Shown here: piece after piece, positions 1 through 64,000 of the stretch
How positions within the stretch are numbered: the first letter of the stretch is position 1
Layout of the letters: each line of letters begins with the position of its first letter
Assembly (NCBI RefSeq): GCF_000739065.1
Contig: NZ_CP009149.1
Span: forward strand, 434,001 to 498,000
Direction of reading: 5' to 3'
Source of the DNA: Methanocaldococcus bathoardescens
Lineage (GTDB): Archaea; AGJL01; Methanococci; Methanococcales; Methanocaldococcaceae
Length of the DNA: 64,000 nucleotides
Notes under the pieces: generated by a model
Told to the model about the DNA's origin: nothing
The model's database searches: none
What the model saw: the letters and a program-made list of their open reading frames with translations, nothing else
Made by a program: the position numbers and the translations under genes

Positions 1-215
1 TTTGGTAATAATAAGCCATATTTATTTGCCGCTGATAAAGAACCAATTAAAGAACTACCCCCAATATTAATCTGGAGGCATTTAGTTTCTAAAACTTCAG
101 AAACTTCATTAACATCATTTTTATCAAGAAAAATTGGTAATAAAGTGATGTCCTCAGTTGTCAATGCTAATACACCAATTGTAGGAATTCCTGAAAAGTA
201 TTTTCTTATAATCAT
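1..215 (-). CDS. eif6: Translation initiation factor aIF6 (N-terminal part, cut by window edge)
   Basis: Only the first 71 codons are present; the gene runs off the left edge. The reading frame starts at ATG 215 behind a GTGATGA ribosome binding site and begins MIIRKYFSGIPTIGVLAL, then a run ending in NKYGLLLPK, which I recognise as the conserved N-terminus of archaeal IF6. aIF6 is a pentein-fold protein that binds the large ribosomal subunit and keeps it from joining the small subunit. It lies 27 bp downstream of L31e on the same strand, an arrangement common in archaea and probably one operon. The identity is from sequence memory, not a search. Confidence 0.85.
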   Translation of the reverse strand, partial: MIIRKYFSGIPTIGVLALTTEDITLLPIFLDKNDVNEVSEVLETKCLQINIGGSSLIGSLSAANKYGLLLP

Positions 216-242
216 AGTCATCACATATAAGCTTTAAATTAT

Positions 243-491
243 TTACTCTGCGAGTGTAGCTATAACAACATTTCCTTCTTTTACTGCCTTAACTCTAACT
301 CTTGCAGGTGGTTTTTGAATTCCTCTTTCCCAAATCTTTTCATTTAATTCATTGTCTATCTTAACAATATCTGCCTTCATATGTCTCTTTAAAAACTGTT
401 TTATTTTCTTTATAGCTCTTGGAGCCCTCTTATTTCTAACTGATTTATTTATTACATCTCTTAATGGGATTGTATATATTCTCTCTTCCAT
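243..491 (-). CDS. rpl31e: Large ribosomal subunit protein L31e
   Basis: A small basic protein of 82 residues ([16 protein letters not shown]...) ending in a [18 protein letters not shown] tail, typical of archaeal L31e, which sits near the peptide exit tunnel. An upstream TTG at 506 extends the frame by five codons, but those codons are themselves the Shine-Dalgarno sequence TTGGAGGTG. Two ATG codons follow at 494 and 491; I chose 491 because it is six bases from GGAGGTG, while 494 is only three. The gene precedes aIF6 and probably shares its transcript. A palindromic repeat (574-685) lies upstream. Confidence 0.9.
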
Positions 492-573
492 CATCAACAC
501 CTCCAAAATAGTTAGACAATAAATATTCCTACCTTAGAGATATTGAAATAGATATTTAAAGATTACGGTTATT

Positions 574-685
574 TATAGTTTTTTGCAAAGGTTATTAAAA
601 TTAAAAAAGGAAAATTGAACGCTCCCAAATTTGGGAGCATTCATATATACCTTATTTATTCCAAAATGTTTTGCAAAAAACTATA
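574..685. repeat. Nested palindromic element, type A, copy 1
   Basis: A 112-bp element bounded by perfect inverted repeats TATAGTTTTTTGCAAA / TTTGCAAAAAACTATA. Its centre is the hairpin 617-642 (GAA, GCTCCCAAA, TTTGGGAGC, TTC). Its flanks are A+T-rich and read TTTTAATAA...AAGG on one side. Reversed, it aligns along its whole length with the copy at 33922-34032. It lies between L31e and a small reading frame. Confidence 0.85.
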
Positions 686-728
686 GTTCTATATTATTTC
701 TTTTTTCTATATTTTATTTTAACTGCTT

Positions 729-908
729 TTAATCTTTAATGGATTTTATATACTCATCTCTTTTAGTTTTTAACTCATTTATCTCATTATTTATGTGCTC
801 TACCTCTTCATCATCTTTATATGATTCTAAAAGCCACTCTAACCTCGTTATTTTTCGTTCAATATCTCTAATGTGTTTAACTATTATTTTTCTTTCATTC
901 TCTTTCAT
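729..908 (-). CDS. Small charged helical protein, 59 residues, unknown function
   Basis: The frame runs from ATG 908 to TAA 729 and reads MKENERKIIVKHIRDIERKI, then RLEWLLESYKDDEEVEHINNE and a Lys-rich end. Almost half of the residues are Glu, Lys, Arg or Asp with hydrophobic residues in heptad-like spacing, so a short coiled coil is likely. The ribosome binding site is weak (AGGTCAT). I do not recognise a family. Codon use (AAA, ATA, GAA) matches the neighbours. It could be a real small gene or a chance open frame in A+T-rich DNA. Confidence 0.5.
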   Translation of the reverse strand: MKENERKIIVKHIRDIERKITRLEWLLESYKDDEEVEHINNEINELKTKRDEYIKSIKD

Positions 909-1011
909 TTTATGACCTACAAACTAAAATTTAAGATTTTTTAAAGTTTAAGAATTACTACTTTATGTCAAATACAATATAAAGCTTTTTATTACATTTT
1001 TTGCATTTCAA

Positions 1012-2193
1012 TCAATCTTTTTTAATAATTTTTAATGTTTCAATAAGATTGTCAATATGTTCTTTTTTAATGTGTGGCATAACAACAATCCTCAAAGCTT
1101 TAACACAATTACAAACTGAGACATAAATACCTCTATCTCTAAGTTTTTTGCAAATTTCTTTATAATCTTCATCCTCAATTGCAACAATATTTAATATTGG
1201 CTCAATAACAGGCTTAAAATTATTTTCTTTTAATTTTTTATAAAGATAAAGAGTATTTTCCATGCACTCACTAACTATCTTTCTCTGCCCTTCTCTACCT
1301 AAATATCTTAGAACAGCATAAGTGCAAGCCCCTCCAAATCCTACTCTTGTTCCTAAAATTGTTGCTTGCCTTGTTTCTGTTAGATAAGGGGCATTGACAT
1401 CCAAATATTTTTTATAACTCATATCTTTAAACAAAATCCCTCCACTTGGTATTGGACAGTGTCCCATTTTATGAGGGTCTATAGTTATGGAATCAACTCC
1501 CAAAGAGAAATCAAACTTATAATTTACTCCTTTTTTCTTGTATTTATCCTCTAAAAATGGGATTACAAAGCCACCAAATGCCGCATCTACATGAATATAA
1601 ATATCATTTTCCTTAGCTATTTTGCTTAGCTCTTCTATATTATCTATAGTTCCAAGCTCTGTTGTTCCTGCTATTCCAATAATTCCATCTATTTCATAAT
1701 CTTCTACAGCATCCCTAACGAATTTTTCATCTATTGTATAATCTTTCTTAATTGGGGCATATATATAATCTAAATCCATCATATCTCTTCCTTTTTCAAA
1801 TGAAAAATGGGCAGTTACTGGAATAATAATTTTTGGACGCTCATTTTTTGATAATCCTTTTCTTTTTTTCTCTCTCCAAATGTTTTTTATACACCTCAAT
1901 GCCATTAAGTTGGCTTCAGTTCCTCCACTAACTATATGCCCATAGGCATTTTTATTGTTTAACAAAGAGCCTAATAATGCTATGGCTTTTTCTTCCAACA
2001 ATTTAGTTCCTTTAAATAATCCAGGGTCTCCCAAGTTTGTTTCTAAGAACATATCCACAATTTTTCTCGTTATTGGCAATATATTTGAGCACATTGAACC
2101 GAAAATCTTTCCATCCTCATACTTTAAATCCAAATCTCTGTATTTAATTAACTCCTCCAAAATTTCTCTCTCACTAACGCCCTTTTCTTGCAT
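1012..2193 (-). CDS. mfnA: L-tyrosine/L-aspartate decarboxylase MfnA
   Basis: A 393-residue group II pyridoxal-phosphate decarboxylase. The PLP lysine lies in [18 protein letters not shown], preceded by [12 protein letters not shown], where the Asp contacts the pyridine ring; [11 protein letters not shown] is the phosphate-binding region. In methanogens MfnA makes tyramine for the methanofuran core and can decarboxylate aspartate to beta-alanine for coenzyme A. The start is ATG 2193, three codons inside the longest frame, because the upstream GTGAG is the ribosome binding site. It diverges from the CBS gene, and a palindromic element lies in the shared upstream region. Substrate choice cannot be read from sequence alone. 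Confidence 0.9.
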
Positions 2194-2270
2194 AATTCTC
2201 ACGTTTATAGCTCTATATATTTTAGAATAATTATAGTAATATTACTAAAATAAATATCTATTAGGAACTT

Positions 2271-2287
2271 TGAAGCTGAAAGCTTCA
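2271..2287. repeat. Small perfect hairpin next to type A element
   Basis: TGAAGCTGAAAGCTTCA forms a 7-bp stem (TGAAGCT / AGCTTCA) with a 3-base loop, three bases outside the left end of the element at 2290. It resembles the unit hairpins of the arrays at 4094 and 22329, so it may be a single-unit remnant. Confidence 0.55.
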
Positions 2288-2289
2288 AT

Positions 2290-2397
2290 TATAGTTTTTT
2301 GCAAAACATTTTGAAATATATGGGGCATTTATGAACCTCTTTTTAATAAGACATTCAAATTTTTTTATAATTTTAATAACTTTTGCAAAAAACTATA
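2290..2397. repeat. Nested palindromic element, type A, copy 2
   Basis: A 108-bp element with terminal inverted repeats TATAGTTTTTTGCAAAA on the left and TTTTGCAAAAAACTATA on the right (17 bp, perfect). Its central hairpin is weak (GAACCTCTTTTTAATAAGACATTC), so this copy looks eroded in the middle while its ends are intact. It sits between the divergent mfnA and CBS genes, where promoters must also lie. Confidence 0.8.
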
Positions 2398-2490
2398 AGT
2401 CAATACAAAATTCTTCAGCTTTATATATTATTTTTTGCTAATAATATTATAAAGAAAATTAAGGTAGGTATTTACCAAATTGGTGGCATA

Positions 2491-2985
2491 ATGGTAACTG
2501 ATGTTCCAGTAGTAGTTGCTATGTCAGAACCCCTATTTATTAAAAGCTATATTTCAGCTTATGATGCAATGAAAATGATGATAAATAAGGGAAAAAGATA
2601 CTGTATCCTCCTTGATAAAAATAACATTCCTGTGGGGATAGTTACAATAACTGATATTATAAAGCATATTCTCTTAGAGAAAGTACCTCCAGAAGATGTT
2701 GAAGTTTATGAAATAGCTACAAAAAAAATTATAACTATCTCTCCAGATACATCAATAGAGGAAGCGTTAGAAATTATGAAAAAATATGGAGTATCAAAAT
2801 TACCAATAGTGGATAAAGGAAAAATTGTTGGGATAGTAACTGAAAATGAACTAATAGAGCTTCTACCATATATAATAGAGCCTTTAAAAGAACTTGTAGA
2901 TTATCTAATAGATATAATTAATAGTGAATTACAGGAATCGAGTAAGAAAAAAGAAATTATAAAAATGTTATCAAAAACCAAATAG
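2491..2985 (+). CDS. CBS-domain pair protein
   Basis: A 164-residue protein made of two tandem CBS motifs (about 15-65 and 75-125), with the typical GIVTITDI and [10 protein letters not shown] strand-helix ends, and a C-terminal helix. Such stand-alone pairs usually bind adenine nucleotides or S-adenosyl compounds and act as energy or metabolite sensors; the ligand here is unknown. The longest frame begins at 2383, but GGTGGCATA before ATG 2491 marks the real start and the extension overlaps the palindromic element. The pth2 gene follows after 17 bp, so the two may be co-transcribed. Confidence 0.8.
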
Positions 2986-3002
2986 GTAGTTATAGTGAGA
3001 TT

Positions 3003-3350
3003 ATGAAAATGGTGGTAGTTATAAGAAATGATTTAGGTATGGGAAAAGGGAAAATGGTAGCTCAGGGAGGACATGCGATAATAGAAGCTTTCTTAGATGC
3101 TAAGAAGAGGAATCCAAAGGCTGTTGAGGAATGGTTAAGAGAGGGACAGAAAAAGGTTGTGGTTAAAGTAAACTCTGAAAAAGAATTAATAGATATTTAC
3201 AACAAAGCAAAAAGTGAAGGTTTACCTTGCTCAATAATTAGAGATGCAGGACATACACAATTAGAGCCAGGAACTTTAACTGCTGTTGCTATAGGTCCAG
3301 AAAAGGATGAAAAGATAGATAAAATTACAGGACATTTAAAACTTTTATAA
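3003..3350 (+). CDS. pth2: Peptidyl-tRNA hydrolase Pth2
   Basis: 115 residues, the usual length of the archaeal/eukaryotic Pth2 family. The conserved blocks are visible: [20 protein letters not shown], the central [12 protein letters not shown] and the C-terminal [22 protein letters not shown]. It cleaves the ester bond of peptidyl-tRNA dropped from ribosomes and recycles tRNA. A GTGAG motif precedes the start codon. The gene follows the CBS-pair gene closely and converges with the rhodanese gene, with only 8 bp between stop codons. Confidence 0.95.
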
Positions 3351-3358
3351 AAATAGAT

Positions 3359-4048
3359 TTATTGTTTATTTTGCCTATTTTCTTTATTTATTGCGTGTTT
3401 AAATGCTTTAAATCCACCTATCAATCTTTTAACTTTAAATCCTAATAGTTGCAAAATTAAAGCCATTGTTTGACTTCTCATCCCCCCTCTTGCACAGAAA
3501 ATAACAATTAATTTATCCCTATCAAGCTTTTTTGCCTCATTTAAAATCCTTTTTAATCCTCTTTCAATAATATCTGTGGCTATATCCATAGCTTTTTCTC
3601 TACCTTCTTGTTTATACACTTTTCCAATTAATGCATGTTCTTCATCTAAAAATAGAGGAATATTTATAGCTCCTGGGATTGTATCCTCCTTATACTCCCT
3701 TGGACTTCTTGTATCTACTATAATAACATCTTCCCGATTCATTAATTTCAAAAGGTCATTAACAGTTATGGTATTTTTAACAAACTCTCCACCAATGGAC
3801 TTTAAAAACTTGTTAATATCTATTCTTTCAAAGTATATGTCGTAATCTTTAAATTTCTTTATACCAACCTTTTTATCTTCTAAAAATTCTTTAGAAGCGT
3901 TTAATATAAAAGAGGCCAGCTCTCCCTCAATTTTTCCAGCTAATATTTTTTTACCATTTGTTATCATCTTCCTCCCATCGTTTAAAACAATGCATAAAAC
4001 AACATCCTCCGTAAATGTTATTAGCCGAGCTAAAATCCCCTCGTCCAT
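3359..4048 (-). CDS. selU-N: tRNA 2-selenouridine synthase, rhodanese half (SelU-N)
   Basis: 229 residues. Residues 1-90 form an N-terminal domain I do not recognise; 93-225 is a rhodanese domain with the catalytic loop [10 protein letters not shown] (Cys185) and the [10 protein letters not shown] entry motif. The Cys-x-x-Gly-Gly-x-Arg-Ser loop is the form found in YbbB/SelU rather than in ordinary sulfurtransferases. In several archaea SelU is encoded by two genes, a rhodanese part and a P-loop part, and the P-loop part lies just upstream here (4303-4956). The pair should convert 2-thiouridine to 2-selenouridine in tRNA using selenophosphate. The pairing is inferred from motifs and context. 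Confidence 0.75.
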
Positions 4049-4064
4049 GTTTTCTCCCTCAAAT

Positions 4065-4307
4065 TATAGTTTTTTGCAAAATGTCTTAGAAGAAATTTTT
4101 AGAAAAAGTTAAATAAAAACTCTTCGAGTTTTTATAGCTGGAAAGCTTCGCTTTCCATTTCATCAAAAATTATTGGTGGGAGTATGCCAATAGGGGGCGT
4201 AGCCCTCTATGGTTGTTAAAATATCTTGGAATGAATAATGTAATTCTGAAGCTCTTTAGAGCTTCAAATATGCCTTTTAACTTTAATAAGTTCTGCAAAA
4301 AACTATA
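4065..4307. repeat. Nested palindromic element, type A, copy 3, enlarged
   Basis: 243 bp bounded by TATAGTTTTTTGCAAAA and TTCTGCAAAAAACTATA. The inner part near the right end (TTCTGAAGCTC, TTTA, GAGCTTCAA, then TGCCTTTTAACTTTAATAA) matches other type A copies. The left half is replaced by a hairpin array (4094-4219). The right terminal repeat contains the TAG stop codon (4303-4305) of the upstream P-loop gene. Confidence 0.8.
4094..4219. repeat. Tandem hairpin array H1, inside type A element
   Basis: Three GC-capped hairpins in a row: AAAAACTC-TTC-GAGTTTTT (4115-4133), GGAAAG-CTTCG-CTTTCC (4140-4156) and ATAGGGGGCGTAGCCCTCTAT (4190-4210). TATAGC separates the first two, and TTTCATCAAAA follows the second. 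The same separators and the same CCAATAGGG...CCCTCTATGG unit occur in the arrays at 22329 and 37606. The array begins next to TTTTTAGAAAAAGTT, a motif also seen at the other two arrays. Confidence 0.7.
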
Positions 4308-4956
4308 AATTATGCTTCTTTAATTTTTCTTTAATAAATTCATCTATCATTTTAGCTGATTTTTTGACATCTTCATTGTAAATTACTAAATCAGGTTTTA
4401 TTTTTCTCACATTTCTCATGTAATGTTCTCTATAAAGTTTTTCTTCAATTAATTTTGCCGCTTCATAGTATCTATCCTGTTTTATAAGTTCAATAATTTT
4501 TTCCACAGCCTCAATCATTTCAGGTTTTTTAAAACTTCCCCTCAATATCAAAAATTTGTTTATCAAAATTTCTTTCTCTTTTTCATTCTTTGGTTTGTAA
4601 ATAGAGATTAATCTGTTTATTTGACATTCATAAGGGCAGTCAATTAAGATTTTGTAGGTGTAGTTTTTAATATCCGCCAACAACTCAGGAATTTTTAGCT
4701 TTTTCTCTCCACCAATCTTTCTTCCTTCGTATTCAACTACTGCATAGCCAATTTGTTTAGCTTTTTCAATCTCTTTATTAATAAGTTCATCAAACTCTTC
4801 CTGAGTTCTCATACTTAAGTGATATAAATCTCCTAAAATACTTCCTCTTGTTCGCGCAATTTCTTCAATATCTATTACAGGATGATATTTTTTTAATTCT
4901 TGTAATATCTCAGTCTTTCCACAGCCTGTTTTTCCAAATAATCCAAAGATAATCAT
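4303..4956 (-). CDS. selU-C: tRNA 2-selenouridine synthase, P-loop half (SelU-C)
   Basis: 217 residues with a Walker A motif GKTGCGKT (8-15). It continues with IDIEEIARTRGSILGDL, QEEFDELINKEI and VVEYEGRKIGGEKKLKIPEL, blocks that line up with the C-terminal ATPase-like half of bacterial YbbB/SelU as I remember it. This domain binds the tRNA for geranyl/seleno exchange of 2-thiouridine. The rhodanese partner follows on the same strand (3359-4048), separated by a 243-bp repeat. The stop codon TAG lies inside that repeat's terminal sequence, so the last residues may have been set by its arrival. An unrelated small kinase is a less likely reading. Confidence 0.75.
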   Translation of the reverse strand: MIIFGLFGKTGCGKTEILQELKKYHPVIDIEEIARTRGSILGDLYHLSMRTQEEFDELINKEIEKAKQIGYAVVEYEGRKIGGEKKLKIPELLADIKNYTYKILIDCPYECQINRLISIYKPKNEKEKEILINKFLILRGSFKKPEMIEAVEKIIELIKQDRYYEAAKLIEEKLYREHYMRNVRKIKPDLVIYNEDVKKSAKMIDEFIKEKLKKHNL

Positions 4957-5128
4957 AGTTTCACCGCTATATCTATCTCATGTTTTAGTATAAATATGTT
5001 ATTAAAAATGCTGATACATACAAATTATTGTTTTTGGTATCATAACAATGTTCTTTAAAAAATAAATAATAAATTGACTTAAAGCAAATCCAGAAACATT
5101 TTAAACAATGTTAAAGATGTATTAAAAA

Positions 5129-7144
5129 TTATTTTTTAATTATCTCACACCCTCCAGGGGGGAGAACTCTTAAAATATCCTCATCATCAATACCATAATT
5201 TTTAAATATCTCTTTAAGCTCTTTAACAACCTTTCCTTTCTCTTTATTTGAAGGTTTTAATAAAACCCATTTAATAAAGCTTTTTTGTAATGTTTTTGGC
5301 GGAGCTGTTGTTATTTTTATATCCCCATCGTATTCAATAACTCCAATACCCAACTCTAAGGGTGTGTTTCTATAATAATGCCTTTCCCCTCTAATTACAA
5401 ACGCTCCTCTTTTTAAATACTCCCCACTTTCAGCTGTTTTTGATATTTGCTCTGGTTTAACCCAATAAGTGTCTATAGCCCCATATCCAAGCTTCCAAGC
5501 TCTTGAATGAGAGACAGAAAATTTAGCAACCTCTTCCAATGTTTCTTCATCAACCTCCTTTCCTCCAGTTTTTATAACTGTAAATGGAGCCCCTTGAATA
5601 TCTGCGTGGAATACAATATCATCTTTATCAGTGTATTTTTTAATAATAATCTCATTTGTTATTGCATCTTTTCCAGCAATAACCAAAAATCCATTAATAA
5701 CAGTCCATTTAAACTTCTCATACCATTTTCTCTCTTTTCTTACTTTCTTCTTCATCTGCAAGTTTTCTTTTTCTTTTAACTCTTTTTCTCCTTTCTTTTT
5801 AAGTTCCTCTATCTTCTTTTTAGTTAGCTCAATAGCATTTTCTATTCCTTCAATTTTACCTCTCAACTTTTTAGCCTTTTCATAATAGCTTTCAGCATTT
5901 TCAAAGGCATTTTTTCTTATATCTAAAGAAACTCTTTCTTCTATAACATTGTCATCAACTTCAGATTTTAATCTAATAACTATTTCCCCAACATTTTCAT
6001 TTATATTTTCAATCAATCCCAAAATTGGATGCTCTTTATTTTCTCTAATTATCTTTTTTATTCTTGCCCAGTCCATTTTTTCTCTTGCTTGTCTTATAGC
6101 ATTTAATAGCTCTTCAACAATTTGATAGTTTGCATAGATTAAATCACCTTTAATTTGGTTTTTCTCTGCATCTTCTTTATACTTCTTCAAAGTTTCTAAC
6201 TGCCTTTTCAATATATTTTCTTGCCTCTCAATTTCTCTCTCAATTTTTGATTTTTCTTTTTTAACTTCAACTTTTGTTAAAAATTTAGCAAAATAATCAT
6301 CAACTGCCTCTAAAAAACTATTGTAATACTTTTTCTCTAAACCCTCGTATTTTTTTAAATCAATAGGTACAACGTCAAAGTATTCATTGTCCTTTAAAAC
6401 AATCTGTGGCTTTCTATTGTTAAAAATTTCATTAAATAGATTTTTAGAAGCTTCAAAGAGCTTTTTAATCTCTTCTTCACTTAAATCTTTCTTTTTCTTA
6501 TCTATTCCTGCCCTTTCACAAATTTCTTCAGCGTAAAGCCCACCAATACCAAAAACTCTTGATATTAATCTAACGCACTCAACCCCTTTATTATTTAAGA
6601 AATAATCTTTAAATACCTCATAAGCGATAGAAAACTCTAAATTATATGGGTTTAATGGTTTCTGTGGAGGAAATTTATATTCTTCCTTTGGAACTATATT
6701 TCTTGAGCTCCATCTCTCGACTCTAAGTGGGGCTATAATTATATCCTCACTATTCAAAAATATGATATTTCCATCACCAAACAGCTCAGCAACCAATTTA
6801 TAAATCCCATCTCTTGTTTCGAAGTGGAAAATAACAATTCTATCAAAATTTACTTGCTCAATTTTTATTAATTTAGCATTTTTTAAATATTTTCTTAATA
6901 ACATGGCAAAAGATGGGGGAAGTTTTGGTTTTTCCCTTTCATAATTTGTTAAAGTTATATATTTATATTTACCAATACTTATAACAAGCTCTCTACTTCC
7001 TCCTTCAGGAACATGGATTTTTAATATCAATTCCCTGTTCTGCTCATTATCAATTAAAAATGCTTTATCCAATCTACCATTAACTAAGTTTTGTAATTCA
7101 TTTACAACACAACATACATCTACGTTAGTCATCTCACTCTTCAT
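5129..7144 (-). CDS. rqcH: Rqc2/RqcH-like ribosome quality-control protein (NFACT family)
   Basis: 671 residues with the NFACT order: N-terminal NFACT-N domain (1-220, with VDVCCVVNELQNLVNGRLDK), a helix-hairpin-helix segment (about 170-240, VFGIGGLYAEEICERAGID), a long coiled coil (about 280-470) and the C-terminal NFACT-R domain (about 475-600, KWYEKFKWTVINGFLVIAG and the DIQGAPFTVIK block). The family binds stalled large ribosomal subunits and peptidyl-tRNA; in bacteria and eukaryotes it adds C-terminal tails. The archaeal activity is inferred. GGTGAAATT precedes ATG 7144. It diverges from the HEAT-like gene over 57 bp. Confidence 0.88.
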   Translation of the reverse strand: MKSEMTNVDVCCVVNELQNLVNGRLDKAFLIDNEQNRELILKIHVPEGGSRELVISIGKYKYITLTNYEREKPKLPPSFAMLLRKYLKNAKLIKIEQVNFDRIVIFHFETRDGIYKLVAELFGDGNIIFLNSEDIIIAPLRVERWSSRNIVPKEEYKFPPQKPLNPYNLEFSIAYEVFKDYFLNNKGVECVRLISRVFGIGGLYAEEICERAGIDKKKKDLSEEEIKKLFEASKNLFNEIFNNRKPQIVLKDNEYFDVVPIDLKKYEGLEKKYYNSFLEAVDDYFAKFLTKVEVKKEKSKIEREIERQENILKRQLETLKKYKEDAEKNQIKGDLIYANYQIVEELLNAIRQAREKMDWARIKKIIRENKEHPILGLIENINENVGEIVIRLKSEVDDNVIEERVSLDIRKNAFENAESYYEKAKKLRGKIEGIENAIELTKKKIEELKKKGEKELKEKENLQMKKKVRKERKWYEKFKWTVINGFLVIAGKDAITNEIIIKKYTDKDDIVFHADIQGAPFTVIKTGGKEVDEETLEEVAKFSVSHSRAWKLGYGAIDTYWVKPEQISKTAESGEYLKRGAFVIRGERHYYRNTPLELGIGVIEYDGDIKITTAPPKTLQKSFIKWVLLKPSNKEKGKVVKELKEIFKNYGIDDEDILRVLPPGGCEIIKK

Positions 7145-7201
7145 AATTTCACCAGAAAAGTTTATTTATCTCTCTTATGATATTTTATTATTTGTGATAA
7201 C

Positions 7202-9274
7202 ATGAAGAGGGAAGAATTTTTAAAATATTTAAGGCAAGGTAAGTATGATAAATTATCTAAGTTAATTAATAGCCATCCGGATATTTTAAGTTTTTTAGAT
7301 GAGTTATTAACATCCAATAAAAAGGATGATGTAAGAAGAGCATTACTGGTTTTAAAGAGGTTAGATAGCAAAATAATTGAGAGATATCTATTTTATGTAA
7401 TCTTAGCTTTAAATGAAAGAAAGATTATAGCTAAAGAAGCTGAAGAAATACTAAAAAAGATAAGCAATAAAGAGAATATTGAAGAAGCAATAATTGAAAT
7501 TGCAAAAAAAGATTTGGATAAAGATATCATTTATTTATTTTTACAAAATATGAAATATAATAATGTATTTTTTAGGGCCATCCTCGAATACACAAAAACT
7601 AAAAATATAGATGAAGGAATAAAAGTTTTATTAAAAAATTACAACTCAGAAGAGATATTAAAAATCTTAGCTAATAAGCTATACTCTCAAAAAAAGGATG
7701 AGAAGGAACTTGCAGTAGATATATTATTAAATATAGTTGATTCCTTAGATAATAAACAAAAAGATATCTTGAAAAGTTATTTAAATCTAACTTTGTTAGG
7801 AGATGAGAACAAAAAACTATACAAAAAATTCAAACAATTGTTTAAAAAATTAAATATCCAAGTTGAATTTTCAAATGAGCAAATAAAATCTCTACTAAAA
7901 TCACATGGAAAAAATGCTCTAAATATAATTTTAAGAGAAAATATTAAACTTCCAGCTAATTTTTATGATAGAGAGTTTTTAAAAGAGTTTCTATATACTG
8001 GGAATGAAGAAGAACAGTTTGTAGGAGTTAAATTAATATCACTAAAACAGGATTCAAAAAATAAGGTTGATTTATTATTCAAATTTTTAAATTATGGATA
8101 TGGAAAAGCAAAGACATCTGCCATAAGAGAACTTAAAAAAATAGCTCAAAATAATAAAGATTTAAGAGATTATATTGAAAATAAAGCGTTGATGTATGCA
8201 AAAAAGATGAATTTAGGGCTGAAAATATCATCTCTAAGAATATTAAAAGAATTTGCTAAGAGAGAGCATTTGGAGTTTTTGATTAATGAGCATAAAAGAT
8301 TGAAAGAGCTAATTTATAAATTGGATGAAGAGAAGTTTATGGGCGGATTTAGGCATTTGTTAATGATGGAAGAAGAAATAAGAAAGTGCAGTGTTGCTAT
8401 GAGATTAATAGAAGAGATTGTAGCAGAGATTTGTGTAAAATATGACATTCACTATAATGAGCTAAAAATTGCTGAAAAACTTGGCTATGAGTTTTATAAA
8501 ACAATAGAATTAATAGGAGCTAAAAATCTGAATTTAATAAATATTCATGATTTTTTAGAAGATGTTAAGAGAAATGGTGAGCTCATAGTTCATTTAGCTG
8601 GAATTGTAATTAATAACAATAAAATAAACGACGACTTAGCTAAAGAAATTTTAGAAGTTACTGAAAAAGTAGAAATGGAAGATAGAGATTCATTAAATGC
8701 AAATAAAATAATGATTTACGCATCTTTAAATAGAGTTGATAAGATTGGAGAAATTATAAATATGGCAGAAGGTTATTATTCAAAACTTGCATTTATTAAT
8801 GCAGTTAAAAAATTTATTGATGAAGGATTATTGGATGAAGAAAAAATAAATCTATTAGTTCCAAAAATTGCTGAAATGATATATGCAACAAAAAAATTAA
8901 GGTTAATGGCTTTAGAATTTTTTAAAAACTATCCTAATGAGCTTGTTATTCCAATATTAATTAATGAAATTGGGAATTATAGGGGAGAAGATAAATTAAT
9001 GATAGAGGTTATCTCAAACGTTATATTTAAATATCCGAATAACATACATAATATTAGAGATATGCTAAATACAGATAAGAGAAATATATGTCTAAAAATA
9101 TTGCTTAAAGTTAGTGAAAAAATGCCTGAACTTTTAGAAGATTACATATACTTACTCGCTGGAATTTATACATCTGCAGATGAAGAAGATAAAAAACTAA
9201 TAAAGAAGATTTTAAAAAATATTACTAAAGAAGAGCAAAAGGTAATATTAAAACCGATAATTGGAGAGCTATAA
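7202..9274 (+). CDS. Large alpha-helical HEAT-like repeat protein, unknown function
   Basis: 690 residues, almost entirely charged amphipathic helices of about 35-40 residues, for example ADEVRRALLVLKRLD-like and KKDEKELAVDILLNIVDSLD units, which suggests a HEAT or ARM-type superhelix used for protein binding. There is no signal peptide, membrane segment or catalytic motif. GTGATAAC precedes ATG 7202. It shares a short divergent promoter region with rqcH and is followed after 45 bp by a Toprim gene on the same strand. I do not recognise a named family. Confidence 0.7.
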   Translation: MKREEFLKYLRQGKYDKLSKLINSHPDILSFLDELLTSNKKDDVRRALLVLKRLDSKIIERYLFYVILALNERKIIAKEAEEILKKISNKENIEEAIIEIAKKDLDKDIIYLFLQNMKYNNVFFRAILEYTKTKNIDEGIKVLLKNYNSEEILKILANKLYSQKKDEKELAVDILLNIVDSLDNKQKDILKSYLNLTLLGDENKKLYKKFKQLFKKLNIQVEFSNEQIKSLLKSHGKNALNIILRENIKLPANFYDREFLKEFLYTGNEEEQFVGVKLISLKQDSKNKVDLLFKFLNYGYGKAKTSAIRELKKIAQNNKDLRDYIENKALMYAKKMNLGLKISSLRILKEFAKREHLEFLINEHKRLKELIYKLDEEKFMGGFRHLLMMEEEIRKCSVAMRLIEEIVAEICVKYDIHYNELKIAEKLGYEFYKTIELIGAKNLNLINIHDFLEDVKRNGELIVHLAGIVINNNKINDDLAKEILEVTEKVEMEDRDSLNANKIMIYASLNRVDKIGEIINMAEGYYSKLAFINAVKKFIDEGLLDEEKINLLVPKIAEMIYATKKLRLMALEFFKNYPNELVIPILINEIGNYRGEDKLMIEVISNVIFKYPNNIHNIRDMLNTDKRNICLKILLKVSEKMPELLEDYIYLLAGIYTSADEEDKKLIKKILKNITKEEQKVILKPIIGEL

Positions 9275-9319
9275 AATTTTAATAATATTTTAATAATAAA
9301 AAATTTTTGGAAGATGACT

Positions 9320-9706
9320 ATGAGGAGGGATGAATATTTTGAAAAATTGTTGGAGGTTATTGAAGAGTTAAAGATTGAAGCAGAAGAAAAGCCAATTATT
9401 GTTGAAGGTAAAAGAGATGTCGAAAGCTTAGAAAAATTAGGTGTTGAAGGGACTTTTATTATAATAGCCAAAACACCAGTTTATTTAATAGCTGATGAGC
9501 TTGTAAGGAAAGGAATTAGAGAAGTTATTCTACTAACTGACTTTGATAGAAGGGGTAGGATGTTAGCTAAAGCTATAATAGAAGAGTTTAGACATAGAGG
9601 AATTAAAGTAAATACAAAACTCAGACAGGAAATATTTATTTACACAAATAGCGGGATTAGAGATATAGAGAGTTTGTTTTCTTACGTGAATAAGAGGTTG
9701 TTCTGA
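9320..9706 (+). CDS. Toprim-domain protein, UPF0292 family
   Basis: 128 residues from ATG 9320; an in-frame ATG at 9314 overlaps the ribosome binding sequence GGAAGATGA and is less likely. A Toprim fold is indicated by PIIVEGKRDVESLEKLG, where Glu is the general-acid position, and by VILLTDFDRRGRML, the DxD metal motif. These residues bind Mg2+ in primases, topoisomerases and RNase M5-like nucleases. Stand-alone archaeal Toprim proteins of this size belong to UPF0292; substrate and reaction are unknown. The 3' end is followed by a decayed copy of itself at 9764-9808. Confidence 0.8.
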   Translation: MRRDEYFEKLLEVIEELKIEAEEKPIIVEGKRDVESLEKLGVEGTFIIIAKTPVYLIADELVRKGIREVILLTDFDRRGRMLAKAIIEEFRHRGIKVNTKLRQEIFIYTNSGIRDIESLFSYVNKRLF

Positions 9707-9763
9707 TACAAAGAGCAGAGAAAACATTAAATTAATTTTTAATCAATTTTAGAAAAAAAGTTG

Positions 9764-9808
9764 ATGGAGAGATTGTTTTCCTATGTTAATAAAAGAAGTT
9801 TATTTTAA
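9764..9808 (+). pseudogene. Decayed duplicate of the Toprim gene 3' end
   Basis: This 15-codon stretch reads MERLFSYVNKRSLF-stop. The end of the real gene (9668-9706) reads ESLFSYVNKRLF-stop. Eleven of the twelve terminal residues of the real gene reappear in order, yet many third positions differ, so the duplication is old or the sequence was once selected. No ribosome binding site precedes it. It may be a remnant of an alternative, longer C-terminus. Confidence 0.6.
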
Positions 9809-9816
9809 ATTTTAAT

Positions 9817-11364
9817 CTAGAGCATTCTTAATAACTTATCCCTTTTAATCTTTTTAATCATATTCTCCTGTTCTATTCTTTCATGAGTTTTTTGTAAAAT
9901 TTCTTTTATATTGTCAATATAGTATAATTTTGGCTTTCCACCTATTGATTTTATAATTCCTTCACTTTCTAATTTATTTAGTATTTGATAGAGTTTAGTT
10001 TGGGATAGATTTGTTAGTTGTAATAATTCTTTCGCTGTCAATTGTTTATTAATTAGATTTATAATTACCTCAATCTCATCATCTTCAAAATTGAAATTCT
10101 TTAACTCTTCCTTCCAATTTATGTTTCCATCTTGTGATAACTCAAATATAACTCCAGTGAATGATAAATTGTTATGGAATCTCACTAAATCCTTTGATAT
10201 TGTCTCACCATAGGTTAGCCAGCCAATACAGTCATTCCCCATAACATAATCTTCAAGTTTTTTGTAGGCGTTGTAGAAATTCAGAAGATATTCTGGAACA
10301 TATTCTTCAGATTCTCTAAACATTGGATTCTTTAGTACTTCTCTTGCGTAGCATTCATTTATAAATACTAATGGATTTTCGAATTTTTCTTTCTTTTTTA
10401 ATTCTTCAGTTAAGGAATTTATCTGTTTTTCTATATTGGTTTTCATTAATACAAGGAAAGTGCCCTCGATTAAGCTTCTTCTAAATATTAGAGCATTGTC
10501 TTCAATTTTTTCTAAATAAGCAGTAATATAATTTCCATTAATATCCATGTATCCAAGAGGGTGTATTAAGTAAAAATCAATATGTTTCAGCCCTCTTCTT
10601 TTTTTTCTAAGGTATTTTTCAATAACTTCTGTTGGTAGTTTTGTATATTCTGACAACATCTCTAAGTATCTTTGATAAGCAGGTTTTCCATCTAATTCAT
10701 AAACAGCCATCCCATCTGATTTAGTGACTCTTGCGTAAATATCTGTTGGCTCATAACCATGCCCGTAAATTAAATCGAACTTTAATTTTCCTCCAACAAC
10801 TCCAAAAACACAACAATCTTTAACAATCTTTCCTTTATATATCTGGAAAAACTTGTCAAATGAGCCATCATCAGCAGCTGTCCCTCCGACAATTGGAATG
10901 CTCAACTCCCTTCCTAAAACATCTAATATTTCTTGCTCACTATTTCTATCCCAATCAAAGAAAATAAATCCTAAAAAGTTGTCATCTATATTTAATTTTG
11001 GATATCTATCTCTAATACAAGTTTTTATTTTATCAGCTATTTTTTTACCTATTTCTTCAGCGTCTTTATCTATTTTTTCACACGATATTGCACTTTTGTA
11101 ATATTCTTCAAAAGCTAAAACTAAAACTCCATCTTCCTTTATATAATTTTTTCCAACAAATGTACCTCCCGTAGAACATCCAATAAGATTATCTAAAGAT
11201 ATATGTTGTTTCATCCCTTCAAATACATCTTTTAGCTTATCTTTATCAAATATTGAAGTTATAAATATTATTAAAGATGCCCTCCCCACATTTCTTTTTA
11301 TTTCTTCTCCAAGTTCGATTCCGTCTTTTATAGGGTTTTTTATTTTTTTGTGTATGTATATCAT
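9817..11364 (-). CDS. FIST-domain sensor with C-terminal winged-helix domain
   Basis: 515 residues from ATG 11362-11364, chosen because GGGGATTATA precedes it. Residues 1-190 look like a FIST N domain (LIGCSTGGTF and PIVGGTAADDGSFDKFFQIYKG), and 200-410 like FIST C (YELDGKPAYQRYLEMLSEYTK, NDCIGWLTYGETI). Residues about 425-500 contain a helix-turn-helix (LTAKELLQLTNLSQTKLYQILNKLESEG). FIST domains bind small ligands, probably amino acids; joined to a DNA-binding domain this should be a ligand-controlled transcription regulator. The target is unknown; the thrC gene and the long region 11365-11848 are next to it. Confidence 0.75.
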   Translation of the reverse strand: MIYIHKKIKNPIKDGIELGEEIKRNVGRASLIIFITSIFDKDKLKDVFEGMKQHISLDNLIGCSTGGTFVGKNYIKEDGVLVLAFEEYYKSAISCEKIDKDAEEIGKKIADKIKTCIRDRYPKLNIDDNFLGFIFFDWDRNSEQEILDVLGRELSIPIVGGTAADDGSFDKFFQIYKGKIVKDCCVFGVVGGKLKFDLIYGHGYEPTDIYARVTKSDGMAVYELDGKPAYQRYLEMLSEYTKLPTEVIEKYLRKKRRGLKHIDFYLIHPLGYMDINGNYITAYLEKIEDNALIFRRSLIEGTFLVLMKTNIEKQINSLTEELKKKEKFENPLVFINECYAREVLKNPMFRESEEYVPEYLLNFYNAYKKLEDYVMGNDCIGWLTYGETISKDLVRFHNNLSFTGVIFELSQDGNINWKEELKNFNFEDDEIEVIINLINKQLTAKELLQLTNLSQTKLYQILNKLESEGIIKSIGGKPKLYYIDNIKEILQKTHERIEQENMIKKIKRDKLLRML

Positions 11365-11848
11365 TATAATCCCCAAAAAAATTGTTTAATAACAGTGTTA
11401 CCAATATTTAATTCTAAATTATAGGTAAATAAATACAATGTGTTGCTAAGTATTTAGTAACCATACTAAAAATCGTAATCATCAAATATTTAACAACAGG
11501 TATAGCCGAGTATTTGAAATATTTTAGAATAGTTATATATATTTTTTGATACGTATTTCATCCTTCATATTACAAAGCTTAAAATAAAACTAATTTACTA
11601 TTTGGCCTAAAAAGCTTAAAAATATTAAAAATATGGTTTTTATAGTCAATCATCAAATAATTGACATTTTACTATGGTATAGACATAAAATCCGAAGGGT
11701 TTATAAGTTCCTTTTAACTGACAAACTTTTGATAATGAACTATAACTTACTTTATATGTTTTTCAGTTTTACCATTTTATTGATGCAAAACTTTATAACC
11801 TAACATCTCAAATAAAAAGTAACTGTTGTTTATAATTGAGGTGATGAA
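11365..11848. other. 484-bp intergenic region between divergent FIST regulator and thrC
   Basis: I see no credible reading frame on either strand. Visible structures are a palindrome GTCAAT...ATTGAC (11657-11677), a direct repeat of AAGCTTAAAA about 39 bp apart (11577 and 11616), several ATTTAACAAC/GTATTTAGTAA variants near 11440-11500, and a small hairpin ATCC-GAA-GGGT near 11690. The thrC promoter lies at its right end. Some of these repeats could be regulator sites, but nothing decides this. Confidence 0.4.
11786..11799 (+). promoter_or_regulatory. Probable thrC promoter
   Basis: GCAAAACTTTATAA fits an archaeal BRE (purine/A-rich) followed by a TATA box. It lies about 50 bp before the start codon, giving a leader of about 25 bases. 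Confidence 0.4.
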
Positions 11849-13066
11849 ATGTTACAAAAATGTATTGAATGTGGAAAAACTTACGATGTGGATGAGATAA
11901 TCTACACCTGCGAATGTGGTGGCTTATTAGAAATTGTTTATGACTATGAAGAAATAAAGGATAAAGTTTCAAAAGAAAAATTTAGAGAAAGAGAAATTAG
12001 TGTTTGGAGATATTTAGAATATTTGCCAGTAAAAGATGAAAGTAAAATTGTAAGTTTGTGTGAAGGGGGGACACCATTATACAGATGTAAAAATTTAGAG
12101 AAAGAGTTAGGAATTAAAGAACTCTATGTTAAAAATGAAGGAGCAAATCCAACTGGAAGCTTTAAAGATAGAGGTATGACTGTTGGTGTAACAAGAGCCA
12201 ATGAGTTGGGTGTTGAGGTTGTTGGATGTGCATCAACTGGAAATACTTCTGCCTCTTTAGCCGCTTACTCAGCAAGAAGTGGAAAGAAGTGTATTGTTTT
12301 ATTACCAGAAGGAAAGGTAGCTTTAGGAAAATTAGCTCAAGCAATGTTTTATGGGGCAAAAGTTATACAAGTTAAAGGAAACTTTGATGATGCTTTAGAT
12401 ATGGTTAAACAATTAGCAAAAGAAAAATTAATTTATTTATTAAATTCAATAAATCCATTCAGATTAGAGGGGCAGAAAACAATTGCTTTTGAAATATGCG
12501 ACCAATTAAATTGGCAAGTCCCAGATAGAGTTATTGTTCCTGTAGGAAACGCTGGAAATATCTCAGCTATATGGAAAGGATTTAAAGAATTTGAAATGAC
12601 TGGAATTATAGATGAACTTCCAAAAATGACTGGAATTCAGGCAGATGGAGCTAAGCCAATTGTTGAAGCTTTCAAAAAGAAAGCAAAAGAAATTATCCCA
12701 TATAAAAATCCAGAAACAATTGCAACAGCTATAAGGATTGGAAACCCAGTAAATGCCCCAAAGGCGTTAGATGCAATATATTCATCAAATGGCTATGCTG
12801 AATCAGTTACAGATGAAGAAATTATAGAAGCACAAAAATTATTAGCAAGGAGAGAAGGAATTTTTGTTGAACCAGCTTCAGCCTCTTCAATAGCTGGGCT
12901 TAAGAAGTTGTTGGATGAAGGAATTATTGATAAAGATGAGAGAATTGTTTGTATAACAACCGGACATGGGTTAAAAGACCCAGATGCTGCTATAAGAGTA
13001 AGTGAAGAACCAATTAAGATTGAATGTGATATGGAAATTCTAAAGAAATTGTTGAAAGAGTTATAA
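11849..13066 (+). CDS. thrC: Threonine synthase
   Basis: 405 residues. The N-terminus carries a rubredoxin-like zinc ribbon (CIECGKTYDVDEIIYTCECG). The PLP lysine lies in NPTGSFKDRGM, followed by the GCASTGNTSASLAAYSA phosphate-binding segment. The enzyme converts O-phosphohomoserine to threonine. A GAGGTGATGAA sequence precedes ATG 11849. It is monocistronic here; leuD starts 126 bp later behind its own leader. Confidence 0.95.
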   Translation: MLQKCIECGKTYDVDEIIYTCECGGLLEIVYDYEEIKDKVSKEKFREREISVWRYLEYLPVKDESKIVSLCEGGTPLYRCKNLEKELGIKELYVKNEGANPTGSFKDRGMTVGVTRANELGVEVVGCASTGNTSASLAAYSARSGKKCIVLLPEGKVALGKLAQAMFYGAKVIQVKGNFDDALDMVKQLAKEKLIYLLNSINPFRLEGQKTIAFEICDQLNWQVPDRVIVPVGNAGNISAIWKGFKEFEMTGIIDELPKMTGIQADGAKPIVEAFKKKAKEIIPYKNPETIATAIRIGNPVNAPKALDAIYSSNGYAESVTDEEIIEAQKLLARREGIFVEPASASSIAGLKKLLDEGIIDKDERIVCITTGHGLKDPDAAIRVSEEPIKIECDMEILKKLLKEL

Positions 13067-13191
13067 TATTTTTAAATTTTAATTACTAATCTCAAATCAC
13101 CAAATATTTATAAAGACAATGAAGTTATAAAAAATAAAAGTATTTATTATACTTCATCTTTTTTATTATCAAAAATTATTAGGTGGGAATT

Positions 13192-13701
13192 ATGAAAAGT
13201 GTAATAAAGGGAAAAGTTTGGAAGTTTGGAGATAACGTAGATACAGATGCTATATTGCCAGCAAGATACTTAGTTTATACAAAACCTGAAGAATTAGCTC
13301 AGTTTGTTATGACCGGAGCAGACCCTGAATTTCCAAAGAAAGTTAAGCCAGGAGATATAATAGTTGGAGGAAAGAACTTTGGTTGTGGTTCGAGTAGAGA
13401 ACATGCCCCATTAGGATTAAAAGGGGCTGGAATTAGCTGTGTTATTGCTGAGAGTTTCGCAAGAATATTTTATAGAAACGCTATTAACGTTGGATTGCCA
13501 TTGATTGAATGTAAAGGAATTTCAGAGAAGGTTAATGAAGGAGATGAATTGGAAGTTAATTTAGAAACTGGAGAGATTAAAAACTTAACTACTGGAGAGG
13601 TTATGAAAGGAAATAAATTGCCAGAGTTTATGATGGAAATTTTAGAGGCAGGAGGATTAATGCCATATTTAAAGAAAAAAATGGAAGCTAAAAGTCAATA
13701 A
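13192..13701 (+). CDS. leuD: 3-isopropylmalate dehydratase small subunit LeuD
   Basis: 169 residues of the aconitase swivel domain family, with [21 protein letters not shown], the [12 protein letters not shown] loop and [16 protein letters not shown]. The loop after ARYL reads VYTKPEE; a YLVY loop is found in M. jannaschii LeuD (MJ1277), whereas YLRT marks the homoaconitase subunit, which is encoded separately at 19668. It pairs with a large iron-sulfur subunit not in this window for leucine synthesis. The start is ATG 13192 behind AGGTGGGAATT; the longer frame starts on the GTG of that site. Confidence 0.9.
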
Positions 13702-13748
13702 TCAAATTTTGTCTTCTATTTTATTTTTTGTTATTTAGTGGTGATATT

Positions 13749-13952
13749 ATGACTACAAAGACGATAACCTTAACTTTTGAAATTCCAGAATTTATTGATA
13801 AAAATAAATTCAAAAAAGAGCTTGAAAATTTCATCAAGAAAAAAATCTTGGAAGAGAAGTTTTATAAGCTTATGGAAGGTGTAGATGTTGAAAAAATTGA
13901 AAAAGAATGTGAAGAATTTAGAAAAAAATTCAAACTCAGAAATTTTGATTGA
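13749..13952 (+). CDS. Probable antitoxin of a VapBC-like pair
   Basis: 67 residues from ATG 13749, preceded by GGTGATATT. The first 15 residues (MTTKTITLTFEIPEF) look like a beta strand that could pair in a dimer; the rest is a charged helix (about 17-60). No typical AbrB or RHH motif is certain. The PIN-domain gene overlaps its 3' end by 68 bp in another frame, the layout of a toxin-antitoxin pair with translational coupling. Confidence 0.65.
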   Translation: MTTKTITLTFEIPEFIDKNKFKKELENFIKKKILEEKFYKLMEGVDVEKIEKECEEFRKKFKLRNFD

Positions 13953-14304
13953 TACATGTGTAATTATTGATTACTACAAAAAGAGAAAGATAATAGAAAT
14001 TGAAGGATGTGCAATATCAATTATAACTTTATTAGAATTTATAAGAGGAATCCCAGATGATAAAAGGAAGGAAATGTTGAATTTATTAAAATGTATGTTT
14101 AAAGTTATAAATGTTGATGACGACATCATACTTAAGTATTGTGAAATCTACAATGATTTAAAAAGAAAAGGAAAAATGTTGGATGATGCTGATTTGTTAA
14201 TAGGATGCACAGCAATAGCTAAAGGATATAAATTATTCACCAATAATAAAAAGCATTTTGAAAGGTTAAAAGATTATGGTCTCGAATTTTATGAAGAGGG
14301 ATAA
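13885..14304 (+). CDS. vapC: PIN-domain ribonuclease, VapC-like toxin
   Basis: 139 residues. The acidic PIN set is present: Asp23 in [11 protein letters not shown], Glu51 in LEFIRG, Asp101/Asp103 in [10 protein letters not shown], and Asn120/Asn121 in FTNNKKHF. Such enzymes cut RNA, often initiator tRNA or rRNA. ATG 13885 follows GGAAGGTG closely, so the 68-bp overlap with the antitoxin looks genuine, although a start nearer residue 20 would suit many PIN proteins. It ends one base before ilvD, and its last codons hold the ilvD ribosome binding site. Confidence 0.8.
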
Positions 14305-14305
14305 A

Positions 14306-15967
14306 ATGATAAGTGATAGAGTAAAAAAAGGAATAAAAAGAGCACCAAATAGAAGTTTATTAAAAGCTTGTGGATACACAGATGAAGAGATAGACAGACC
14401 TTTTATTGGAGTTGTTAATAGCTTTACAGAAGTAGTTCCGGGACATATTCATTTAAAAGATATTGCTGAGGCGGTTAAAAAAGGAATATACGCAAATGGA
14501 GGAACAGCTTTTGAATTCAACACAATGGCAATATGTGATGGAATAGCAATGGGTCATGAGGGGATGAGATACTCTCTTCCATCAAGAGAGATTATTGCAG
14601 ATACTGTAGAAAGTATGGCAAAAGCTCATGGATTTGATGGTTTAGTTTTAATTCCAAGCTGTGATAAAATAGTTCCTGGAATGATAATGGGGGCTATAAG
14701 AACTGGATTACCATTTATAGTTGTTACTGGAGGGCCAATGTTCCCTGGAGAGTTAAGAGGAAAGAAGTACGATTTAATTAGTGTATTTGAGGGAGTTGGG
14801 GCTTGTGCAGCTGGAAAAATTACAGAGGAAGAGCTTAAAGAGATAGAAAATATTGCTTGCCCTGGAGCTGGTAGTTGTGCAGGTTTATTTACCGCAAATA
14901 CAATGGCTTGCCTAACTGAAGCTATGGGATTGTCTCTTCCTTACTGTGCAACAGCACACGCAACAACTGCAGAGAAAATAAGGATAGCAAAGAAAAGTGG
15001 GATGAGAATAGTTGATTTAGTTAGAAATAATATAACCCCAGATAAGATTTTAACTAAAGAGGCATTTGAAAATGCTATATTAGTAGATTTAGCTTTAGGG
15101 GGTTCAACAAACACAACCTTACATATCCCAGCAATAGCAAATGAAATAAAGCCAAAATTTGTAACATTAGACGATTTTGATAGGTTATCAGATGAAGTTC
15201 CACACATAGCTTCTTTAAGACCTGGAGGAGAGCACTTTATAATTGATTTACATAGAGCTGGAGGTATTCCTGCTGTATTAAAAGTTTTGGAAGAGAAGGT
15301 AAGAAAAGAATGCCTAACAGTTAGTGGAAAAACAGTTGGAGAGATTATTAAAGAAGTTAAATATATTGACCATAATATTATCAGATCAATAGACAATCCA
15401 GTCCATGAAACAGCTGGTTTGAGAATATTGAAGGGAAGTTTAGCACCTAATGGAGCAGTAGTTAAAATTGGAGCTGTGAATCCAAAGATGTATAAACATG
15501 AAGGACCTGCAAGAGTGTTTGATAGTGAAGAAGAGGCAGTTGATGCAATATTGGGAGGAGATATTGAGAGAGGAGATGTTGTAGTTATTAGATATGAAGG
15601 GCCTGCAGGAGGGCCAGGGATGAGAGAGATGTTGGCTCCAACCTCAGCAATATGTGGAATGGGGTTGGATGATTCAGTGGCATTAATTACAGATGGTAGA
15701 TTCAGTGGAGGTAGTAGAGGGCCTTGTATTGGACACGTTTCACCAGAAGCAATGGCTGGAGGGCCGATAGCGATAGTTGAGGATGGAGATATAATTAAAA
15801 TAGATATGATAAACAAAAGATTAGATTTAGCTTTAGATGAAGAAGAGATTAAAGAAAGATTAGCTAAATGGAAAAAACCTGAACCAAAGGTCAAAAAAGG
15901 TTACTTAGCGAGATATGCTAAGCTTGTAACATCAGCTGATGAAGGGGCTGTGTTAAGATACGATTAA
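14306..15967 (+). CDS. ilvD: Dihydroxy-acid dehydratase
   Basis: 553 residues, the normal length. Iron-sulfur ligand motifs are visible: [25 protein letters not shown], and the C-terminal [23 protein letters not shown]. It makes 2-oxo acids for valine, isoleucine and coenzyme A synthesis. The start ATG 14306 follows GAGGGATAAA; the longest frame starts 30 bp earlier inside vapC. The stop codon TAA (15965-15967) lies within the terminal repeat of the palindromic element at 15964-16062. Confidence 0.95.
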
Positions 15968-16062
15968 TAGGACTTTCGCAGGAATAAAATTCTTTTAAGG
16001 AACTAATGCCCAAAGGCATATAAATCCTTAATAAATAATATAAACTGCGAAAGTCCTATTAA
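15964..16062. repeat. Nested palindromic element, type B, copy 1
   Basis: 99 bp with perfect 18-bp terminal inverted repeats TTAATAGGACTTTCGCAG / CTGCGAAAGTCCTATTAA. Inside are a second palindrome (TTAAGGA...TCCTTAA) and a central ATGCC-CAAA-GGCAT hairpin. It separates the convergent ilvD and antiporter genes and contains the ilvD stop codon. It aligns end to end with the inverted copy at 54034-54128. Confidence 0.88.
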
Positions 16063-16082
16063 ATTAGATTGAATTAGCCAAT

Positions 16083-17243
16083 TTAACTTTTTTTATCATA
16101 TTTTGCAACAAATATATGCTTCACTACTATTGGAGTTATTGTAGCTGTTATTACAGAGAGAGTTACAATTGTCACAAATATCTCATTTCCTATTAAACCA
16201 AGCTCTTTTCCAATTGAAGCTGCAACTAATGAAGCTGAAATTTTTGGAACTGTTAATAAACTTCCAATGATATTTTTTACTTTATCAAATCTCAAAATTT
16301 TCAAAGCCATAAAACCAGAGATGAATTTTAATGCCACTGCTGAAATTAATGTGATTAATAAGAGCTCTAAATTACTCAAATCAAATATTACTCTTATATT
16401 TGTTTCCATTCCTAAGACTAAGAAGAATATTGGTATAAAGAAACCATAACCAATTGCATTTAAATTTTTGTTTAGAAGTTCATCATGCTCTTCCTTAGTT
16501 AAAGCTTCACTAACAGCAACACCACAGATAAAAGCTCCCACTATTGGATGGATTCCAACAATCTCCCCAACTATTATGGCAATGAATATAATAAATAAAA
16601 CATAGTGTATTCTCTGTGCATGAAGTTTTTCAAATATACCAAGGATATGTTTAGAGAGGTATGGAATGGCTAAAAGCAACACCACAATATATAAAAATGC
16701 CTCTAATAAGAACATTCCAACATTTCCTCCACCAACCCCTAACTTTATAACCACTGATAGCAAAAGGAGTGTAAATAAATCAACAGTAATTGTAGCACTT
16801 AAAATTATAGTCCCTAATCTTGTTTTGACCATTTTCAGTTCTTCCAATACGCCATAAACAATGGCTACAGAGTGAGATGCAAAAATTACAGCATACAACA
16901 AACTCCCAATAAATCCAAGACCTAAATACTGTCCAATTAAATAACCTCCAAAGCCAGGGATTAACAATGAAAATGAACTCAAAATTAGAGAGTTCTTAAA
17001 CTCTTCCTTTAAAGTTTCATTATCCACTTCTAAACCAGCTAAAAACATTAGCATAATTGCTCCAAAATCTGCAAGCACTTTTAATGTCTCATCCAGTTGT
17101 AATATATTTAACCCATAAGGTCCTATAATAATCCCTGCAATCATAATCGATGTTATAGCAGGGATATTAAATTTCTTTAATAGATTTGGCACGATGAAGA
17201 TTATTGACAATATTATAAAGAATATGTAGTAATAACTATCCAT
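16083..17243 (-). CDS. Cation/proton antiporter, CPA2 (KefB/NapA) family
   Basis: 386 residues with about 12 predicted membrane segments and almost no soluble domain. It has the CPA2 marks SIMIAGIIIGPYGL, FLAGLEVD, SHSVAIVYGVLEE and HPIVGAFICGVAVSEAL. It most likely exchanges Na+ (or K+) for H+ across the cytoplasmic membrane, which matters in methanogens that use both ion gradients. There is no C-terminal TrkA-N domain. GGTGAGGTA precedes ATG 17243. It diverges from dphB. Confidence 0.85.
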   Translation of the reverse strand: MDSYYYIFFIILSIIFIVPNLLKKFNIPAITSIMIAGIIIGPYGLNILQLDETLKVLADFGAIMLMFLAGLEVDNETLKEEFKNSLILSSFSLLIPGFGGYLIGQYLGLGFIGSLLYAVIFASHSVAIVYGVLEELKMVKTRLGTIILSATITVDLFTLLLLSVVIKLGVGGGNVGMFLLEAFLYIVVLLLAIPYLSKHILGIFEKLHAQRIHYVLFIIFIAIIVGEIVGIHPIVGAFICGVAVSEALTKEEHDELLNKNLNAIGYGFFIPIFFLVLGMETNIRVIFDLSNLELLLITLISAVALKFISGFMALKILRFDKVKNIIGSLLTVPKISASLVAASIGKELGLIGNEIFVTIVTLSVITATITPIVVKHIFVAKYDKKS

Positions 17244-17329
17244 TACCTCACCATCAAGATTTTGATTGTTAGATTAGGAGATTATTTAGTATATAATCCT
17301 TTTGCCGAAACAAAAAATTGGTGATATCA

Positions 17330-18103
17330 ATGCTAATCTTAGCAGGTTTGGGACTTTATGATGAGAATGACATGACACTAAAAACCTTAAAATTTGCTAA
17401 AAAAGCTGATAAAATTTATGCTGAATTTTACACCGCAGTTTTAACTGGAACTACAATAGAAAAGATAGAAGAAGTTTTAGGTAAAAAGATACATGTTTTG
17501 AGTAGGAAAGAGGTTGAATATGAAGGATACAAGTTAATTGAAGAAGCAAAGGATAAAGATATAATGTTTTTAACTGCTGGCGACCCAATGGTTGCTACAA
17601 CACACGTTGATTTAGCAATAGAGGCAAAAAAGAAAGGGGTTGATGTTGTGATAATAAATGCCCCATCAATTTATTCAGCTGTTGGAATTACTGGATTACA
17701 ATTATATAAATTTGGTAGAACTGCTTCAATTGTATTTCCAGAAGAAAATTACTTCCCAGAAACTCCATATAATGTAATAAAAGAAAACTTAGAGAGAGGT
17801 TTGCATACTCTCTGCTTATTAGATATTAGAGTTGATGAAAATGAAAAGAGGTTTATGACAGCAAATGAGGGATTAAAAGTGTTATTAGAATTGGAAAATA
17901 GGAAGAAAGAAAATATAATAAGTGAAGATACAAAAGCTGTGGTAGTTGCAAGAGCTGGAAGTTTGAAACCAAAACTTGTTTATGGAAAAATAAAAGATTT
18001 AATAAATTATGACTTTGGAGAGCCGTTACATTGTATAATAATTCCAGGAAAACTTCATTTCATGGAAGAAGATGCATTAAAATATTTATGTGAAAATATT
18101 TAA
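17330..18103 (+). CDS. dphB: Diphthine synthase
   Basis: 257 residues, SAM-dependent methyltransferase of the tetrapyrrole-methylase fold, with LAGLGLYDENDMTLK at the start and MFLTAGDPMVATTH, the SAM-binding GDP loop. It methylates the modified histidine of elongation factor 2 in diphthamide synthesis. ATG 17330 follows GGTGATATCA; the longer frame begins on an upstream TTG. It converges with bpsA, with 21 bp of A+T palindrome between. Confidence 0.93.
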   Translation: MLILAGLGLYDENDMTLKTLKFAKKADKIYAEFYTAVLTGTTIEKIEEVLGKKIHVLSRKEVEYEGYKLIEEAKDKDIMFLTAGDPMVATTHVDLAIEAKKKGVDVVIINAPSIYSAVGITGLQLYKFGRTASIVFPEENYFPETPYNVIKENLERGLHTLCLLDIRVDENEKRFMTANEGLKVLLELENRKKENIISEDTKAVVVARAGSLKPKLVYGKIKDLINYDFGEPLHCIIIPGKLHFMEEDALKYLCENI

Positions 18104-18124
18104 TTTAAAAATTTTAAAAATTTT

Positions 18125-19177
18125 TTATGTTGTTGAACTTTCAGCATCGTTGTATAACTCATCTCCAACATCAACTTCATCTTCAAACCCTCTACTATCT
18201 TTCAATGTCTCTATTCTGAACATATAGGATTTATACCAAATATCCTCTGGTTTTTTCTTTATTGGGGATAATTTCCAAGCTCTTGTTTCTTCCTCATAAC
18301 CCCAATTTACGTAGTGGTTGAAATTCCTTATTATATCAGTTATAACTACATTAAAGTCATTTATTAATGTTCTTTGAATCTCTCTCCATTTATCCAATGA
18401 ACTCTCTCTTCTTGTGATTCCAAAGTAACCAGCTCTTCTCTCTCCTTTTAATGCTGATATTCCTCTACCAATGAATGTTTTTACAGCATAAACTGTTTCT
18501 GGTGGGTCTGTAATGAATGTATCAAATGCTTTACTGTATTTTTCTGGAAGTGGCTTTCTTAAATCTAAGGTTATAACTTCAATATTTTTATAATTTAATT
18601 GTTCAGCAACCTCTTTTATGAAGTTAATTAATCTATCATCAATATCAACAACTACGATTCTTTTTGGTAGATTTGATAGCATTAAAGCAATGCTTGTTAA
18701 GTCATCATCCCCTAAAACTAAAACATCCTTATTGAATAAATCTCCTCTTGAATTCATCAATGCAATTCTTGAAATTGTACATTCCGGTGTAACGAAACCT
18801 TGGTCGTATTCGTGTTTTGGCATTGGTCTATTTTTAACAATCTCTTTAAATTTCTTCAATAAATCTTGGTAGTTCTTTAAAGATACCCCTCTCCCTTCAC
18901 AGCATTCGCAAACACTATCATCTCTCTTCCCAATTCCATAGGATTTTATAAATTCATTTCCTTTTTCAGTAAATTCTATTCCGTTACCTATTTTTACTAA
19001 CCCCTCCTCCTCTAAAACTCTTATAATGTCAGCAACTAAAGGTAATGGCTCTTCACTCAAATCAACAATCTTCCAAAAATCACTGGTTGTTAAAATAGCT
19101 GATAAAACATTTTCTACTGACTTGTCATATACTGGAATCTCTGATTTCGCTCTAACCTTCTCTAAGATTCTCTCCAT
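18125..19177 (-). CDS. bpsA: N(4)-bis(aminopropyl)spermidine synthase (branched-chain polyamine synthase)
   Basis: 350 residues. Residues 1-90 include a winged-helix-like segment and a Cys cluster (VCECCEGRG); about 140-330 is a methyltransferase-like fold with VLVLGDDDLTSIALM, VVVDIDDRLINF and the aminopropyl-acceptor motif FITDPPETVYAVK. BpsA adds aminopropyl groups from decarboxylated SAM to spermidine, giving branched polyamines that stabilise nucleic acids in hyperthermophiles. The C-terminal 20 residues are acidic. It overlaps the PTPS-like gene by one base (TAATG), with AGAGGTGAAATA as binding site. Confidence 0.9.
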   Translation of the reverse strand: MERILEKVRAKSEIPVYDKSVENVLSAILTTSDFWKIVDLSEEPLPLVADIIRVLEEEGLVKIGNGIEFTEKGNEFIKSYGIGKRDDSVCECCEGRGVSLKNYQDLLKKFKEIVKNRPMPKHEYDQGFVTPECTISRIALMNSRGDLFNKDVLVLGDDDLTSIALMLSNLPKRIVVVDIDDRLINFIKEVAEQLNYKNIEVITLDLRKPLPEKYSKAFDTFITDPPETVYAVKTFIGRGISALKGERRAGYFGITRRESSLDKWREIQRTLINDFNVVITDIIRNFNHYVNWGYEEETRAWKLSPIKKKPEDIWYKSYMFRIETLKDSRGFEDEVDVGDELYNDAESSTT

Positions 19178-19671
19178 TATTTCACCTCTTTTAAGTATTT
19201 TCTATAGCAAGCTCCCTGTCCTATTCCTTCGTTGATAGAGACCTCTATCCAATTTATATTAGAAAAACCGAGATTTTTTAATCTATCTGCTATTTCATTA
19301 GCAAAATATATTGCTAAATCTTCAGCAGTAGTTGATGGAATAGGTAAAAGTATTACATCCTCAACAGGAATACTGTATTCTTTATTCTCATATTTAAAGT
19401 ATAGGGTTTTATCCCTTAACTCATAATATACATGCTCATGATTTTTTGGAAGTATTAATTTGTGGTCTAACTTATCACAAATCTCTTTTACAATCTTTTT
19501 AATTATTTTAAAATCACAAACAAATTTGAACTCTCCGGCTCTATCTCCATAGAGTTTTACATCTACATAATAAGAATGTCCATGTATAACCCCACATGTG
19601 GGATGTCCAAATACAATATGGGCTGATGAAAACCTTAAACCTGCATGTAATCCATTTAACTCTAACATCAT
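19177..19671 (-). CDS. 6-pyruvoyl-tetrahydropterin synthase/QueD-like protein
   Basis: 164 residues of the T-fold PTPS family. Zinc ligands are seen in FSSAHIVFG, and in GVIHGHSYYVDV (HGH); a Cys (HPTCGVIHG) sits just before the HGH, with LDHKLIL in the middle and SINEGIGQGACYRKY at the end. Archaeal members act in pterin or queuosine-like (archaeosine) precursor synthesis; which one cannot be told from sequence. ATGATG at 19671 overlaps the hacB stop codon (ATGA) and is preceded by AAAGGTG. The gene is in the middle of a hacB-PTPS-bpsA operon. Confidence 0.8.
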   Translation of the reverse strand: MMLELNGLHAGLRFSSAHIVFGHPTCGVIHGHSYYVDVKLYGDRAGEFKFVCDFKIIKKIVKEICDKLDHKLILPKNHEHVYYELRDKTLYFKYENKEYSIPVEDVILLPIPSTTAEDLAIYFANEIADRLKNLGFSNINWIEVSINEGIGQGACYRKYLKEVK

Positions 19672-20162
19672 GCTTTTACACCTTTTTTTGATTTTAGGTA
19701 ATTAACTAATCCTCCAGCATTTAATATTTCTCTTTCTAAACCTTTTGGTGTTTCACATTTTATTGTTTTGTTTTTATTGATTATTTTAATTTCTTCCTTA
19801 TCTAAATCAATCTCAACTATGTCTCCATCTTCAATCTCATCAGTATTTGCCATTATTGGTATCAATCCAACATTAATAGCATTTCTATAGAAAATTCTTG
19901 CAAAACTTTTTGCTATAACTGCCTTAATTCCACAATATTTTATTGCTATTACAGCTTGTTCTCTACTTGAACCACACCCAAAGTTTTCTCCTGCAACTAT
20001 TACATCTCCTTCTTTAACTTTTTTTGGGAAGTTTTCATCAATCCCCGCCATACAGTGTGAAGCTAATTCATAAGGGTCTGTAGTTCTTAAATAAGGCCCT
20101 GGGATTATTGCATCTGTATCTATATCATCCCCAAATTTGTGAGCTCTTCCTTTAATAATCAT
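19668..20162 (-). CDS. hacB: Homoaconitase small subunit HacB
   Basis: 164 residues, aconitase swivel domain with [33 protein letters not shown] and [16 protein letters not shown]. The loop YLRT is the signature that lets the M. jannaschii enzyme (MJ1271) accept homoaconitate chains of different length in 2-oxosuberate synthesis for coenzyme B; LeuD (13192) has YLVY instead. It works with a large HacA subunit elsewhere. It starts an apparent operon with a PTPS-like gene and bpsA, joined by overlapping stop/start codons. Confidence 0.9.
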
Positions 20163-20303
20163 TTCTTATCACCAAAATAACGTTATATCTTTTAGATTTA
20201 AAAATTTTAAATTTTAAAAGAGATAAAAATCTTATATTTAATATAAAATTTCTTTTAGGAAAAATAAATAAAATGGATTTGCTATAAAAACTTTATTATT
20301 TAA

Positions 20304-21341
20304 TTACTTATTGCTAATCTCTATTATTTTCTTTTTCATTGGAGCGGTTATAATTGGCTTTTCAGGGATTAAACCAGATGGCTTGTAGTAGAGGATGAGA
20401 AGCATTAAAACTCCAAATAACATATAAGACAGCCAAACTGGCTCAAATGGGATATTTAAGGTATATTTTAAGTCATACTTATAAACATCTAATAATACCT
20501 TAACTATAACATAACATAAAACCCCTAAAGCCACTCCTTTATTATTTCCTTTTCCTCCCAACAAAACCATTAGGAATGGGAAGAATGTCCATTCAACTCT
20601 TGTAAATGCATTAGCAACGATATTTACTGTATATAATGAATACAAAGCCCCTGCAATTGCCCCAATTGCAGAACCAATAGCCATTGTTTTTATCCTTAGC
20701 TTCATTATATCTCTACCAAATGCCTTAACGGTATCTTCATTTTCTCTCATAGCCCTTAATACTCTACCAAATGGTGTATTTAACAATCTTTCAAAGAACA
20801 AATAAACTAAAAAGGCAATAAATAAAACCATTCCAGTAAATACCCAACCTCTATACTCTCCAGAGACAAATGCTAAAACATCGGGGGTTGAGATACCATA
20901 ATAACCTCCAATTATGTTTAGATTATAAGTACAAACCAAAACCACAGCCTCGCTTATAGCTAATAATGTAACTCCCAAATAATCCTCTTTTAACTTAGCA
21001 CTTGGTAGGATAAAGATTGCTCCAACTACAAATCCAAGGATTGAAGCCAATATTATAGCCAATATTAAAATTCCAATTCCCACTATTGGATTTGAAGCAA
21101 TTACATCATTTATCATTGATGTTGCGTAGGTACTACCCTCAATCAATCCTCCCCCAATACCAAAGTATAGCATTAACAACCTATCCAAAATCCCTCCAAC
21201 TGCAATAGCTCCAACTAATACTGACAAAGCTTTACCAAAGTTTGGAATTCCTGCATAACCAAATTCCATGTTTAAAGATAAGGATACTATGTAATAGATT
21301 CCAAACCACAATAAGATTAATGAGATTAGTTCAATAATCAT
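20304..21341 (-). CDS. livM: Branched-chain amino-acid ABC transporter permease LivM
   Basis: 345 residues, about nine membrane helices, with the permease EAA-like loop FGRVLRAMRENEDTVKAFGRD and the conserved GAIAGALYSLY and FLMVLLGGKGN stretches of LivM. The start is ATG 21341 after CGGGGTGAAAAA; three codons upstream in the long frame belong to the leader. It forms the membrane channel with LivH (21406-22317) and imports leucine, isoleucine and valine or related amino acids. It is the last gene of the liv cluster. Confidence 0.9.
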   Translation of the reverse strand: MIIELISLILLWFGIYYIVSLSLNMEFGYAGIPNFGKALSVLVGAIAVGGILDRLLMLYFGIGGGLIEGSTYATSMINDVIASNPIVGIGILILAIILASILGFVVGAIFILPSAKLKEDYLGVTLLAISEAVVLVCTYNLNIIGGYYGISTPDVLAFVSGEYRGWVFTGMVLFIAFLVYLFFERLLNTPFGRVLRAMRENEDTVKAFGRDIMKLRIKTMAIGSAIGAIAGALYSLYTVNIVANAFTRVEWTFFPFLMVLLGGKGNNKGVALGVLCYVIVKVLLDVYKYDLKYTLNIPFEPVWLSYMLFGVLMLLILYYKPSGLIPEKPIITAPMKKKIIEISNK

Positions 21342-21405
21342 TTTTTTCACCCCGAAACTTTTAGAAAAAATTATACTTTATTAGGAAAATTAAAAAAATA
21401 ATTTC

Positions 21406-22317
21406 TTATGCTCCAGAAAGCAATTTCTTAACTTTCTTCCAATCAGTTCCTGTAATTCCATAAGGTGCAATTAATAGTGTTACTATCATTATGATTAGAG
21501 AGATAACTTTTCCATAGACTAAAAATCCAGTTCCAAATACTGATGCTAAGTAATAGGTTATTAAACTCTCAGATATTCCAATCACATAACCCCCAATTAA
21601 AGCTCCACTTATATGCCTCAACCCCCCAACAATACTTGCGGCAAAGATTGAGATGATAATTAAACCTCCAGTAGCTGGGACAATCTCTTGCATGAAAGGT
21701 AAAAGCCCCCCAGCAACTCCAGCTAAAGCTCCAGAGAGAATCCATGAAAATAACCTTGTTTTTTCAACATCAATTCCCATTGTTTGTGCAAGTGAAGGGT
21801 TTTCCATTGAAGCTCTCAATGCAATACCAAATTTTGTTTTATACAATAGAAGATAAAGCCCAATCAACAACAGTATAATAACAAATGTTGAAACAAACAA
21901 AATTCCCTTAAATCCTAATACTGTAAAATCTAAGTTTGCAAAAACGAATTTCGCCTGAGTAGAGCCAACAATTGCACTTAATATTTCAGAATAAGCCCCA
22001 ATAGCTCCTAACAATATTAAATCAATAGCTAATGTTGCAATCATCAAAATCTCTACTGAAGCTCCTCTTTTTATTAGTGGTTTTAAAGCTAAATAAGTGA
22101 TTAAACCAACAACCGCTCCAATAATAAACAATACTGGCAGAGAAAGATAAGGGCTTATATCAAACAACCTCAATAGAGTTAAAGCAACATAACTCCCAAC
22201 TATTGCATAACTTCCTTGAGCGAAATTTGGAACGTTTGTTGTTATATAAGTTAGAGTTAAACCCAATGCCAACAAAACTAAAAGGTTGGAATAAATAATC
22301 GCTCCCTCTAAAATCAT
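21406..22317 (-). CDS. livH: Branched-chain amino-acid ABC transporter permease LivH
   Basis: 303 residues, about eight membrane helices. LivH features are the N-terminal NLLVLLALGLTLTYI, the loop FGIALRASMENPSLAQTMGID and IVGGLRHISGALIGGYVIG. It pairs with LivM as the transmembrane dimer. AAGGTGAAAAC precedes the start. The palindrome AACTTTTAGTAAAAGTT lies just upstream (22331-22347), followed by a hairpin array and a type D element that separate it from the ATPase gene. Confidence 0.92.
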   Translation of the reverse strand: MILEGAIIYSNLLVLLALGLTLTYITTNVPNFAQGSYAIVGSYVALTLLRLFDISPYLSLPVLFIIGAVVGLITYLALKPLIKRGASVEILMIATLAIDLILLGAIGAYSEILSAIVGSTQAKFVFANLDFTVLGFKGILFVSTFVIILLLIGLYLLLYKTKFGIALRASMENPSLAQTMGIDVEKTRLFSWILSGALAGVAGGLLPFMQEIVPATGGLIIISIFAASIVGGLRHISGALIGGYVIGISESLITYYLASVFGTGFLVYGKVISLIIMIVTLLIAPYGITGTDWKKVKKLLSGA

Positions 22318-22328
22318 GTTTTCACCTT

Positions 22329-22450
22329 GAAACTTTTAGTAAAAGTTAGATGAAAACCTTAAACGGTTTTGTAGCCAGAAAGTAGAGCTTTCTGTTGAAC
22401 GAAATCCTTCGGATTTTGTAGCCCGAAGCTAAAGCTTCGGTTTCATCAAA
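22329..22450. repeat. Tandem hairpin array H2
   Basis: Five short hairpins in 122 bp: AACTTTTAGTAAAAGTT (22331-22347), AAAACC-TTAAAC-GGTTTT (22354-22371), AGAAAG-TAGAG-CTTTCT (22378-22392), AAATCC-TTC-GGATTT (22402-22416) and CCGAAGCT-AA-AGCTTCGG (22423-22440). GTAGCC and GTAGCC(C) separate some units, and TTTCATCAAAA closes the array, as in the array at 4094. It lies within the liv cluster between the ATPase and LivH genes. Confidence 0.75.
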
Positions 22451-22461
22451 ATTCGTCCATT

Positions 22462-22565
22462 TAACCAATTATCAAAGTTTTTAATTATTGTAAGGCACTT
22501 ATAGAAGCTCCTTTAGAGCTTCTAAATATTCCTTAATAGACAATATTTCCTTTGATAATTGGTTA
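22462..22565. repeat. Nested palindromic element, type D
   Basis: 104 bp with perfect 16-bp terminal inverted repeats TAACCAATTATCAAAG / CTTTGATAATTGGTTA. The centre is GAAGCTC-CTTTA-GAGCTTC flanked by TAAGG...CCTTA. The architecture equals types A and B although the terminal sequence is different. A further hairpin AATTAG-AGCTTTCAGCC-CTAATT follows at 22568-22590. Confidence 0.8.
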
Positions 22566-22628
22566 TAAATTAGAGCTTTCAGCCCTAATTAATGTCTATT
22601 ATTTAAGTTATAGGTCTTTTTTCTATGT

Positions 22629-23348
22629 TTAAATAGCGGTTATTCCTAATGAGTATTCCTTAAATTTCTCATGGTTTAATAACTCTTCAGCAGTTCCTTC
22701 AAACGCCACTCTTCCACTAACAAACATATATCCGTTATCACTAATTTCTAAAGCTCTTTTGGCGTTTTGCTCAACTAACAAAATTGTTAAGCCGAATTCA
22801 TCTCTCATCTCAATAATCTTTTCAAAAATCACTTCTGCAAGTTTTGGTGATAATTGGGCAGTAGGCTCATCCAACATTAAAACTTCTGCATCTCTAACCA
22901 AAGCCATTCCCATAGCTAAGAACTGCCTCTGTCCTCCACTTAATGTTCCTGCTTTTCTTTTCAAAATATCCTTAAGCTCTGGAAATACATCTAAAGCAAT
23001 TTCTATCCTCTCTTTAACTTTATCTTTATCTAATACATAACCAGCAATCTTTAAGTTTTCTTCAACAGTTAAATTTGCAAATACGTTGTTTGTTTGTGGT
23101 AGATATGCAATTTTCATTCTTGCTTTTTGATGTGGTGGAACTTTTGCTATATTTTTATCTTTAAATATAATCTCTCCAGAATATATCTTTGTTAAACCAA
23201 ACAAAGTTTTTAAAAATGTAGATTTCCCACTCCCATTTGGCCCAATAATTAAAGTAACATCTCCTTTATTTACACTTATAGACACTCCATTTAAAGCTCT
23301 AAACTCACCAAAACACTTTACAATATTCTCTGTCCTTAAAATTTCCAT
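22629..23348 (-). CDS. Branched-chain amino-acid ABC transporter ATPase, LivG/LivF-like hybrid
   Basis: 239 residues from ATG 23348 (GAGGGATAAA before it). Walker [10 protein letters not shown] (36-44), Q-loop Gln85, signature LSGGQ (136-140) and Walker B VLMLDEP (156-162) are intact, so it should hydrolyse ATP. Residues 1-44 closely match what I remember of M. jannaschii LivG (MJ1267: [35 protein letters not shown]-like), while the rest ([36 protein letters not shown]) is LivF-like. No second ATPase gene lies in the cluster. An in-frame deletion joining livG to livF at Walker A would explain this. Confidence 0.8.
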
Positions 23349-23495
23349 TTTATCCCTCAAAAAAATAAGTGACATTATTTTTGATATAAGTAAATTATAT
23401 TCATTCGATTTAAAAATAAAAATTATAATTTTTATACTTTATGGATAAAAACAAAAATAAAATTAAAAATAAAAAATTAAAAAGTTGAATTAAAT

Positions 23496-24734
23496 TTATT
23501 GCCAGCTAATTTTTCCAGTTGTTGAGTCCCAAATTCCTACTAACTTCCAGCCATCTTCTGTTACTGCAAAGATACCATAGTTTCCACTTGCTCTATCGTT
23601 CCACTCATTCAATTTTATGTAACCAGTTACTGACTTAACACCAAACTGACCCTCTGAATATTTAATTGCATTCTCTTTTATCTTCTTAGCTAATAAGTCA
23701 GCATCATATTTTCCAGCTTCTTGTAACATTTCAGCATAAGAGATAGCTCCAACCCAGAATGCATCATAGACGTTTAATGCATACTGGTCTGGTTCTCCAT
23801 AACCTCTCTTCTTAAACTCTTCTTTTATCTTTTCAGCTTCATCAGTTTCTGATTGGAACATTGTTGAATAGAGTTTAACTTTTACAGCTTTATCTTTAAC
23901 TTCTTCTAAAACTTTCTTACTGTTTGCTGTTCCATCACATCCAATCCACTTGTAGTTTAATAAAGGTGAGTCATCTTTTATTTGAGCTAAGAGTGTTGCA
24001 ACTTCTTCATAACCAATAAACACTATCCCAGTGTCATTTCCTTTTCCGCTGATTTCATTTGTTACTTTTTGAATTATTGGGCTCCAGTCACCAATGTTAG
24101 GGTCGTATGGAATTACATCTATAACATTTATTCCATTAGCCTTTAATTTCTCAACTGTTGCTTTCTTTAAACCATCTCCCCAAGCATCTGCTCTATAAAT
24201 AACAACAACATTCTTTAAACCAAGTTCTTTAGCAACATCCCCAATAGCGTTTCCTTGGAAGTTATCTGTTGGGACAAATCTAAATATGTATTTTTTATCT
24301 TCTGGCTTAGCACAGCCAATTGCCTCTGGTGGTGCAGTTGAAGATGGTGATATAATTACAAGTTTATTTGAATTTACGAAGTTTTTAACGTTCTTAACTT
24401 CTCCACTAGCCATTGGTCCTAAGAACAAGTTTATTCCTTGAGCGTGAAGAGCTTGCATTTTATCTAAACAAACTTTTGGGTCTGCCTTTGTATCTTCAAC
24501 ATAGAGCTTGACTTTGTAAGGAATTCCTTTCTCTTCAAAGTATTTGTTTATCTTCTCTTCAGCAATCTCACAGATATGCTTTTCATTATTCCCATAAGTT
24601 GCTAAACCCCCGGATAAATCAACCAACAACCCAACTTTAATAACGTTTTCTTCTTCCTGTTTTTGAACACATCCTGCTAAAAACACACTTCCTATGAGAA
24701 TAGTCCCTAATAACAGGGCAATTATCTTTTTAAT
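23496..24734 (-). CDS. livJ: Branched-chain amino-acid ABC transporter substrate-binding lipoprotein, ATT start proposed
   Basis: About 412 residues, periplasmic binding protein type I (KVGLLVDLSGGLATYGNN, GINLFLGPMASGEV, YRADAWGDGLKKATVEKLKANG). The standard open frame starts at GTG 24686, giving MFLAGC, which would cut off the signal peptide. Reading on upstream gives KKIIALLLGTILIGSVFLAGC, a perfect lipoprotein signal with Cys at the lipobox. The codon where translation should start is ATT (24734-24732), directly after GGGGTGATATT. It binds the amino acid outside the cell for LivHM. The start is inferred; a sequencing error turning ATG into ATT is possible. Confidence 0.85.
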   Translation of the reverse strand: MKKIIALLLGTILIGSVFLAGCVQKQEEENVIKVGLLVDLSGGLATYGNNEKHICEIAEEKINKYFEEKGIPYKVKLYVEDTKADPKVCLDKMQALHAQGINLFLGPMASGEVKNVKNFVNSNKLVIISPSSTAPPEAIGCAKPEDKKYIFRFVPTDNFQGNAIGDVAKELGLKNVVVIYRADAWGDGLKKATVEKLKANGINVIDVIPYDPNIGDWSPIIQKVTNEISGKGNDTGIVFIGYEEVATLLAQIKDDSPLLNYKWIGCDGTANSKKVLEEVKDKAVKVKLYSTMFQSETDEAEKIKEEFKKRGYGEPDQYALNVYDAFWVGAISYAEMLQEAGKYDADLLAKKIKENAIKYSEGQFGVKSVTGYIKLNEWNDRASGNYGIFAVTEDGWKLVGIWDSTTGKISWQ

Positions 24735-24951
24735 AATATCACCCCATTAAAAGCTATAGCAATTTCACTTTTTATGAATGGACAATATTTAAGTTTTTCG
24801 AGATGGATTTAATTAATAAATATTATTACTATTTTTAATGACACATCATCAAAAATTTTTAATGCATGAACATCTAAGATAAATTATATTGTTTGATGAA
24901 CCTATTAAGTTTTTATTCATTTTAAATTTTGAAATTAAAGGTGTGATACTT

Positions 24952-25374
24952 ATGAAAGAAAGAACCTTTGTAGCTTTAAAACCAGATGCTGTAAAAAGGA
25001 AACTAATTGGAAAAATTATTGAAAGATTTGAAAATAAAGGTTTAGAAATTGTGGCTATGAAAATGATTAAATTAGATAGAGAGATGGCAGAGAAATATTA
25101 TGAAGAGCATAAAGGAAAAGAGTTTTTTGAGAAATTGGTAAATTTTATGACATCCGGAAGGATAGTTGCTATGGTTATTGAGGGGGAAAACGCTATATCT
25201 GTTGTAAGAAAGATGATAGGTAAAACAAATCCTGCTGAAGCAGAGCCAGGAACTATAAGAGGGGATTTTGCCTTAACAACCCCAGATAATGTAATTCATG
25301 CTTCTGACTCAAAGGAAAGTGCTGAAAGAGAGATAAAACTATTTTTTAAAGAGGATGAGATATTTAGTGAATAA
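24952..25374 (+). CDS. ndk: Nucleoside diphosphate kinase
   Basis: 140 residues, standard length, with [14 protein letters not shown] at the start and the active site [16 protein letters not shown], whose His takes the phosphate. It balances nucleoside triphosphates using ATP. The ATG 24952 follows AAAGGTGTGATACTT; the longer upstream frame has no binding site. It is divergent from livJ and upstream of purL, which has its own leader. Confidence 0.95.
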
Positions 25375-25451
25375 GCATAAAGGTTTAATAACACATCTTT
25401 CATTTTTTGTATATCAACCCAAATAATATTATCAACTATAAAGGTGTAATT

Positions 25452-27653
25452 ATGGATGAGAATGATTTGAAGTATATAGAAAAAGTTTTAGGAAGAAAGC
25501 CAAACCACATAGAGTTAGCAATGTTTGAAAACTTGTGGAGTGAGCATTGTGCTTACAGAACTTCAAAAAAGCTCTTAAGAATGTTTGCTAAAACAGTTAA
25601 TGAAAAGACAAACAAAAACATTGTTGTAGGAATTGGAGATGATGCTGCTGTAATTAGGTTAAAAGATGATATCTGCTTAGCAATAGCTATGGAAAGCCAC
25701 AACCACCCATCATACATAGACCCATACAATGGGGCTGCTACAGGAGTTGGTGGAATTGTTAGGGATGTTTTATCAATGGGAGCTAAACCAATAGCTTTAT
25801 TAGACCCATTAAGGTTTGGAGACATATTTGGAAAGGAAGGAGATAAAGTTAGATGGTTAATTGAAGGAGTAGTTAAAGGAATTGGAGATTATGGAAACAG
25901 GATAGGAGTTCCAACAGTTGGAGGAGAGTGTGAGTTTGATAGCTCCTTTGATTACAACAACTTAGTAAATGTTGTATGTGTTGGTTTAGTTAAGGAGAAT
26001 GAAATTATTACTGGAAAGGCAAAAGAGCCAGGATTGTCTTTAATATTGGTTGGTTCTACTGGAAGGGATGGTATAGGAGGAGCTTCATTTGCATCAAAGG
26101 ATTTAACTGAAGAAAGTGAGGAAGAGAGGCCAAGTGTTCAGGTTGGAGATGCATTCTCTGAAAAATGTTTAATTGATGCTGTTTTAGAGGCAGTAAAAAC
26201 AGGTAAAGTAAAGGCGATGAAAGATTTAGGAGCTGCAGGTCTTTCAGGAGCTTCATCTGAGATGTGCTATGGTGGAGGAGTAGGATGTGAGCTTTACTTA
26301 GAAAATGTTGTATTGAGAGAACCATTAACTCCTTACGAAATTATGGTCTCTGAAAGTCAGGAGAGGATGTTGTTAGCTGTTGAACCTGGAAGTGAGGAAG
26401 AGATAATTGAGATATTTAAAAAATATGAACTGCCTGCATCAGTTATTGGAAAAACAATTCCAGAAAAGAGGATTATTGCCAAATACAAAGGAGAAGTTGT
26501 TGTTGATTTACCATTAGATTTGTTATGTGAAGCTCCTTTATATGATAGGGAAGCTAAAGAAGATTTGAAAGAAAAAGAGGATGATAAAGAAAAAATAAAG
26601 ATGCCTGAAGATTTAAATGAAGTTTTATTAAAGCTATTAGAAGATCCAAATATTTGCTCAAAGGAATGGATTTATCAACAGTATGACCATGAGGTTCAAA
26701 TAAGAACTGTTGTAAAGCCAGGAAAAGATGCTGCTGTTTTAAGAATAACTGAAGTATATCCAATGGGAATTGCCTTAACAACTGACTGTAACTCAAGATA
26801 CTGCAAATTAAATCCTTATGTAGGGGCTGTAAATGCCGTTGCTGAGGCAGTAAGGAATTTATCAACAGTTGGGGCTGAACCAATAGCTATGCTTGATAAT
26901 TTAAACTTTGGAAATCCTGAAAGACCAGAGAGATTTTGGCAGTTAGCAGAATGCATTAAAGGTTTAGCAGATGCTGCTGAATTCTTTGAAATCCCAGTTG
27001 TTGGAGGAAACGTAAGTTTATACAATGAGACGATTATTGAAGGTAAAGAACACCCAATAAATCCAACTCCAGCAATATTTGTATTAGGTAAAGTTGAGGA
27101 TGTTGAAAAGGTTCCAGGAGTTTTAGATAACAAGATTAAAGAAGGAGATATTTTAATAATCACAAATGAGACAAAAGATGAGATGGGAGGAAGCGAGTAT
27201 TATAAAGTTATACACAATACTGAAGAAGGAAAAGTCCCAAGAGTTGATTTAGAGAAAGAGAAGAAGATTTATGCTGAAGTTAGGGAAGTTGTAAAGGAAG
27301 GATTAGTTAGTGAAGTAGTGGATTGTTCAAGAGGAGGTTTAGCTGTAGCTTTAGCTAAAATGGCTATATTAAACAACATTGGTTTAGATGTAGATTTAAC
27401 TGACTATAATAAAAATAATTTAAGGGAGGATGTTTTATTATTTTCAGAAACATCTGGAAGAATAATATTGGCAGTTAGAGAAGAAAATAAAGATAAAGTT
27501 CTTAGCAAATTAAGCAACGCTTATGTAATCGGAAAAGTTGGAGGAAACAGATTGAAAATAAAAATTAACGGAAAAGAGATTATTGATTTGGATGTAAATG
27601 AAATGAAGAAGAGATATTATGAAGCGTTTCCAAAGATGATGGGAGAACTTTAG
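25452..27653 (+). CDS. purL: Phosphoribosylformylglycinamidine synthase subunit PurL
   Basis: 733 residues, two-fold repeated AIR-synthase architecture of the archaeal small Pur[14 protein letters not shown]-like and [19 protein letters not shown] in the first half and [33 protein letters not shown] in the second. It is the amidoligase of the fourth purine step and needs PurQ and PurS, not seen here. ATG 25452 follows AAAGGTGTAATT, so the 15-codon extension in the same frame is discarded. The 3' end converges with metG. Confidence 0.95.
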
Positions 27654-27680
27654 ATTAAAATCTAATTTTTTATTTTTTTA
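27650..27680 (+). terminator. Hairpin plus T-tract after purL
   Basis: The palindrome TTTAGATTAAAATCTAA overlaps the purL stop codon and runs into TTTTTTATTTTTTT, which suits archaeal transcription termination. The metG gene converges here. Confidence 0.45.
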
Positions 27681-27682
27681 GT

Positions 27683-29638
27683 TTATCTAACTTTACTACC
27701 TGCTTTTATATCTTTATCAACAGTTAATAAGCTAACATTTCCTTCATCATCTTCAGCTGCTAAAATCATTCCTTCAGATAAAACCCCACACAATTTAGCT
27801 GGTTTTAAATTGCAAACAACAATTACCTTTTTTCCAACTAAATCTTCAGGTTTATAATATCCTTTAATTCCTGAAACAATCTGTCTCTTCTCATCTCCCA
27901 AATCAACAATTAGTTTTAAAAGTTTCTTTGATTTTGGTATATCTTCTGCTTCAACAATCTCTCCAACTCTTAAATCAATCTTTTCTAAATAACTTATATC
28001 TATTTGCTCCATTTTTTCTCCTCCTTTTGTTTCTTCTTTTTTATTTTCGTAGAGTTTCTTTTTCATCTCTTCTATCTTCTTATCATCTATCTTTTTAAAT
28101 ATAATCTTTGGTTTCTTTAACTCATTTCCTCTCAAATTCAAATCAAGTTCTTCATTCATTAATTCCAATAGTGCAAGAGATTTTTTAGGCATGTATGGGT
28201 ATAAAAGGTAGACAAGAGTTTTTACTGTCTTACAGCAGGTATATAATATTTCCTCTAATCTTTCTTCATTATCAACAGCCCATGGTTCCATCTTTTGGAA
28301 GTAGCTGTTTCCTTCAATAGCAAGATGTAATATATTAACTAAAGCATCTCTAAACTTAAAGCTCCTTATGTTTTTATCAACAGCTTCAATTGTCTCTTCA
28401 CATTTCTTTAATAACTCTTTATCCTCCTCTTTTAATCTATCTTCATCAACTATTGGAACTTTCTTAAACTTTCTATGTGTGAATGTTAAAACTCTGTGAG
28501 TAAAGTTCCCAATTATATTGATTAGCTCATTATTTATCTTATTTTTGAAATCGTCAAATGAGAAATCACAATCTTTAAACAGAGGAGCTGACATGATTAA
28601 GTAGTATCTTAAATAATCTGCATCAAAGTTTTTAACAAAATCTTTAACCCAAACAACCCATCTTTTACTTGTACTCATTTTTCTTCCTTCTAAAGTTAAA
28701 TAACCTCCACTAACAACTGCTGTTGGTAAGTTAAAGGAACCATGAGCAATCAACATCCCTGGCCAGAAAACAGCATGATGGACAGTTATATCTTTCCCAA
28801 TGAAGTGATAAATCTTTGTATCTTTCTCTAACCAATACTTTTTCCAAACATCTCCTAACATTTTTGTAAATGAGATATAGCCAATAGGGGCTTCTAACCA
28901 AACATACATTACCTGATTAGTTCCTGGAATTGGAACTCCCCAGCTTATATCCCTTGAAATATCCCAATCATGCAACTCTTTAATCCAATTTAATGCCATG
29001 TTTTTAACATGTTCTGGCATTTCCTCTGCATTTTTTATATATTCCTCCAACTCTTTTTTTAAAGCACTCAACTTAAAGAAGTAATGTTTTGTCTTTCTAA
29101 TCTCTGGCTTTCCTTTGCAGATTACACAGTATGGCTCTTTTAACTCAAATGGCTCTAAATGTCTTCCACAAACTTCGCAGTGGTCTCCTCTTGCCTCTCC
29201 TCCACAGTATGGGCAGATTCCTTCAACATATCTATCTGGCAAGAATTTTTTACAGTTTGGGCAGTAAAATTGCTCTATCTCCTTTTCATATATGTAGCCA
29301 TTTTCTTTCAACTTTAAATAAAACTCCTGAGCTGTTTCTATATGTATTTGACTATGGGTCTTTCCAAAAGCATCAAACTCTACTCCCAATAAATCTAAAT
29401 CTTCTTTAATCTCATTATGGTATTTTTCAACAATTTCCTCTGGGCTTTTTCCTTCTTTTTCAGCGGTTAAAGTTATAGGAACTCCGTGGTTATCAGTTCC
29501 TCCTATATGAACAACATCTTCTCCTCTCAACTTTAAGTATTTATACATAATATCTGCTGGTATGTAGGTACTTCTCGCATGACCTAAATGTAAAGGGCCG
29601 TTTGTGTATGCTAAGGCAGTGGTTATTAAATACTTCAT
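27683..29638 (-). CDS. metG: Methionyl-tRNA synthetase with C-terminal tRNA-binding domain
   Basis: 651 residues. The HIGH motif appears as GPLHLGHA (near 14-21) and KMSTSK as GRKMSTSKR (about 320). Four Cys pairs between about 125 and 180 (CPNC, CPYC, CEVC, CVIC) form two zinc knuckles. A Lys/Glu-rich linker (about 520-545) joins an EMAP-like domain ([15 protein letters not shown], then [21 protein letters not shown]) that dimerises and binds tRNA. AGGAGGGAGACA is the ribosome binding site. nurA lies 19 bp upstream on the same strand. Confidence 0.95.
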
Positions 29639-29657
29639 TGTCTCCCTCCTCTTTATG

Positions 29658-30752
29658 TCAGAATTTTTTCTTCTTTCTGCCTAAGATGTGCCTTGCTATA
29701 GGGTCGTCTATATTTAGCATCTTGGCAATTGCCTCAAGTTTTTTGTTGGTTATTTCAACAGTCTCATGAGCTTTTTTTAATATATAAGGATAGCCGTTAA
29801 TAGATATCTGCTTTATTGATGATAGTAGCTCTTTATCTATTTTGTTAAAGCTTGTTATTCCCACGACTCCGCAGTTATCCTCCAATCTAACAAACTGTAT
29901 ATAGGCAGTATCAATTTCTGCATAAAATGGTTTCTGTCTGATAAAGCTTATTCCCTTAACTACACTACTCAATTGTTTGTGTTTTTCTCTTTTTTCTTCT
30001 GGCCCAATTCTATTGACAAAATCTATCGGCTCTGAATACCCAGCTTTATCTGTATATTTTGTAAAAACTGCGATATCTGGCATATTTTTGTCAAAATAAA
30101 TATTTATTTTTGAAGTTTTAGATATTCCAATAATCTTATCTTTAAATTCATTTATAAGCTTTGTTAATGTTAAGATGTATTCAACATGCTCAACCAACAT
30201 CTTTTTATCAAGCTCCAAATCTAAATCTTTTGATATAATTCCAATCTCCCCATAAGTAATCTCTTCCTCAATTTTCTTATCAAACTCATTTTTATATTCA
30301 GTATAGAGATTTTTTATCTCCTCTTCATAGGCTTCAAAACCCTTTCTTGTAGATATTAATAGAGAGAATAATGAGCCATCGAAGATATAACAGTCAATAT
30401 CATAATTCCTAAGGACATAGAGGGCATTTTTTAACTCCAAAGTTAGCATGTATTTCCTTATTCTATCCTCTATATCTAAGGGATGGGCTATATCAAATAT
30501 ATACTCTTCTTTAGCCTTTTTTATCTTCTCTCCAATATTATGGATAAAGCTAACCGCCCCAACTCCATAGAATGAAAAGGATATGTAATCTAACTTATTA
30601 CAACTCCCATCTCCACCAGCAAAGCTCATGTCCTTAGGATTTTCAAAACTGTCTAAAATCCACTTTTCTTCAACTTCCTTATAATCAATGTTATTAATCT
30701 TTTCCATTTTTTTGATGATTTTCTCTCTGTTTTTTAAAAGGTATTCAATCAT
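29658..30752 (-). CDS. NurA-domain nuclease-like protein
   Basis: 364 residues. The N-terminal part has [21 protein letters not shown], the first metal-binding Asp of NurA, and [14 protein letters not shown] the second; [16 protein letters not shown] is the third conserved block. NurA works with the HerA helicase, Mre11 and Rad50 to resect DNA ends. No herA, mre11 or rad50 is in the window. It follows aIF2 gamma with 41 bp between. The family assignment rests on these motifs. Confidence 0.75.
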
Positions 30753-30793
30753 CCATTATCCCTCAATTTAATAGAAAAAATAAAAATTTATTC

Positions 30794-32029
30794 TTATCCT
30801 TCAATAGTTCCATAACCAATCAATCTCCATCTTGAACCTACTCTTCTGCTTATAGCTACTCTATCTCCAATTTCAGCACATATTGGGATTTTTAATTTTA
30901 TATCTGCAATATCCCCTCTTGCTGATGTTATAACTCCTGCTGTTGTGGCAGTTCCAATGTTTAGCATTAAAACTTCTCCTGTTCTTAATGGTTCTGTCTC
31001 TAATTCTTCTTTAGCTCCAACAACCCTCTCTAATAAATTAGCTTTTATAGTTATTTTTTCTCTAATTGGTGGTAAAGTTCCTGGTAAGCCAACGACACTT
31101 CCAGTTAAAGCATCTGATTTTGTTAAGTATGGGTCTAATGTTGTTCCTACCCCAATCAAACCTCCTGGATGAGCTTTTCTAAGTATGTTATTTCCAGCTG
31201 CTAATGAAACAATCTTTGTAGTTAATGGTTTCCAGAATGTTTTATTTCCTTCAGTTACTTTAATTCCTGGTCTAATTTCAATTTCATCTCCAACTTTAAA
31301 TACCCCCTGAATAATTGCTCCTCCTAAAACCCCTCCTTTTAAATCTTTAATCTCAGTTCCTGGCTTGTTTATGTCAAAGCTTCTTGCAACATACATTCTT
31401 GGTGTTGCATCAGGGTCTCTTTCAGGTGTTGGAATAAAGTCCTGTATTGCTTTTAATAACACATCAATATTTGATTCGTGGTGGGCAGAGATTGGAATTA
31501 TTGGGGCGTTTTCAGCAATAGTTCCCTTAACGAATTCTTTTATTTGCTCATAATTTTCTTCTGCCTGTTTCTCATCAACTAAGTCAATTTTATTTTGAAC
31601 AATTATAATCTTATCAATTCCTAAAATCTCTAAAGCCATTAGGTGTTCTTTTGTTTGAGGCTGAGGACATGGTTCGTTAGCGGCTATAACCAAAATTGCC
31701 CCATCCATTAAAGAAGCTCCAGATAACATTGTAGCCATCAATGTTTCGTGCCCTGGGGAATCAACAAAAGAAACTCTTCTTAAAAACTCTGTTTCAGATA
31801 GACAGTTTGGACATCTTGGTTTTGTTGTGTAAGTTCCACACTGTGGACATTTCCTTATCTCACAATCAGCATAACCCAACCTAATTGAAATCCCCCTTCT
31901 CAACTCTTCACTATGCCTGTCAGTCCAAACTCCTGTTAATGCTTTTGTTAAACTTGTTTTTCCATGGTCGACGTGTCCAACCATTCCAATATTTACTTCT
32001 GCCTGTTTAGCTTGTTTTTTCTTTGCCAT
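30794..32029 (-). CDS. eif2g: Translation initiation factor aIF2 gamma subunit
   Basis: 411 residues. GTPase motifs are G1 [11 protein letters not shown]3 VDSPGHE and G4 NKID; a zinc knuckle [16 protein letters not shown] sits in the G domain, followed by the two beta-barrel domains. It binds Met-initiator tRNA and GTP and forms the aIF2 complex with the beta subunit encoded at 54198. GGGGGATAATT precedes the start codon. Element type E lies upstream. Confidence 0.97.
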
Positions 32030-32068
32030 AATTATCCCCCGTAAATCTTACTTACTTTATCTGTAAAA

Positions 32069-32177
32069 TATAAGTGTTTTTCAAACTTAATAAACTTTAT
32101 TAAGGAATAGGTATAAAAGCCCTACGGGCTTTTATAATGTACCTTTTTTAAAAATTATATTTTGAAAAACACTTATA
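32069..32177. repeat. Nested palindromic element, type E
   Basis: 109 bp with perfect 17-bp terminal inverted repeats TATAAGTGTTTTTCAAA / TTTGAAAAACACTTATA. The interior has TTAAGGAATAGGTA...TGTACCTTTTTTAA around the central TAAAAGCCC-TAC-GGGCTTTTA hairpin. It lies upstream of aIF2 gamma and downstream of S6e. Confidence 0.85.
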
Positions 32178-32314
32178 GTATTTCCACATTTTTATAATTT
32201 TAGCTTACAAAGTTATATTCGGCAGTATCAAAATAGTCAAAAAAACTACAAAACCACTACAATATTTTAAACAGAATAAATAAAATAAAAATAAAATTAA
32301 GAGCTATGTTTTAT

Positions 32315-32710
32315 TTATTGCTCCTGGTTTTCTCCACCTTCTAATCCTAACAATTCAGGGATTGATTTCTCTCCATACTCAACAACTTTAACGTTAATTT
32401 GGACAATGTCAGGAGCTATTGTGTTTCCTCTAACTGTTTTTCTTCTTCTCTCCCCTTTTCTTTTTGGTCTAAATCCTGGTGGTGAACTCAACAAAACCCT
32501 AACCTTTCTACTTCCATGGATGTCAGGTCTCATTGGGAAACCGCTTGAATCAGTTCCTCCTGTTATTTGCAACTTGTAACCTTCTAAACCTAAAATTTTA
32601 CCATCAAATACTTCTCCAATTTTCTTACCAACAAGTGGTGTGTTGTCTGCTTCAATTTGGTAGCATCTTCCTGTTTTTGGGTCTGCAACTACGAATTTTG
32701 CTGTTGGCAT
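32315..32710 (-). CDS. rps6e: Small ribosomal subunit protein S6e
   Basis: 131 residues, archaeal length, with [17 protein letters not shown], then [20 protein letters not shown] and the basic [18 protein letters not shown] stretch typical of S6e. The C-terminal tail is acidic. It precedes aIF2 gamma on the same strand but is separated from it by 285 bp containing the type E element. Confidence 0.95.
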
Positions 32711-32828
32711 AGTATTCCCTCCTATATTTTTATTTTTGTTATTTGTTTTCAGTTTCCAAATTTTTTTAAATTAATCTTTTGAATTTAACAAAACAGCTTA
32801 TTTTTTATTTATTTTTTTATTTTTTATT

Positions 32829-32947
32829 CACCCTACGCCTCCCCAGCTTCATCATTTCACTACCCCTTTGGGGTCAAAGGGGTAGAACTCTACTGGGTCA
32901 TCGACACGTCCCAACTCCTATTAAGGAGTCAGGACAATAGCACGGGA
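32829..32947 (-). ncRNA. GC-rich structured RNA, three-way junction candidate
   Basis: About 119 bases clearly richer in G+C than the surrounding DNA. On the minus strand the ends pair (CCCGTGC near the 5' end with GCGTAGGG near the 3' end). Inside are an 11-bp stem GTCCTGACTCC / GGAGTTGGGAC with loop TTAATA, and a long arm CCCAG...CTGGG capped by ACCCCTTTG / CAAAGGGGT. An internal loop with TGATGA next to the CTGGG strand could be a kink-turn. The minus strand is preferred because two stems need G-U pairs that would be A-C mismatches on the plus strand. GC islands mark known RNAs in A+T-rich hyperthermophiles; it may be one of the hgc RNAs. Confidence 0.7.
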
Positions 32948-32985
32948 TAATAATTGAAACATAATATCTTAAATAATTTTTGGTT

Positions 32986-33180
32986 TTACATCTTCAATGC
33001 TATTGTGATAATATAGTATAGAATTATGAGCCCAGCAATTGCTAAAAACATATATTGAGTTCTTAACATTCTTTTTCTTCTTTGCATATATTCGATTCTA
33101 CATTTTTCTGAGCAAAAAACTTGGTCTGGGGGAATTGAGATACCACAATTTAAACAGTGTCTGTGCTGTGGAATTTCCAT
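32986..33180 (-). CDS. Small zinc-ribbon membrane protein (DUF2116-like)
   Basis: 64 residues. The N-terminus has HCLNCGISIPPDQVFCSEKC, four Cys in CxxC...CxxxC spacing suited to zinc, and the C-terminal half (about 41-62) is one hydrophobic membrane segment. GAGGGATAAAT precedes the start codon and pyrH stops two bases upstream, so translation is coupled. Function is not known; such proteins are small tail-anchored zinc proteins common in methanogens. Confidence 0.8.
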   Translation of the reverse strand: MEIPQHRHCLNCGISIPPDQVFCSEKCRIEYMQRRKRMLRTQYMFLAIAGLIILYYIITIALKM

Positions 33181-33182
33181 AT

Positions 33183-33863
33183 TTATCCCTCAATTATTGT
33201 TCCATTTATTATTCCTTTACTAACATTTAAAAGCTCTTCAGGTGTTCCTTTAACAACTACCACTTTTAACTTAGCCCTTTCAATAATTTTAGCAGCTAAT
33301 AAATCAACAACTGATGATGAACCTGCCTTTAATGAAGAAGCTAAAGCTAAATCAACAAGCTGTTTAGCACTCATCTTATCGAATTTTTTAGCATCTTTAT
33401 ATTTATTTGGGTCTTTGTCATAAACACCATCAACATTTGTCCCTATAACTAACAAATCAGCGTTTATAAACTCTGCTAATGACGCTGCAACAGCATCTGT
33501 TGTATGCCCAGGATGAGTCCCTCCCATGACAGGAATTTTTCCTAAGTTTAATATAAGCTCTGCCTCTTCAAATGATGTAGGGACTTTTTTTATACTATAA
33601 TTTTCTAAAGCAGTAATTAATATCATTGCATTCATTCTTGTAGCCATTATCCCAAGTTCATCACAAAAACTCTCATTAGCTCCAAGTTCTCTTGCTATAC
33701 TTATGTATTCCCTCGCTGTTTTTCCTCCTCCAACGACTATAGCTACCTCATGCCCCTCATCCTTAATCTTTTTAAAAGTATTGGCATATTCTTTAATTTT
33801 TTCAGCATTAGCTCCTTCTTTTGGCATCACAACCGAGCCTCCCAAATCAAAAACAATCCTCAT
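33183..33863 (-). CDS. pyrH: UMP kinase (archaeal type)
   Basis: 226 residues of the amino-acid kinase fold: MRIVFDLGGSVV, VAIVVGGGKTAREYI, GIMATRMNAMIL and LVIGTNVDGVYDKDPNKYKDA. It phosphorylates UMP to UDP with ATP. GGTGAGAAG precedes ATG 33863. The small zinc-ribbon gene follows directly. A type A element lies upstream. Confidence 0.95.
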   Translation of the reverse strand: MRIVFDLGGSVVMPKEGANAEKIKEYANTFKKIKDEGHEVAIVVGGGKTAREYISIARELGANESFCDELGIMATRMNAMILITALENYSIKKVPTSFEEAELILNLGKIPVMGGTHPGHTTDAVAASLAEFINADLLVIGTNVDGVYDKDPNKYKDAKKFDKMSAKQLVDLALASSLKAGSSSVVDLLAAKIIERAKLKVVVVKGTPEELLNVSKGIINGTIIEG

Positions 33864-33921
33864 CTTCTCACCAAAGCTCCCTAATAAAAGAGTTATTCAA
33901 AATATCAAAATAGGCAGTATT

Positions 33922-34032
33922 TATAGTTTTTTGCAAAATGTCTTGTAATGAATAAGGTATATATGAACGCCTCCAAATAGGAGGCGTTCAAAATTTCCTT
34001 CTTAATTTTAATAAGTTTTGCAAAAAACTATA
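33922..34032. repeat. Nested palindromic element, type A, copy 4
   Basis: 111 bp with 17-bp terminal inverted repeats TATAGTTTTTTGCAAAA / TTTTGCAAAAAACTATA. The centre is GAACGCCTCC-AAATA-GGAGGCGTTC (33965-33989). It aligns in reverse orientation with copy 1 (574-685): there the stem is GCTCCCAAA, here GCCTCC, with both arms changed together. It lies between pyrH and the histone gene. Confidence 0.88.
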
Positions 34033-34133
34033 ATTTTAATTCAATTTAGTTCCAAATATTTGAATATTTCTATCAATATGCACAAAAAATAAAAAGGTGT
34101 ATTGTTATTATAGATATAATGTAAGTTCGGCAC

Positions 34134-34337
34134 CTAACCTCTTAACGCCGTCTTAACATCTTCAACTTTCACAGTCTTTCTCTTTGCGTGCTTAGCTAAA
34201 TCAACTGATTTCTTAGCAATCTCTAAGGCAATTTCCTCTAAAGCCTCAGCAAAGTATTTCCCTGCTGCTTCACTTACTCTTTGAGCACCTGCCTTCTTTA
34301 AGATTCTTACACATGGTGCAACTGGAAGCTCAGCCAT
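34134..34337 (-). CDS. Archaeal histone
   Basis: 67 residues, HMf type, with [19 protein letters not shown] as helix 1/loop, a long central helix and [19 protein letters not shown] at the end, where the R-K-T loop and the DVKTAL helix are standard. The proteins dimerise and wrap DNA into hypernucleosomes. There is no C-terminal extension. A strong promoter lies just upstream, as expected for an abundant chromatin protein. Confidence 0.96.
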
Positions 34338-34382
34338 AATACCACCTCAGAACTTTACATTTTTAGTTTTTATAATGGGAAG

Positions 34383-34398
34383 TATATATATTTTTCGG
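34383..34398 (-). promoter_or_regulatory. Histone gene promoter
   Basis: On the minus strand CGAAAAATATATATAC combines a good BRE (CGAAAAA) with TATATATA, about 50 bp before the histone start codon. The leader would be about 25 bases and contain GAGGTGGTATT. Confidence 0.65.
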
Positions 34399-34420
34399 AG
34401 ATATTCTCTAATATTTTCTT

Positions 34421-35470
34421 CTATACTTTTTTGAGTATTATTGTGAGTTCATTTTTAGTATTGGCCTTTAGATTAACTATTTCAAATACTTCAATATTTT
34501 TATATTGGTCTAAAATTTTTAACACCTGCTCCAAATCTTCCTTTTTAGTCTTTGATTTTCTTGCTTTTAATGTATGAATTATATATCTATCACTTTTTAA
34601 ATATTTCGCAAATTTTAATGTTAAAAATATAGATTCATCAGGGTATAGATTAGTGTCATTAGTTATCAAATCAATTTCCTCATTAATATCTTTTTCAAAA
34701 TCTACATGTTCAGCTCTCTTTTTTATATGGATTATGTTGTTAGCATTTATTTTTAGCTCTCCAGTATCTATAGCATAAACTTTTTTAGCTTTTTTTGATA
34801 ACATTTTCGCCCAACCACCTGGGGATGAGCCGATATCTACAACGCAATTTAAGTTTTCAAATATAAATGGGAATTTTTTTATTAATTCATCCATTTTTCT
34901 CTCTGAGCGGTTTAATGGTCTTTCAACATATCTCTTTAAGTTTTTTAAATTGTCTATATTCTCTTGAATAACAAGTTCGTTAAATTCATCCTGAAATATT
35001 GAGATATAGCTCTTATCTTGTAAAATTTCAATATTTATTTTAAAATCCCAGTTTTTTAAATTAACTCTAAGATTTAAATCTTTAAAATTATCTAATACAT
35101 ACTTTCCAATTATTCTTTCAACTACTTCACTTGTAAATTCATGATTTCCTCTCCTATTACATCTAACTACAAAAGATTTATTCTTTAAACTTTCTTTCTT
35201 TTCATTGATTAAAAAAGACACAGCTTTTTTTATCTCATCAATATCTGTTTGGCATTCCATTTCTAATGGAATTACTCTCAATAAAAATTTTAAATTATTT
35301 TTATTTTCTTTAATAATATTTAAAAATTCGTAAGGGTTTTGAGATATTATTTTTAAAATTCCTCTAAATGGTGTCCAGAGAATTTTCTTTTTTATTGGTA
35401 ATTTATTTAGCTCCTCTCTTAATTGCGGTTCAAATCCTGGTTTTGTTGTCACTAAAGCAACTGGTTTCAT
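34421..35470 (-). CDS. RlmM/FtsJ-like SAM-dependent methyltransferase
   Basis: 349 residues. The C-terminal half holds a Rossmann methyltransferase domain with CVVDIGSSPGGWAKMLSKKAKKVYAIDTGEL and a downstream D-x-x-x-x-TLK like the K-D-K-E set of 2'-O-methyltransferases (LITNDTN, HTLKARKSK). The N-terminal half could be a THUMP-like RNA-binding domain (FVVRCNRRGNHEFTS). It is probably an rRNA or tRNA 2'-O-methyltransferase. ATG 35470 follows GGTGGCTAAATTT, which lies in the last codons of cofD; the upstream frame is not used. Confidence 0.75.
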   Translation of the reverse strand: MKPVALVTTKPGFEPQLREELNKLPIKKKILWTPFRGILKIISQNPYEFLNIIKENKNNLKFLLRVIPLEMECQTDIDEIKKAVSFLINEKKESLKNKSFVVRCNRRGNHEFTSEVVERIIGKYVLDNFKDLNLRVNLKNWDFKINIEILQDKSYISIFQDEFNELVIQENIDNLKNLKRYVERPLNRSERKMDELIKKFPFIFENLNCVVDIGSSPGGWAKMLSKKAKKVYAIDTGELKINANNIIHIKKRAEHVDFEKDINEEIDLITNDTNLYPDESIFLTLKFAKYLKSDRYIIHTLKARKSKTKKEDLEQVLKILDQYKNIEVFEIVNLKANTKNELTIILKKV

Positions 35471-35474
35471 AAAT

Positions 35475-36398
35475 TTAGCCACCACAGAATTCAATAATAT
35501 TTTTTGCTAACCTAACCTTATCATCTAATGTCTTCATGATTGTGTTGGTTATGAAAACTTCACAAGGTATTTCTTTAGCTATTTCTTTATCAGCATTATC
35601 TATAACCAAAACATCAACTATATCTCTATAAAACTCATAAATTCCTTTAACAGATACTTCATAGCCCTTAGCTTTCATTAATTTACCTGCAGGACCTGAA
35701 ACAGCAGAATTCCCAACTATTGGTGAAACAGCTATAACTTTTTTATCTTTTAATAACTCTCTAATTCCATTTAAACTTAAAATTGGCCCTATAGAGGTTA
35801 TAGGATTTGAAGGGCCGATAATAATAAGCTCGCTATTTTTTATAGCTTCAACTGCCTTCTTACATGGTTTGGCATATAAACTATTTTCATAAATAACATC
35901 TAAAACCTCAACATCCCCTCTTCTTTTAACCCAGAAATCATGAAACTTTAATAAATCAACTTTTCCATCAACCTTTGCCAAAATTTTTGTCTCAACCTTA
36001 TCATCAGTCATTGGGATTACTTTTACTTTAATCCCTAAAGCTTCTCTCTCCATATCAACAACTTCTGAAAGCTTATAACCCCTCCTCAAATAATAAGTTT
36101 TATGCATTTTTAAGGCTCTATCTTTATCCCCTATCCTTAAAACTTCATCAAATCCAAGATTTTTTAATTGCTCATGGGTGTAAAAAGTATCTCCTTTAAC
36201 CCCATACCACGTTTCCTCATTAATTAAATCTGCTAAGGTATATAAAACGGTATCAACATCAGGTGATAGATATAAATCCCCTATCCAAGTATCTTCACCA
36301 GTGTTAACAATAACAGCCAATTTTTCATTATCAACAACTCTTTTTAAACCCTGCAATAATTTTGGCGTTCCTGTTCCTCCTGATAATACTGTAATCAC
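35475..36398 (-). CDS. cofD: 2-phospho-L-lactate transferase CofD (coenzyme F420 synthesis)
   Basis: 307 residues, standard for CofD. It starts with MITVLSGGTGTPKLLQGL and has VNTGEDTWIGDLYLSPDVDTVLYTL, IIGPSNPITSIGPIL and ISPIVGNSAVSGPAGKLM-like blocks that form the GDP/Fo site. It transfers phospholactate to the deazaflavin Fo, giving F420-0. The GTG start at 36398 follows TTAGGTGAGAAA. Glycosyltransferase and methyltransferase genes flank it on the same strand with 4-bp gaps. Confidence 0.95.
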   Translation of the reverse strand: MITVLSGGTGTPKLLQGLKRVVDNEKLAVIVNTGEDTWIGDLYLSPDVDTVLYTLADLINEETWYGVKGDTFYTHEQLKNLGFDEVLRIGDKDRALKMHKTYYLRRGYKLSEVVDMEREALGIKVKVIPMTDDKVETKILAKVDGKVDLLKFHDFWVKRRGDVEVLDVIYENSLYAKPCKKAVEAIKNSELIIIGPSNPITSIGPILSLNGIRELLKDKKVIAVSPIVGNSAVSGPAGKLMKAKGYEVSVKGIYEFYRDIVDVLVIDNADKEIAKEIPCEVFITNTIMKTLDDKVRLAKNIIEFCGG

Positions 36399-36402
36399 TT
36401 TC

Positions 36403-37584
36403 TCACCTAATCTTCAACTTAAGCTTATTAATCAATTTGTTAGTTATTCGGTCTGTTAAGTAGTATTTTCTTATGTTATTTCTTGTTTCAAAGAAATCAT
36501 CTATTATTTTTTTAATATTTTTCTTTCCATTGTATTTTTTTGCGAGTTCTCTCATTTTTAAAGCATTTCTTTTATAAAATTTCATGTTTCTTATGTCAAA
36601 TATGGCTTCTTCTAATCTATATAGCTCTTTATAAGATAAAGCTATTCCACAGCCCAAATCATGGACTTTTTTAGCATTATTTCCCTGCTCTGGGTGGTCT
36701 AAATCTGGGATAACAATTAATGGTTTTCCAAATGATAGGGCTTCCATTATTGTTGAATGCCCTCCATGGGATATGATAAGTTCAGCATTTTTTATAAGTT
36801 CTTTCATATTTGTTGTTATAGGAATTATCTCAATATTTTCATTTTTATAAGAGTGTAATTTTAAATCATTTTTTAGCTTTTTAGCAACTTCATAACTTCC
36901 ACACACAAGTTTAACATTTAGGTTATTTTTTAAAGCTATTTTTCCAAGCTCTTCAAGGATTTTATATCTATACTCAAAGCCACCAATAACACTCAATATG
37001 TAATTTTCTTCATTATCATCATCTTCAACATCATATCTAATTAATGGCCCAATAAACTCCATATTTTTTATAATTTTTAGGTTGTATTCACATATAGTAT
37101 AGGGTAAAGGAAAATCAGGAACAATAAACCTTTCACATCTCTCATTTATAATGTTTAGAGCTTTCATTGTTGGATAAACAATTAAATCTGTTTTTAATTT
37201 ATATCTTGTATAGTTTTGATTACTTATGCAAATAACTGGCTTTTTTAAAAGTTTTGCAGCTACAACTGTACTATATTTACAGTCGGAAATTACTAAATCA
37301 GGGTTGTATTCTCTTATAATGTTAATTTCCCTTTTAATAGCTTTTTTTGGGCTGTATTCTTTATTGAATATACTTGAAGTTATATCAAATTTTCCATCTT
37401 TTCCTTTAAGTTTTATCTCTGGAAATGTCTCAAAAACTTTAAATCCATATTTTTCAATGAAATCTTTACTTTTTCCATAAGCAATGTATGCTATTTCATA
37501 ATCATTTTTTAAAGCTTCACCAATTGCTATACATCTTGTTGTATGCCCAAAACCCTCCCCACAGACTGAAATAAGTATTTTCAT
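36403..37584 (-). CDS. MurG-like glycosyltransferase (GT-B)
   Basis: 393 residues from ATG 37584 after GGGTGAAAAT. It begins [18 protein letters not shown], the glycine-rich N-terminal loop of GT-B enzymes, and contains [16 protein letters not shown] and the acceptor/donor-site block [39 protein letters not shown], as in UDP-sugar transferases of the MurG/UGT type. Donor and acceptor are unknown; glycoprotein or glycolipid synthesis is possible. Next to it are cofD and, upstream, the hairpin array at 37606. Confidence 0.82.
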
Positions 37585-37605
37585 ATTTTCACCCAAACTT
37601 TTTAG

Positions 37606-37770
37606 TAACCATAAATTATTTAATTTGGGGTATCCACACCATAGAGGGGGCTTCGCCCCCTCCCTATTGGGATATCCCCCAACTTTAATTTACACCTCCG
37701 AGCGTAAGCGAGGAGGTGTTAGCTTTGATGAAACTTTCTTAAAGTTTCATAACAATCGGGCGAAGCCCTA
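37606..37770. repeat. Tandem hairpin array H3
   Basis: A 165-bp array. A nested stem 37625-37682 has TTGGGG, ATCC and the core AGGGGG-CTTCG-CCCCCT; then ACACCTCC...GGAGGTGT (37692-37719), GAAACTTT-CTT-AAAGTTTC (37730-37748) and GGGC-GAA-GCCC (37758-37768). The ends read AACCATA and TATGGTT. In reverse it shares CCAATAGGG...GGCGNAGCCC...TCTATGG with the array at 4094 and TTTCATCAAA with both others. It lies upstream of the glycosyltransferase and 3' of the membrane-anchored regulator. Confidence 0.72.
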
Positions 37771-37773
37771 TGG

Positions 37774-39072
37774 TTATAATAACTTCTTACTTTCTTCTGT
37801 GAGAGCTAATTTATTAATTCTACCTATTTTTTCTTTTCTTATTATTTTTCTATCTTCTAATTCAGATATAATCCTTGAAACCTTTGGTTTGCTCATTCCA
37901 GTAATTTCAACAATTTCTTTTTGAGTTATATGTCCATGTTTTTTTATCAAGTCAATTATAATTTTTTCATCTTCAGTCAAAAAGCTCCACAAAACCCCTC
38001 TCTTTAACTCCATATGTTTTTCTACAATGTCATTTAGTTTTTTGACCTTATCTTTTAACTCTTCATTCTCTTTCTTTAATTTTTCAATATATTTATTCAA
38101 CGAATCAATATTTTCTTTATATTCAGTATTTTCATCCACGAGTTTTTGTAGTCTACTTTCATATTCTGAAATCCTTTCATTTAACACTCCAATAATCTCA
38201 TCTTTATTTAATAAGTTTTTATTGGCTTTACTTAGCTTATCTTCTAAATCTTTTATTTTTATTGTTAAATTTTTAACCTCATCTTCTTTTTCTTTTAATT
38301 TATCTTTTAGCTCATTTAATTCATTTTTTATGTTTTCAGTCCCTTCTATAATCTTCTTTTTAGAAATTCTCTCTCTAACAAACAATCCCCCAAATATTGC
38401 AGCCCCAAATATTGCAATTATTAAGAGGTATTTCAAATTATTGTTAATTGCTGGCTGTTCTATGATATTTTGTTCTGGATAAGATATGAAAGTATATTTC
38501 ACAGTAATTGTGAAAGTTATTTCTTTATTTAGGGACAAATCCCAGATAATGATTTGATGTTTTCCATCGGTAGTTATTTTATATCCAGAAGGGGTTACAA
38601 GCAAAGTTCCCTGTGGTGATGATATAACTGCCCCTGGGGGAAGAATTACTTTTATAGTGGCGTTTTTTGCAGAGATTGGAAAGTTCATGATGAGTTGCTT
38701 AATATCATTTCTTGTCCAGATTGCATCAGTAACTAAACAATTAAATGTTACATTTGCATACTCATTTGGCGGTAGTGGTTTTTCAAATTCTACAGCAATT
38801 TCGGTAATTCCCTCATTATATAAAGCACTATACCCCCTAATGTTTATAGAAGATTCTATTGTGAAATTTTTAATGTTTTGAGGAATTGTATAGGTTATGC
38901 TACTCAAATTTTTATTATCGTTATTGTATATCACCATAGTTATTGTTTCATTTATTGTATCGTCAGGGTTAACTATACATTCAATATCTATCCTCTCAAT
39001 AGTATATGCAAAAGATACGTTTGCAAATAAAAGAAAGAAAAATAAAAACATTAAAAATTTTTTAGGTTTAAT
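37774..39072 (-). CDS. Membrane-anchored protein with coiled coil and C-terminal winged helix, ATT start proposed
   Basis: About 432 residues. From N to C: a signal peptide (KPKKFLMFLFFFLLFANVSFA), an extracellular beta-rich domain (about 25-210), one membrane helix (about 210-230, YLLIIAIFGAAIFGGLF), a cytoplasmic coiled coil (about 245-355) and a winged-helix DNA-binding domain (about 365-430, ITQKEIVEITGMSKPKVSRI). This is the COG2512-type layout of a predicted membrane-bound transcription factor. The longest frame starts with GTG inside AAGGTGAT; four bases after that motif stands ATT (39072-39070), giving a proper signal peptide. ATG 39051-39049 is an alternative. Confidence 0.78.
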   Translation of the reverse strand: MKPKKFLMFLFFFLLFANVSFAYTIERIDIECIVNPDDTINETITMVIYNNDNKNLSSITYTIPQNIKNFTIESSINIRGYSALYNEGITEIAVEFEKPLPPNEYANVTFNCLVTDAIWTRNDIKQLIMNFPISAKNATIKVILPPGAVISSPQGTLLVTPSGYKITTDGKHQIIIWDLSLNKEITFTITVKYTFISYPEQNIIEQPAINNNLKYLLIIAIFGAAIFGGLFVRERISKKKIIEGTENIKNELNELKDKLKEKEDEVKNLTIKIKDLEDKLSKANKNLLNKDEIIGVLNERISEYESRLQKLVDENTEYKENIDSLNKYIEKLKKENEELKDKVKKLNDIVEKHMELKRGVLWSFLTEDEKIIIDLIKKHGHITQKEIVEITGMSKPKVSRIISELEDRKIIRKEKIGRINKLALTEESKKLL

Positions 39073-39169
39073 GGGTATCACCTTAACATACGAGGATATT
39101 ATTATTTATATCACCTTAATATATATAAAAATTTGTTTTGTATAGACTAAAATACAAGGGGTTGGAAAA

Positions 39170-40018
39170 ATGCTAAAAGATTATAGGGTATCAATTGCCA
39201 TCCCAATAGCCTTTCTTATATTATCAATTTTATTAATAGGTTTTAAAGGAATCCCCAAAAGTATAGACATAACTGGAGGAACAGAGATAACGATTAAAGT
39301 TGATAAGAATATAGATATAGCCCCTCTAAAAGAATCACTTGATGGAAAAGCAGAGATAAAAAAATTAAAATCAGCTGATGGGTATTATATAGTTGTTAGG
39401 TGTAAAAGTGAAAATGTTGAAGAAGTAAAAAAGAAAATTAAGGAATTTTTCAATGTAAATAGCTTAGATGAGTTAAATTATTCTGAAAAGACAATTGGGG
39501 CAATGTTGAGTGCTAAATTCTTTGAAGAGGGGTTAAAAGCTATTTCATTTGCGTTTATATTTATGGCTATAGCAGTTTATTTTGCGTTTAGAAACCCAAT
39601 AGCGAGTGGGGTTATTATATTATCTGCACTTTCAGATTTAATTATAGCTTTAGGGGCTATGAGTTTGTTTAATATTGAGCTATCATCAGCCACTATAGCC
39701 GCTTTATTAATGGTTATTGGATATAGCGTAGATTCAAACATTTTATTAACTACAAGAGTGTTAAAAAGATTAACAAAAAGCTTTGATGAAACTGTTAGAG
39801 AAGCAATGAAAACAGGTTTAACAATGACACTAACAACAATCACTGCAATGCTAATCTTATTGATTGTTGTAAAGCTTTTCATCCCTGTGGCGGATATATT
39901 GGCAAATATAGCTACAGTATTAATCTTGGCTTTGGTTGCAGATATTATAAACACCTGGTTATTGAATGCAGGTATATTGAGGTATTATATAACTGAATAT
40001 AGAGCAAAGAAGATTTAA
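39170..40018 (+). CDS. secF: Protein-export membrane protein SecF
   Basis: 282 residues with six membrane helices: one at 10-28, a large extracellular loop starting DITGGTEITIKV, then five helices from about 118. The SecF blocks FRNPIASGVIILSALSDLIIALGAMSL and MVIGYSVDSNILLTTRVL with the conserved Asp are present. With SecD it uses the proton gradient to help export. secD is not in the window. Its end lies 8 bp from the convergent UPF0254 gene. Confidence 0.93.
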   Translation: MLKDYRVSIAIPIAFLILSILLIGFKGIPKSIDITGGTEITIKVDKNIDIAPLKESLDGKAEIKKLKSADGYYIVVRCKSENVEEVKKKIKEFFNVNSLDELNYSEKTIGAMLSAKFFEEGLKAISFAFIFMAIAVYFAFRNPIASGVIILSALSDLIIALGAMSLFNIELSSATIAALLMVIGYSVDSNILLTTRVLKRLTKSFDETVREAMKTGLTMTLTTITAMLILLIVVKLFIPVADILANIATVLILALVADIINTWLLNAGILRYYITEYRAKKI

Positions 40019-40026
40019 TTAAACAT

Positions 40027-40530
40027 CTAAAAATATTCTCTTTTTAAAATCTCTAAAAATTTTTTAATTCCTTTTTCAATGCCATTTTTTTGCCTTTCTT
40101 TAACATTCTCAAAAGTAACTAAGTTGGCATAAACATCCGATGTAAATAAATAGCAATTGTTATCAGTTAATATACAAATAGCTCCCCTCCCAACACCAGC
40201 AGTAGTTCCAATGGATATATTAGCATTTAGCTTTTTCTTTAATGCTTCTGCCATCAACTTAGCAACCTCCAAATCTTTCTCTTCGCTATAAGCTTTTGCA
40301 TATCTATAATTATAATCTGGCTCTGGAAGTTTTATATCTAAAAGTTTTTCAGCCCCTACAATTGAAGGTATAAACATGGCAGTTAAAACTCTAACATTTT
40401 TTATTAATTTTAAATCTTCATCAGAAAATAAATATTTAAATTCAAAATCTTCATAACCAGCAGCTGCTTTATGAATAGTTAAGCCAATATTTGCATGTGT
40501 AAAACATTCAGCTGTTGCTACAGTTATCAT
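40027..40530 (-). CDS. UPF0254 family protein
   Basis: 167 residues from ATG 40530, taken because GGTGAGAAAA precedes it. It contains TVATAECFTHANIGLTIHKAAAGY and NISIGTTAGVGRGAICILT, which I recognise as the methanogen UPF0254 family of unknown function. There is no membrane segment. The glycine-rich GTTAGVGRG suggests a nucleotide or cofactor site. It diverges from a methyltransferase gene with only 18 bp between the two start codons. Confidence 0.8.
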   Translation of the reverse strand: MITVATAECFTHANIGLTIHKAAAGYEDFEFKYLFSDEDLKLIKNVRVLTAMFIPSIVGAEKLLDIKLPEPDYNYRYAKAYSEEKDLEVAKLMAEALKKKLNANISIGTTAGVGRGAICILTDNNCYLFTSDVYANLVTFENVKERQKNGIEKGIKKFLEILKREYF

Positions 40531-40548
40531 TTTTCTCACCGTGAGAAT

Positions 40549-41250
40549 ATGGGAATTAAAGAGTATTATGACAAATTAGCTAAGAGTTATGATAAATTGT
40601 ATAAAAACAAGTATATGAGAGTTGTGGAAAAAGAAATTATAAAAAAAGAGATTAAAGATGATGACTTTGTCTTAGATATTGGTTGTGGAACTGGAGAGCA
40701 GTTAAAAATTTTAAATAAGGCAGTTGGTTTAGATATATCTATAGAGATGGCTAAAATAGCAAATAAAAAAACAAATAAGCTAATTGTTGTAGCTAATGCT
40801 GAATTCATTCCATTCAAAAACAAAAGTTTTGATAAAGCAATATCATTTTTTGGGGCTTTAAATCATTGTAATATAAATAGAGCTTTAAGAGAAGTTAATA
40901 GAGTTTTAAAGGATAATGGGGTTTTTATATTTACTGTAGCAAACATCTATGATATAAAATGGATTATCAAGAATATTTTAAAAGGAAACTTTAAAAAGGT
41001 AAGGAAAGCTCTAAAGAAAAGAAAAGGAACAATAACAAAAGTAATTGAAGGGGAAAAAATAAAAGTAAAAACAAGATTCTATGATTTTAAGGAAGTAGAA
41101 GAAGCTTTAAGAAAAGAAGGTTTTGAAGTTGTTTATACTTTTGGGGCAAATATTACAAACTCTCCATTGGATAAGTTTATTTATAAAAGCTTTTTAAAGA
41201 ATTTTGCTTCATACATCGGATTTGTTGCAAAAAAGGTAAAAAATAAATAA
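40549..41250 (+). CDS. SAM-dependent methyltransferase, class I
   Basis: 233 residues from ATG 40549. Motif I is VLDIGCGTGEQLKIL, followed by VGLDISIEMAKIA, ANAEFIPFKNKSFDKAISF and EVNRVLKDNGVFIFTV, the pattern of UbiE/COQ5-like small-molecule methyltransferases. The substrate is unknown; menaquinone is not expected in methanogens, so another quinone-like, lipid or RNA substrate is likely. The upstream frame overlaps the UPF0254 gene and is rejected. Confidence 0.82.
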   Translation: MGIKEYYDKLAKSYDKLYKNKYMRVVEKEIIKKEIKDDDFVLDIGCGTGEQLKILNKAVGLDISIEMAKIANKKTNKLIVVANAEFIPFKNKSFDKAISFFGALNHCNINRALREVNRVLKDNGVFIFTVANIYDIKWIIKNILKGNFKKVRKALKKRKGTITKVIEGEKIKVKTRFYDFKEVEEALRKEGFEVVYTFGANITNSPLDKFIYKSFLKNFASYIGFVAKKVKNK

Positions 41251-41256
41251 ATTTTT

Positions 41257-42015
41257 TTATTTTTTCAATTTTTCCCTTCCTGCTTTTTTAATTGCATCAT
41301 ACATCATCTCAACAGCATTTGGATTCTCTTCCAACAAATTGCCAGTAACTATTGCATCAGCTCCAGCTAAAACCTTCTCGTATGCAATTTCTGGTTTTCT
41401 AATTCCTCCACCAACAATTATATTAATTCCAGAAAGCTTTTTTGATAAACTTATAGTCTCATTATTTACTGGGTATTCAGCTCCACTTCCAGCTTCTAAG
41501 TAAGCCCATCTCATTCCAAAGAATTTTGCTGATAAACAATACATTGCAGCTATCTTTGGCTTGTTTTGAGGAATTTCCCTTATTTCCCCAACATAACCAA
41601 CAGCTGTTTTTTTAGCGGGCTCTATACAGAGATAAGCCATTGGAATTGGCTCTAAATTATACTTTAAAATTGTTATCGCCCCTAAAGTTGGGGCTGTTAT
41701 TGCCCAATAAGTGTTAGCTGAGTTCATTAAGCTCATATAAAATACAGCGTCAGCGTATTTTGAAAGCCCATCAACATTTCCTGGGAATAAAATTATTGGG
41801 AGCTTAGTAATCTTTTTTATTTTTTTAACTGCTTCATCTAAATTAACTATCCCAATACTCCCTCCAACCATTATTGCATCAGCATAATCTTTAACATTTT
41901 CAGCTATTTCTTCAATATTTTCTTCTTCTGGGTCTAACAGAGTTAGATAAACAGCCCCCTCTTCCTCAATAATTTCATTCAATTTTTTCTCAACTTTACC
42001 TATTTTTATCTCCAT
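41257..42015 (-). CDS. Geranylgeranylglyceryl phosphate synthase
   Basis: 252 residues of the PcrB/GGGPS TIM barrel: YLTLLDPEEENIEE, IMVGGSIGI, FPGNVDGLSKYADAVFYMSLMNS, WAYLEAGSGAEYPV and IIVGGGIRKPEIAYEKVLAGADAIVTGN. It joins sn-glycerol-1-phosphate to geranylgeranyl diphosphate, the first step of archaeal ether lipids. GGTGAAAGT precedes the start codon. It is 90 bp downstream of the dehydroquinate synthase gene and converges with a methyltransferase gene. Confidence 0.95.
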   Translation of the reverse strand: MEIKIGKVEKKLNEIIEEEGAVYLTLLDPEEENIEEIAENVKDYADAIMVGGSIGIVNLDEAVKKIKKITKLPIILFPGNVDGLSKYADAVFYMSLMNSANTYWAITAPTLGAITILKYNLEPIPMAYLCIEPAKKTAVGYVGEIREIPQNKPKIAAMYCLSAKFFGMRWAYLEAGSGAEYPVNNETISLSKKLSGINIIVGGGIRKPEIAYEKVLAGADAIVTGNLLEENPNAVEMMYDAIKKAGREKLKK

Positions 42016-42104
42016 ACTTTCACCAGAATAGGAGCTAAAAAATATAAAATAAAGAAAAAATAAATTTAATTTTAATATTTTAATTAATTAAGCATGTAAA
42101 ATGG

Positions 42105-43190
42105 TCATTTTTCAATGATTGTCTCTTTTATTGCCATCCCAAAATGTCTTGCATATTCCTCTGGTTTTATTAAAACTTTGTCTCCTGGTTTTAAATCAAC
42201 AACAGAAACCGGCTCTCCTTTTTCATTAACTAACCTTATAGTCTCAGCATTCTGTAATATAGTTCTAATAATATCTCCTTTATACTCAGCCTCAATTAAT
42301 ATCAATGGTCTTCTCTCAATCTTTACCCTGCCAACTATTGCCTCTCTTGCATTTCCATCCTTATCAACAATTAAAACTTTATCTCCTGCCTTTAACTCAC
42401 TTAAATATTTTGTTTTATTCCCTGGGCATAAAATATAAGCATGAACAGGCCCTGCATTAACTCTGAATGGTCTTGTAGCTACGTAAGGGTTTTCTACAGT
42501 TTCAGAATGAACTAAAAATAATCCTCTTGAGTAAGAGCCAATTAGCATTCCTTCTCCTATCTCCATTAATGAGCAAGTGTCTATACAAACCCTATCTCCA
42601 CTACCTATTGGCTCAACTCTTGTTATTGTTGCTACATCTAAAGCCACTTTCTCTTTATTCATCTCTTCAATTAATTTTGACAACTCCTTTATATCCTCTA
42701 AGTTTTTTGGATTTAATAAAACTCCATCAGTCCCTTTCTCCAATATCTCATAAGCTACCTTTGCCTCACCAACTGAATCAACACTTGCTATAATTTTAAC
42801 ATCTCTATTAAATAAATCAGCTATTAAGTTTTCCAATGGAATGATTGTCCAATCTCTTCCTTCTAAGATAATATTATCAACAAAACCAAACCTTGCAACC
42901 TCTGAAGCAAATTCTTCATCTTCCTTTGATTCTATTGGTATATATACTGCAGTTTCTTTCCCTAAGTTTTTAGCTTCTTTTAAAAACTCTATGTTGTCAT
43001 CCTTATTTACTAAAACAATATCTGCATCTAAGCTATGTGAAGCTACATTAATATTTCCAAGCTCTTTAATTTTTTCAATATCTTCTGGCTCAGCAACAAC
43101 TACAGGAATTGATGACTCCAAAGCCATCTTTACAATCTCTTTTTTATCTTCCCAGTTATCTCCAATAACATTAACCCATCCAAATTTCAT
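42105..43190 (-). CDS. aroB': 3-dehydroquinate synthase II (AroB')
   Basis: 361 residues, archaeal type. It starts MKFGWVNVIGDNWEDKKE and has IASVDSVGEAKVAYEILEKGTDGVLL, VGSGDRVCIDTCSLM-like and AGPVHAYILCPGNKTKYLSEL blocks. The enzyme converts 2-amino-3,7-dideoxy-D-threo-hept-6-ulosonate to 3-dehydroquinate with NAD+, in the archaeal route to aromatic amino acids that avoids DAHP. AGAAGGTGGAATT precedes ATG 43190. The partner ADH synthase is not in the window. Confidence 0.93.
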   Translation of the reverse strand: MKFGWVNVIGDNWEDKKEIVKMALESSIPVVVAEPEDIEKIKELGNINVASHSLDADIVLVNKDDNIEFLKEAKNLGKETAVYIPIESKEDEEFASEVARFGFVDNIILEGRDWTIIPLENLIADLFNRDVKIIASVDSVGEAKVAYEILEKGTDGVLLNPKNLEDIKELSKLIEEMNKEKVALDVATITRVEPIGSGDRVCIDTCSLMEIGEGMLIGSYSRGLFLVHSETVENPYVATRPFRVNAGPVHAYILCPGNKTKYLSELKAGDKVLIVDKDGNAREAIVGRVKIERRPLILIEAEYKGDIIRTILQNAETIRLVNEKGEPVSVVDLKPGDKVLIKPEEYARHFGMAIKETIIEK

Positions 43191-43270
43191 AATTCCACCT
43201 TCTCATTTTTAATTAAATTACGTTGCCACTTCTTATTTATAAAGATTTATTATATATCAAATTTAAGCAA

Positions 43271-43813
43271 TCATAATAAATTACAGTGGCGTTTTATTAT
43301 TTCACTTTCATCCAAATTTAACCTCTTCATAACCTCAGCTATAACCAAATCTAAGAATATTAAAGCTGTTTCTTCAAAAGTAGTTCCCATTGGCAAATAT
43401 TTTGATTTTTTAACCTCTAATGGAATTGTCAGCTCAGCAAACTCCACTATAATCCCACATTCACATACAATTGCAACAATATTATTATTTATCTTCTTTG
43501 CCTTTTTAACAACTGTTAAAACACTTTCCGTTTTCCCACTACCCGATATTAAAATTAGTAAGTCGTCTTTTTCGTAGGACGGGGTTGTTGTCTCTCCAAC
43601 AAAATAGGATTTAAAGCCAAGATGCATTAATCTCATAGCAAAACATCTTCCAATATATCCACTTCTTCCAACACCAAAAACAAAGATTTTTTTAGCTTTT
43701 ATAATCCTATTTACTAAAGAATTCAGTTTTTCTTTCCATTCATCATCAGTATAGAATCTTTTTAATATTGATAGGTTGTGAGCTATAACTTCCAGTTCAT
43801 CCAATTTCGACAC
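43271..43813 (-). CDS. hxlB: 6-phospho-3-hexuloisomerase
   Basis: 180 residues, SIS fold: IFVFGVGRSGYIGRCFAMRLMHLGF, DDLLILISGSGKTESVL and PMGTTFEETALIFLD. It interconverts hexulose-6-phosphate and fructose-6-phosphate; in archaea lacking the oxidative pentose route it works with hexulose-phosphate synthase to make ribose phosphates. GTG 43813 gives MSKLDELEV; the TTG at 43804 is possible since AGGTG lies in between. The tRNA-Trp gene is 90 bp upstream. Confidence 0.93.
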   Translation of the reverse strand: MSKLDELEVIAHNLSILKRFYTDDEWKEKLNSLVNRIIKAKKIFVFGVGRSGYIGRCFAMRLMHLGFKSYFVGETTTPSYEKDDLLILISGSGKTESVLTVVKKAKKINNNIVAIVCECGIIVEFAELTIPLEVKKSKYLPMGTTFEETALIFLDLVIAEVMKRLNLDESEIIKRHCNLL

Positions 43814-43903
43814 CTATCGAAGTTATCTTCACAAATGTATCCAAATCTATTGATTAATTGTTGAAAAATAAAACATAAAGAAACAATTTATTTAACGAAA
43901 AAA

Positions 43904-44014
43904 TGGTGGGGGTGCTGGGATTTGAACCCAGGTCCAGGGATTTCTCCTGCCATGGTCCAGCGCCCTATAGGCAACTGGAGTCCCCGATGATAGACCTGGC
44001 TACACCACACCCCC
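43904..44014 (-). tRNA. tRNA-Trp (CCA) with canonical intron
   Basis: Exon 1 is 44014-43975, a 33-base intron 43974-43942 and exon 2 43941-43904, giving a 78-base product including an encoded CCA end. The acceptor GGGGGTG pairs with CACCCCC, the T arm is CTGGG-TTCAAAT-CCCAG and the anticodon arm GGGGA-CTCCAGA-TCCCT has CCA. The intron follows position 37. The precursor folds into a perfect bulge-helix-bulge: central helix CTCC/GGAG, bulges AGT and AAA, outer helices TGCC/GGCA and GGGA/TCCC, exactly placing both cuts for the splicing endonuclease. Confidence 0.96.
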
Positions 44015-44046
44015 GCATCAACGACACATATAAAAAGTAAAAGGGG

Positions 44047-44056
44047 ATATATAAAT
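44047..44056 (-). promoter_or_regulatory. tRNA-Trp promoter
   Basis: ATTTATATAT on the minus strand, with an A-rich BRE before it (TAAAATTT), is about 35 bp from the mature 5' end, leaving a leader of about 10 bases. A second TATA-like TTTTTATAT at 44028-44036 is closer. Confidence 0.5.
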
Positions 44057-44219
44057 TTTACGGTTGATAAGTGATATATAAGATACTTTTATATGGGTTT
44101 AAAGTAATATTTTTGGGTAAATAACAACTGGCTCTATATGCTGAATTTTATTAGCCATATTAAGTTACGTGTCAATTTAAATGCAATAAGATATTTTTAA
44201 ATAAGTGTAGAGGGATAGG

Positions 44220-45086
44220 ATGATTTTATTGGATGAAAATACAAGAGCAATAGTTCAAGGAATTACTGGAAAGCAGGGAAGTTTTCATACAAAGAAGATG
44301 TTAGATTGTGGAACTAAAATTGTTGGAGGAGTTACACCAGGAAAAGGAGGGCAGAACGTTCATGGAGTTCCTGTTTTTGATACAGTTAAAGAAGCTGTTG
44401 AAGAGACAGATGCCAACGCATCAGTAATTTTTGTTCCAGCTCCATTTGCTAAGGATGCTGTTTTTGAGGCAATAGATGCGGGAATTGATTTGATAGTTGT
44501 TATTACTGAGCACATCCCAGTCCATGATACGATGGAATTTGTAAATTACGCTGAAGATGTTGGAGTTAAGATTATAGGACCAAATACACCTGGTATTGCT
44601 TCACCAAAAGTTGGAAAGTTAGGAATTATACCAATGGAGGTTCTGCAGGAAGGAAGTGTAGGAATGGTTTCAAGAAGTGGGACACTAACTTATGAAATAG
44701 CCCACCAAATAAAAAAAGCTGGATTTGGAGTTTCAACTTGTGTAGGGATTGGAGGAGACCCAATAGTTGGGCTTAGATATAAAGAAGTTTTGGATTTATT
44801 TGAAAAGGATGATGAGACAGAAGCTATTGTTATGATTGGAGAGATTGGTGGAGGGGCTGAAGAAGAGGCAAGTAAATTTATAGAAAAGATGAAAAAACCT
44901 GTTATTGGTTATATTGCTGGGCAGTCAGCCCCAGAAGGAAAAAGAATGGGTCATGCTGGAGCTATAGTTGAAAAAGGAAAAGGTACTGCTGAAAGTAAGA
45001 TGAAAGCTTTAGAAGAAGCAGGTGCTTATGTAGCAAGAAATATATCCGATATTCCAAAATTATTGGCAGAGATTTTAAAAGAGTAA
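44220..45086 (+). CDS. sucD: Succinyl-CoA synthetase alpha subunit
   Basis: 288 residues with the CoA-binding fold [36 protein letters not shown] and the phospho-histidine segment [23 protein letters not shown], where His takes the phosphate. It forms succinyl-CoA/2-oxoacid-CoA from ATP with a beta subunit not in the window; in methanogens it feeds the partial reductive citrate route. It converges with the gene at 45108. Confidence 0.95.
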
Positions 45087-45107
45087 TAAAAATAGTACAA
45101 AATAAGT

Positions 45108-45719
45108 TTAATTTCTCGTATTTTGAGGAAATTCTTCAATATATGGTATATCTGACATGTTTATTTCCCAAACTGCTTTGTATGAATCAAAAATATTTTG
45201 AATATTTCTGAAATTGTATGTTATTTTTACTGTTTTTATATCCTTTGGGACTTTGTAGATTATATAACCCTCTACATATCTGCGTGGAGGTATTGTGGTG
45301 ATTGTAAGCACATCTTTAACATCAAGCACATTCATTTCACAATCATATTTTTTACCATTTTCATCAACTAAAAAGAAGTCCATGTTTGAAATGTAGTAAG
45401 ATGAATCCTCTCTTAAGTTATCTACTCTAACTTTTACTATAATGAAAGTTTCATTGTCCTTTATTTTTCTATAACCCATATTTCCTTTAACTTTTTGGGT
45501 TCTATATATTTCTTTTACTGACATTTTAATTTTGGATGATTCAACAGGTTCACCAATTTTTAGATGTATCTCTTTTATAGAATCTTCATCCATATAGATG
45601 GTTATGTTTTCTATATCTTTTCCATAGAAGGTTTTATATAAAAAATTTGATACATTTACCCCCACAAATAATAATATAATTAGTGATACTCCCAATATTA
45701 TTAGAGATTTCAAGCCCAA
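45108..45719 (-). CDS. Membrane-anchored DUF4352-like protein
   Basis: 203 residues. One hydrophobic segment (about 5-26) anchors it, and the rest is an extracellular immunoglobulin-like region with IKMSVKEIYRTQKVKGNMG, FIIVKVRVDNLREDSSYYISNMDFFLVDENG and PRRYVEGYIIYKVPKDIK, as in telokin-like/DUF4352 proteins. The start is TTG 45719 behind GGGGTGATTAAG. Ligand and role are unknown. Confidence 0.7.
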   Translation of the reverse strand: MGLKSLIILGVSLIILLFVGVNVSNFLYKTFYGKDIENITIYMDEDSIKEIHLKIGEPVESSKIKMSVKEIYRTQKVKGNMGYRKIKDNETFIIVKVRVDNLREDSSYYISNMDFFLVDENGKKYDCEMNVLDVKDVLTITTIPPRRYVEGYIIYKVPKDIKTVKITYNFRNIQNIFDSYKAVWEINMSDIPYIEEFPQNTRN

Positions 45720-45832
45720 AACTTAATCACCCCAATGCAATATTTCAATAAACTATTTTGTTACTATATTATATAATTTTAACGTAAAAAATAACATACA
45801 TCACATACTTAATAGTATTAGAAAATCAAATG

Positions 45833-45850
45833 AAAAACTTTATATTATAC
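45833..45850 (+). promoter_or_regulatory. Promoter of the atwA operon
   Basis: GAAAAACTTTATATTATA shows a BRE-like A tract and a TATA box about 50 bp before ATG 45896. The next four genes follow without a comparable signal, so this is probably the operon promoter. Confidence 0.5.
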
Positions 45851-45895
45851 AATTTTAACAGTTAAAGTGTAACTTTTCCACATAAGAGGGATATT

Positions 45896-46234
45896 ATGAC
45901 AGAGAGAGTTTTATTTAAATTATTGGTTGAAGAAAAAAATGTTGGTAAAGCAATAAATATCATGACCTTAGTAGGAATTACAGGATTTTTCTTACATAAA
46001 TATAGAGGAATATCTTTAGACAAGTTCAAAAAACTAAGTAAAAAAGATTTAGAGAATATTAAGAAAGTCTACGAAATTATCGATAAAGAATCTAATAAAG
46101 CTGTCATAGTAGGAACAGTGGTTAGAAAGGAAAAAGCTAAAAAAATAGAAGAGCTATTAAAAGAAAAATTGGGTAATGAGAAATGGACAGTAATGAAAAT
46201 TCCAATATTGAAGGTTAAAGTTCATAGAGTTTAA
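45896..46234 (+). CDS. MJ1244-type small protein, P-II-like fold suspected (first copy)
   Basis: 112 residues: ERVLFKLLVEEKNVGKAINIM, GITGFFLHKYRGISLDKFK and KAVIVGTVVRKEKAKKIEELLKEKLG. Short beta-alpha-beta units with a central loop resemble P-II-like trimers, which bind nucleotides or metals. The next gene is a paralogue, so they may form a heteromer. The position in the operon with a DUF134 regulator and AtwA suggests a link to methyl-coenzyme M reductase activation. The fold is inferred from pattern only. Confidence 0.6.
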   Translation: MTERVLFKLLVEEKNVGKAINIMTLVGITGFFLHKYRGISLDKFKKLSKKDLENIKKVYEIIDKESNKAVIVGTVVRKEKAKKIEELLKEKLGNEKWTVMKIPILKVKVHRV

Positions 46235-46246
46235 AGGTGAGGATAA

Positions 46247-46573
46247 ATGAAAGTTCTTCTATATTTGTTTGTTGAAAGTGAAAATGTTGGAAAAGCAATA
46301 AATGCTTTATCAGAAGGAGGAATAACAGGATTTTTCTTATATGATTATAAAGGTATGTCACCTCAAGATTGGCAGGGATTTTTGTTGGATGAAGACCCAG
46401 AAATGGCTATAAAAGCTGTTAGCGATTTAGCACAAAATGCTGTGTTAATTGGAACTGTTGTTAATGAAAATAAACTTATGGAGATTGAAAAAATAATCGA
46501 TGAAAAATTAGCTGACTGCAAATATACAATAATTGAAATCCCTATTGAAGGGATAATAGTGAATATGCCTTAA
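46247..46573 (+). CDS. MJ1244-type small protein, paralogue of the upstream gene
   Basis: 108 residues: KVLLYLFVESENVGKAINALSEGGITGFFLYDYKGMSPQDW, NAVLIGTVVNENKLMEIEKIIDEKLADCKYTIIEIPIEGI. It matches its neighbour in the segments ENVGKAIN, GITGFFL.DYKG and GTVV, and both are of similar length, so a tandem duplication is evident. It is more acidic than the first copy. The 12-bp gap before it contains a ribosome binding site (AAAGGTGAGGATAA). Confidence 0.62.
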   Translation: MKVLLYLFVESENVGKAINALSEGGITGFFLYDYKGMSPQDWQGFLLDEDPEMAIKAVSDLAQNAVLIGTVVNENKLMEIEKIIDEKLADCKYTIIEIPIEGIIVNMP

Positions 46574-46588
46574 AAATGAGGAGATTAT

Positions 46589-46963
46589 ATGAGTAGAAGA
46601 GGAAGACCAAAAATACCAAGATTTATATCTGAAGAACCAAAATTTAGAGTATTTAAACCACAAGGAATCCCTGTTGGAGATTTAGATAAAGTTATATTAA
46701 CTGTAGATGAATTAGAAGCCATAAGGTTAGTTGATTATCTTGATTATACTCAAGAAGAAGCCGCTAAATTGATGGGCATTTCAAGGAGAGTTTTGTGGAG
46801 CTTATTAACAGAAGGTAGAAGAAAGATAGCCGATGCTCTAATAAATGGAAAGGCAATAATTATTGAGGGTGGAGAATACAAAATTAGAGAATGTGATTTC
46901 TGTATGAGGCATAGATTTGGAATAAAAAAGCATTGTAGAACTTTAGACGGTGAGGAACTATGA
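46589..46963 (+). CDS. DUF134 (UPF0251) DNA-binding protein
   Basis: 124 residues. A sigma-like helix-turn-helix is present ([26 protein letters not shown], about 50-75). The C-terminus has a Cys cluster [16 protein letters not shown] that could bind a metal or a redox cofactor. The gene overlaps atwA by four bases (ATGA), so their translation is coupled. It probably regulates the operon or related iron-sulfur/methanogenesis genes. Confidence 0.78.
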
Positions 46964-48564
46964 TACTATTGGAAGTTAAAAATGTCTCAAAAAAATTTGG
47001 TGATAAGGTAGTTTTAAAGAACATATCATTTACATTGGAAGAAGGAGAATCATTAGGGATTTTGGGGAAGAGTGGAGCTGGAAAATCAGTTTTATTACAT
47101 ATGTTAAGAGGAATGGATGGATATGAACCAACTGAAGGGCAAATAATTTATCATGTCTCTTATTGCGAAAAATGTGGTTATGTAGATGTTCCTTCAAAGG
47201 CAGGAACCCCATGTAAAAAGTGTGGAGAAGAGCTTAAAAAAATAGAAGTAGATTTTTGGAATGATAAAAAATACACCTATAATTTAAAAAGAAAAATTGC
47301 TATAATGCTTCAGAGAACTTTCGCTTTATATGGAGAAAAATCAGTTCTTGAAAACATCTTAGAAGCTTTACATCAAGCTGGCTATGAAGGAAAAGAAGCT
47401 ATTGATATGGCATTGAAATTAATTAAGATGGTTAAGTTAGAGCATAGAATAACCCACATTGCAAGAGATTTAAGTGGGGGAGAAAAGCAGAGAGTAGTTT
47501 TAGCAAGGCAAATAGCTAAAGAGCCATTTATATTTTTAGCTGATGAGCCAACTGGAACTTTAGACCCTCAAACTGCTAAATTAGTTCACTCAGCTTTAAA
47601 AGACCTCGTTATTAAAAATAAGATAAGCTTAATTTTAACATCTCACTGGCCAGAAGTTATTGCTGAACTAACTGAAAAAGCAGTTTGGTTAGAGAAAGGA
47701 GAAGTTATAATGGAAGGTACTTCAGAGGAGGTTGTTAATAAATTCATGGAAACAGTTAAAGAGTTTAAAAAACCTGATGTAGAGATTGAGATTAAAGAAG
47801 ATATTATAAAATTAGAAAATATTTCAAAGCATTACTGTTCTGTTGAGAGAGGGGTTGTTAAAGCAGTTGATGGAGTAACATTAAACATTAGAGAGAAAGA
47901 AATCTTTGGTTTAGTTGGAACTAGTGGGGCTGGAAAGACAACATTAGCAAAGATTATTGCCGCTGTATTACCACCTTCAAAAGGAAAGTATTGGTTTAGA
48001 TTAGGGGATGAATGGGTTGATATGACTCAACCAGGACTCACTGGAAGAGGAAGAGCTAAAAGATATATTGGTATATTGTTCCAAGAATATGCTCTCTATC
48101 CACATAGAACTATATTGCAAAACTTAACAGAGGCAATAGGTTTAGAACTTCCAGATGAATTTGCAAGAATGAAGGCAGTTTATACACTAACATCTGTTGG
48201 ATTTAGTGAAGAAGAAGCAGAGGAAATTTTAGATAAGTATCCTCATGAGTTGAGTGTTGGAGAAAGGCATAGATGTGCTTTAGCCCAAGTTTTAATAAAA
48301 GAGCCAAGAGTTGTTATCTTAGATGAACCAACAGGGACAATGGACCCAATAACAAGAAATACAGTTGCTGAATCAATTCATAAATCAAGGGCTGAGTTAG
48401 AGCAAACCTACATTATTGTCTCACACGATATGGATTTTGTATTGAATGTTTGTGATAGAGCGGGATTGATGAGAAACGGTAAGTTAATTAAAGTTGGTAA
48501 GCCAGAGGAAATTGTTGCCTTATTAACTGAGGAGGAGAAGCAAGAGATGTTTGGGCAGAAATAA
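46960..48564 (+). CDS. atwA: Methyl-coenzyme M reductase system component A2 (AtwA)
   Basis: 534 residues with two ABC ATPase domains. NBD1 (1-250) has Walker A GKSGAGKS, signature LSGGEK and Walker B FLADEPTG; inserted after Walker A is a zinc ribbon ([14 protein letters not shown] plus CKKCGEE, about 67-86). NBD2 (285-530) has [15 protein letters not shown] and VILDEPTG. AtwA uses ATP to reduce the nickel of F430 to Ni(I), activating MCR, the methane-forming enzyme. The stop TAA (48562-48564) lies inside the type B element. Upstream genes are likely regulators or partners. Confidence 0.93.
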
Positions 48565-48659
48565 ATAGGACGGACGCACTTTTATAATTAATTTGGAACT
48601 TAGAAGCCAAAATGCTTAAATATCCAATAGAACAACTTTCTCTGCGTTCGTCCTATTTA
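48562..48659. repeat. Nested palindromic element, type B, copy 3
   Basis: 98 bp. The left end TAAATAGGACGGACGCA and the right end TGCGTTCGTCCTATTTA pair with one G-T wobble. Compared with copy 1, three positions differ on the left (GAA for TTT in the reverse reading) and the right side has matching changes. The atwA stop codon is inside the left repeat, and the convergent gene stops four bases beyond the right. Confidence 0.82.
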
Positions 48660-48662
48660 AAT

Positions 48663-49340
48663 TTATTTAAAAACTTTCATAAACTTCAATATTTCTTCTT
48701 TATTTGGAATAATAGGATAGCCAACAATTATTTCATTGCTATCTTTAATTTTCTTTAAAACTTCTTTATCTTCTAAAGATAAAATAAAATCCTTCCAATT
48801 TCCTTTATAATTTTTCCTTCTATTTAGATAACCTTTCATAGATTCCAACACATTTTCATCAATTTTTGTGGTAAATGGGATATATATGGCTCTCTTTGAA
48901 TTTATATTACATGTTTGCCCATACAAATAATAAGCAATGAGGTTGTTTTCTTCCACAATATCTTTAACAATATTTTCAATCCCTTCTGTCCCCACCCAAA
49001 TATTGTTGTTGTATTTAATAGCCTCTTTGATAACTTCCAAAATCCTATAATTTTTAAATTTTCTTTCTTTCTCATTTAAATAATTCTTATTTCCCAAAAC
49101 AATACATAAATCAAAATTGTAAGATGAATAAAACTCTAATAATTGAAATGCATTTTCTTTCTTTGCTTGAATTGTTAAAACAGCTTTTGATATCTTTTCT
49201 AATCTTTCTAAAATATCTTTGTCAATTAGAGGTTTATTTTCAGCATCTATAATGTAATAATCAAAATATCTTCCAACAAACTGCCCAAACTCTACAATAT
49301 CTTCATTTATTTTGCTTGGCTTTATAGCAATTCCTAACAT
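48663..49340 (-). CDS. Uncharacterised methanogen protein, 225 residues
   Basis: A soluble protein with alternating beta strands and helices, such as YFDYYIIDAENKPLIDKD, DLCIVLGNKNYLNEKERK and NNIWVGTEGIENIVKD, ending with EIIVGYPIIPNKEEILKFMK. The pattern suggests a TIM-barrel or luciferase-like core, but no catalytic motif is certain and I do not recognise the family. GTGGTGAGTTT precedes ATG 49340. It converges with atwA and diverges from proS. Confidence 0.65.
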   Translation of the reverse strand: MLGIAIKPSKINEDIVEFGQFVGRYFDYYIIDAENKPLIDKDILERLEKISKAVLTIQAKKENAFQLLEFYSSYNFDLCIVLGNKNYLNEKERKFKNYRILEVIKEAIKYNNNIWVGTEGIENIVKDIVEENNLIAYYLYGQTCNINSKRAIYIPFTTKIDENVLESMKGYLNRRKNYKGNWKDFILSLEDKEVLKKIKDSNEIIVGYPIIPNKEEILKFMKVFK

Positions 49341-49424
49341 AAACTCACCACAAAAAAGTTTAAATAATTAGCAATAACTACTCTCATTTTAATAAAAATA
49401 ATATTTAATGATGAAGGTGATATC

Positions 49425-50792
49425 TTGGAATTTTCAGAATGGTATTCAGATATATTAGAAAAAGCTGAAATTTATGATGTTAGATATCCAATAAAGGGTT
49501 GTGGAGTTTATTTACCTTATGGATTTAAAATAAGAAGATATACATTTGAAATAATAAGAAATTTGTTAGATGAAAGTGGGCACGATGAAGCTTTATTCCC
49601 AATGTTAATTCCAGAGGATTTGTTAGCTAAAGAAGGAGAGCATATAAAAGGATTTGAAGATGAGGTTTATTGGGTAACTCATGGAGGAAAAACACCATTG
49701 GATGTTAAATTAGCTTTAAGACCTACATCTGAAACCTCTATCTATTATATGATGAAACTTTGGGTTAAGGTTCATACAGATTTGCCAATAAAAATCTATC
49801 AAATAGTAAATACATTTAGGTATGAAACAAAACACACAAGACCTTTAATTAGATTAAGAGAGATAATGACATTTAAAGAAGCTCATACAGCACATTCAAC
49901 AAAAGAAGAGGCAGAAAAGCAAGTTAAAGAAGCAATATCTATCTATAAAAAATTCTTTGATACTTTAGGCATCCCATACTTAATTTCAAAAAGACCTGAG
50001 TGGGATAAGTTTCCAGGGGCAGAATATACAATGGCCTTTGATACAATATTCCCAGATGGTAGAACAATGCAGATAGCAACAGTTCATAACTTAGGGCAGA
50101 ACTTCTCAAAAACATTTGAAATTATATTTGAGACACCTACTGGAGATAAAGATTATGCTTATCAAACATGTTATGGAATCTCTGATAGGGTTATTGCCTC
50201 AATTATAGCAATACATGGAGATGAGAAAGGTTTAGTTCTACCACCAATAGTAGCACCAATTCAAATAGTTATTGTCCCATTAATTTTCAAAGGAAAAGAA
50301 AAAGAAGTTAATGAAAAAGCTAAAGAGTTATATGAGAAATTAAAAGGTAAGTTTAGAGTCCATATAGATGATAGAGATATAAGACCTGGAAGGAAGTTCA
50401 ACGATTGGGAAATAAAAGGTGTTCCATTGAGAATTGAAGTTGGACCAAAGGATATTGAGAATAAAAAGATAACCTTATTTAGAAGAGATACAATGGAGAA
50501 GTTCCAAGTTGATGAAACCCAATTAGAGGAGGTTATAGAAAAAACTTTAAATAATATTATGGAAAACATTAAGAATAGAGCATGGGAAAAATTCGAAAAC
50601 TTTATAACTGTCCTTGAAGATATAAATCCTGATGAAATTAAAAAAATACTATCTGAAAAGAGGGGGGTAATTTTAATTCCATTTAAGGAAGAGATATACA
50701 ATGAAGAACTTGAAGAGAAAGTAGAAGCGACTATTTTAGGAGAGACAGAATATAAAGGTAATAAATATATAGCAATAGCTAAAACCTACTAA
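49425..50792 (+). CDS. proS: Prolyl-tRNA synthetase
   Basis: 455 residues, archaeal/eukaryotic type: [17 protein letters not shown], then class II motif 2 [17 protein letters not shown] and motif 3 [16 protein letters not shown]-associated anticodon domain [26 protein letters not shown]. No editing domain and no N-terminal extension are present. The start is TTG 49425, preceded by GAAGGTGATATC. Confidence 0.95.
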
Positions 50793-50905
50793 ATCTCTAT
50801 CTTTATCTTTTCTTATTTTTAATGGCTTATGAAGAGGACAAAATTTTTATCTATAGAAATCAAAAAGCTTTGGAATAGAAATAATTTAATATTCAAGGTG
50901 AAAAA

Positions 50906-51580
50906 ATGGATGCTATGAAAGGAACAACTACTGTTGGTTTAATCTGCGATGATGCAGTAATTTTAGCGACCGATAAAAGAGCGTCATTAGGTAATTTAAT
51001 AGCTGACAAAAATGCAAAGAAATTATACAAAATTGATGATTATATAGCATTAACAATAGCGGGAAGTGTTGGAGATGCTCAGGCAATAATTAGGCTTTTA
51101 ACTGCCGAGGCAAAACTATATAAAATGAGAACTGGAAAAAATATTTCTCCATTGGCATGTGCCACCCTATTAAGTAATATATTACACTCAAGCAGATACT
51201 TCCCTTTTTTAACCCAAATAATTATTGGTGGCTATGATTTATTAGAAGGGGCTAAATTATTTTCATTAGACCCATTAGGAGGAATGAATGAAGAGAAAAC
51301 ATTTACTGCAACAGGTTCAGGTTCCCCAATAGCATATGGGGTTTTAGAAGCTGGATATGATAAAGATATGCCCGTTGAGGAAGGAATAAAATTAGCTATA
51401 AAAGCATTAAAATCAGCAATGGAGAGAGATACATTTTCAGGAAATGGTATATCATTAGCTGTTATAACAAAAGAAGGAGTTAAGATATTTGAAGATGAAG
51501 AAATTGAAAAAATTTTAGATAGTATGAAATCAAAATCTAAGAAAAAAACCACAAAAAGAAGTAGAAGAAAAAGTAAATAA
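50906..51580 (+). CDS. psmB: Proteasome beta subunit
   Basis: 224 residues. Residues 1-6 are a propeptide ending in Gly, and cleavage exposes the catalytic Thr7 ([23 protein letters not shown]), with Asp and Lys of that segment completing the site and [10 protein letters not shown] near the end. The last 20 residues are unusually basic ([16 protein letters not shown]). It makes the inner rings of the 20S proteasome; the alpha subunit is elsewhere. GGTGAAAAA precedes the start. Confidence 0.95.
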
Positions 51581-51800
51581 ATTAAATTAAATGATTGATA
51601 AAAATTATTAAAAATTAAATTAAAAACTGATAAATTTTAAAAAAGAAATAAAAAAATTCTATTTAATTTAATTAAATTAATTAAATCTATTTTGTGCAAT
51701 TTTTTAATTTTAAGATTTTTTCATTGAATTATAACAATTATCAAAATTTTCAATTTAAAAACACACTGCAGATTTTTAAAAGTTAAGGAGGAGGATTATT

Positions 51801-53705
51801 TTGTCAGCAGAGGAAATTTTAGAAAATATAAAGAAAGAGGTAATAAAAAAATCACCAAAAGAGGCGAAAATAGTTGATGTTCAGTTTGAGGGGCCTGAAG
51901 TAGTTGTCTATGTAAAAAATCCAGAAATTTTTACAAATGAGATTATTAAAAACCTTGCTAAGGATTTAAGAAAGAGAATTTCCATAAGACCAGACCCATC
52001 TGTTTTAGTTGAGCCAGAAATAGCTAAAAAGAAAATTTTAGAAATTGTTCCTGAAGAAGCAGAGATAACAAACTTTGTTTTTGATGCAAATACTGGAGAG
52101 GTTATAATAGAATCAAAAAAACCTGGATTGGTTATAGGTAAAGAAGGAAAGACATTAGAGATGATTAAAAAAGCAATAAGATGGGCACCTAAGCCAGTAA
52201 GAACCCCACCAATACAATCAGAAACAATTAAAGCAATTAGAGCTACACTTTATAGAGAAAGACATGAAGTTAAAGAAATTTTAAGAAGAATTGGAAGGAG
52301 AATACATAGAGATATAATTGTTAGAGGAGATTATTGGATAAGAGTGTCTTTTTTAGGAGGAGCGAGAGAGGTTGGTAGGTCTTGCTTGTATGTTCAAACA
52401 CCAGATACAAGGGTGTTAATTGATTGTGGTATTAATGTTGCATGTGAAGATAAAGCATTTCCCCACTTTGATGCCCCAGAATTTTCAATTGAAGATTTAG
52501 ATGCTGTTATAGTTACTCACGCTCACTTAGACCATTGCGGTTTTGTCCCTGGTTTATTTAGATATGGTTATGATGGCCCTGTTTATTGCACAAGACCTAC
52601 AAGAGATTTAATGACTTTATTACAAAAAGATTATTTAGAGATTGCTAAAAAAGAAGGCAAAGATGTCCCTTACACTTCAAAAGATATAAAAACGTGTGTT
52701 AAGCATACAATACCAATTGATTATGGAGTTACAACAGATATAAGTCCAACAATAAAATTAACTCTACACAACGCTGGGCATGTCCTTGGCTCAGCTATAG
52801 CACATTTGCATATAGGAGAAGGGTTGTATAATTTAGCATACACTGGAGATATCAAGTTTGAGACATCAAGGTTGTTAGAGCCAGCTGTTTGCCAATTCCC
52901 AAGATTAGAGACGTTGATAATTGAATCCACTTATGGGGCTTATGATGATGTTTTGCCAGAGAGAGAAGAGGCAGAGAGAGAATTGTTAAGAGTGGTTAGT
53001 GAAACAACAGATAGAGGAGGAAAAGTTTTAATTCCTGTCTTTGGTGTAGGAAGAGCTCAAGAGCTGATGCTTGTCTTGGAAGAAGGATATAATCAAGGCA
53101 TATTTAATGCTCCAGTGTATTTAGATGGGATGATTTGGGAGGCTACTGCTATACATACTGCATATCCAGAATACTTATCAAAGGAGATGAGGCAGAAGAT
53201 ATTCCACGAAGGAGATAATCCATTCTTATCTGAGGTATTTAAGAGAGTTGGAAGCACAAATGAGAGGAGGAGGGTTATCGATAGTGATGAGCCATGTATA
53301 ATTTTAGCAACATCTGGAATGCTTACAGGAGGGCCGAGTGTTGAATATCTAAAACACTTAGCCCCTGATGAGAAAAATGCAATAATATTTGTTGGTTACC
53401 AAGCAGAGGGAACTTTGGGAAGAAAAGTTCAGAGAGGTTGGAAAGAAATTCCAATCACAACAAGAAATGGAAAGACAAAATCAATTCCAATCAATCTACA
53501 AGTTTATACAATTGAAGGATTTTCAGGGCATAGTGATAGAAAGCAGTTAATTAAATACATTAGAAGATTGAAACCATCACCAGAAAAAGTTATTATGGTT
53601 CATGGAGAGGAGAGTAAGTGCTTAGATTTTGCAGACACTGTGAGAAGGTTGTTTAAAAAACAAACTTATGTGCCAATGAACTTGGATGCAATAAGAGTTA
53701 AGTAA
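51801..53705 (+). CDS. fttA: KH/beta-CASP ribonuclease FttA (aCPSF1)
   Basis: 634 residues: two KH-like domains (1-170, including GLVIGKEGKTLEMIKKAI), then a metallo-beta-lactamase/beta-CASP domain with VTHAHLDHCGF zinc motif, HNAGHVLGSA, IESTYGAYDD and FSGHSDRKQL, ending with the C-terminal dimer segment. In archaea it cuts nascent RNA and terminates transcription with Spt4/5. The start is TTG 51801 after AGGAGGAGGATTATT, a strong site. No gene lies in the 220-bp A+T-rich gap before it. Confidence 0.93.
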   Translation: MSAEEILENIKKEVIKKSPKEAKIVDVQFEGPEVVVYVKNPEIFTNEIIKNLAKDLRKRISIRPDPSVLVEPEIAKKKILEIVPEEAEITNFVFDANTGEVIIESKKPGLVIGKEGKTLEMIKKAIRWAPKPVRTPPIQSETIKAIRATLYRERHEVKEILRRIGRRIHRDIIVRGDYWIRVSFLGGAREVGRSCLYVQTPDTRVLIDCGINVACEDKAFPHFDAPEFSIEDLDAVIVTHAHLDHCGFVPGLFRYGYDGPVYCTRPTRDLMTLLQKDYLEIAKKEGKDVPYTSKDIKTCVKHTIPIDYGVTTDISPTIKLTLHNAGHVLGSAIAHLHIGEGLYNLAYTGDIKFETSRLLEPAVCQFPRLETLIIESTYGAYDDVLPEREEAERELLRVVSETTDRGGKVLIPVFGVGRAQELMLVLEEGYNQGIFNAPVYLDGMIWEATAIHTAYPEYLSKEMRQKIFHEGDNPFLSEVFKRVGSTNERRRVIDSDEPCIILATSGMLTGGPSVEYLKHLAPDEKNAIIFVGYQAEGTLGRKVQRGWKEIPITTRNGKTKSIPINLQVYTIEGFSGHSDRKQLIKYIRRLKPSPEKVIMVHGEESKCLDFADTVRRLFKKQTYVPMNLDAIRVK

Positions 53706-53807
53706 AGGTAAAGTTTAAATAGCATAATCTGCTATTATCTCAATCAATGTTTTTATAATAATAAAAAGAGAATAAAACACAAATCAAGGATTTTAAGGTG
53801 ATAAATT

Positions 53808-53993
53808 ATGTCAAAAGGTACTCCATCAATGGGTAAAAGAAACAAAGGTTCATATCATATAAGATGTAGAAGATGCGGAAGAAGAGCTTACCATGTAAGA
53901 AAAAAGAGATGTGCCGCATGTGGATTTCCAAATAAAAGAATGAGAAAATACTCATGGCAAAACAAAAAAGTTAATGGTAGAAGAATAAGATAA
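53808..53993 (+). CDS. rpl37e: Large ribosomal subunit protein L37e
   Basis: 61 residues: [20 protein letters not shown], then a four-Cys zinc finger [10 protein letters not shown]...CAACG and a very basic end [17 protein letters not shown]. It binds 23S rRNA. GGTGATAAATT precedes the start. A type B element separates it from aIF2 beta. Confidence 0.96.
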
Positions 53994-54033
53994 GTTATAC
54001 CTAATTATTTTCTTTTTTATATCGAAGTTTTAT

Positions 54034-54128
54034 TATAGAACTTTCACAGTTTATATATTTATTAATGAATTTTGATGCCAAAGGCATCCTTCTGCAATAT
54101 AAAATTTTATTCCTGCGAAAGTTCTATA
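54034..54128. repeat. Nested palindromic element, type B, copy 2
   Basis: 95 bp with ends TATAGAACTTTCACAG and CTGCGAAAGTTCTATA. In reverse it aligns with copy 1 (15964) along its length: shared CGCAGGAATAAAATT, ATGCC...GGCAT and TTAATAAAT. The terminal GGAC/GTCC of copy 1 is GAAC/GTTC here, a paired substitution; one G-T wobble remains. Confidence 0.85.
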
Positions 54129-54197
54129 TTCTACTTGGATAGTTTTTTATATATGGTTAATGTATAAATTTTTTGATAATCTTATTTTGGTGATAAA

Positions 54198-54629
54198 ATG
54201 AGCGACCTTGAAAGTATTGACTATTATGATTACAAGGCATTATTAAAGAGAGCAAGAAGTCAAATTCCAGACTATGTTTTCCAAAAAGATAGATTTGAAC
54301 TTCCAGAAATTGAGATTTTAATAGAGGGGAATAGAACAATAATAAGAAACTTTAGAGAGTTAGCTAAAGCAGTTAATAGAGATGAAGAATTCTTTGCTAA
54401 ATATCTCTTAAAAGAGACTGGTAGTGCTGGTAACTTAGAGGGAGGTAGGTTAATCTTACAGAGAAGAATCAGCCCAGAGTTATTAAAATCAAGAATCAAT
54501 GACTTCTTGAGGGAGTATGTTATCTGTAGAGAGTGCGGTAAGCCAGATACTAAGATTATTAAGGAGGGAAGAGTCCATTTACTCAAATGTATGGCTTGTG
54601 GGGCTATAAGACCTATAAGAATGATTTAA
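54198..54629 (+). CDS. eif2b: Translation initiation factor aIF2 beta subunit
   Basis: 143 residues, archaeal length. The core is DYKALLKRARSQIP, then IEGNRTIIRNFRELAKAVNRD and LLKETGSAGNLEGGRLILQ; the C-terminus is a zinc finger CRECGKPDTKI...CMACGAIRPIRMI. It joins the gamma subunit (30794). GGTGATAAA precedes ATG 54198. A SpoIIM-like gene follows after 9 bp. Confidence 0.96.
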   Translation: MSDLESIDYYDYKALLKRARSQIPDYVFQKDRFELPEIEILIEGNRTIIRNFRELAKAVNRDEEFFAKYLLKETGSAGNLEGGRLILQRRISPELLKSRINDFLREYVICRECGKPDTKIIKEGRVHLLKCMACGAIRPIRMI

Positions 54630-54638
54630 GGGAATGTT

Positions 54639-55418
54639 ATGGAAATAAAAGCCATTGAGATTTTTAAAAAATATCTCTCCTTAAATATTCCAAAAAAGAT
54701 TTTAATAACTTATTTTTTATGCTGGATGGGGTTTTTATTTTCATTCTCAGTAGGGAAGTTTCTTTTATATTTATCATCTATTTTAAAATCTGAATTTATA
54801 TCCAAGCCAGCTGAATTAGCTCAAAGTGTTGGAACTGCAAAATTTAATGCTGTTTCTTCAGCTATTTCAAGCACTGTTGGAATGAAAAATGCTTATTTAG
54901 ATTATGCTCTCTCATATATATTTTCTAATTTTATGGGATGCTTAATCATAATGTTTGCCCTTGGAGCACTTGGCTATTTATGTAAAAAAGATTTAGAAAA
55001 AGCCGAATCAGATGAAGAGAAAGAGGAAATATTTAGAAATTATCAAAAATATCTATTAATATTATTTATCTTCGCCGTTATAAATCCACTAACTGGGTTA
55101 ATTGGAATAAACCTTCAATATTCCGACTTAATTGCAGTCCTTCCACATGGATTTTTTGAGTTTTTTGGGTTTGCCATTGCAGTTGTTGCTGGAGTAGAAA
55201 TATCAAACAAAATACTTCCAATAATTGAAAGAAAAATATCTTACAAAAAAATAGCAATTCTTATAACCTGTTCTTTTATATTTATCTCTATAGCTGGGAT
55301 GTTAGAACCAATTGACTGGTTTATATATAGCTATGCAAAAGCTTATGGAATTTCTCTATTATCTGCCTTTGCAACTGGATATAAAAACTTATTTTTGTAT
55401 CTGATTTCGATGCTTTAA
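54639..55418 (+). CDS. SpoIIM-like (DUF95) integral membrane protein
   Basis: 259 residues with about five membrane helices (roughly 20-45, 90-115, 130-155, 175-195 and 205-225). SDLIAVLPHGFFEFFGFAIAVVAG, with PHGFFE, is the SpoIIM/DUF95 mark. The family is poorly understood in archaea. It has a short linkage to aIF2 beta and is followed by a DUF2209-like gene after 25 bp. Confidence 0.75.
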   Translation: MEIKAIEIFKKYLSLNIPKKILITYFLCWMGFLFSFSVGKFLLYLSSILKSEFISKPAELAQSVGTAKFNAVSSAISSTVGMKNAYLDYALSYIFSNFMGCLIIMFALGALGYLCKKDLEKAESDEEKEEIFRNYQKYLLILFIFAVINPLTGLIGINLQYSDLIAVLPHGFFEFFGFAIAVVAGVEISNKILPIIERKISYKKIAILITCSFIFISIAGMLEPIDWFIYSYAKAYGISLLSAFATGYKNLFLYLISML

Positions 55419-55443
55419 AGTTATTTTATATTTTTGAGGTGAG

Positions 55444-55839
55444 ATGATTAAAGTATTAGCAATAGACATATCTGGAAGACATCATGAAAATGATATATTT
55501 TTTAGAGTCTATGCTGGGGTTTTGGTGGAGATTCAGGCAGATAGAATTGTACATGTAGAAAAAATAGATGTTATGGTTAAAGAAGAAGAAACTCAGAAAT
55601 TGAGAGATATTATTAAAGAGGTTAAAGAACTTATTGAGAAGATTGGGGAAGAATTTGATTACATTTTATGTGAGAGGGGAGAATTTTTTAACTTGTCCAA
55701 GGATATTATTTCAGCAGTTTTGAATAAAGAAGTGATATTTCCAAAGACAAGAGGAGAGTTGGAAGCGATAAATATAGCCCACCATGTTTCTTACTCTGTT
55801 AGAAAGTTGCTCATGGGAGAAAGGAGAAAATTTTATTAA
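55444..55839 (+). CDS. DUF2209-like protein, 131 residues
   Basis: It starts MIKVLAIDISGRHHENDIFFR, which suggests an RNase H-like first strand with Asp, and has DYILCERGEFFNLSKDIISAV and ELEAINIAHHVSYSVRKLLMGERR. The Asp-Glu-Glu-His residues could be catalytic. It appears to be the DUF2209 family from methanogens; no function is known. GAGGTGAG precedes ATG 55444. Confidence 0.65.
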   Translation: MIKVLAIDISGRHHENDIFFRVYAGVLVEIQADRIVHVEKIDVMVKEEETQKLRDIIKEVKELIEKIGEEFDYILCERGEFFNLSKDIISAVLNKEVIFPKTRGELEAINIAHHVSYSVRKLLMGERRKFY

Positions 55840-55861
55840 CACGATTCTTATATAAACCAAC

Positions 55862-58651
55862 TTAAATTCCATATTTCTCCTCTCGTTTTTTAAATGCCTC
55901 TTCTCCACCTTCTAAAAGTTTAGTAATATCTCTCCGTATTTGTTCATTTTCGATTGAACCCCATCTATATGATATTTTGTTATTTTTAAATTCTGCAACT
56001 ATCACTTGCTCGGCATCTGTATTAACTACTAAATTTGCATTATGTGTAGAAATTATAATCTGCCTCTTTTTCTTTGCTTCTCTGAAAGCATTTACTAAAG
56101 TTTCATAAATAAATTTGTTATCCAAATTATCCTCTGGTTGATCTATTATTAAAGGATGATCTCCTTCAGCCAAGAATATCTTTAATAAAACTGTGCCTTT
56201 TTGACCTATAGAAAGTTTGTCCATAGGAGTTCCGTTAAAGAAAATTTCAGTGCTAAGTGAGAAATAATTTCCAAATACCCAATTGTAGAAATCCAAATTT
56301 GTTCTTGTTTTCTTTAAAAACTGCTTAAATTTAAAAGCTTCATTAATATAATCTTCGATCTTAGATGGTAATTTTTCAATATCATCAGAAGATATAATCT
56401 CATATAACTTTTCTGCTAAGCTTGATATTTGCTCTAGAGTAACTTTTCTACCATCAAGAATATCTTCCCCTACGTCTTCAAATTTACTTCGATCAAAGAA
56501 TATATTTGACTTGAAATCTATATTGTTTAAAATATCGTCTTTTCCATTTGAGAATACTTCTATAATTTTTTTATAAACATCTTTTAATTCGACATGTTTT
56601 TGGATAAATTTTATGTATTTGTCTTTTCTTTCTTCATCTAATTTTTTAATTTTCTCTTTCTTTTCGTTAATTTCTTTTAATTTATCGTCTAGTAGTTCTA
56701 TTTCATCATTTATATTGTTTATTTCATTAAGTAAGGTATCATGTTCTTTTTCTATACCAAGCAATTTGTTGAGGTCTTCTTTTATAGAATTTATCTGACT
56801 TACAACATTATTAATTTCAGATTGGACAATCCCCATAGTTTCGTTTATTTTATCTAAATATGACTTGAGATCTATATGTGAAATATTTACAGGTATGTTT
56901 AATTCTCTAAAGTTAGAATTTAGCTTATCAATCTCAGAATTTATCACTAAAAAGTTTTCAATTTTATCTTGAAGTTTCAATAGATCATTTTTAATTGTTT
57001 CTAACTTAGAATGTCTTGATCTTAAGGCAGCTTCTTCCTTTCTAAGATTTTTAACTTTATTTTCAGAGTCTTCTCCAATCTTTTTTATAATATCTTGAAG
57101 TTTATTTTCTTTATCCTTCAATTCTCCGATTTTAATGCTCTTTTTATTTTCAATATCTTTGACTTTTTCAGGATCAGTGTCTATTTCCAATTTGTAAATC
57201 TCAGAATTAAGATCTTCAATATCTTTTTTGAGTATATCTATTTCTTCTAATAGTTTTTCAAATTTTTGTTTATATTCAGAGTCCATTACATCCTTATTAC
57301 TAAAGATTATTTCCTTTATTTTTTCATGGAGTTTTTCTCTGTCCTCACTATATTCTTCAATTTTCCCTTGAGGGAGATATGTTATTTTTGAGTGTTGGAA
57401 AAATTTTTCTTCAATAAGTTTCTTAGAGAAGTTTTCCACATCATCTCCAATAAAAGATATTTCAACAGTTAGGTCTGGTTTTTGTTCTTCTATTCTTTGA
57501 ACAAACGAATTTTTATCTATACCACTCCTTTTACACCTATCTTCAAAACAATTAGCTATTAAATCAAGTAGTGCTGTTTTTCCACTACCTTTACCACCTA
57601 TAACTGTAACTAAGTTGGGATTTAATGGAATTTCCAGTTCTTCAATTTCTAACTCATCACTTATCTTAGAATTTGATATTTTTATGGATGATAATGTATA
57701 GATACTTTTTCTGGGTTCTGGATTATCTTCTTGAATTCTTACCCTTTCTTCTGGCTCATAGATGATCTGTTTTAAACCTTCAAATGTAGGATCAGCTTTT
57801 ATCCAACAGAATCGATTATTATCGGGCTTACAAAGTTTATCAAATTTATGAGCATCAGAACCATGTATGCAAGGTTTTAATGAGCCAAATTCATTAATAA
57901 AATCTTTTGGGTTTTTATGTTTTTTACCTAAAGCCCAATCTCTTGTATTTGGATTTGCAGAGAAAATTGCATGAGATTTTACAAGAAGTTCTTTTCGAGT
58001 AAGATGATCTTGTCCATCCCAATCCATTAAACACCATCTTTCTTCAGGCAAGACAAGTAAATACTTCCCACCAAAAATAGATTCTTTCTCTTTTAAAACT
58101 TTTATTATTTCATCAAGAGAAACCGTGATGTTCATACATCCTACAAAATAATCAGAATAATTTTTAAACTTATCATGTTGTTTTTTTAATATTCGTCCAA
58201 TTTCTTCAATATTTCTTCGAGTAAGTTTTCTAACTTCCCCATTAGGGGTTTTAATATGTAACTCCTCTAAAAATTCCTTCTCAATTATTTCAGGATCAAT
58301 TTCGTTACTAAATATAACATGATAATTCAATCTTTTAGGTTGTTCATCTTTTCTACTTGAAAGAAATTTATCCAATCTAAATTCAATATTTGGAAGTATC
58401 AAATAAAAATTTTGTAACCTTCCTTTTTTCCTATATTCAAGTATTTTCTTATATCCTTCAATGGAAAAATAGTCAGTAATCCCAATCACAGCAACATCTT
58501 GGATCTTTTCTAACTCATCAATATATTTTTCCCATATATCCCCATTGTATTTTTCTTTTTCTTCTTCATCTGAAAATCTAAAATTATGGTAATAAGATGC
58601 TGGAGTATGAACATGCAAATCCCATTTTCTCCATTCTGATCCTCTGTTCAT
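55862..58651 (-). CDS. TrlF-type PHP-domain SMC-like ATPase, probable mobile defence gene
   Basis: 929 residues. The PHP domain (1-290) has HVH at 13-15, VIGITDYFS and GSDAHKFDKL, all metal ligands expected of a phosphoesterase. The ATPase follows: Walker A IGGKGSGKTALLD (about 345-357), Q-loop TYLPQGKIEEY, a 250-residue coiled coil (about 430-690), signature LSIGQKG (about 815), Walker B PLIIDQPEDNLD and switch His in ISTHNANLV. TrlF-like proteins are associated with restriction-modification loci. The gene has 15 GATC sites, which look very rare in the rest of the window, suggesting horizontal transfer. The DNA or RNA target is unknown. Confidence 0.85.
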   Translation of the reverse strand: MNRGSEWRKWDLHVHTPASYYHNFRFSDEEEKEKYNGDIWEKYIDELEKIQDVAVIGITDYFSIEGYKKILEYRKKGRLQNFYLILPNIEFRLDKFLSSRKDEQPKRLNYHVIFSNEIDPEIIEKEFLEELHIKTPNGEVRKLTRRNIEEIGRILKKQHDKFKNYSDYFVGCMNITVSLDEIIKVLKEKESIFGGKYLLVLPEERWCLMDWDGQDHLTRKELLVKSHAIFSANPNTRDWALGKKHKNPKDFINEFGSLKPCIHGSDAHKFDKLCKPDNNRFCWIKADPTFEGLKQIIYEPEERVRIQEDNPEPRKSIYTLSSIKISNSKISDELEIEELEIPLNPNLVTVIGGKGSGKTALLDLIANCFEDRCKRSGIDKNSFVQRIEEQKPDLTVEISFIGDDVENFSKKLIEEKFFQHSKITYLPQGKIEEYSEDREKLHEKIKEIIFSNKDVMDSEYKQKFEKLLEEIDILKKDIEDLNSEIYKLEIDTDPEKVKDIENKKSIKIGELKDKENKLQDIIKKIGEDSENKVKNLRKEEAALRSRHSKLETIKNDLLKLQDKIENFLVINSEIDKLNSNFRELNIPVNISHIDLKSYLDKINETMGIVQSEINNVVSQINSIKEDLNKLLGIEKEHDTLLNEINNINDEIELLDDKLKEINEKKEKIKKLDEERKDKYIKFIQKHVELKDVYKKIIEVFSNGKDDILNNIDFKSNIFFDRSKFEDVGEDILDGRKVTLEQISSLAEKLYEIISSDDIEKLPSKIEDYINEAFKFKQFLKKTRTNLDFYNWVFGNYFSLSTEIFFNGTPMDKLSIGQKGTVLLKIFLAEGDHPLIIDQPEDNLDNKFIYETLVNAFREAKKKRQIIISTHNANLVVNTDAEQVIVAEFKNNKISYRWGSIENEQIRRDITKLLEGGEEAFKKREEKYGI

Positions 58652-58823
58652 TATGATTCCCCCACATATTTTATAAACATAATATTGTTGGGTATCAACA
58701 TAAATTTATTACAATGAGTGTTTATATTAATTTCTTAACATATCATAAATAACCTTAATATACCATCATAGATACATAACATAAACAAAAAAATTATCTT
58801 AATGATGGTCTTGGTGATTCTAA

Positions 58824-59744
58824 ATGTATGAGATAGTTAGATACGAAGGAGGGGTTTATAAAAACAATATTTTCAAAGAATGGATTGAGGATATTGGTGG
58901 GTTTGTTATTCAAGAGCATGTTATGCAGTTAGATGTTTATATGACATTAGCTATTCCTCAAAATGAGTTGGAGAATATTAAAGAGGAGGCTAAAAAATAT
59001 AAAGGTAAGATTATAGAGACCCCATTAGCAGGAACTGAGATAGCTGTTGTAGCTCCAAGTTTATCAAGACATCACCTCCCACACACAGCATGTGATATTT
59101 CAGAGTATTTAAGAAGATTTGGAGCTAAACCAAATATGATTGGATTGGCGAGAGGGGTTGGGAAAGATATAGCTCAATTAAGAGAGAAAGAAAAAAGATT
59201 GATAGAAGAGCACGACTTAGCAGTTTATGTAATGGGTAATTTTGAAGCATGTATTAAAGATAAAACTCATTTATTTGATGTAGATATTCCAGTTGTGGTT
59301 ACTGGAGGTCCTGAAAAAATAGATATTCCTTATCCATACGTTGGAAATCTTGGGAGGAGGAGCCATAGGTTAAGACATGGAGAAGAGATTAGAGCCTTAA
59401 GAAAGATGGTTGATGTAATAACAGAACTTATAAATGAGAGAAGAAGAGAATTATCTTACGACCCGCCAATTGTTCCGCCAGTAGTTGTTAAAGATGAAAT
59501 TGAGAAACAAGTTGAGGAAGTGTATTCAATTCTATCACCAATGCCTATTGTTACACAGTTAGATGGGTTGAGAGTTAAATTGGATTATGATAAATATGTA
59601 GATAAGATTAGAGAGGTTAAAGTTAAGAACTATAAATTAGAGGATATAGCGGATATTAAAAGAAGTGTAATGAAAAACTATATATTAATAAAAATAAAAC
59701 CAAAATCAGAAGTAGAGTTTGAAATGCATAAAAATAAAGCTTAA
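58824..59744 (+). CDS. mmp7: Methanogenesis marker protein 7
   Basis: 306 residues, with VRYEGGVYKNNIFKEWIED and VVAPSLSRHHLPHTACDISEYLRRFGAKPNMIGLARGVGKD, then IPVVVTGGPEKIDIPYPYVGNLGRRSHRLR. I recognise it as methanogenesis marker 7, found only in organisms with MCR; its role may be in MCR maturation. It has no obvious redox or ATP motif. GGTGATTCTAA precedes the start. The gene order 58824-63981 (marker 7, unknown, tfrB, exchanger, U32) is also the order I recall from M. jannaschii. Confidence 0.8.
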   Translation: MYEIVRYEGGVYKNNIFKEWIEDIGGFVIQEHVMQLDVYMTLAIPQNELENIKEEAKKYKGKIIETPLAGTEIAVVAPSLSRHHLPHTACDISEYLRRFGAKPNMIGLARGVGKDIAQLREKEKRLIEEHDLAVYVMGNFEACIKDKTHLFDVDIPVVVTGGPEKIDIPYPYVGNLGRRSHRLRHGEEIRALRKMVDVITELINERRRELSYDPPIVPPVVVKDEIEKQVEEVYSILSPMPIVTQLDGLRVKLDYDKYVDKIREVKVKNYKLEDIADIKRSVMKNYILIKIKPKSEVEFEMHKNKA

Positions 59745-59792
59745 ATTTAATTTTTTATTTCATATTATTAAATAACATTAAGAGGGAGAAGT

Positions 59793-60221
59793 ATGGAGAA
59801 CTTCAATTTTAAATGCTATGATATAGATGAAAAAGAAATTCCTATCCCTCCAGGTTTGCCACAATCAATAATTGCTCGGTTAATAGAGATATGTAATGTA
59901 AAATTTGACGTTAGAGAAGATGAAATATATAATGTGAAGTATCCTGTATTAATAGGAAAAGAAGAAGATTTAAAGGAAGCTAAAAAATATTTAGAGCTAA
60001 TTACAGATGCAAAATTAGCTTTAAGAGATATTGCAAGATTAGCAAAGAAATTTAAAGTAAAAGCTAAGATTTATACAGATGATGAAGATTTAAAATATAT
60101 CTTAGATGTCTTAAGTAACGATATTGCAAACAGAGATTATATAGAAATTGTTGAAGAAATGCCAGAAGGGGATAAAGAGATTATTGAAATTGGAGACAAA
60201 AAAATATACGTTGGAATATAA
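59793..60221 (+). CDS. Conserved methanogen protein, 142 residues, unknown
   Basis: Begins MENFNFKCYDIDEKEIPIPPG and has VKYPVLIGKEEDLKEAKKYLELI, then LARLAKKFKVKAKIYTDDED. The second half looks like a helix-strand-helix subdomain. I do not recognise a family for certain. Its constant position next to marker 7 suggests a role in the MCR or F430 system. GAGGGAGAAGT precedes ATG 59793. Confidence 0.6.
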   Translation: MENFNFKCYDIDEKEIPIPPGLPQSIIARLIEICNVKFDVREDEIYNVKYPVLIGKEEDLKEAKKYLELITDAKLALRDIARLAKKFKVKAKIYTDDEDLKYILDVLSNDIANRDYIEIVEEMPEGDKEIIEIGDKKIYVGI

Positions 60222-60231
60222 TTTAAACGAT

Positions 60232-61701
60232 TTAAATTACTTTACTCAATAAAGAGACAATATTCATAACATCTATATCTTTATCTAACTTATTTTCTTC
60301 TTTAAACTTTTTTAAGCTATCTTTTATATGATATTCACAGAATGGGCAAACTGTAACTACGGTATCTACATTGGCATTGTAAATCATCTTTGCTCTTCTC
60401 TTTCCTATCAAGTTGGCAATATCTGGTTTTCCGCTCCTTACACCCCCTCCAGCTCCACAGCACCTTGCCTCTATATCAATAAATTCAAGTTCAGGGATAG
60501 CTTTTAAAATCTCCCTTGGTTGCTCATATATTTTCTGTCCTCTTCTTAAATGACATGGGTCGTGGTAAGTGACCCTCATTTTTAATGGCTTATATTTTAA
60601 AAGCCCTACTTCAGTTAAAACTTCTGTTATATCTTTAACTTCAAATTCTCTCTCCTTATAATCATTTTTTAATGTGCATCCACAGCCAGCACATATAGTT
60701 ACAACACAATCAACATCCAATTTATTAAATATCTCCAAATTTTTCTTTTTTAATTTTTCAGCAACATCTCTCTGTCCAGTTCTAAAGAATGGAGAGCCAC
60801 AGCAAACCTGATTTTTAGGGATAACAACTGATACACCATGAGAATTTAAAACCTTTATTGCATCTTTCCCTACATTTTGCAATCTAAAATCAACCAAACA
60901 TCCTGTAAAAAACGCTACCCTTAACTTTTCATTTTCAGCAGGGTAGAAATCATCAACCTGTCTTAATAATGGTGTTTCTTCTTCAATAACACTTCTATTA
61001 TATTTTAAAACATTTTCCCTAACTTTTAAGTGGTTGTCTATGTAATAACCTTTACTAAATGCCAAAGCTCTCAATTTTTCTATGGCTTTATGAACAATAT
61101 CAATCTCTTTTGGGCAGACCTCAACGCACTTAGCACAGGTTGTACAGTTATAAATATTTTCAAAATATGCAGTCATTTCTCTATTTTCTTCATCCCTCTT
61201 ATCAAATGCAAATCTTGCAAGCTGTCTCATGAATGTTGGACCAGGATAATCGCTAACATCTCTCGCTGGACATGTAGATAGGCAAGATAAGCAATCAATA
61301 CATCCCCTAAGCTCTTTATTTTCTTCAACATATTTAGGAAGAATAATTTCAAGTTCTTTAGGATAGTTTTTTCTTATAAGGTAGTTCTTTATGCCTAATA
61401 ACTTTTTGTAATATGATTCCCTATCAACAATCAAATCTCTAATTACTTTAAATCCTTTTAATGGCTCAATAACCATATCATCTTCTACTTTTGTCTCGCA
61501 TGCTAATTTTGGCTCTCCATTTATTGTTACAGCACAAGAGCCACATTGCCCATTTCTACATGAAGCTCTAAATAAAATGTTGGCTCCATAATTTTTGTTT
61601 ATATATTCCAATGCTTCTAAGACAGTAATATTCTCTGGAACTTCATAGTTCTCAAAGTATTCTTTTTTTCCATTAAACCTCTTAACCTTTATATTTACCA
61701 T
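60232..61701 (-). CDS. tfrB: Thiol:fumarate reductase subunit B
   Basis: 489 residues from ATG 61701, after GGGGATGGGATA; the longer frame overlaps the exchanger gene. The 2Fe-2S ligands are Cys48, Cys53, Cys56 (CRNGQCGSC) and Cys68. Two 4Fe-4S sets follow (CIDCLSCLSTCP and CTTCAKCVEVCP), then two CCG domains (CCGSPFFRTGQ and CCGAGGGVRSG) as in HdrB. It oxidises coenzymes M and B while reducing fumarate with TfrA, which is not in the window. It overlaps the exchanger by one base (TAATG). Confidence 0.93.
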   Translation of the reverse strand: MVNIKVKRFNGKKEYFENYEVPENITVLEALEYINKNYGANILFRASCRNGQCGSCAVTINGEPKLACETKVEDDMVIEPLKGFKVIRDLIVDRESYYKKLLGIKNYLIRKNYPKELEIILPKYVEENKELRGCIDCLSCLSTCPARDVSDYPGPTFMRQLARFAFDKRDEENREMTAYFENIYNCTTCAKCVEVCPKEIDIVHKAIEKLRALAFSKGYYIDNHLKVRENVLKYNRSVIEEETPLLRQVDDFYPAENEKLRVAFFTGCLVDFRLQNVGKDAIKVLNSHGVSVVIPKNQVCCGSPFFRTGQRDVAEKLKKKNLEIFNKLDVDCVVTICAGCGCTLKNDYKEREFEVKDITEVLTEVGLLKYKPLKMRVTYHDPCHLRRGQKIYEQPREILKAIPELEFIDIEARCCGAGGGVRSGKPDIANLIGKRRAKMIYNANVDTVVTVCPFCEYHIKDSLKKFKEENKLDKDIDVMNIVSLLSKVI

Positions 61702-62615
61702 TATCCCATCCCCAAAGAAGCTATTGCTATTATATATATAATTAAGAATAAAATTCCCTGCCATCTTCCAATTTTTGAATATTTTGCAAATAAATATAGC
61801 AGAAAGCTCATAACTGTCAATATAGCAATTTGAAGGTTTTCTGGTGGAAGATACATAAATAAGCTTCCAAGAGCTAAAGCTCCTCCAATATCAGCAATAT
61901 TACTTCCAACAACATTTCCTAAAACCATTCCTCCAAGATTTCTTTTTGCTGCTACTAAAGAAACCATTAATTCAGGGACAGAGGTTCCAAAGGCTACTAA
62001 TGTGAATCCAATAATCTTATCAGAGACGTTTAAAGCGGTAGCTATCTTTTTTGCTCCATCTACAAAAAGCTCTGCCCCAACCAAAACTCCAACTAAACCA
62101 ATTATTAATAAAACTAAGGAAAATACCATTGAAGGGTTATTTTTATTGTTATTTTCATTTATTTCCTCAATATTTCCATTCTTTACAGTCCATCTTAAAT
62201 AGATAGCAAATAAAATTAATAAGATAACTCCATCAATCCATGAAAATCCATCAATTCCTATAACTGCAGTGAATATCACAAACAAGAGATAGACAAATAT
62301 ATTCTTTCTCAAATTTTTATCAACTATTATTGGACTTATAATTGCACTAACTCCAAGAACTAAACCAATATTGCAAATACATGAACCAATTGCATTTCCT
62401 ATAGATATTCCTGGAGCATGCATATAAGAAGCATAGGCTGATGTTAATATCTCTGGCAAGGATGTCCCAATAGCCATAACCGTAGCTCCAATGACAAAAT
62501 TTGATACATTGAAGTGCCTTGCTATCCTTTCACTCCCTAAGACAAACCAATCACTTCCATAATACAGCAAAATAAGCCCCAATAGAAAATAACCAATCCC
62601 CAAAATTAGCATCAT
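61701..62615 (-). CDS. Na+/Ca2+ exchanger family transporter
   Basis: 304 residues with ten membrane helices in two inverted halves. Each has the alpha repeat: GATVMAIGTSLPEILTSA with IGNAIGSCICNIGLVLG, and GFTLVAFGTSVPELMVSL with LGNVVGSNIADIGGAL. The Glu in the PE motifs binds the cation. A 1-base overlap with tfrB (TAATG) indicates coupling. The physiological ion may be Ca2+ or another divalent cation. Confidence 0.9.
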   Translation of the reverse strand: MMLILGIGYFLLGLILLYYGSDWFVLGSERIARHFNVSNFVIGATVMAIGTSLPEILTSAYASYMHAPGISIGNAIGSCICNIGLVLGVSAIISPIIVDKNLRKNIFVYLLFVIFTAVIGIDGFSWIDGVILLILFAIYLRWTVKNGNIEEINENNNKNNPSMVFSLVLLIIGLVGVLVGAELFVDGAKKIATALNVSDKIIGFTLVAFGTSVPELMVSLVAAKRNLGGMVLGNVVGSNIADIGGALALGSLFMYLPPENLQIAILTVMSFLLYLFAKYSKIGRWQGILFLIIYIIAIASLGMG

Positions 62616-62685
62616 ATCTACCCAATATTCTTTGAAAATTATAAATGGTCATTGGGGAAATTATAAATCTCTCCATTCTTAAATT

Positions 62686-63204
62686 TTACTTTCTTTCATT
62701 GACAATCCTAAAAATGTCATAGATGTTGTTTATTTCCCAATCCCTTAAAACGCTTGGAAAAAGAGCCGGATATTTAATCTCTTTTAAGGGCATTAAAAAT
62801 ATTCTTTCTGGATTATCTGCTGTGCCTCCAAGTCCCATGGCAATATATACTGGTATATTTTCATTGGATTCAATATCTTTGTATCTTTGGAATTGTTCCT
62901 TATCTTTAGCCCAATGGAATTTCTCTTGATATAATTTGCTTCTATACTTACATTCAACATAAAAAATCTTACCAGTTTTTTTATCTTTTAAAAGAAAATC
63001 AGGCTTTAATGATTTTTTGACGTATCTTTTAGAATTTGTTTCAAAATTATGAGTCATATCTAAAAGTTCAAAATATTTTTCAGGAAATAAATTATTCAAA
63101 ACAAAACTCTCAAATTCTTCTCCCTTTTGATGTGCTAACCATTTCCTGTATTCATCTTCAGGAAGCGTTAATTTTTTAATAAACTTCTTAATTATACTTA
63201 CCAT
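62686..63204 (-). CDS. PD-(D/E)XK nuclease-like protein
   Basis: 172 residues from ATG 63204. The core is KGEEFESFVLNNLF, then SLKPDFLLKDKKTGKIFYVECKYRS: Asp, Glu and Lys in the PD...ExK order of restriction endonuclease-like nucleases. It carries no target recognition domain or methyltransferase partner. It could act in DNA repair or defence. It lies between the exchanger and the U32 peptidase genes on the same strand. Confidence 0.72.
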   Translation of the reverse strand: MVSIIKKFIKKLTLPEDEYRKWLAHQKGEEFESFVLNNLFPEKYFELLDMTHNFETNSKRYVKKSLKPDFLLKDKKTGKIFYVECKYRSKLYQEKFHWAKDKEQFQRYKDIESNENIPVYIAMGLGGTADNPERIFLMPLKEIKYPALFPSVLRDWEINNIYDIFRIVNERK

Positions 63205-63267
63205 GCCCAAACTCCCCCCACATTATTTTAATTGATACCTATAACTATAATAATATTTATAGCTTTT

Positions 63268-64000
63268 TTATTCTGTTTCTTTCAACAAATAAACTTTATC
63301 CCCTTCTCTAACCAAATGATTCAACTTAACTCCAACTCTCTCTCCTTTTTTGGCAATCTCAACATCTTTATGGTTTATCTGCATTGATTTAACAATCTCT
63401 TCAACACATCCGGTAGTTTTTCCAATTATTAGTATTGTGTCTCCAATTTTTAAATCTCCCCATAACTCAATCTCAGCCACATTAACCTTTTTGTAAAAAT
63501 TAACAACTCTCCCAATTTCAACCTTTCTATACTTTGATGCATTCCCCTCAATCTCATATTGGAAGTCATGATTTTTATTGATATCTCTAAAGTAAAATCC
63601 AGTATCATAATCTCTATTATAGACTTTTTGAAGCTCTTTTTTGAAATATGGAAGTTTATCATAATAAGTTCCATCTAAGACACTATCTATTGCCTCTCTA
63701 TAAACCTTTGTTGTTCTCATAACATAATCAGCATTCTTTGCCCTACCCTCTATTTTAAATGAATCAAAAACATCCATCAATTCTGGGATATGCTCAATCA
63801 TACATAAATCTTTTGGTGACAGTAGATATTTTCCTTCGCAAACCACTTCATAAGTTCCATCATGATGCTCATTAATCAACTTCCACTTCCTTCTACATGG
63901 TTGTAGGCAGTCCCCACAGTTTGCATGTCTTCCAAAGAGATATGAGCTTAAAAAACACCTTCCACTTATAGCCACACACAAAGCACCATGAACAAAGCCC
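63268..64000 (-). CDS. U32 family peptidase-like protein (C-terminal part, cut by window edge)
   Basis: The gene enters from the right edge; the visible 243 codons include GFVHGALCVAISGRC, the U32 signature, then CGDCLQPCRRKWKL (Cys pattern of the iron-sulfur version) and KIEGRAKNADYVMRTTKVYREAID. The last 80 residues form the beta barrel (VEIGRVVNFYKK, GDTILIIGKTTG). U32 proteins such as TrhP take part in tRNA hydroxylation and similar reactions; the archaeal substrate is not known. No start is visible. Confidence 0.88.
   Translation of the reverse strand, partial: GFVHGALCVAISGRCFLSSYLFGRHANCGDCLQPCRRKWKLINEHHDGTYEVVCEGKYLLSPKDLCMIEHIPELMDVFDSFKIEGRAKNADYVMRTTKVYREAIDSVLDGTYYDKLPYFKKELQKVYNRDYDTGFYFRDINKNHDFQYEIEGNASKYRKVEIGRVVNFYKKVNVAEIELWGDLKIGDTILIIGKTTGCVEEIVKSMQINHKDVEIAKKGERVGVKLNHLVREGDKVYLLKETE

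Follow-up and report, generated by a model that had tools for sequence, protein, structure and literature searches.

The nine palindromes dispersed through the window, a 64,000-bp stretch covering positions 434001 to 498000 of the single 1,607,556-bp contig of genome G000, are best explained as non-autonomous MITEs with two or more separate origins, whose arms were later maintained by a process that needs only a hairpin, a reading to which we assign a probability of about 0.8. All nine palindromes proposed in a sequence-only reading of this DNA were present and fold as nested hairpins, and we also recovered the proposed sizes (95 to 112 bp, with a third copy of 243 bp) and the division of their ends into four types, F1 to F4. 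Ends of type F1, TATAGTTTTTTGCAAA, delimit a copy on the minus strand at 574 to 685 (112 bp, TA...TA ends) and three copies on the plus strand at 2290 to 2397 (108 bp), 4065 to 4307, and 33922 to 34032; the copy at 4065 is the enlarged element of 243 bp, with extra hairpins that include a CCAATAGGG...CCCT unit. The F2 ends, TAGGACTTTCGCAG, are found at 15964 to 16062 (plus strand), where flanking target-duplication bases lengthen the palindrome beyond the TA and core at 15968 to 16058; at 48562 to 48659 (plus strand), in a divergent element whose two arms have changed jointly (GGACGGACGCAC / GGACGAACGCAG); and at 54034 to 54128 (minus strand), in an element that has the GAAC variant in both arms and is missing from the orthologous interval of genome G006. 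The remaining two elements, both on the plus strand, are an F3 element at 32069 to 32177 with ends TATAAGTGTTTTTCAAA and an F4 element at 22462 to 22565 with ends TAACCAATTATCAAAG, the latter lying within a second repeat unit, CGTCCATTTA...GGGCTTTCAGCCC.

The window contains eight perfect terminal inverted repeats with arms of 15 bp or more and a span of 70 to 320 bp, compared to 0.2 expected from third-order Markov simulations. Seven of these are elements listed above, and the eighth lies at 38864 to 39060. Terminal repeats of 14 to 18 bp had been attributed to all but the enlarged element; those at 48562 and 54034 have imperfect arms. When G000 was searched with a representative of every family and the stretches around the matches were examined, about 70 elements could be catalogued (20 F1, 14 F3/F3b, 30 F2, and 6 F4), so the nine palindromes are a sample of genome-wide families. 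Sixty-seven of the catalogued copies are intergenic. Many F1 and F2 copies are also carried by genome G003, which we take to be M. jannaschii, while G006 is presumably near strain FS406-22; across the genus the distribution of elements is patchy. In a search of the window against Rfam, no family matched any element, and only a tRNA reached threshold.

Comparison of orthologous sites showed that these short, non-coding sequences with terminal inverted repeats were inserted into DNA that lacked them, as expected of MITEs. The element at 32069 is occupied in G000 and G003, and the G006 site reads ...CTGTAAAATAGTATTTCC..., with one TA, so the element sits between two TA copies made from one. The element at 33922 is likewise occupied in G000 and G003, with one TA at the exact place in G006, and further F1 and F3b copies have the same pattern of occupied and single-TA empty sites. 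For one F4 copy, which lies inside another repeated unit, the G003 site is empty (AACTTAATGG) and fits a TA insertion to within one base. Thus, F1 and F3 insert at TA and duplicate it, and F4 probably does the same. For F2, a 2-bp TA duplication was ruled out because the copies have 5-bp direct repeats outside the TA-core-TA unit (z 6.6); the central base of this duplication, N3, is identical in 37 of 53 copies compared to 14.8 expected, and duplications of 4 or 6 bp also occur. At the site of element 15964, G006 has an F2 element nested inside an F3-type element. The exact empty sites refute an origin of the palindromes as chance sequences or single-gene transcription terminators, which we consider very improbable: some copies are close to stop codons, but the roughly 70 catalogued copies have family-specific sequences, and a terminator role was rejected as a general explanation since copies occupy all four orientations of neighboring genes, including divergent ones.

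In a survey of 36 Methanococcales genomes, PF13358 transposases were found in two, G030 and G011. The latter, the Methanocaldococcus MAG 4571-419 bin.033, carries the only PF13358 gene of the genus, a solitary copy that is assigned to the IS630 family (NF033545, 145.7 bits, above the cut-off of 100) and is bracketed by TATAGTGTTTTTCAAAATGTTTTGGAAAA and TATAGTTCTTTTCAAAATATTTTGGAAAA. The left 30 bases of this element match both the F3b copy at 721517 and the right end of the F1 copy at 574 at 25 of 30 positions, so F1 and F3 share their ends with an autonomous type of transposon, and both have the TA target duplication expected of an IS630-derived MITE. The transposase gene is split by a frameshift at AAAAAAG, an A6G slippery sequence, and this frameshift might be programmed. 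An inverted repeat was detectable at 6 of 13 related IS630 loci tested, all six with TATAGT ends; the relatives in G030 were rejected as parents, having no ends that resemble F1 to F4. We found no match to the IS630-type transposase in G000 or G003 and no parent for F4 specifically. From these comparisons, a TA-inserting IS630-type transposon is the probable parent of F1 and F3, and probably of F4, as miniature derivatives.

The same MAG contains a PF01609 gene between GAACTTTCGCAA ends that lie 1122 bp apart. Its product is a DDE transposase that matches NF049921 and DDE_Tnp_2 and was grouped with IS701; it scores 209.6 bits, short of the NCBIfam cut-off of 250 because a frameshift interrupts this copy. 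In G034 and G035, two other Methanococcales, closely related elements are intact; they end in TAGGACTTTCGCAA and have 5-bp duplications (AACTT, TTTTA, and GAGAT). Since F2 has the same ends and the same duplication length, it is probably derived, in miniature form, from an IS701-type transposon with a 5-bp target duplication. No IS701-type relative was found in G000 or G003, and the PF01609 genes of these two genomes were rejected as parents, with no F1 to F4 ends at transposon distance. Pattern scans of viral contigs for the element ends gave AT-rich chance matches, which were discarded. The earlier suggestion of MITEs mobilized by several transposases was therefore supported, with an IS630 type for F1 and F3 and an IS701 type for F2 and with different target duplications, and the transposases with matching ends that it called for were located in G011 (both types) and in G034 and G035 (the IS701 type).

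The inner AAGG/CCTT palindrome that had been ascribed to most copies is clear in F1 (9 of 18), F3 (8 of 12), and F4 (3 of 6), compared to about 0.1 expected, but weak in F2 (3 of 28). This shared middle raises the possibility of one ancient lineage with a common AAGG-stem-CCTT cassette that gained different ends by recombination or nested insertion. The pair surrounds a GC-rich stem in F1, F3, and F4 well above its frequency in shuffles, and enlarged mosaic elements and nested insertions do occur. However, F2 has a different stem along with its few AAGG/CCTT copies, and F1 and F3 already have a common IS630-type origin, so their common middle needs no swap. We regard a single cassette as unlikely; the resemblance among central stems may reflect common descent or weak selection.

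We found strong covariation between paired positions of the elements. The value for 28 F2 copies was 0.176, compared to 0.097 in shuffles, and that for 24 F1, F3, and F3b copies was 0.218, compared to 0.078, with none of 500 shuffles as high in either set; in the latter set, 8 of 11 central-stem pairs had changed on both sides. The shuffles leave relatedness in, so this covariation alone is not proof of structure. The duplicated F2 target provides a built-in control, because its two halves start identical and only the half adjacent to the hairpin stays paired. When F2 inserts, it duplicates host bases N1 to N5, so the inner pairs (N4-left with N2-right and N5-left with N1-right) and the outer pairs (N2-left with N4-right and N1-left with N5-right) start equally complementary. 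In a set of 72 F2 copies drawn from three genomes, complementarity held for the inner pairs in 69 and 65 copies and for the outer pairs in 34 and 44, with the outer count lowered somewhat by 4- or 6-bp duplications, which shift the register. The central N3:N3, which cannot pair if intact, was complementary in 11 of 72, and pairing stops at this base. In the 44 copies with a decayed duplication, a set still partly affected by the register shift, 78 of 88 inner pairs were complementary compared to 35 of 88 outer pairs (p=9e-12). This asymmetry indicates that pairing contiguous with the hairpin was maintained after insertion, host bases included. One site, as read from the alignment, reveals the direction of a change: G003 is empty (GCATTATTTGAGG) and G000 and G006 have GCATTG-TA[F2]TA-CA, in which the element-adjacent base has changed from A to G and pairs with the opposite C. 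For F1 and F3b, no pairing beyond the TA was seen.

These data bear on whether the palindromes are ordinary MITEs with no maintenance in place, their covariation reflecting master subfamilies and a preference for palindromic targets. F2 targets are partly palindromic, with perfect duplications such as TTCAA and AACTT, and some arm variants are inherited subfamilies, such as F3b TAGTGTCTTTC. However, target preference affects inner and outer halves equally, whereas only the inner ones stay paired, and this asymmetry ruled out palindromic target choice as the sole source of F2 flank pairing; the intact IS701 copies also have non-palindromic duplications (GAGAT and TTTTA). We therefore consider this explanation quite improbable. 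The sequence-only reading had defined ordinary MITEs by ends shared with an insertion sequence together with a lack of covariation; the ends are shared, but covariation is present, so the definition fits only in its first half.

We also compared eight pairs of occupied orthologous sites. The interior has the same orientation in five (G000 copies 11200, 738887, 1582906, and 509471, and the G003/G006 pair at 102608) and is inverted between matching flanks in three. At 32069, the inverted alignment with the G003 copy scored 40.5 and the direct alignment 20.5; at 33922, also against G003, the margin was small (22.5 versus 18.5), although subterminal markers are swapped too; and at G000 703962 the scores against G006 were 23.5 and -4.5, a divergent pair that may represent two independent insertions at one site. 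Thus, one inversion is strong, and two carry caveats. Two other candidate pairs, G000 527461 with G006 L125 and G000 449970 with a nested G006 element, were dropped since they are not the same insertion. Within the orthologous pairs, the arms differ at 6 of 212 positions (2.8%) compared to 76 of 935 (8.1%) in the 60-bp flanks (p=0.005), in a small sample whose flanks include coding as well as non-coding DNA; the interiors differ at 87 of 534. Unbiased correction of arms does not lower divergence, which leaves room for an added effect of selection or of conversion between copies.

The slower evolution of the arms than of the flanks, the strong covariation in arms and central stems, and a GC-rich central stem, mostly with AAGG/CCTT, common to families with different ends are what would be expected if the hairpins were kept by selection, as an RNA stem-loop or as a DNA cruciform or protein site, with the MITE origin only history. 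Against this, pairing persists in host-derived bases that differ from copy to copy and ends at the unpairable base, some orthologues have inverted interiors, every gene orientation is occupied, occurrence is patchy across the genus, and the Rfam search gave no match. There was also no clear excess of G-U over A-C mismatches in the F2 outer stem (7 versus 3), a number too small to discriminate. We consider selection as the main cause doubtful. The earlier proposal of a structure-selected element was thus upheld in part, since the arms show strong covariation and unusual conservation. However, covariation that reaches host-derived target-duplication bases, together with inverted interiors, favors arm correction templated by the hairpin over an RNA or a nucleoid site.

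On the reading that we prefer, IS630-type transposases (for F1 and F3, and probably F4) and IS701-type transposases (for F2) would have mobilized miniature elements, as suggested by the shared ends, the target duplications, the nested insertion, and the exact empty sites. After insertion, the arms would stay complementary through a process that requires the hairpin alone: polymerase template switching between the arms could correct one arm from the other and would sometimes flip the interior. The observed homogenization of arms is as expected of such correction, which could account for the copy-specific, self-complementary ends. The most likely cause of maintenance is DNA-copying error at hairpins rather than an RNA function. 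We lean slightly toward a broader view, in which DNA synthesis templated by hairpins remodels archaeal MITEs where they lie and makes them covary without any RNA, their arms perhaps selected as domesticated hairpins after the transposases were lost.

Suyama, Lathe and Bork (FEBS Lett 579:5281, 2005) reportedly described the MJRE palindromic repeats of M. jannaschii, 141 elements in three groups. The elements studied here resemble the MJRE of Methanocaldococcus jannaschii in genus, palindromic form, and apparently in size. The ends TAGGACTTTCGCA are common to F2 and the IS701-type element, a likeness to the IS701 family (archaeal ISC1217-like); the target duplication listed for that family is 4 bp, in contrast to the 5 bp found here. 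A palindromic-repeat precedent in M. jannaschii is cited in PMC2229807, so the kind is known; we found no parent transposons, duplications, or arm maintenance for such repeats in the literature searched. The same source summarizes MITEs derived from IS630/Tc1-mariner transposons, which the elements resemble in being 100 to 200 bp long and AT-rich with terminal TA and a long stem-loop, and from which they differ in that no parent was found in the main carriers, the GC-rich inner stem covaries, and some orthologue interiors are inverted. Template switching between inverted-repeat arms homogenizes the arms and inverts spacers (PMC8604942), and such quasipalindrome correction has been described in yeast, bacteria, and phage (PMC8604942, PMC7202029). 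Our elements show the same two features, arm homogenization and spacer inversion, but in archaeal MITEs and as read from genome comparisons only. These results assign probable parents, of IS630 and IS701 type, to palindromic repeats that have been on record for Methanocaldococcus since 2005, and they add target duplications and evidence that the palindromes are maintained in place. Covariation, a pattern commonly taken to prove RNA structure, appears here to be better explained by a mutational process.

We found that all six copies of F4, one of the palindromic MITE families told apart by their end sequences, are housed in a single conserved repeat unit, CGTCCATTTA...TATAAGTTGGGGCTTTCAGCCCCAATTAATGTCC, with one copy in the window (22462-22565) and the others at positions 131601, 738887, 1085946, 1306413, and 1433537 of the whole contig. 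The hairpin of this repeat unit shows compensated variation (GGGGC/GCCCC versus GCCTC/GAGGC), and a version of the unit that is free of F4 was found in the genome taken as M. jannaschii.

An intergenic spot at genome position 861315 holds an F1 element in M. bathoardescens, whereas an F2 element occupies it both in the genome taken as M. jannaschii (L268) and in a Methanocaldococcus MAG (L251), which suggests that this spot is an insertion hot spot. There is also an additional family of short GC-rich hairpins, CCAATAGGG...CCCTATGG and TTTCATCAAAA..., at window position 4188 and numerous intergenic sites, with 19 matches to CCAATAGGG in the 371 kb of sequence examined; these units frequently adjoin MITEs or sit within them.

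Elsewhere in the window, a perfect 16-bp inverted repeat spans 197 bp (38864-39060) and lacks the F1 to F4 ends. Two arms of a 168-nt, 78% inverted repeat, 6.4 kb apart (13330-13497 and 19863-20030), are probably paralogous genes on opposite strands. Since a tRNA gene match at 43907-44014 is 108 bp long compared to a 71-position model, this gene probably contains an intron.

Among the putative parent transposons, the IS630-type transposase of the MAG (F1 and F3) has its frame broken at AAAAAAG (L142:1140-1180), where a -1 shift would rejoin both frames; this break could be due to either programmed frameshifting or mutation. The IS701-type F2 parent is present in another genome of the order Methanococcales (G034) in many copies, both complete and decayed, with 26 matches counted.

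What the first reader, a model, noticed from the sequence alone, without database searches (positions are those of the whole stretch)
55862..58651. PHP-SMC ATPase (TrlF type) with GATC-rich, foreign composition
I counted 15 GATC sites in 2.8 kb, while reading elsewhere I noticed only isolated ones (for example near 15385 and 26644). Methanocaldococcus is known to have GATC-specific restriction (MjaIII in M. jannaschii), which explains avoidance. A gene full of GATC is therefore likely a recent arrival. The protein couples a metal-dependent PHP nuclease-like domain to a Rad50-like ATPase, a plan fit for antiviral defence.
Basis: partly seen in the sequence, partly recalled or inferred. Interest (0 to 1): 0.72.

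Follow-up and report, generated by a model that had tools for sequence, protein, structure and literature searches.

The report
Recently acquired antiviral-type gene in Methanocaldococcus
A heat-loving methane-making archaeon has picked up a single gene of a known antiviral type, and the newcomer stands out because it still carries the four-letter DNA word GATC that the rest of the genome has almost completely purged.

Summary
The ORF at 55862-58651 (-) carries 15 of the window's 17 GATC sites. The 1,607,556-bp genome has only 192 (about 4,325 expected); 1,496 of 1,611 ORFs have none. GATC here is normal rather than enriched: 15 observed, 11-12 expected from the gene's own codons. GC and codon usage are only mildly unusual.

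The gene is a lone 2.9-kb insertion. It is absent from 13 congeners, and 10 of them show the two flanking genes 55-167 bp apart. The protein is a full-length TrlF-family member: a PHP nuclease domain (fold and metal ligands confirmed) fused to an intact Rad50/SMC-like ATPase with a long coiled coil. Antiviral function is inferred: relatives lie on conjugative plasmids, beside Gabija, and inside a type I R-M operon.

This genome has neither the MjaIII nuclease nor its methylase, so MjaIII does not explain its GATC avoidance.

New: the nearest relatives are low-GC, frameshifted copies in two Archaeoglobaceae (one fits Geoglobus ahangari). They match at 78-100% except across the core of the PHP domain (about 30%), which was exchanged, apparently in the Archaeoglobaceae lineage.

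Verdict: real, recent horizontal transfer of a known gene family; moderately interesting.

The parts
55862..58651 (-). TrlF-family gene, 929 aa, intact
   Evidence: ORF; NCBIfam NF045780 TrlF_fam_ATP 618 bits, cut-off 350, profile 1-944 of 944
57731..58651 (-). PHP metal-dependent nuclease domain (aa 1-307)
   Evidence: AlphaFold model of aa 1-330, pTM 0.86; best solved matches are PHP proteins RNase AM and Pol III alpha; ligand-type residues H13, H15, D60, E90, H111, D266, H268 invariant in A1
58607..58615 (-). PHP motif HVH (H13, H15)
   Evidence: invariant columns
57848..57856 (-). PHP motif DAH (D266, H268)
   Evidence: invariant D and H
57878..58378 (-). Core of the PHP domain (aa 92-258) that was exchanged relative to the nearest homologues
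   Evidence: No DNA homology to the Archaeoglobaceae copies here although both sides are 76-82% identical; protein about 30% against 78-100% on either side
57572..57598 (-). Walker A (GGKGSGKTA, aa 352-360)
   Evidence: sequence; G352, G357, K358 nearly invariant
56546..57280 (-). Predicted coiled coil (aa 458-702)
   Evidence: AlphaFold model, long helices
56201..56215 (-). ABC signature LSIGQ (aa 813-817)
   Evidence: S814, G816 nearly invariant
56129..56152 (-). Walker B LIIDQPED (aa 834-841)
   Evidence: P833, D837-E840 nearly invariant
56140..58641 (.). Span of the 15 GATC sites
55840..58823 (.). Intergenic interval holding the insertion (2,984 bp here, 55-167 bp in 10 congeners)
55444..55839 (+). 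Left flanking gene, DUF2209 (PF09974)
   Evidence: present in 12 of the 13 other congeners
58824..59744 (+). Right flanking gene, conserved methanogen protein (probably methanogenesis marker protein 7, from memory)
   Evidence: present in all 13 other congeners at 87-97% identity

Best explanation
A single-gene TrlF-family defence system that this lineage acquired recently by horizontal transfer, inserted cleanly between two conserved genes. Shown here: family, fold, intact motifs, empty site in relatives, and no trace of the genome's GATC purge. Inferred mechanism: the Rad50/SMC-like ATPase head and coiled coil sense an invader's nucleic-acid end or structure together with the cell's nucleotide state, and license the PHP domain to degrade nucleic acid as a metal-dependent exonuclease, much as reported for the PHP-ATPase Ppl. 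The gene keeps a normal GATC load because it came from a source that does not avoid GATC and has not been in this genome long enough, or under the relevant pressure, to lose the sites.
For: Family NF045780 618 bits over the full length. PHP fold. SMC/Rad50 fold and sequence similarity to AriA, Rad50 and PtuA. Catalytic motifs conserved. 15 GATC against 0.31 expected at the genome rate. Absent in 13 congeners; empty site in 10. Of 394 genomes nearest the host, only three others have a comparably strong match. Nearest relatives are in two Archaeoglobaceae genomes, as low-GC islands. Backbone dN/dS 0.04-0.12, i.e. selected as protein. Defence neighbours of relatives: Gabija, type I R-M operon, LmuB. 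Ppl mechanism: PMC12904381.
Against: No defence gene adjoins it in this genome. No activity of any TrlF protein was found in the papers held. Ppl is only a distant relative: 154 bits against a cut-off of 1000. The end-sensing and exonuclease steps are analogy. The donor is unknown: the closest copies found are 75-82% identical in DNA with saturated synonymous change. With no GATC enzyme identified here, the GATC load cannot be turned into a date.
Confidence: 0.62

Rival explanations
1. Same gene, same recent acquisition, but the PHP domain acts on RNA (tRNA or other host RNA) and the system works by abortive infection rather than by degrading viral DNA.
For: The closest solved PHP structure is RNase AM; the closest solved ATPases by sequence include AriA of PARIS and PtuA of retron-Septu. 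AriB of PARIS is a tRNA nuclease and Septu is reported to cleave tRNA (abstracts of PMC12409363 and PMC13096335).
Against: The only PHP-ATPase defence protein with a described mechanism, Ppl, is an ssDNA 3'-5' exonuclease (PMC12904381); Pol III alpha PHP is also among the matches.
Confidence: 0.27
2. A gene resident in the genus that was lost by all other species, with GATC kept by constraint on its coding sequence.
For: The protein is under purifying selection.
Against: Only 3 of 15 GATC sites are conserved in the G231 copy, so the protein does not require them. Synonymous shuffles show they could have been removed as in other genes. It would need loss in 13 congeners with similarly short gaps left.
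Confidence: 0.03
3. A DNA repair or chromosome-maintenance ATPase carried by mobile elements, not a defence gene.
For: Rad50/SMC resemblance; one GenBank record names a homologue 'DNA repair ATPase'.
Against: Patchy distribution, plasmid carriage, and neighbours that are defence systems. Rad50/SMC-like proteins of these genomes are separate genes in the family search.
Confidence: 0.08

Closest known systems
TrlF family AAA-like ATPase (NCBIfam NF045780)
   Same: Full-length match over the cut-off, same order PHP - ATPase - coiled coil - ATPase, same motifs, same single-gene layout
   Different: In a hyperthermophilic methanogen chromosome; no mobile element or defence neighbour next to it; ATPase half closest to two Archaeoglobaceae copies whose PHP core is of another type
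Ppl anti-phage protein (NF042955; PADLOC Ppl)
   Same: PHP nuclease joined to an ATPase in a single gene
   Different: Only distant similarity (154 bits, cut-off 1000); mechanism of Ppl not shown for TrlF
PARIS AriA, PtuA, Rad50/SMC, JetC (Wadjet)
   Same: ATPase head with coiled coil, sequence and fold similarity
   Different: Those work with a separate nuclease subunit; here the nuclease is fused at the N-terminus
RNase AM (YciV) and Pol III alpha PHP domain
   Same: PHP fold and metal ligands
   Different: No ATPase fused; TrlF has a longer variable core between E90 and D266
MjaIII restriction-modification (GATC) of M. jannaschii
   Same: Sequence (GATC) that the genome avoids
   Different: Neither nuclease nor methylase is present in this genome

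Membership tests
TrlF family (NF045780) | Full-length profile match above the curated cut-off | tested here: met
   618.4 bits, cut-off 350, profile 1-944/944
TrlF family (NF045780) | N-terminal PHP fold with metal ligands | tested here: met
   pTM 0.86 model matches PHP structures; H13, H15, D60, E90, H111, D266, H268 invariant. Pfam PHP itself does not score the protein
TrlF family (NF045780) | Rad50/SMC-like ATPase with Walker A, signature and Walker B | tested here: met
TrlF family (NF045780) | Antiviral or anti-plasmid activity | not testable with these tools
   needs experiment; only neighbourhood of relatives
Ppl | Profile match above the curated cut-off | tested here: not met
   154 bits, cut-off 1000
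Ppl | NTP-gated ssDNA 3'-5' exonuclease | not testable with these tools
   described for Ppl in PMC12904381
PARIS (AriA/AriB) | ATPase paired with a separate nuclease gene | tested here: not met
   neighbours are DUF2209 and a conserved methanogen gene
MjaIII (GATC) R-M in this genome | DpnII-family nuclease gene | tested here: not met
   PF04556 search of the genome empty
MjaIII (GATC) R-M in this genome | Adenine methylase of the D12 class | tested here: not met
   Only a 56-residue partial PF02086 match in a 924-aa DUF1156 protein; no MjaIII methylase by tblastn and the locus is empty

The most novel reading that the evidence does not exclude
The core of the PHP domain (aa 92-258) is an exchangeable specificity cassette. 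Among the vent archaeal copies the ATPase and both conserved edges of the PHP domain are nearly the same protein, while the core between them is of two different types, as if target recognition by TrlF is re-tooled by swapping this segment, comparable to the exchange of recognition domains in restriction systems.
Probability: 0.3. Interest if true: 0.65.

Novelty: new member of a known kind. Interest (0 to 1): 0.45.

Why it matters
It extends a little-studied defence-type family to a hyperthermophilic methanogen and shows that a site almost purged from a genome can act as a tracer of incoming DNA: apart from the rRNA operons, the strongest GATC clusters in this genome are this gene, a sugar-nucleotide/glycan gene cluster, a type III R-M locus and one metallo-beta-lactamase-fold gene. 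It gives a concrete pair of natural alleles (same ATPase, different PHP core) for testing what the nuclease part recognises. It also exposes an open question: this genome avoids GATC as strongly as M. jannaschii but lacks the enzyme normally held responsible.

Tried and rejected
MjaIII as cause of avoidance in this genome: rejected. The type II pair at C1:334081-336335 as the GATC agent: rejected, since it is missing in a strongly GATC-avoiding genome (G001, absent) and intact in G006 at o/e 0.29. Excess of GATC beyond expectation: rejected. Target-site duplications or repeats at the insertion edges: none convincing. A viral or plasmid vehicle for close relatives: none; IMG/VR scans with this protein and with the Archaeoglobaceae protein found nothing close, plasmid and phage homologues are about 30% identical. 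A swapped core as a feature of this gene: the opposite direction is better supported, because its core resembles those of a Planctomycetota fragment and of G576, G564 and G450, while the Archaeoglobaceae core differs. The AU test against one clade for the core is only moderately strong (p 0.035); the identity contrast carries the claim. Literature on 'TrlF' or 'PHP-SMC' defence: no relevant paper.

Full report
Where it lies. The window is C1:434001-498000 of a complete 1,607,556-bp genome. Its length fits M. bathoardescens JH146, and the lengths of G008 (1,664,970), G001, G006, G012 and G011 fit M. jannaschii, FS406-22, M. fervens, M. vulcanius and M. infernus; these names are from memory and the tools give none.

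The observation. GATC occurs 17 times in the window, 15 times in this one gene. In the genome it occurs 192 times against 4,325 expected; without the main clusters o/e is 0.025. Of 1,611 ORFs, 1,496 have none and the runner-up has 6. The gene's 15 sites equal what its protein and codons would give by chance (11-12), so it is a gene without avoidance, not one enriched. CTAG, the other purged word (91 against 3,302), is present twice in the gene against 5-6 expected, so the source avoids CTAG weakly if at all.

GATC as tracer. Besides two rRNA operons, whose sequence is constrained, the densest GATC clusters are the TrlF gene, a sugar-nucleotide/glycan gene cluster (C1:74.5-84.4k), a type III R-M locus (630.5-637.9k) and a single metallo-beta-lactamase-fold gene. 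Of 328 genes long enough to judge, 8 have GATC at half the expected number or more: the TrlF gene, four genes of the glycan cluster, the metallo-beta-lactamase-fold gene, and two weak cases with 2 sites each that were not examined (C1:872496-873386 and C1:247801-248748).

Cause of avoidance. The genus varies: o/e 0.04-0.05 in G008 and G001, 0.27-0.41 in G006, G013 and G009, 0.62-0.69 in G011 and G002, 0.96 in G012 (two stretches each). The DpnII/MjaIII nuclease is found above cut-off only in G008. The present genome has neither the nuclease nor the methylase, and the two genes flanking the MjaIII locus in G008 are 2 bp apart here. The archaeal R-M survey (PMC10609329) does not resolve this.

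Insertion. The protein has no comparable match in the 13 other genomes of the genus. The left flank (DUF2209) and right flank are conserved; in ten relatives they are neighbours with 55-167 bp between matches, here 2,984 bp apart (alignment). In G002 and G011 the two flanks lie far apart and in G003 the left flank was not found, so they are uninformative. No target duplication was recognised.

What it encodes. NF045780 TrlF, 618 bits over the whole profile. The PHP part modelled alone gives pTM 0.86 and matches RNase AM and the Pol III alpha PHP region. Invariant residues include H13, H15, D60, E90, H111, D266 and H268. The whole-protein model is weaker (pLDDT 72.9, pTM 0.43) but places a long coiled coil at aa 458-702 between the ATPase halves and matches SMC, JetC and Rad50. 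By profile, the closest solved ATPases include AriA, Rad50 and PtuA. Pfam's PHP family does not score it, but the TrlF profile matches real PHP proteins of these genomes.

Relatives. Among 394 genomes nearest the host, three others match at E 1e-60 or better, and 21 of 394 in the phylum of G231. The closest are G231, whose length of 1,770,093 bp is exactly that of 'Geoglobus ahangari' from the Guaymas Basin (PMC4600277), and G427, another genus of the same family. Both are broken by frameshifts, though sequencing error cannot be excluded, and both are low-GC islands (0.35 in flanks of 0.50-0.55; 0.34 in flanks of 0.37-0.43). DNA identity with the window gene is 75-82% but confined to gene nt 9-275 and about 774 to just past the stop; there is no flank homology. 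Backbone dN/dS is 0.04-0.12 with saturated dS. Only 3 of 15 GATC sites are shared with G231.

Exchanged PHP core. Against both Archaeoglobaceae copies the window protein is 78-90% identical for aa 1-80 and 82-100% for aa 281-440, but 21-33% for aa 121-240, where those two are 77-79% identical to each other. The window core is nearer to a Planctomycetota fragment (47% against 27% for G427) and to G576, G564 and G450 (43/30/39% against 34/19/26%). Trees: backbone clade of the three at 100/99.9; for the core, holding them together is disfavoured at p 0.035. The simplest reading is that the core was replaced in the Archaeoglobaceae lineage, using the conserved blocks LPNIEFR and KPCIxGSDAH as edges.

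Function. TrlF genes occur on conjugative plasmids. One is directly beside GajA/GajB of Gabija, one lies between type I R-M subunit genes of G381, one is near LmuB, and one is near a gene matching a PD-Lambda-5 model. This supports defence by association. The mechanism is borrowed from Ppl (PHP exonuclease released by nucleotide depletion and 3' ends, PMC12904381) and is unproven for TrlF; the RNA-cleaving rival stands at about one in four.

Verdict. A recently arrived TrlF gene, correctly spotted. A new member of a known family, with two additions worth follow-up: the exchanged PHP core among vent archaea, and strong GATC avoidance without MjaIII.

Noticed in passing
Genome G000 as a whole; compare L118-L137: GATC avoidance (o/e 0.025 outside clusters) without any MjaIII-type nuclease or methylase; G001 shows the same (0.05). 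Cause unexplained.
   Followed up: partly
G000 C1:74500-84400 (L005-L006): A sugar-nucleotide/glycan gene cluster with 24 GATC (o/e about 0.9), another apparent recent arrival.
   Followed up: partly
G000 C1:630545-637880 (L030): Type III R-M locus (Mod, transglutaminase-like protein, ResIII helicase, small gene) with 9 GATC, probably also recent.
   Followed up: partly
G000 C1:1104015-1105259 (L054:6015-7259): Single metallo-beta-lactamase-fold protein with 4 GATC (as expected by chance) and weak similarity to LmuA and RT-associated MBL defence proteins.
   Followed up: partly
L193:6573-9363 (G231) and L209:8449-11227 (G427): TrlF copies in Archaeoglobaceae with frameshifts and a PHP core of another type; one break in G231 lies in an A-run, so sequencing error or phase variation is possible.
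   Followed up: partly
L192:2962-13843 (G381): TrlF gene embedded in a type I R-M operon between the restriction and specificity subunit genes.
   Followed up: partly
L126:7634-10048 (G008): MjaIII locus carries a third ORF (199 aa) between methylase and nuclease; the flanking genes are directly adjacent in G000, so the system looks inserted in M. jannaschii.
   Followed up: partly
L118-L137: GATC avoidance is graded across the genus (0.04 to 0.96), as if decaying after loss of the pressure in some species.
   Followed up: no
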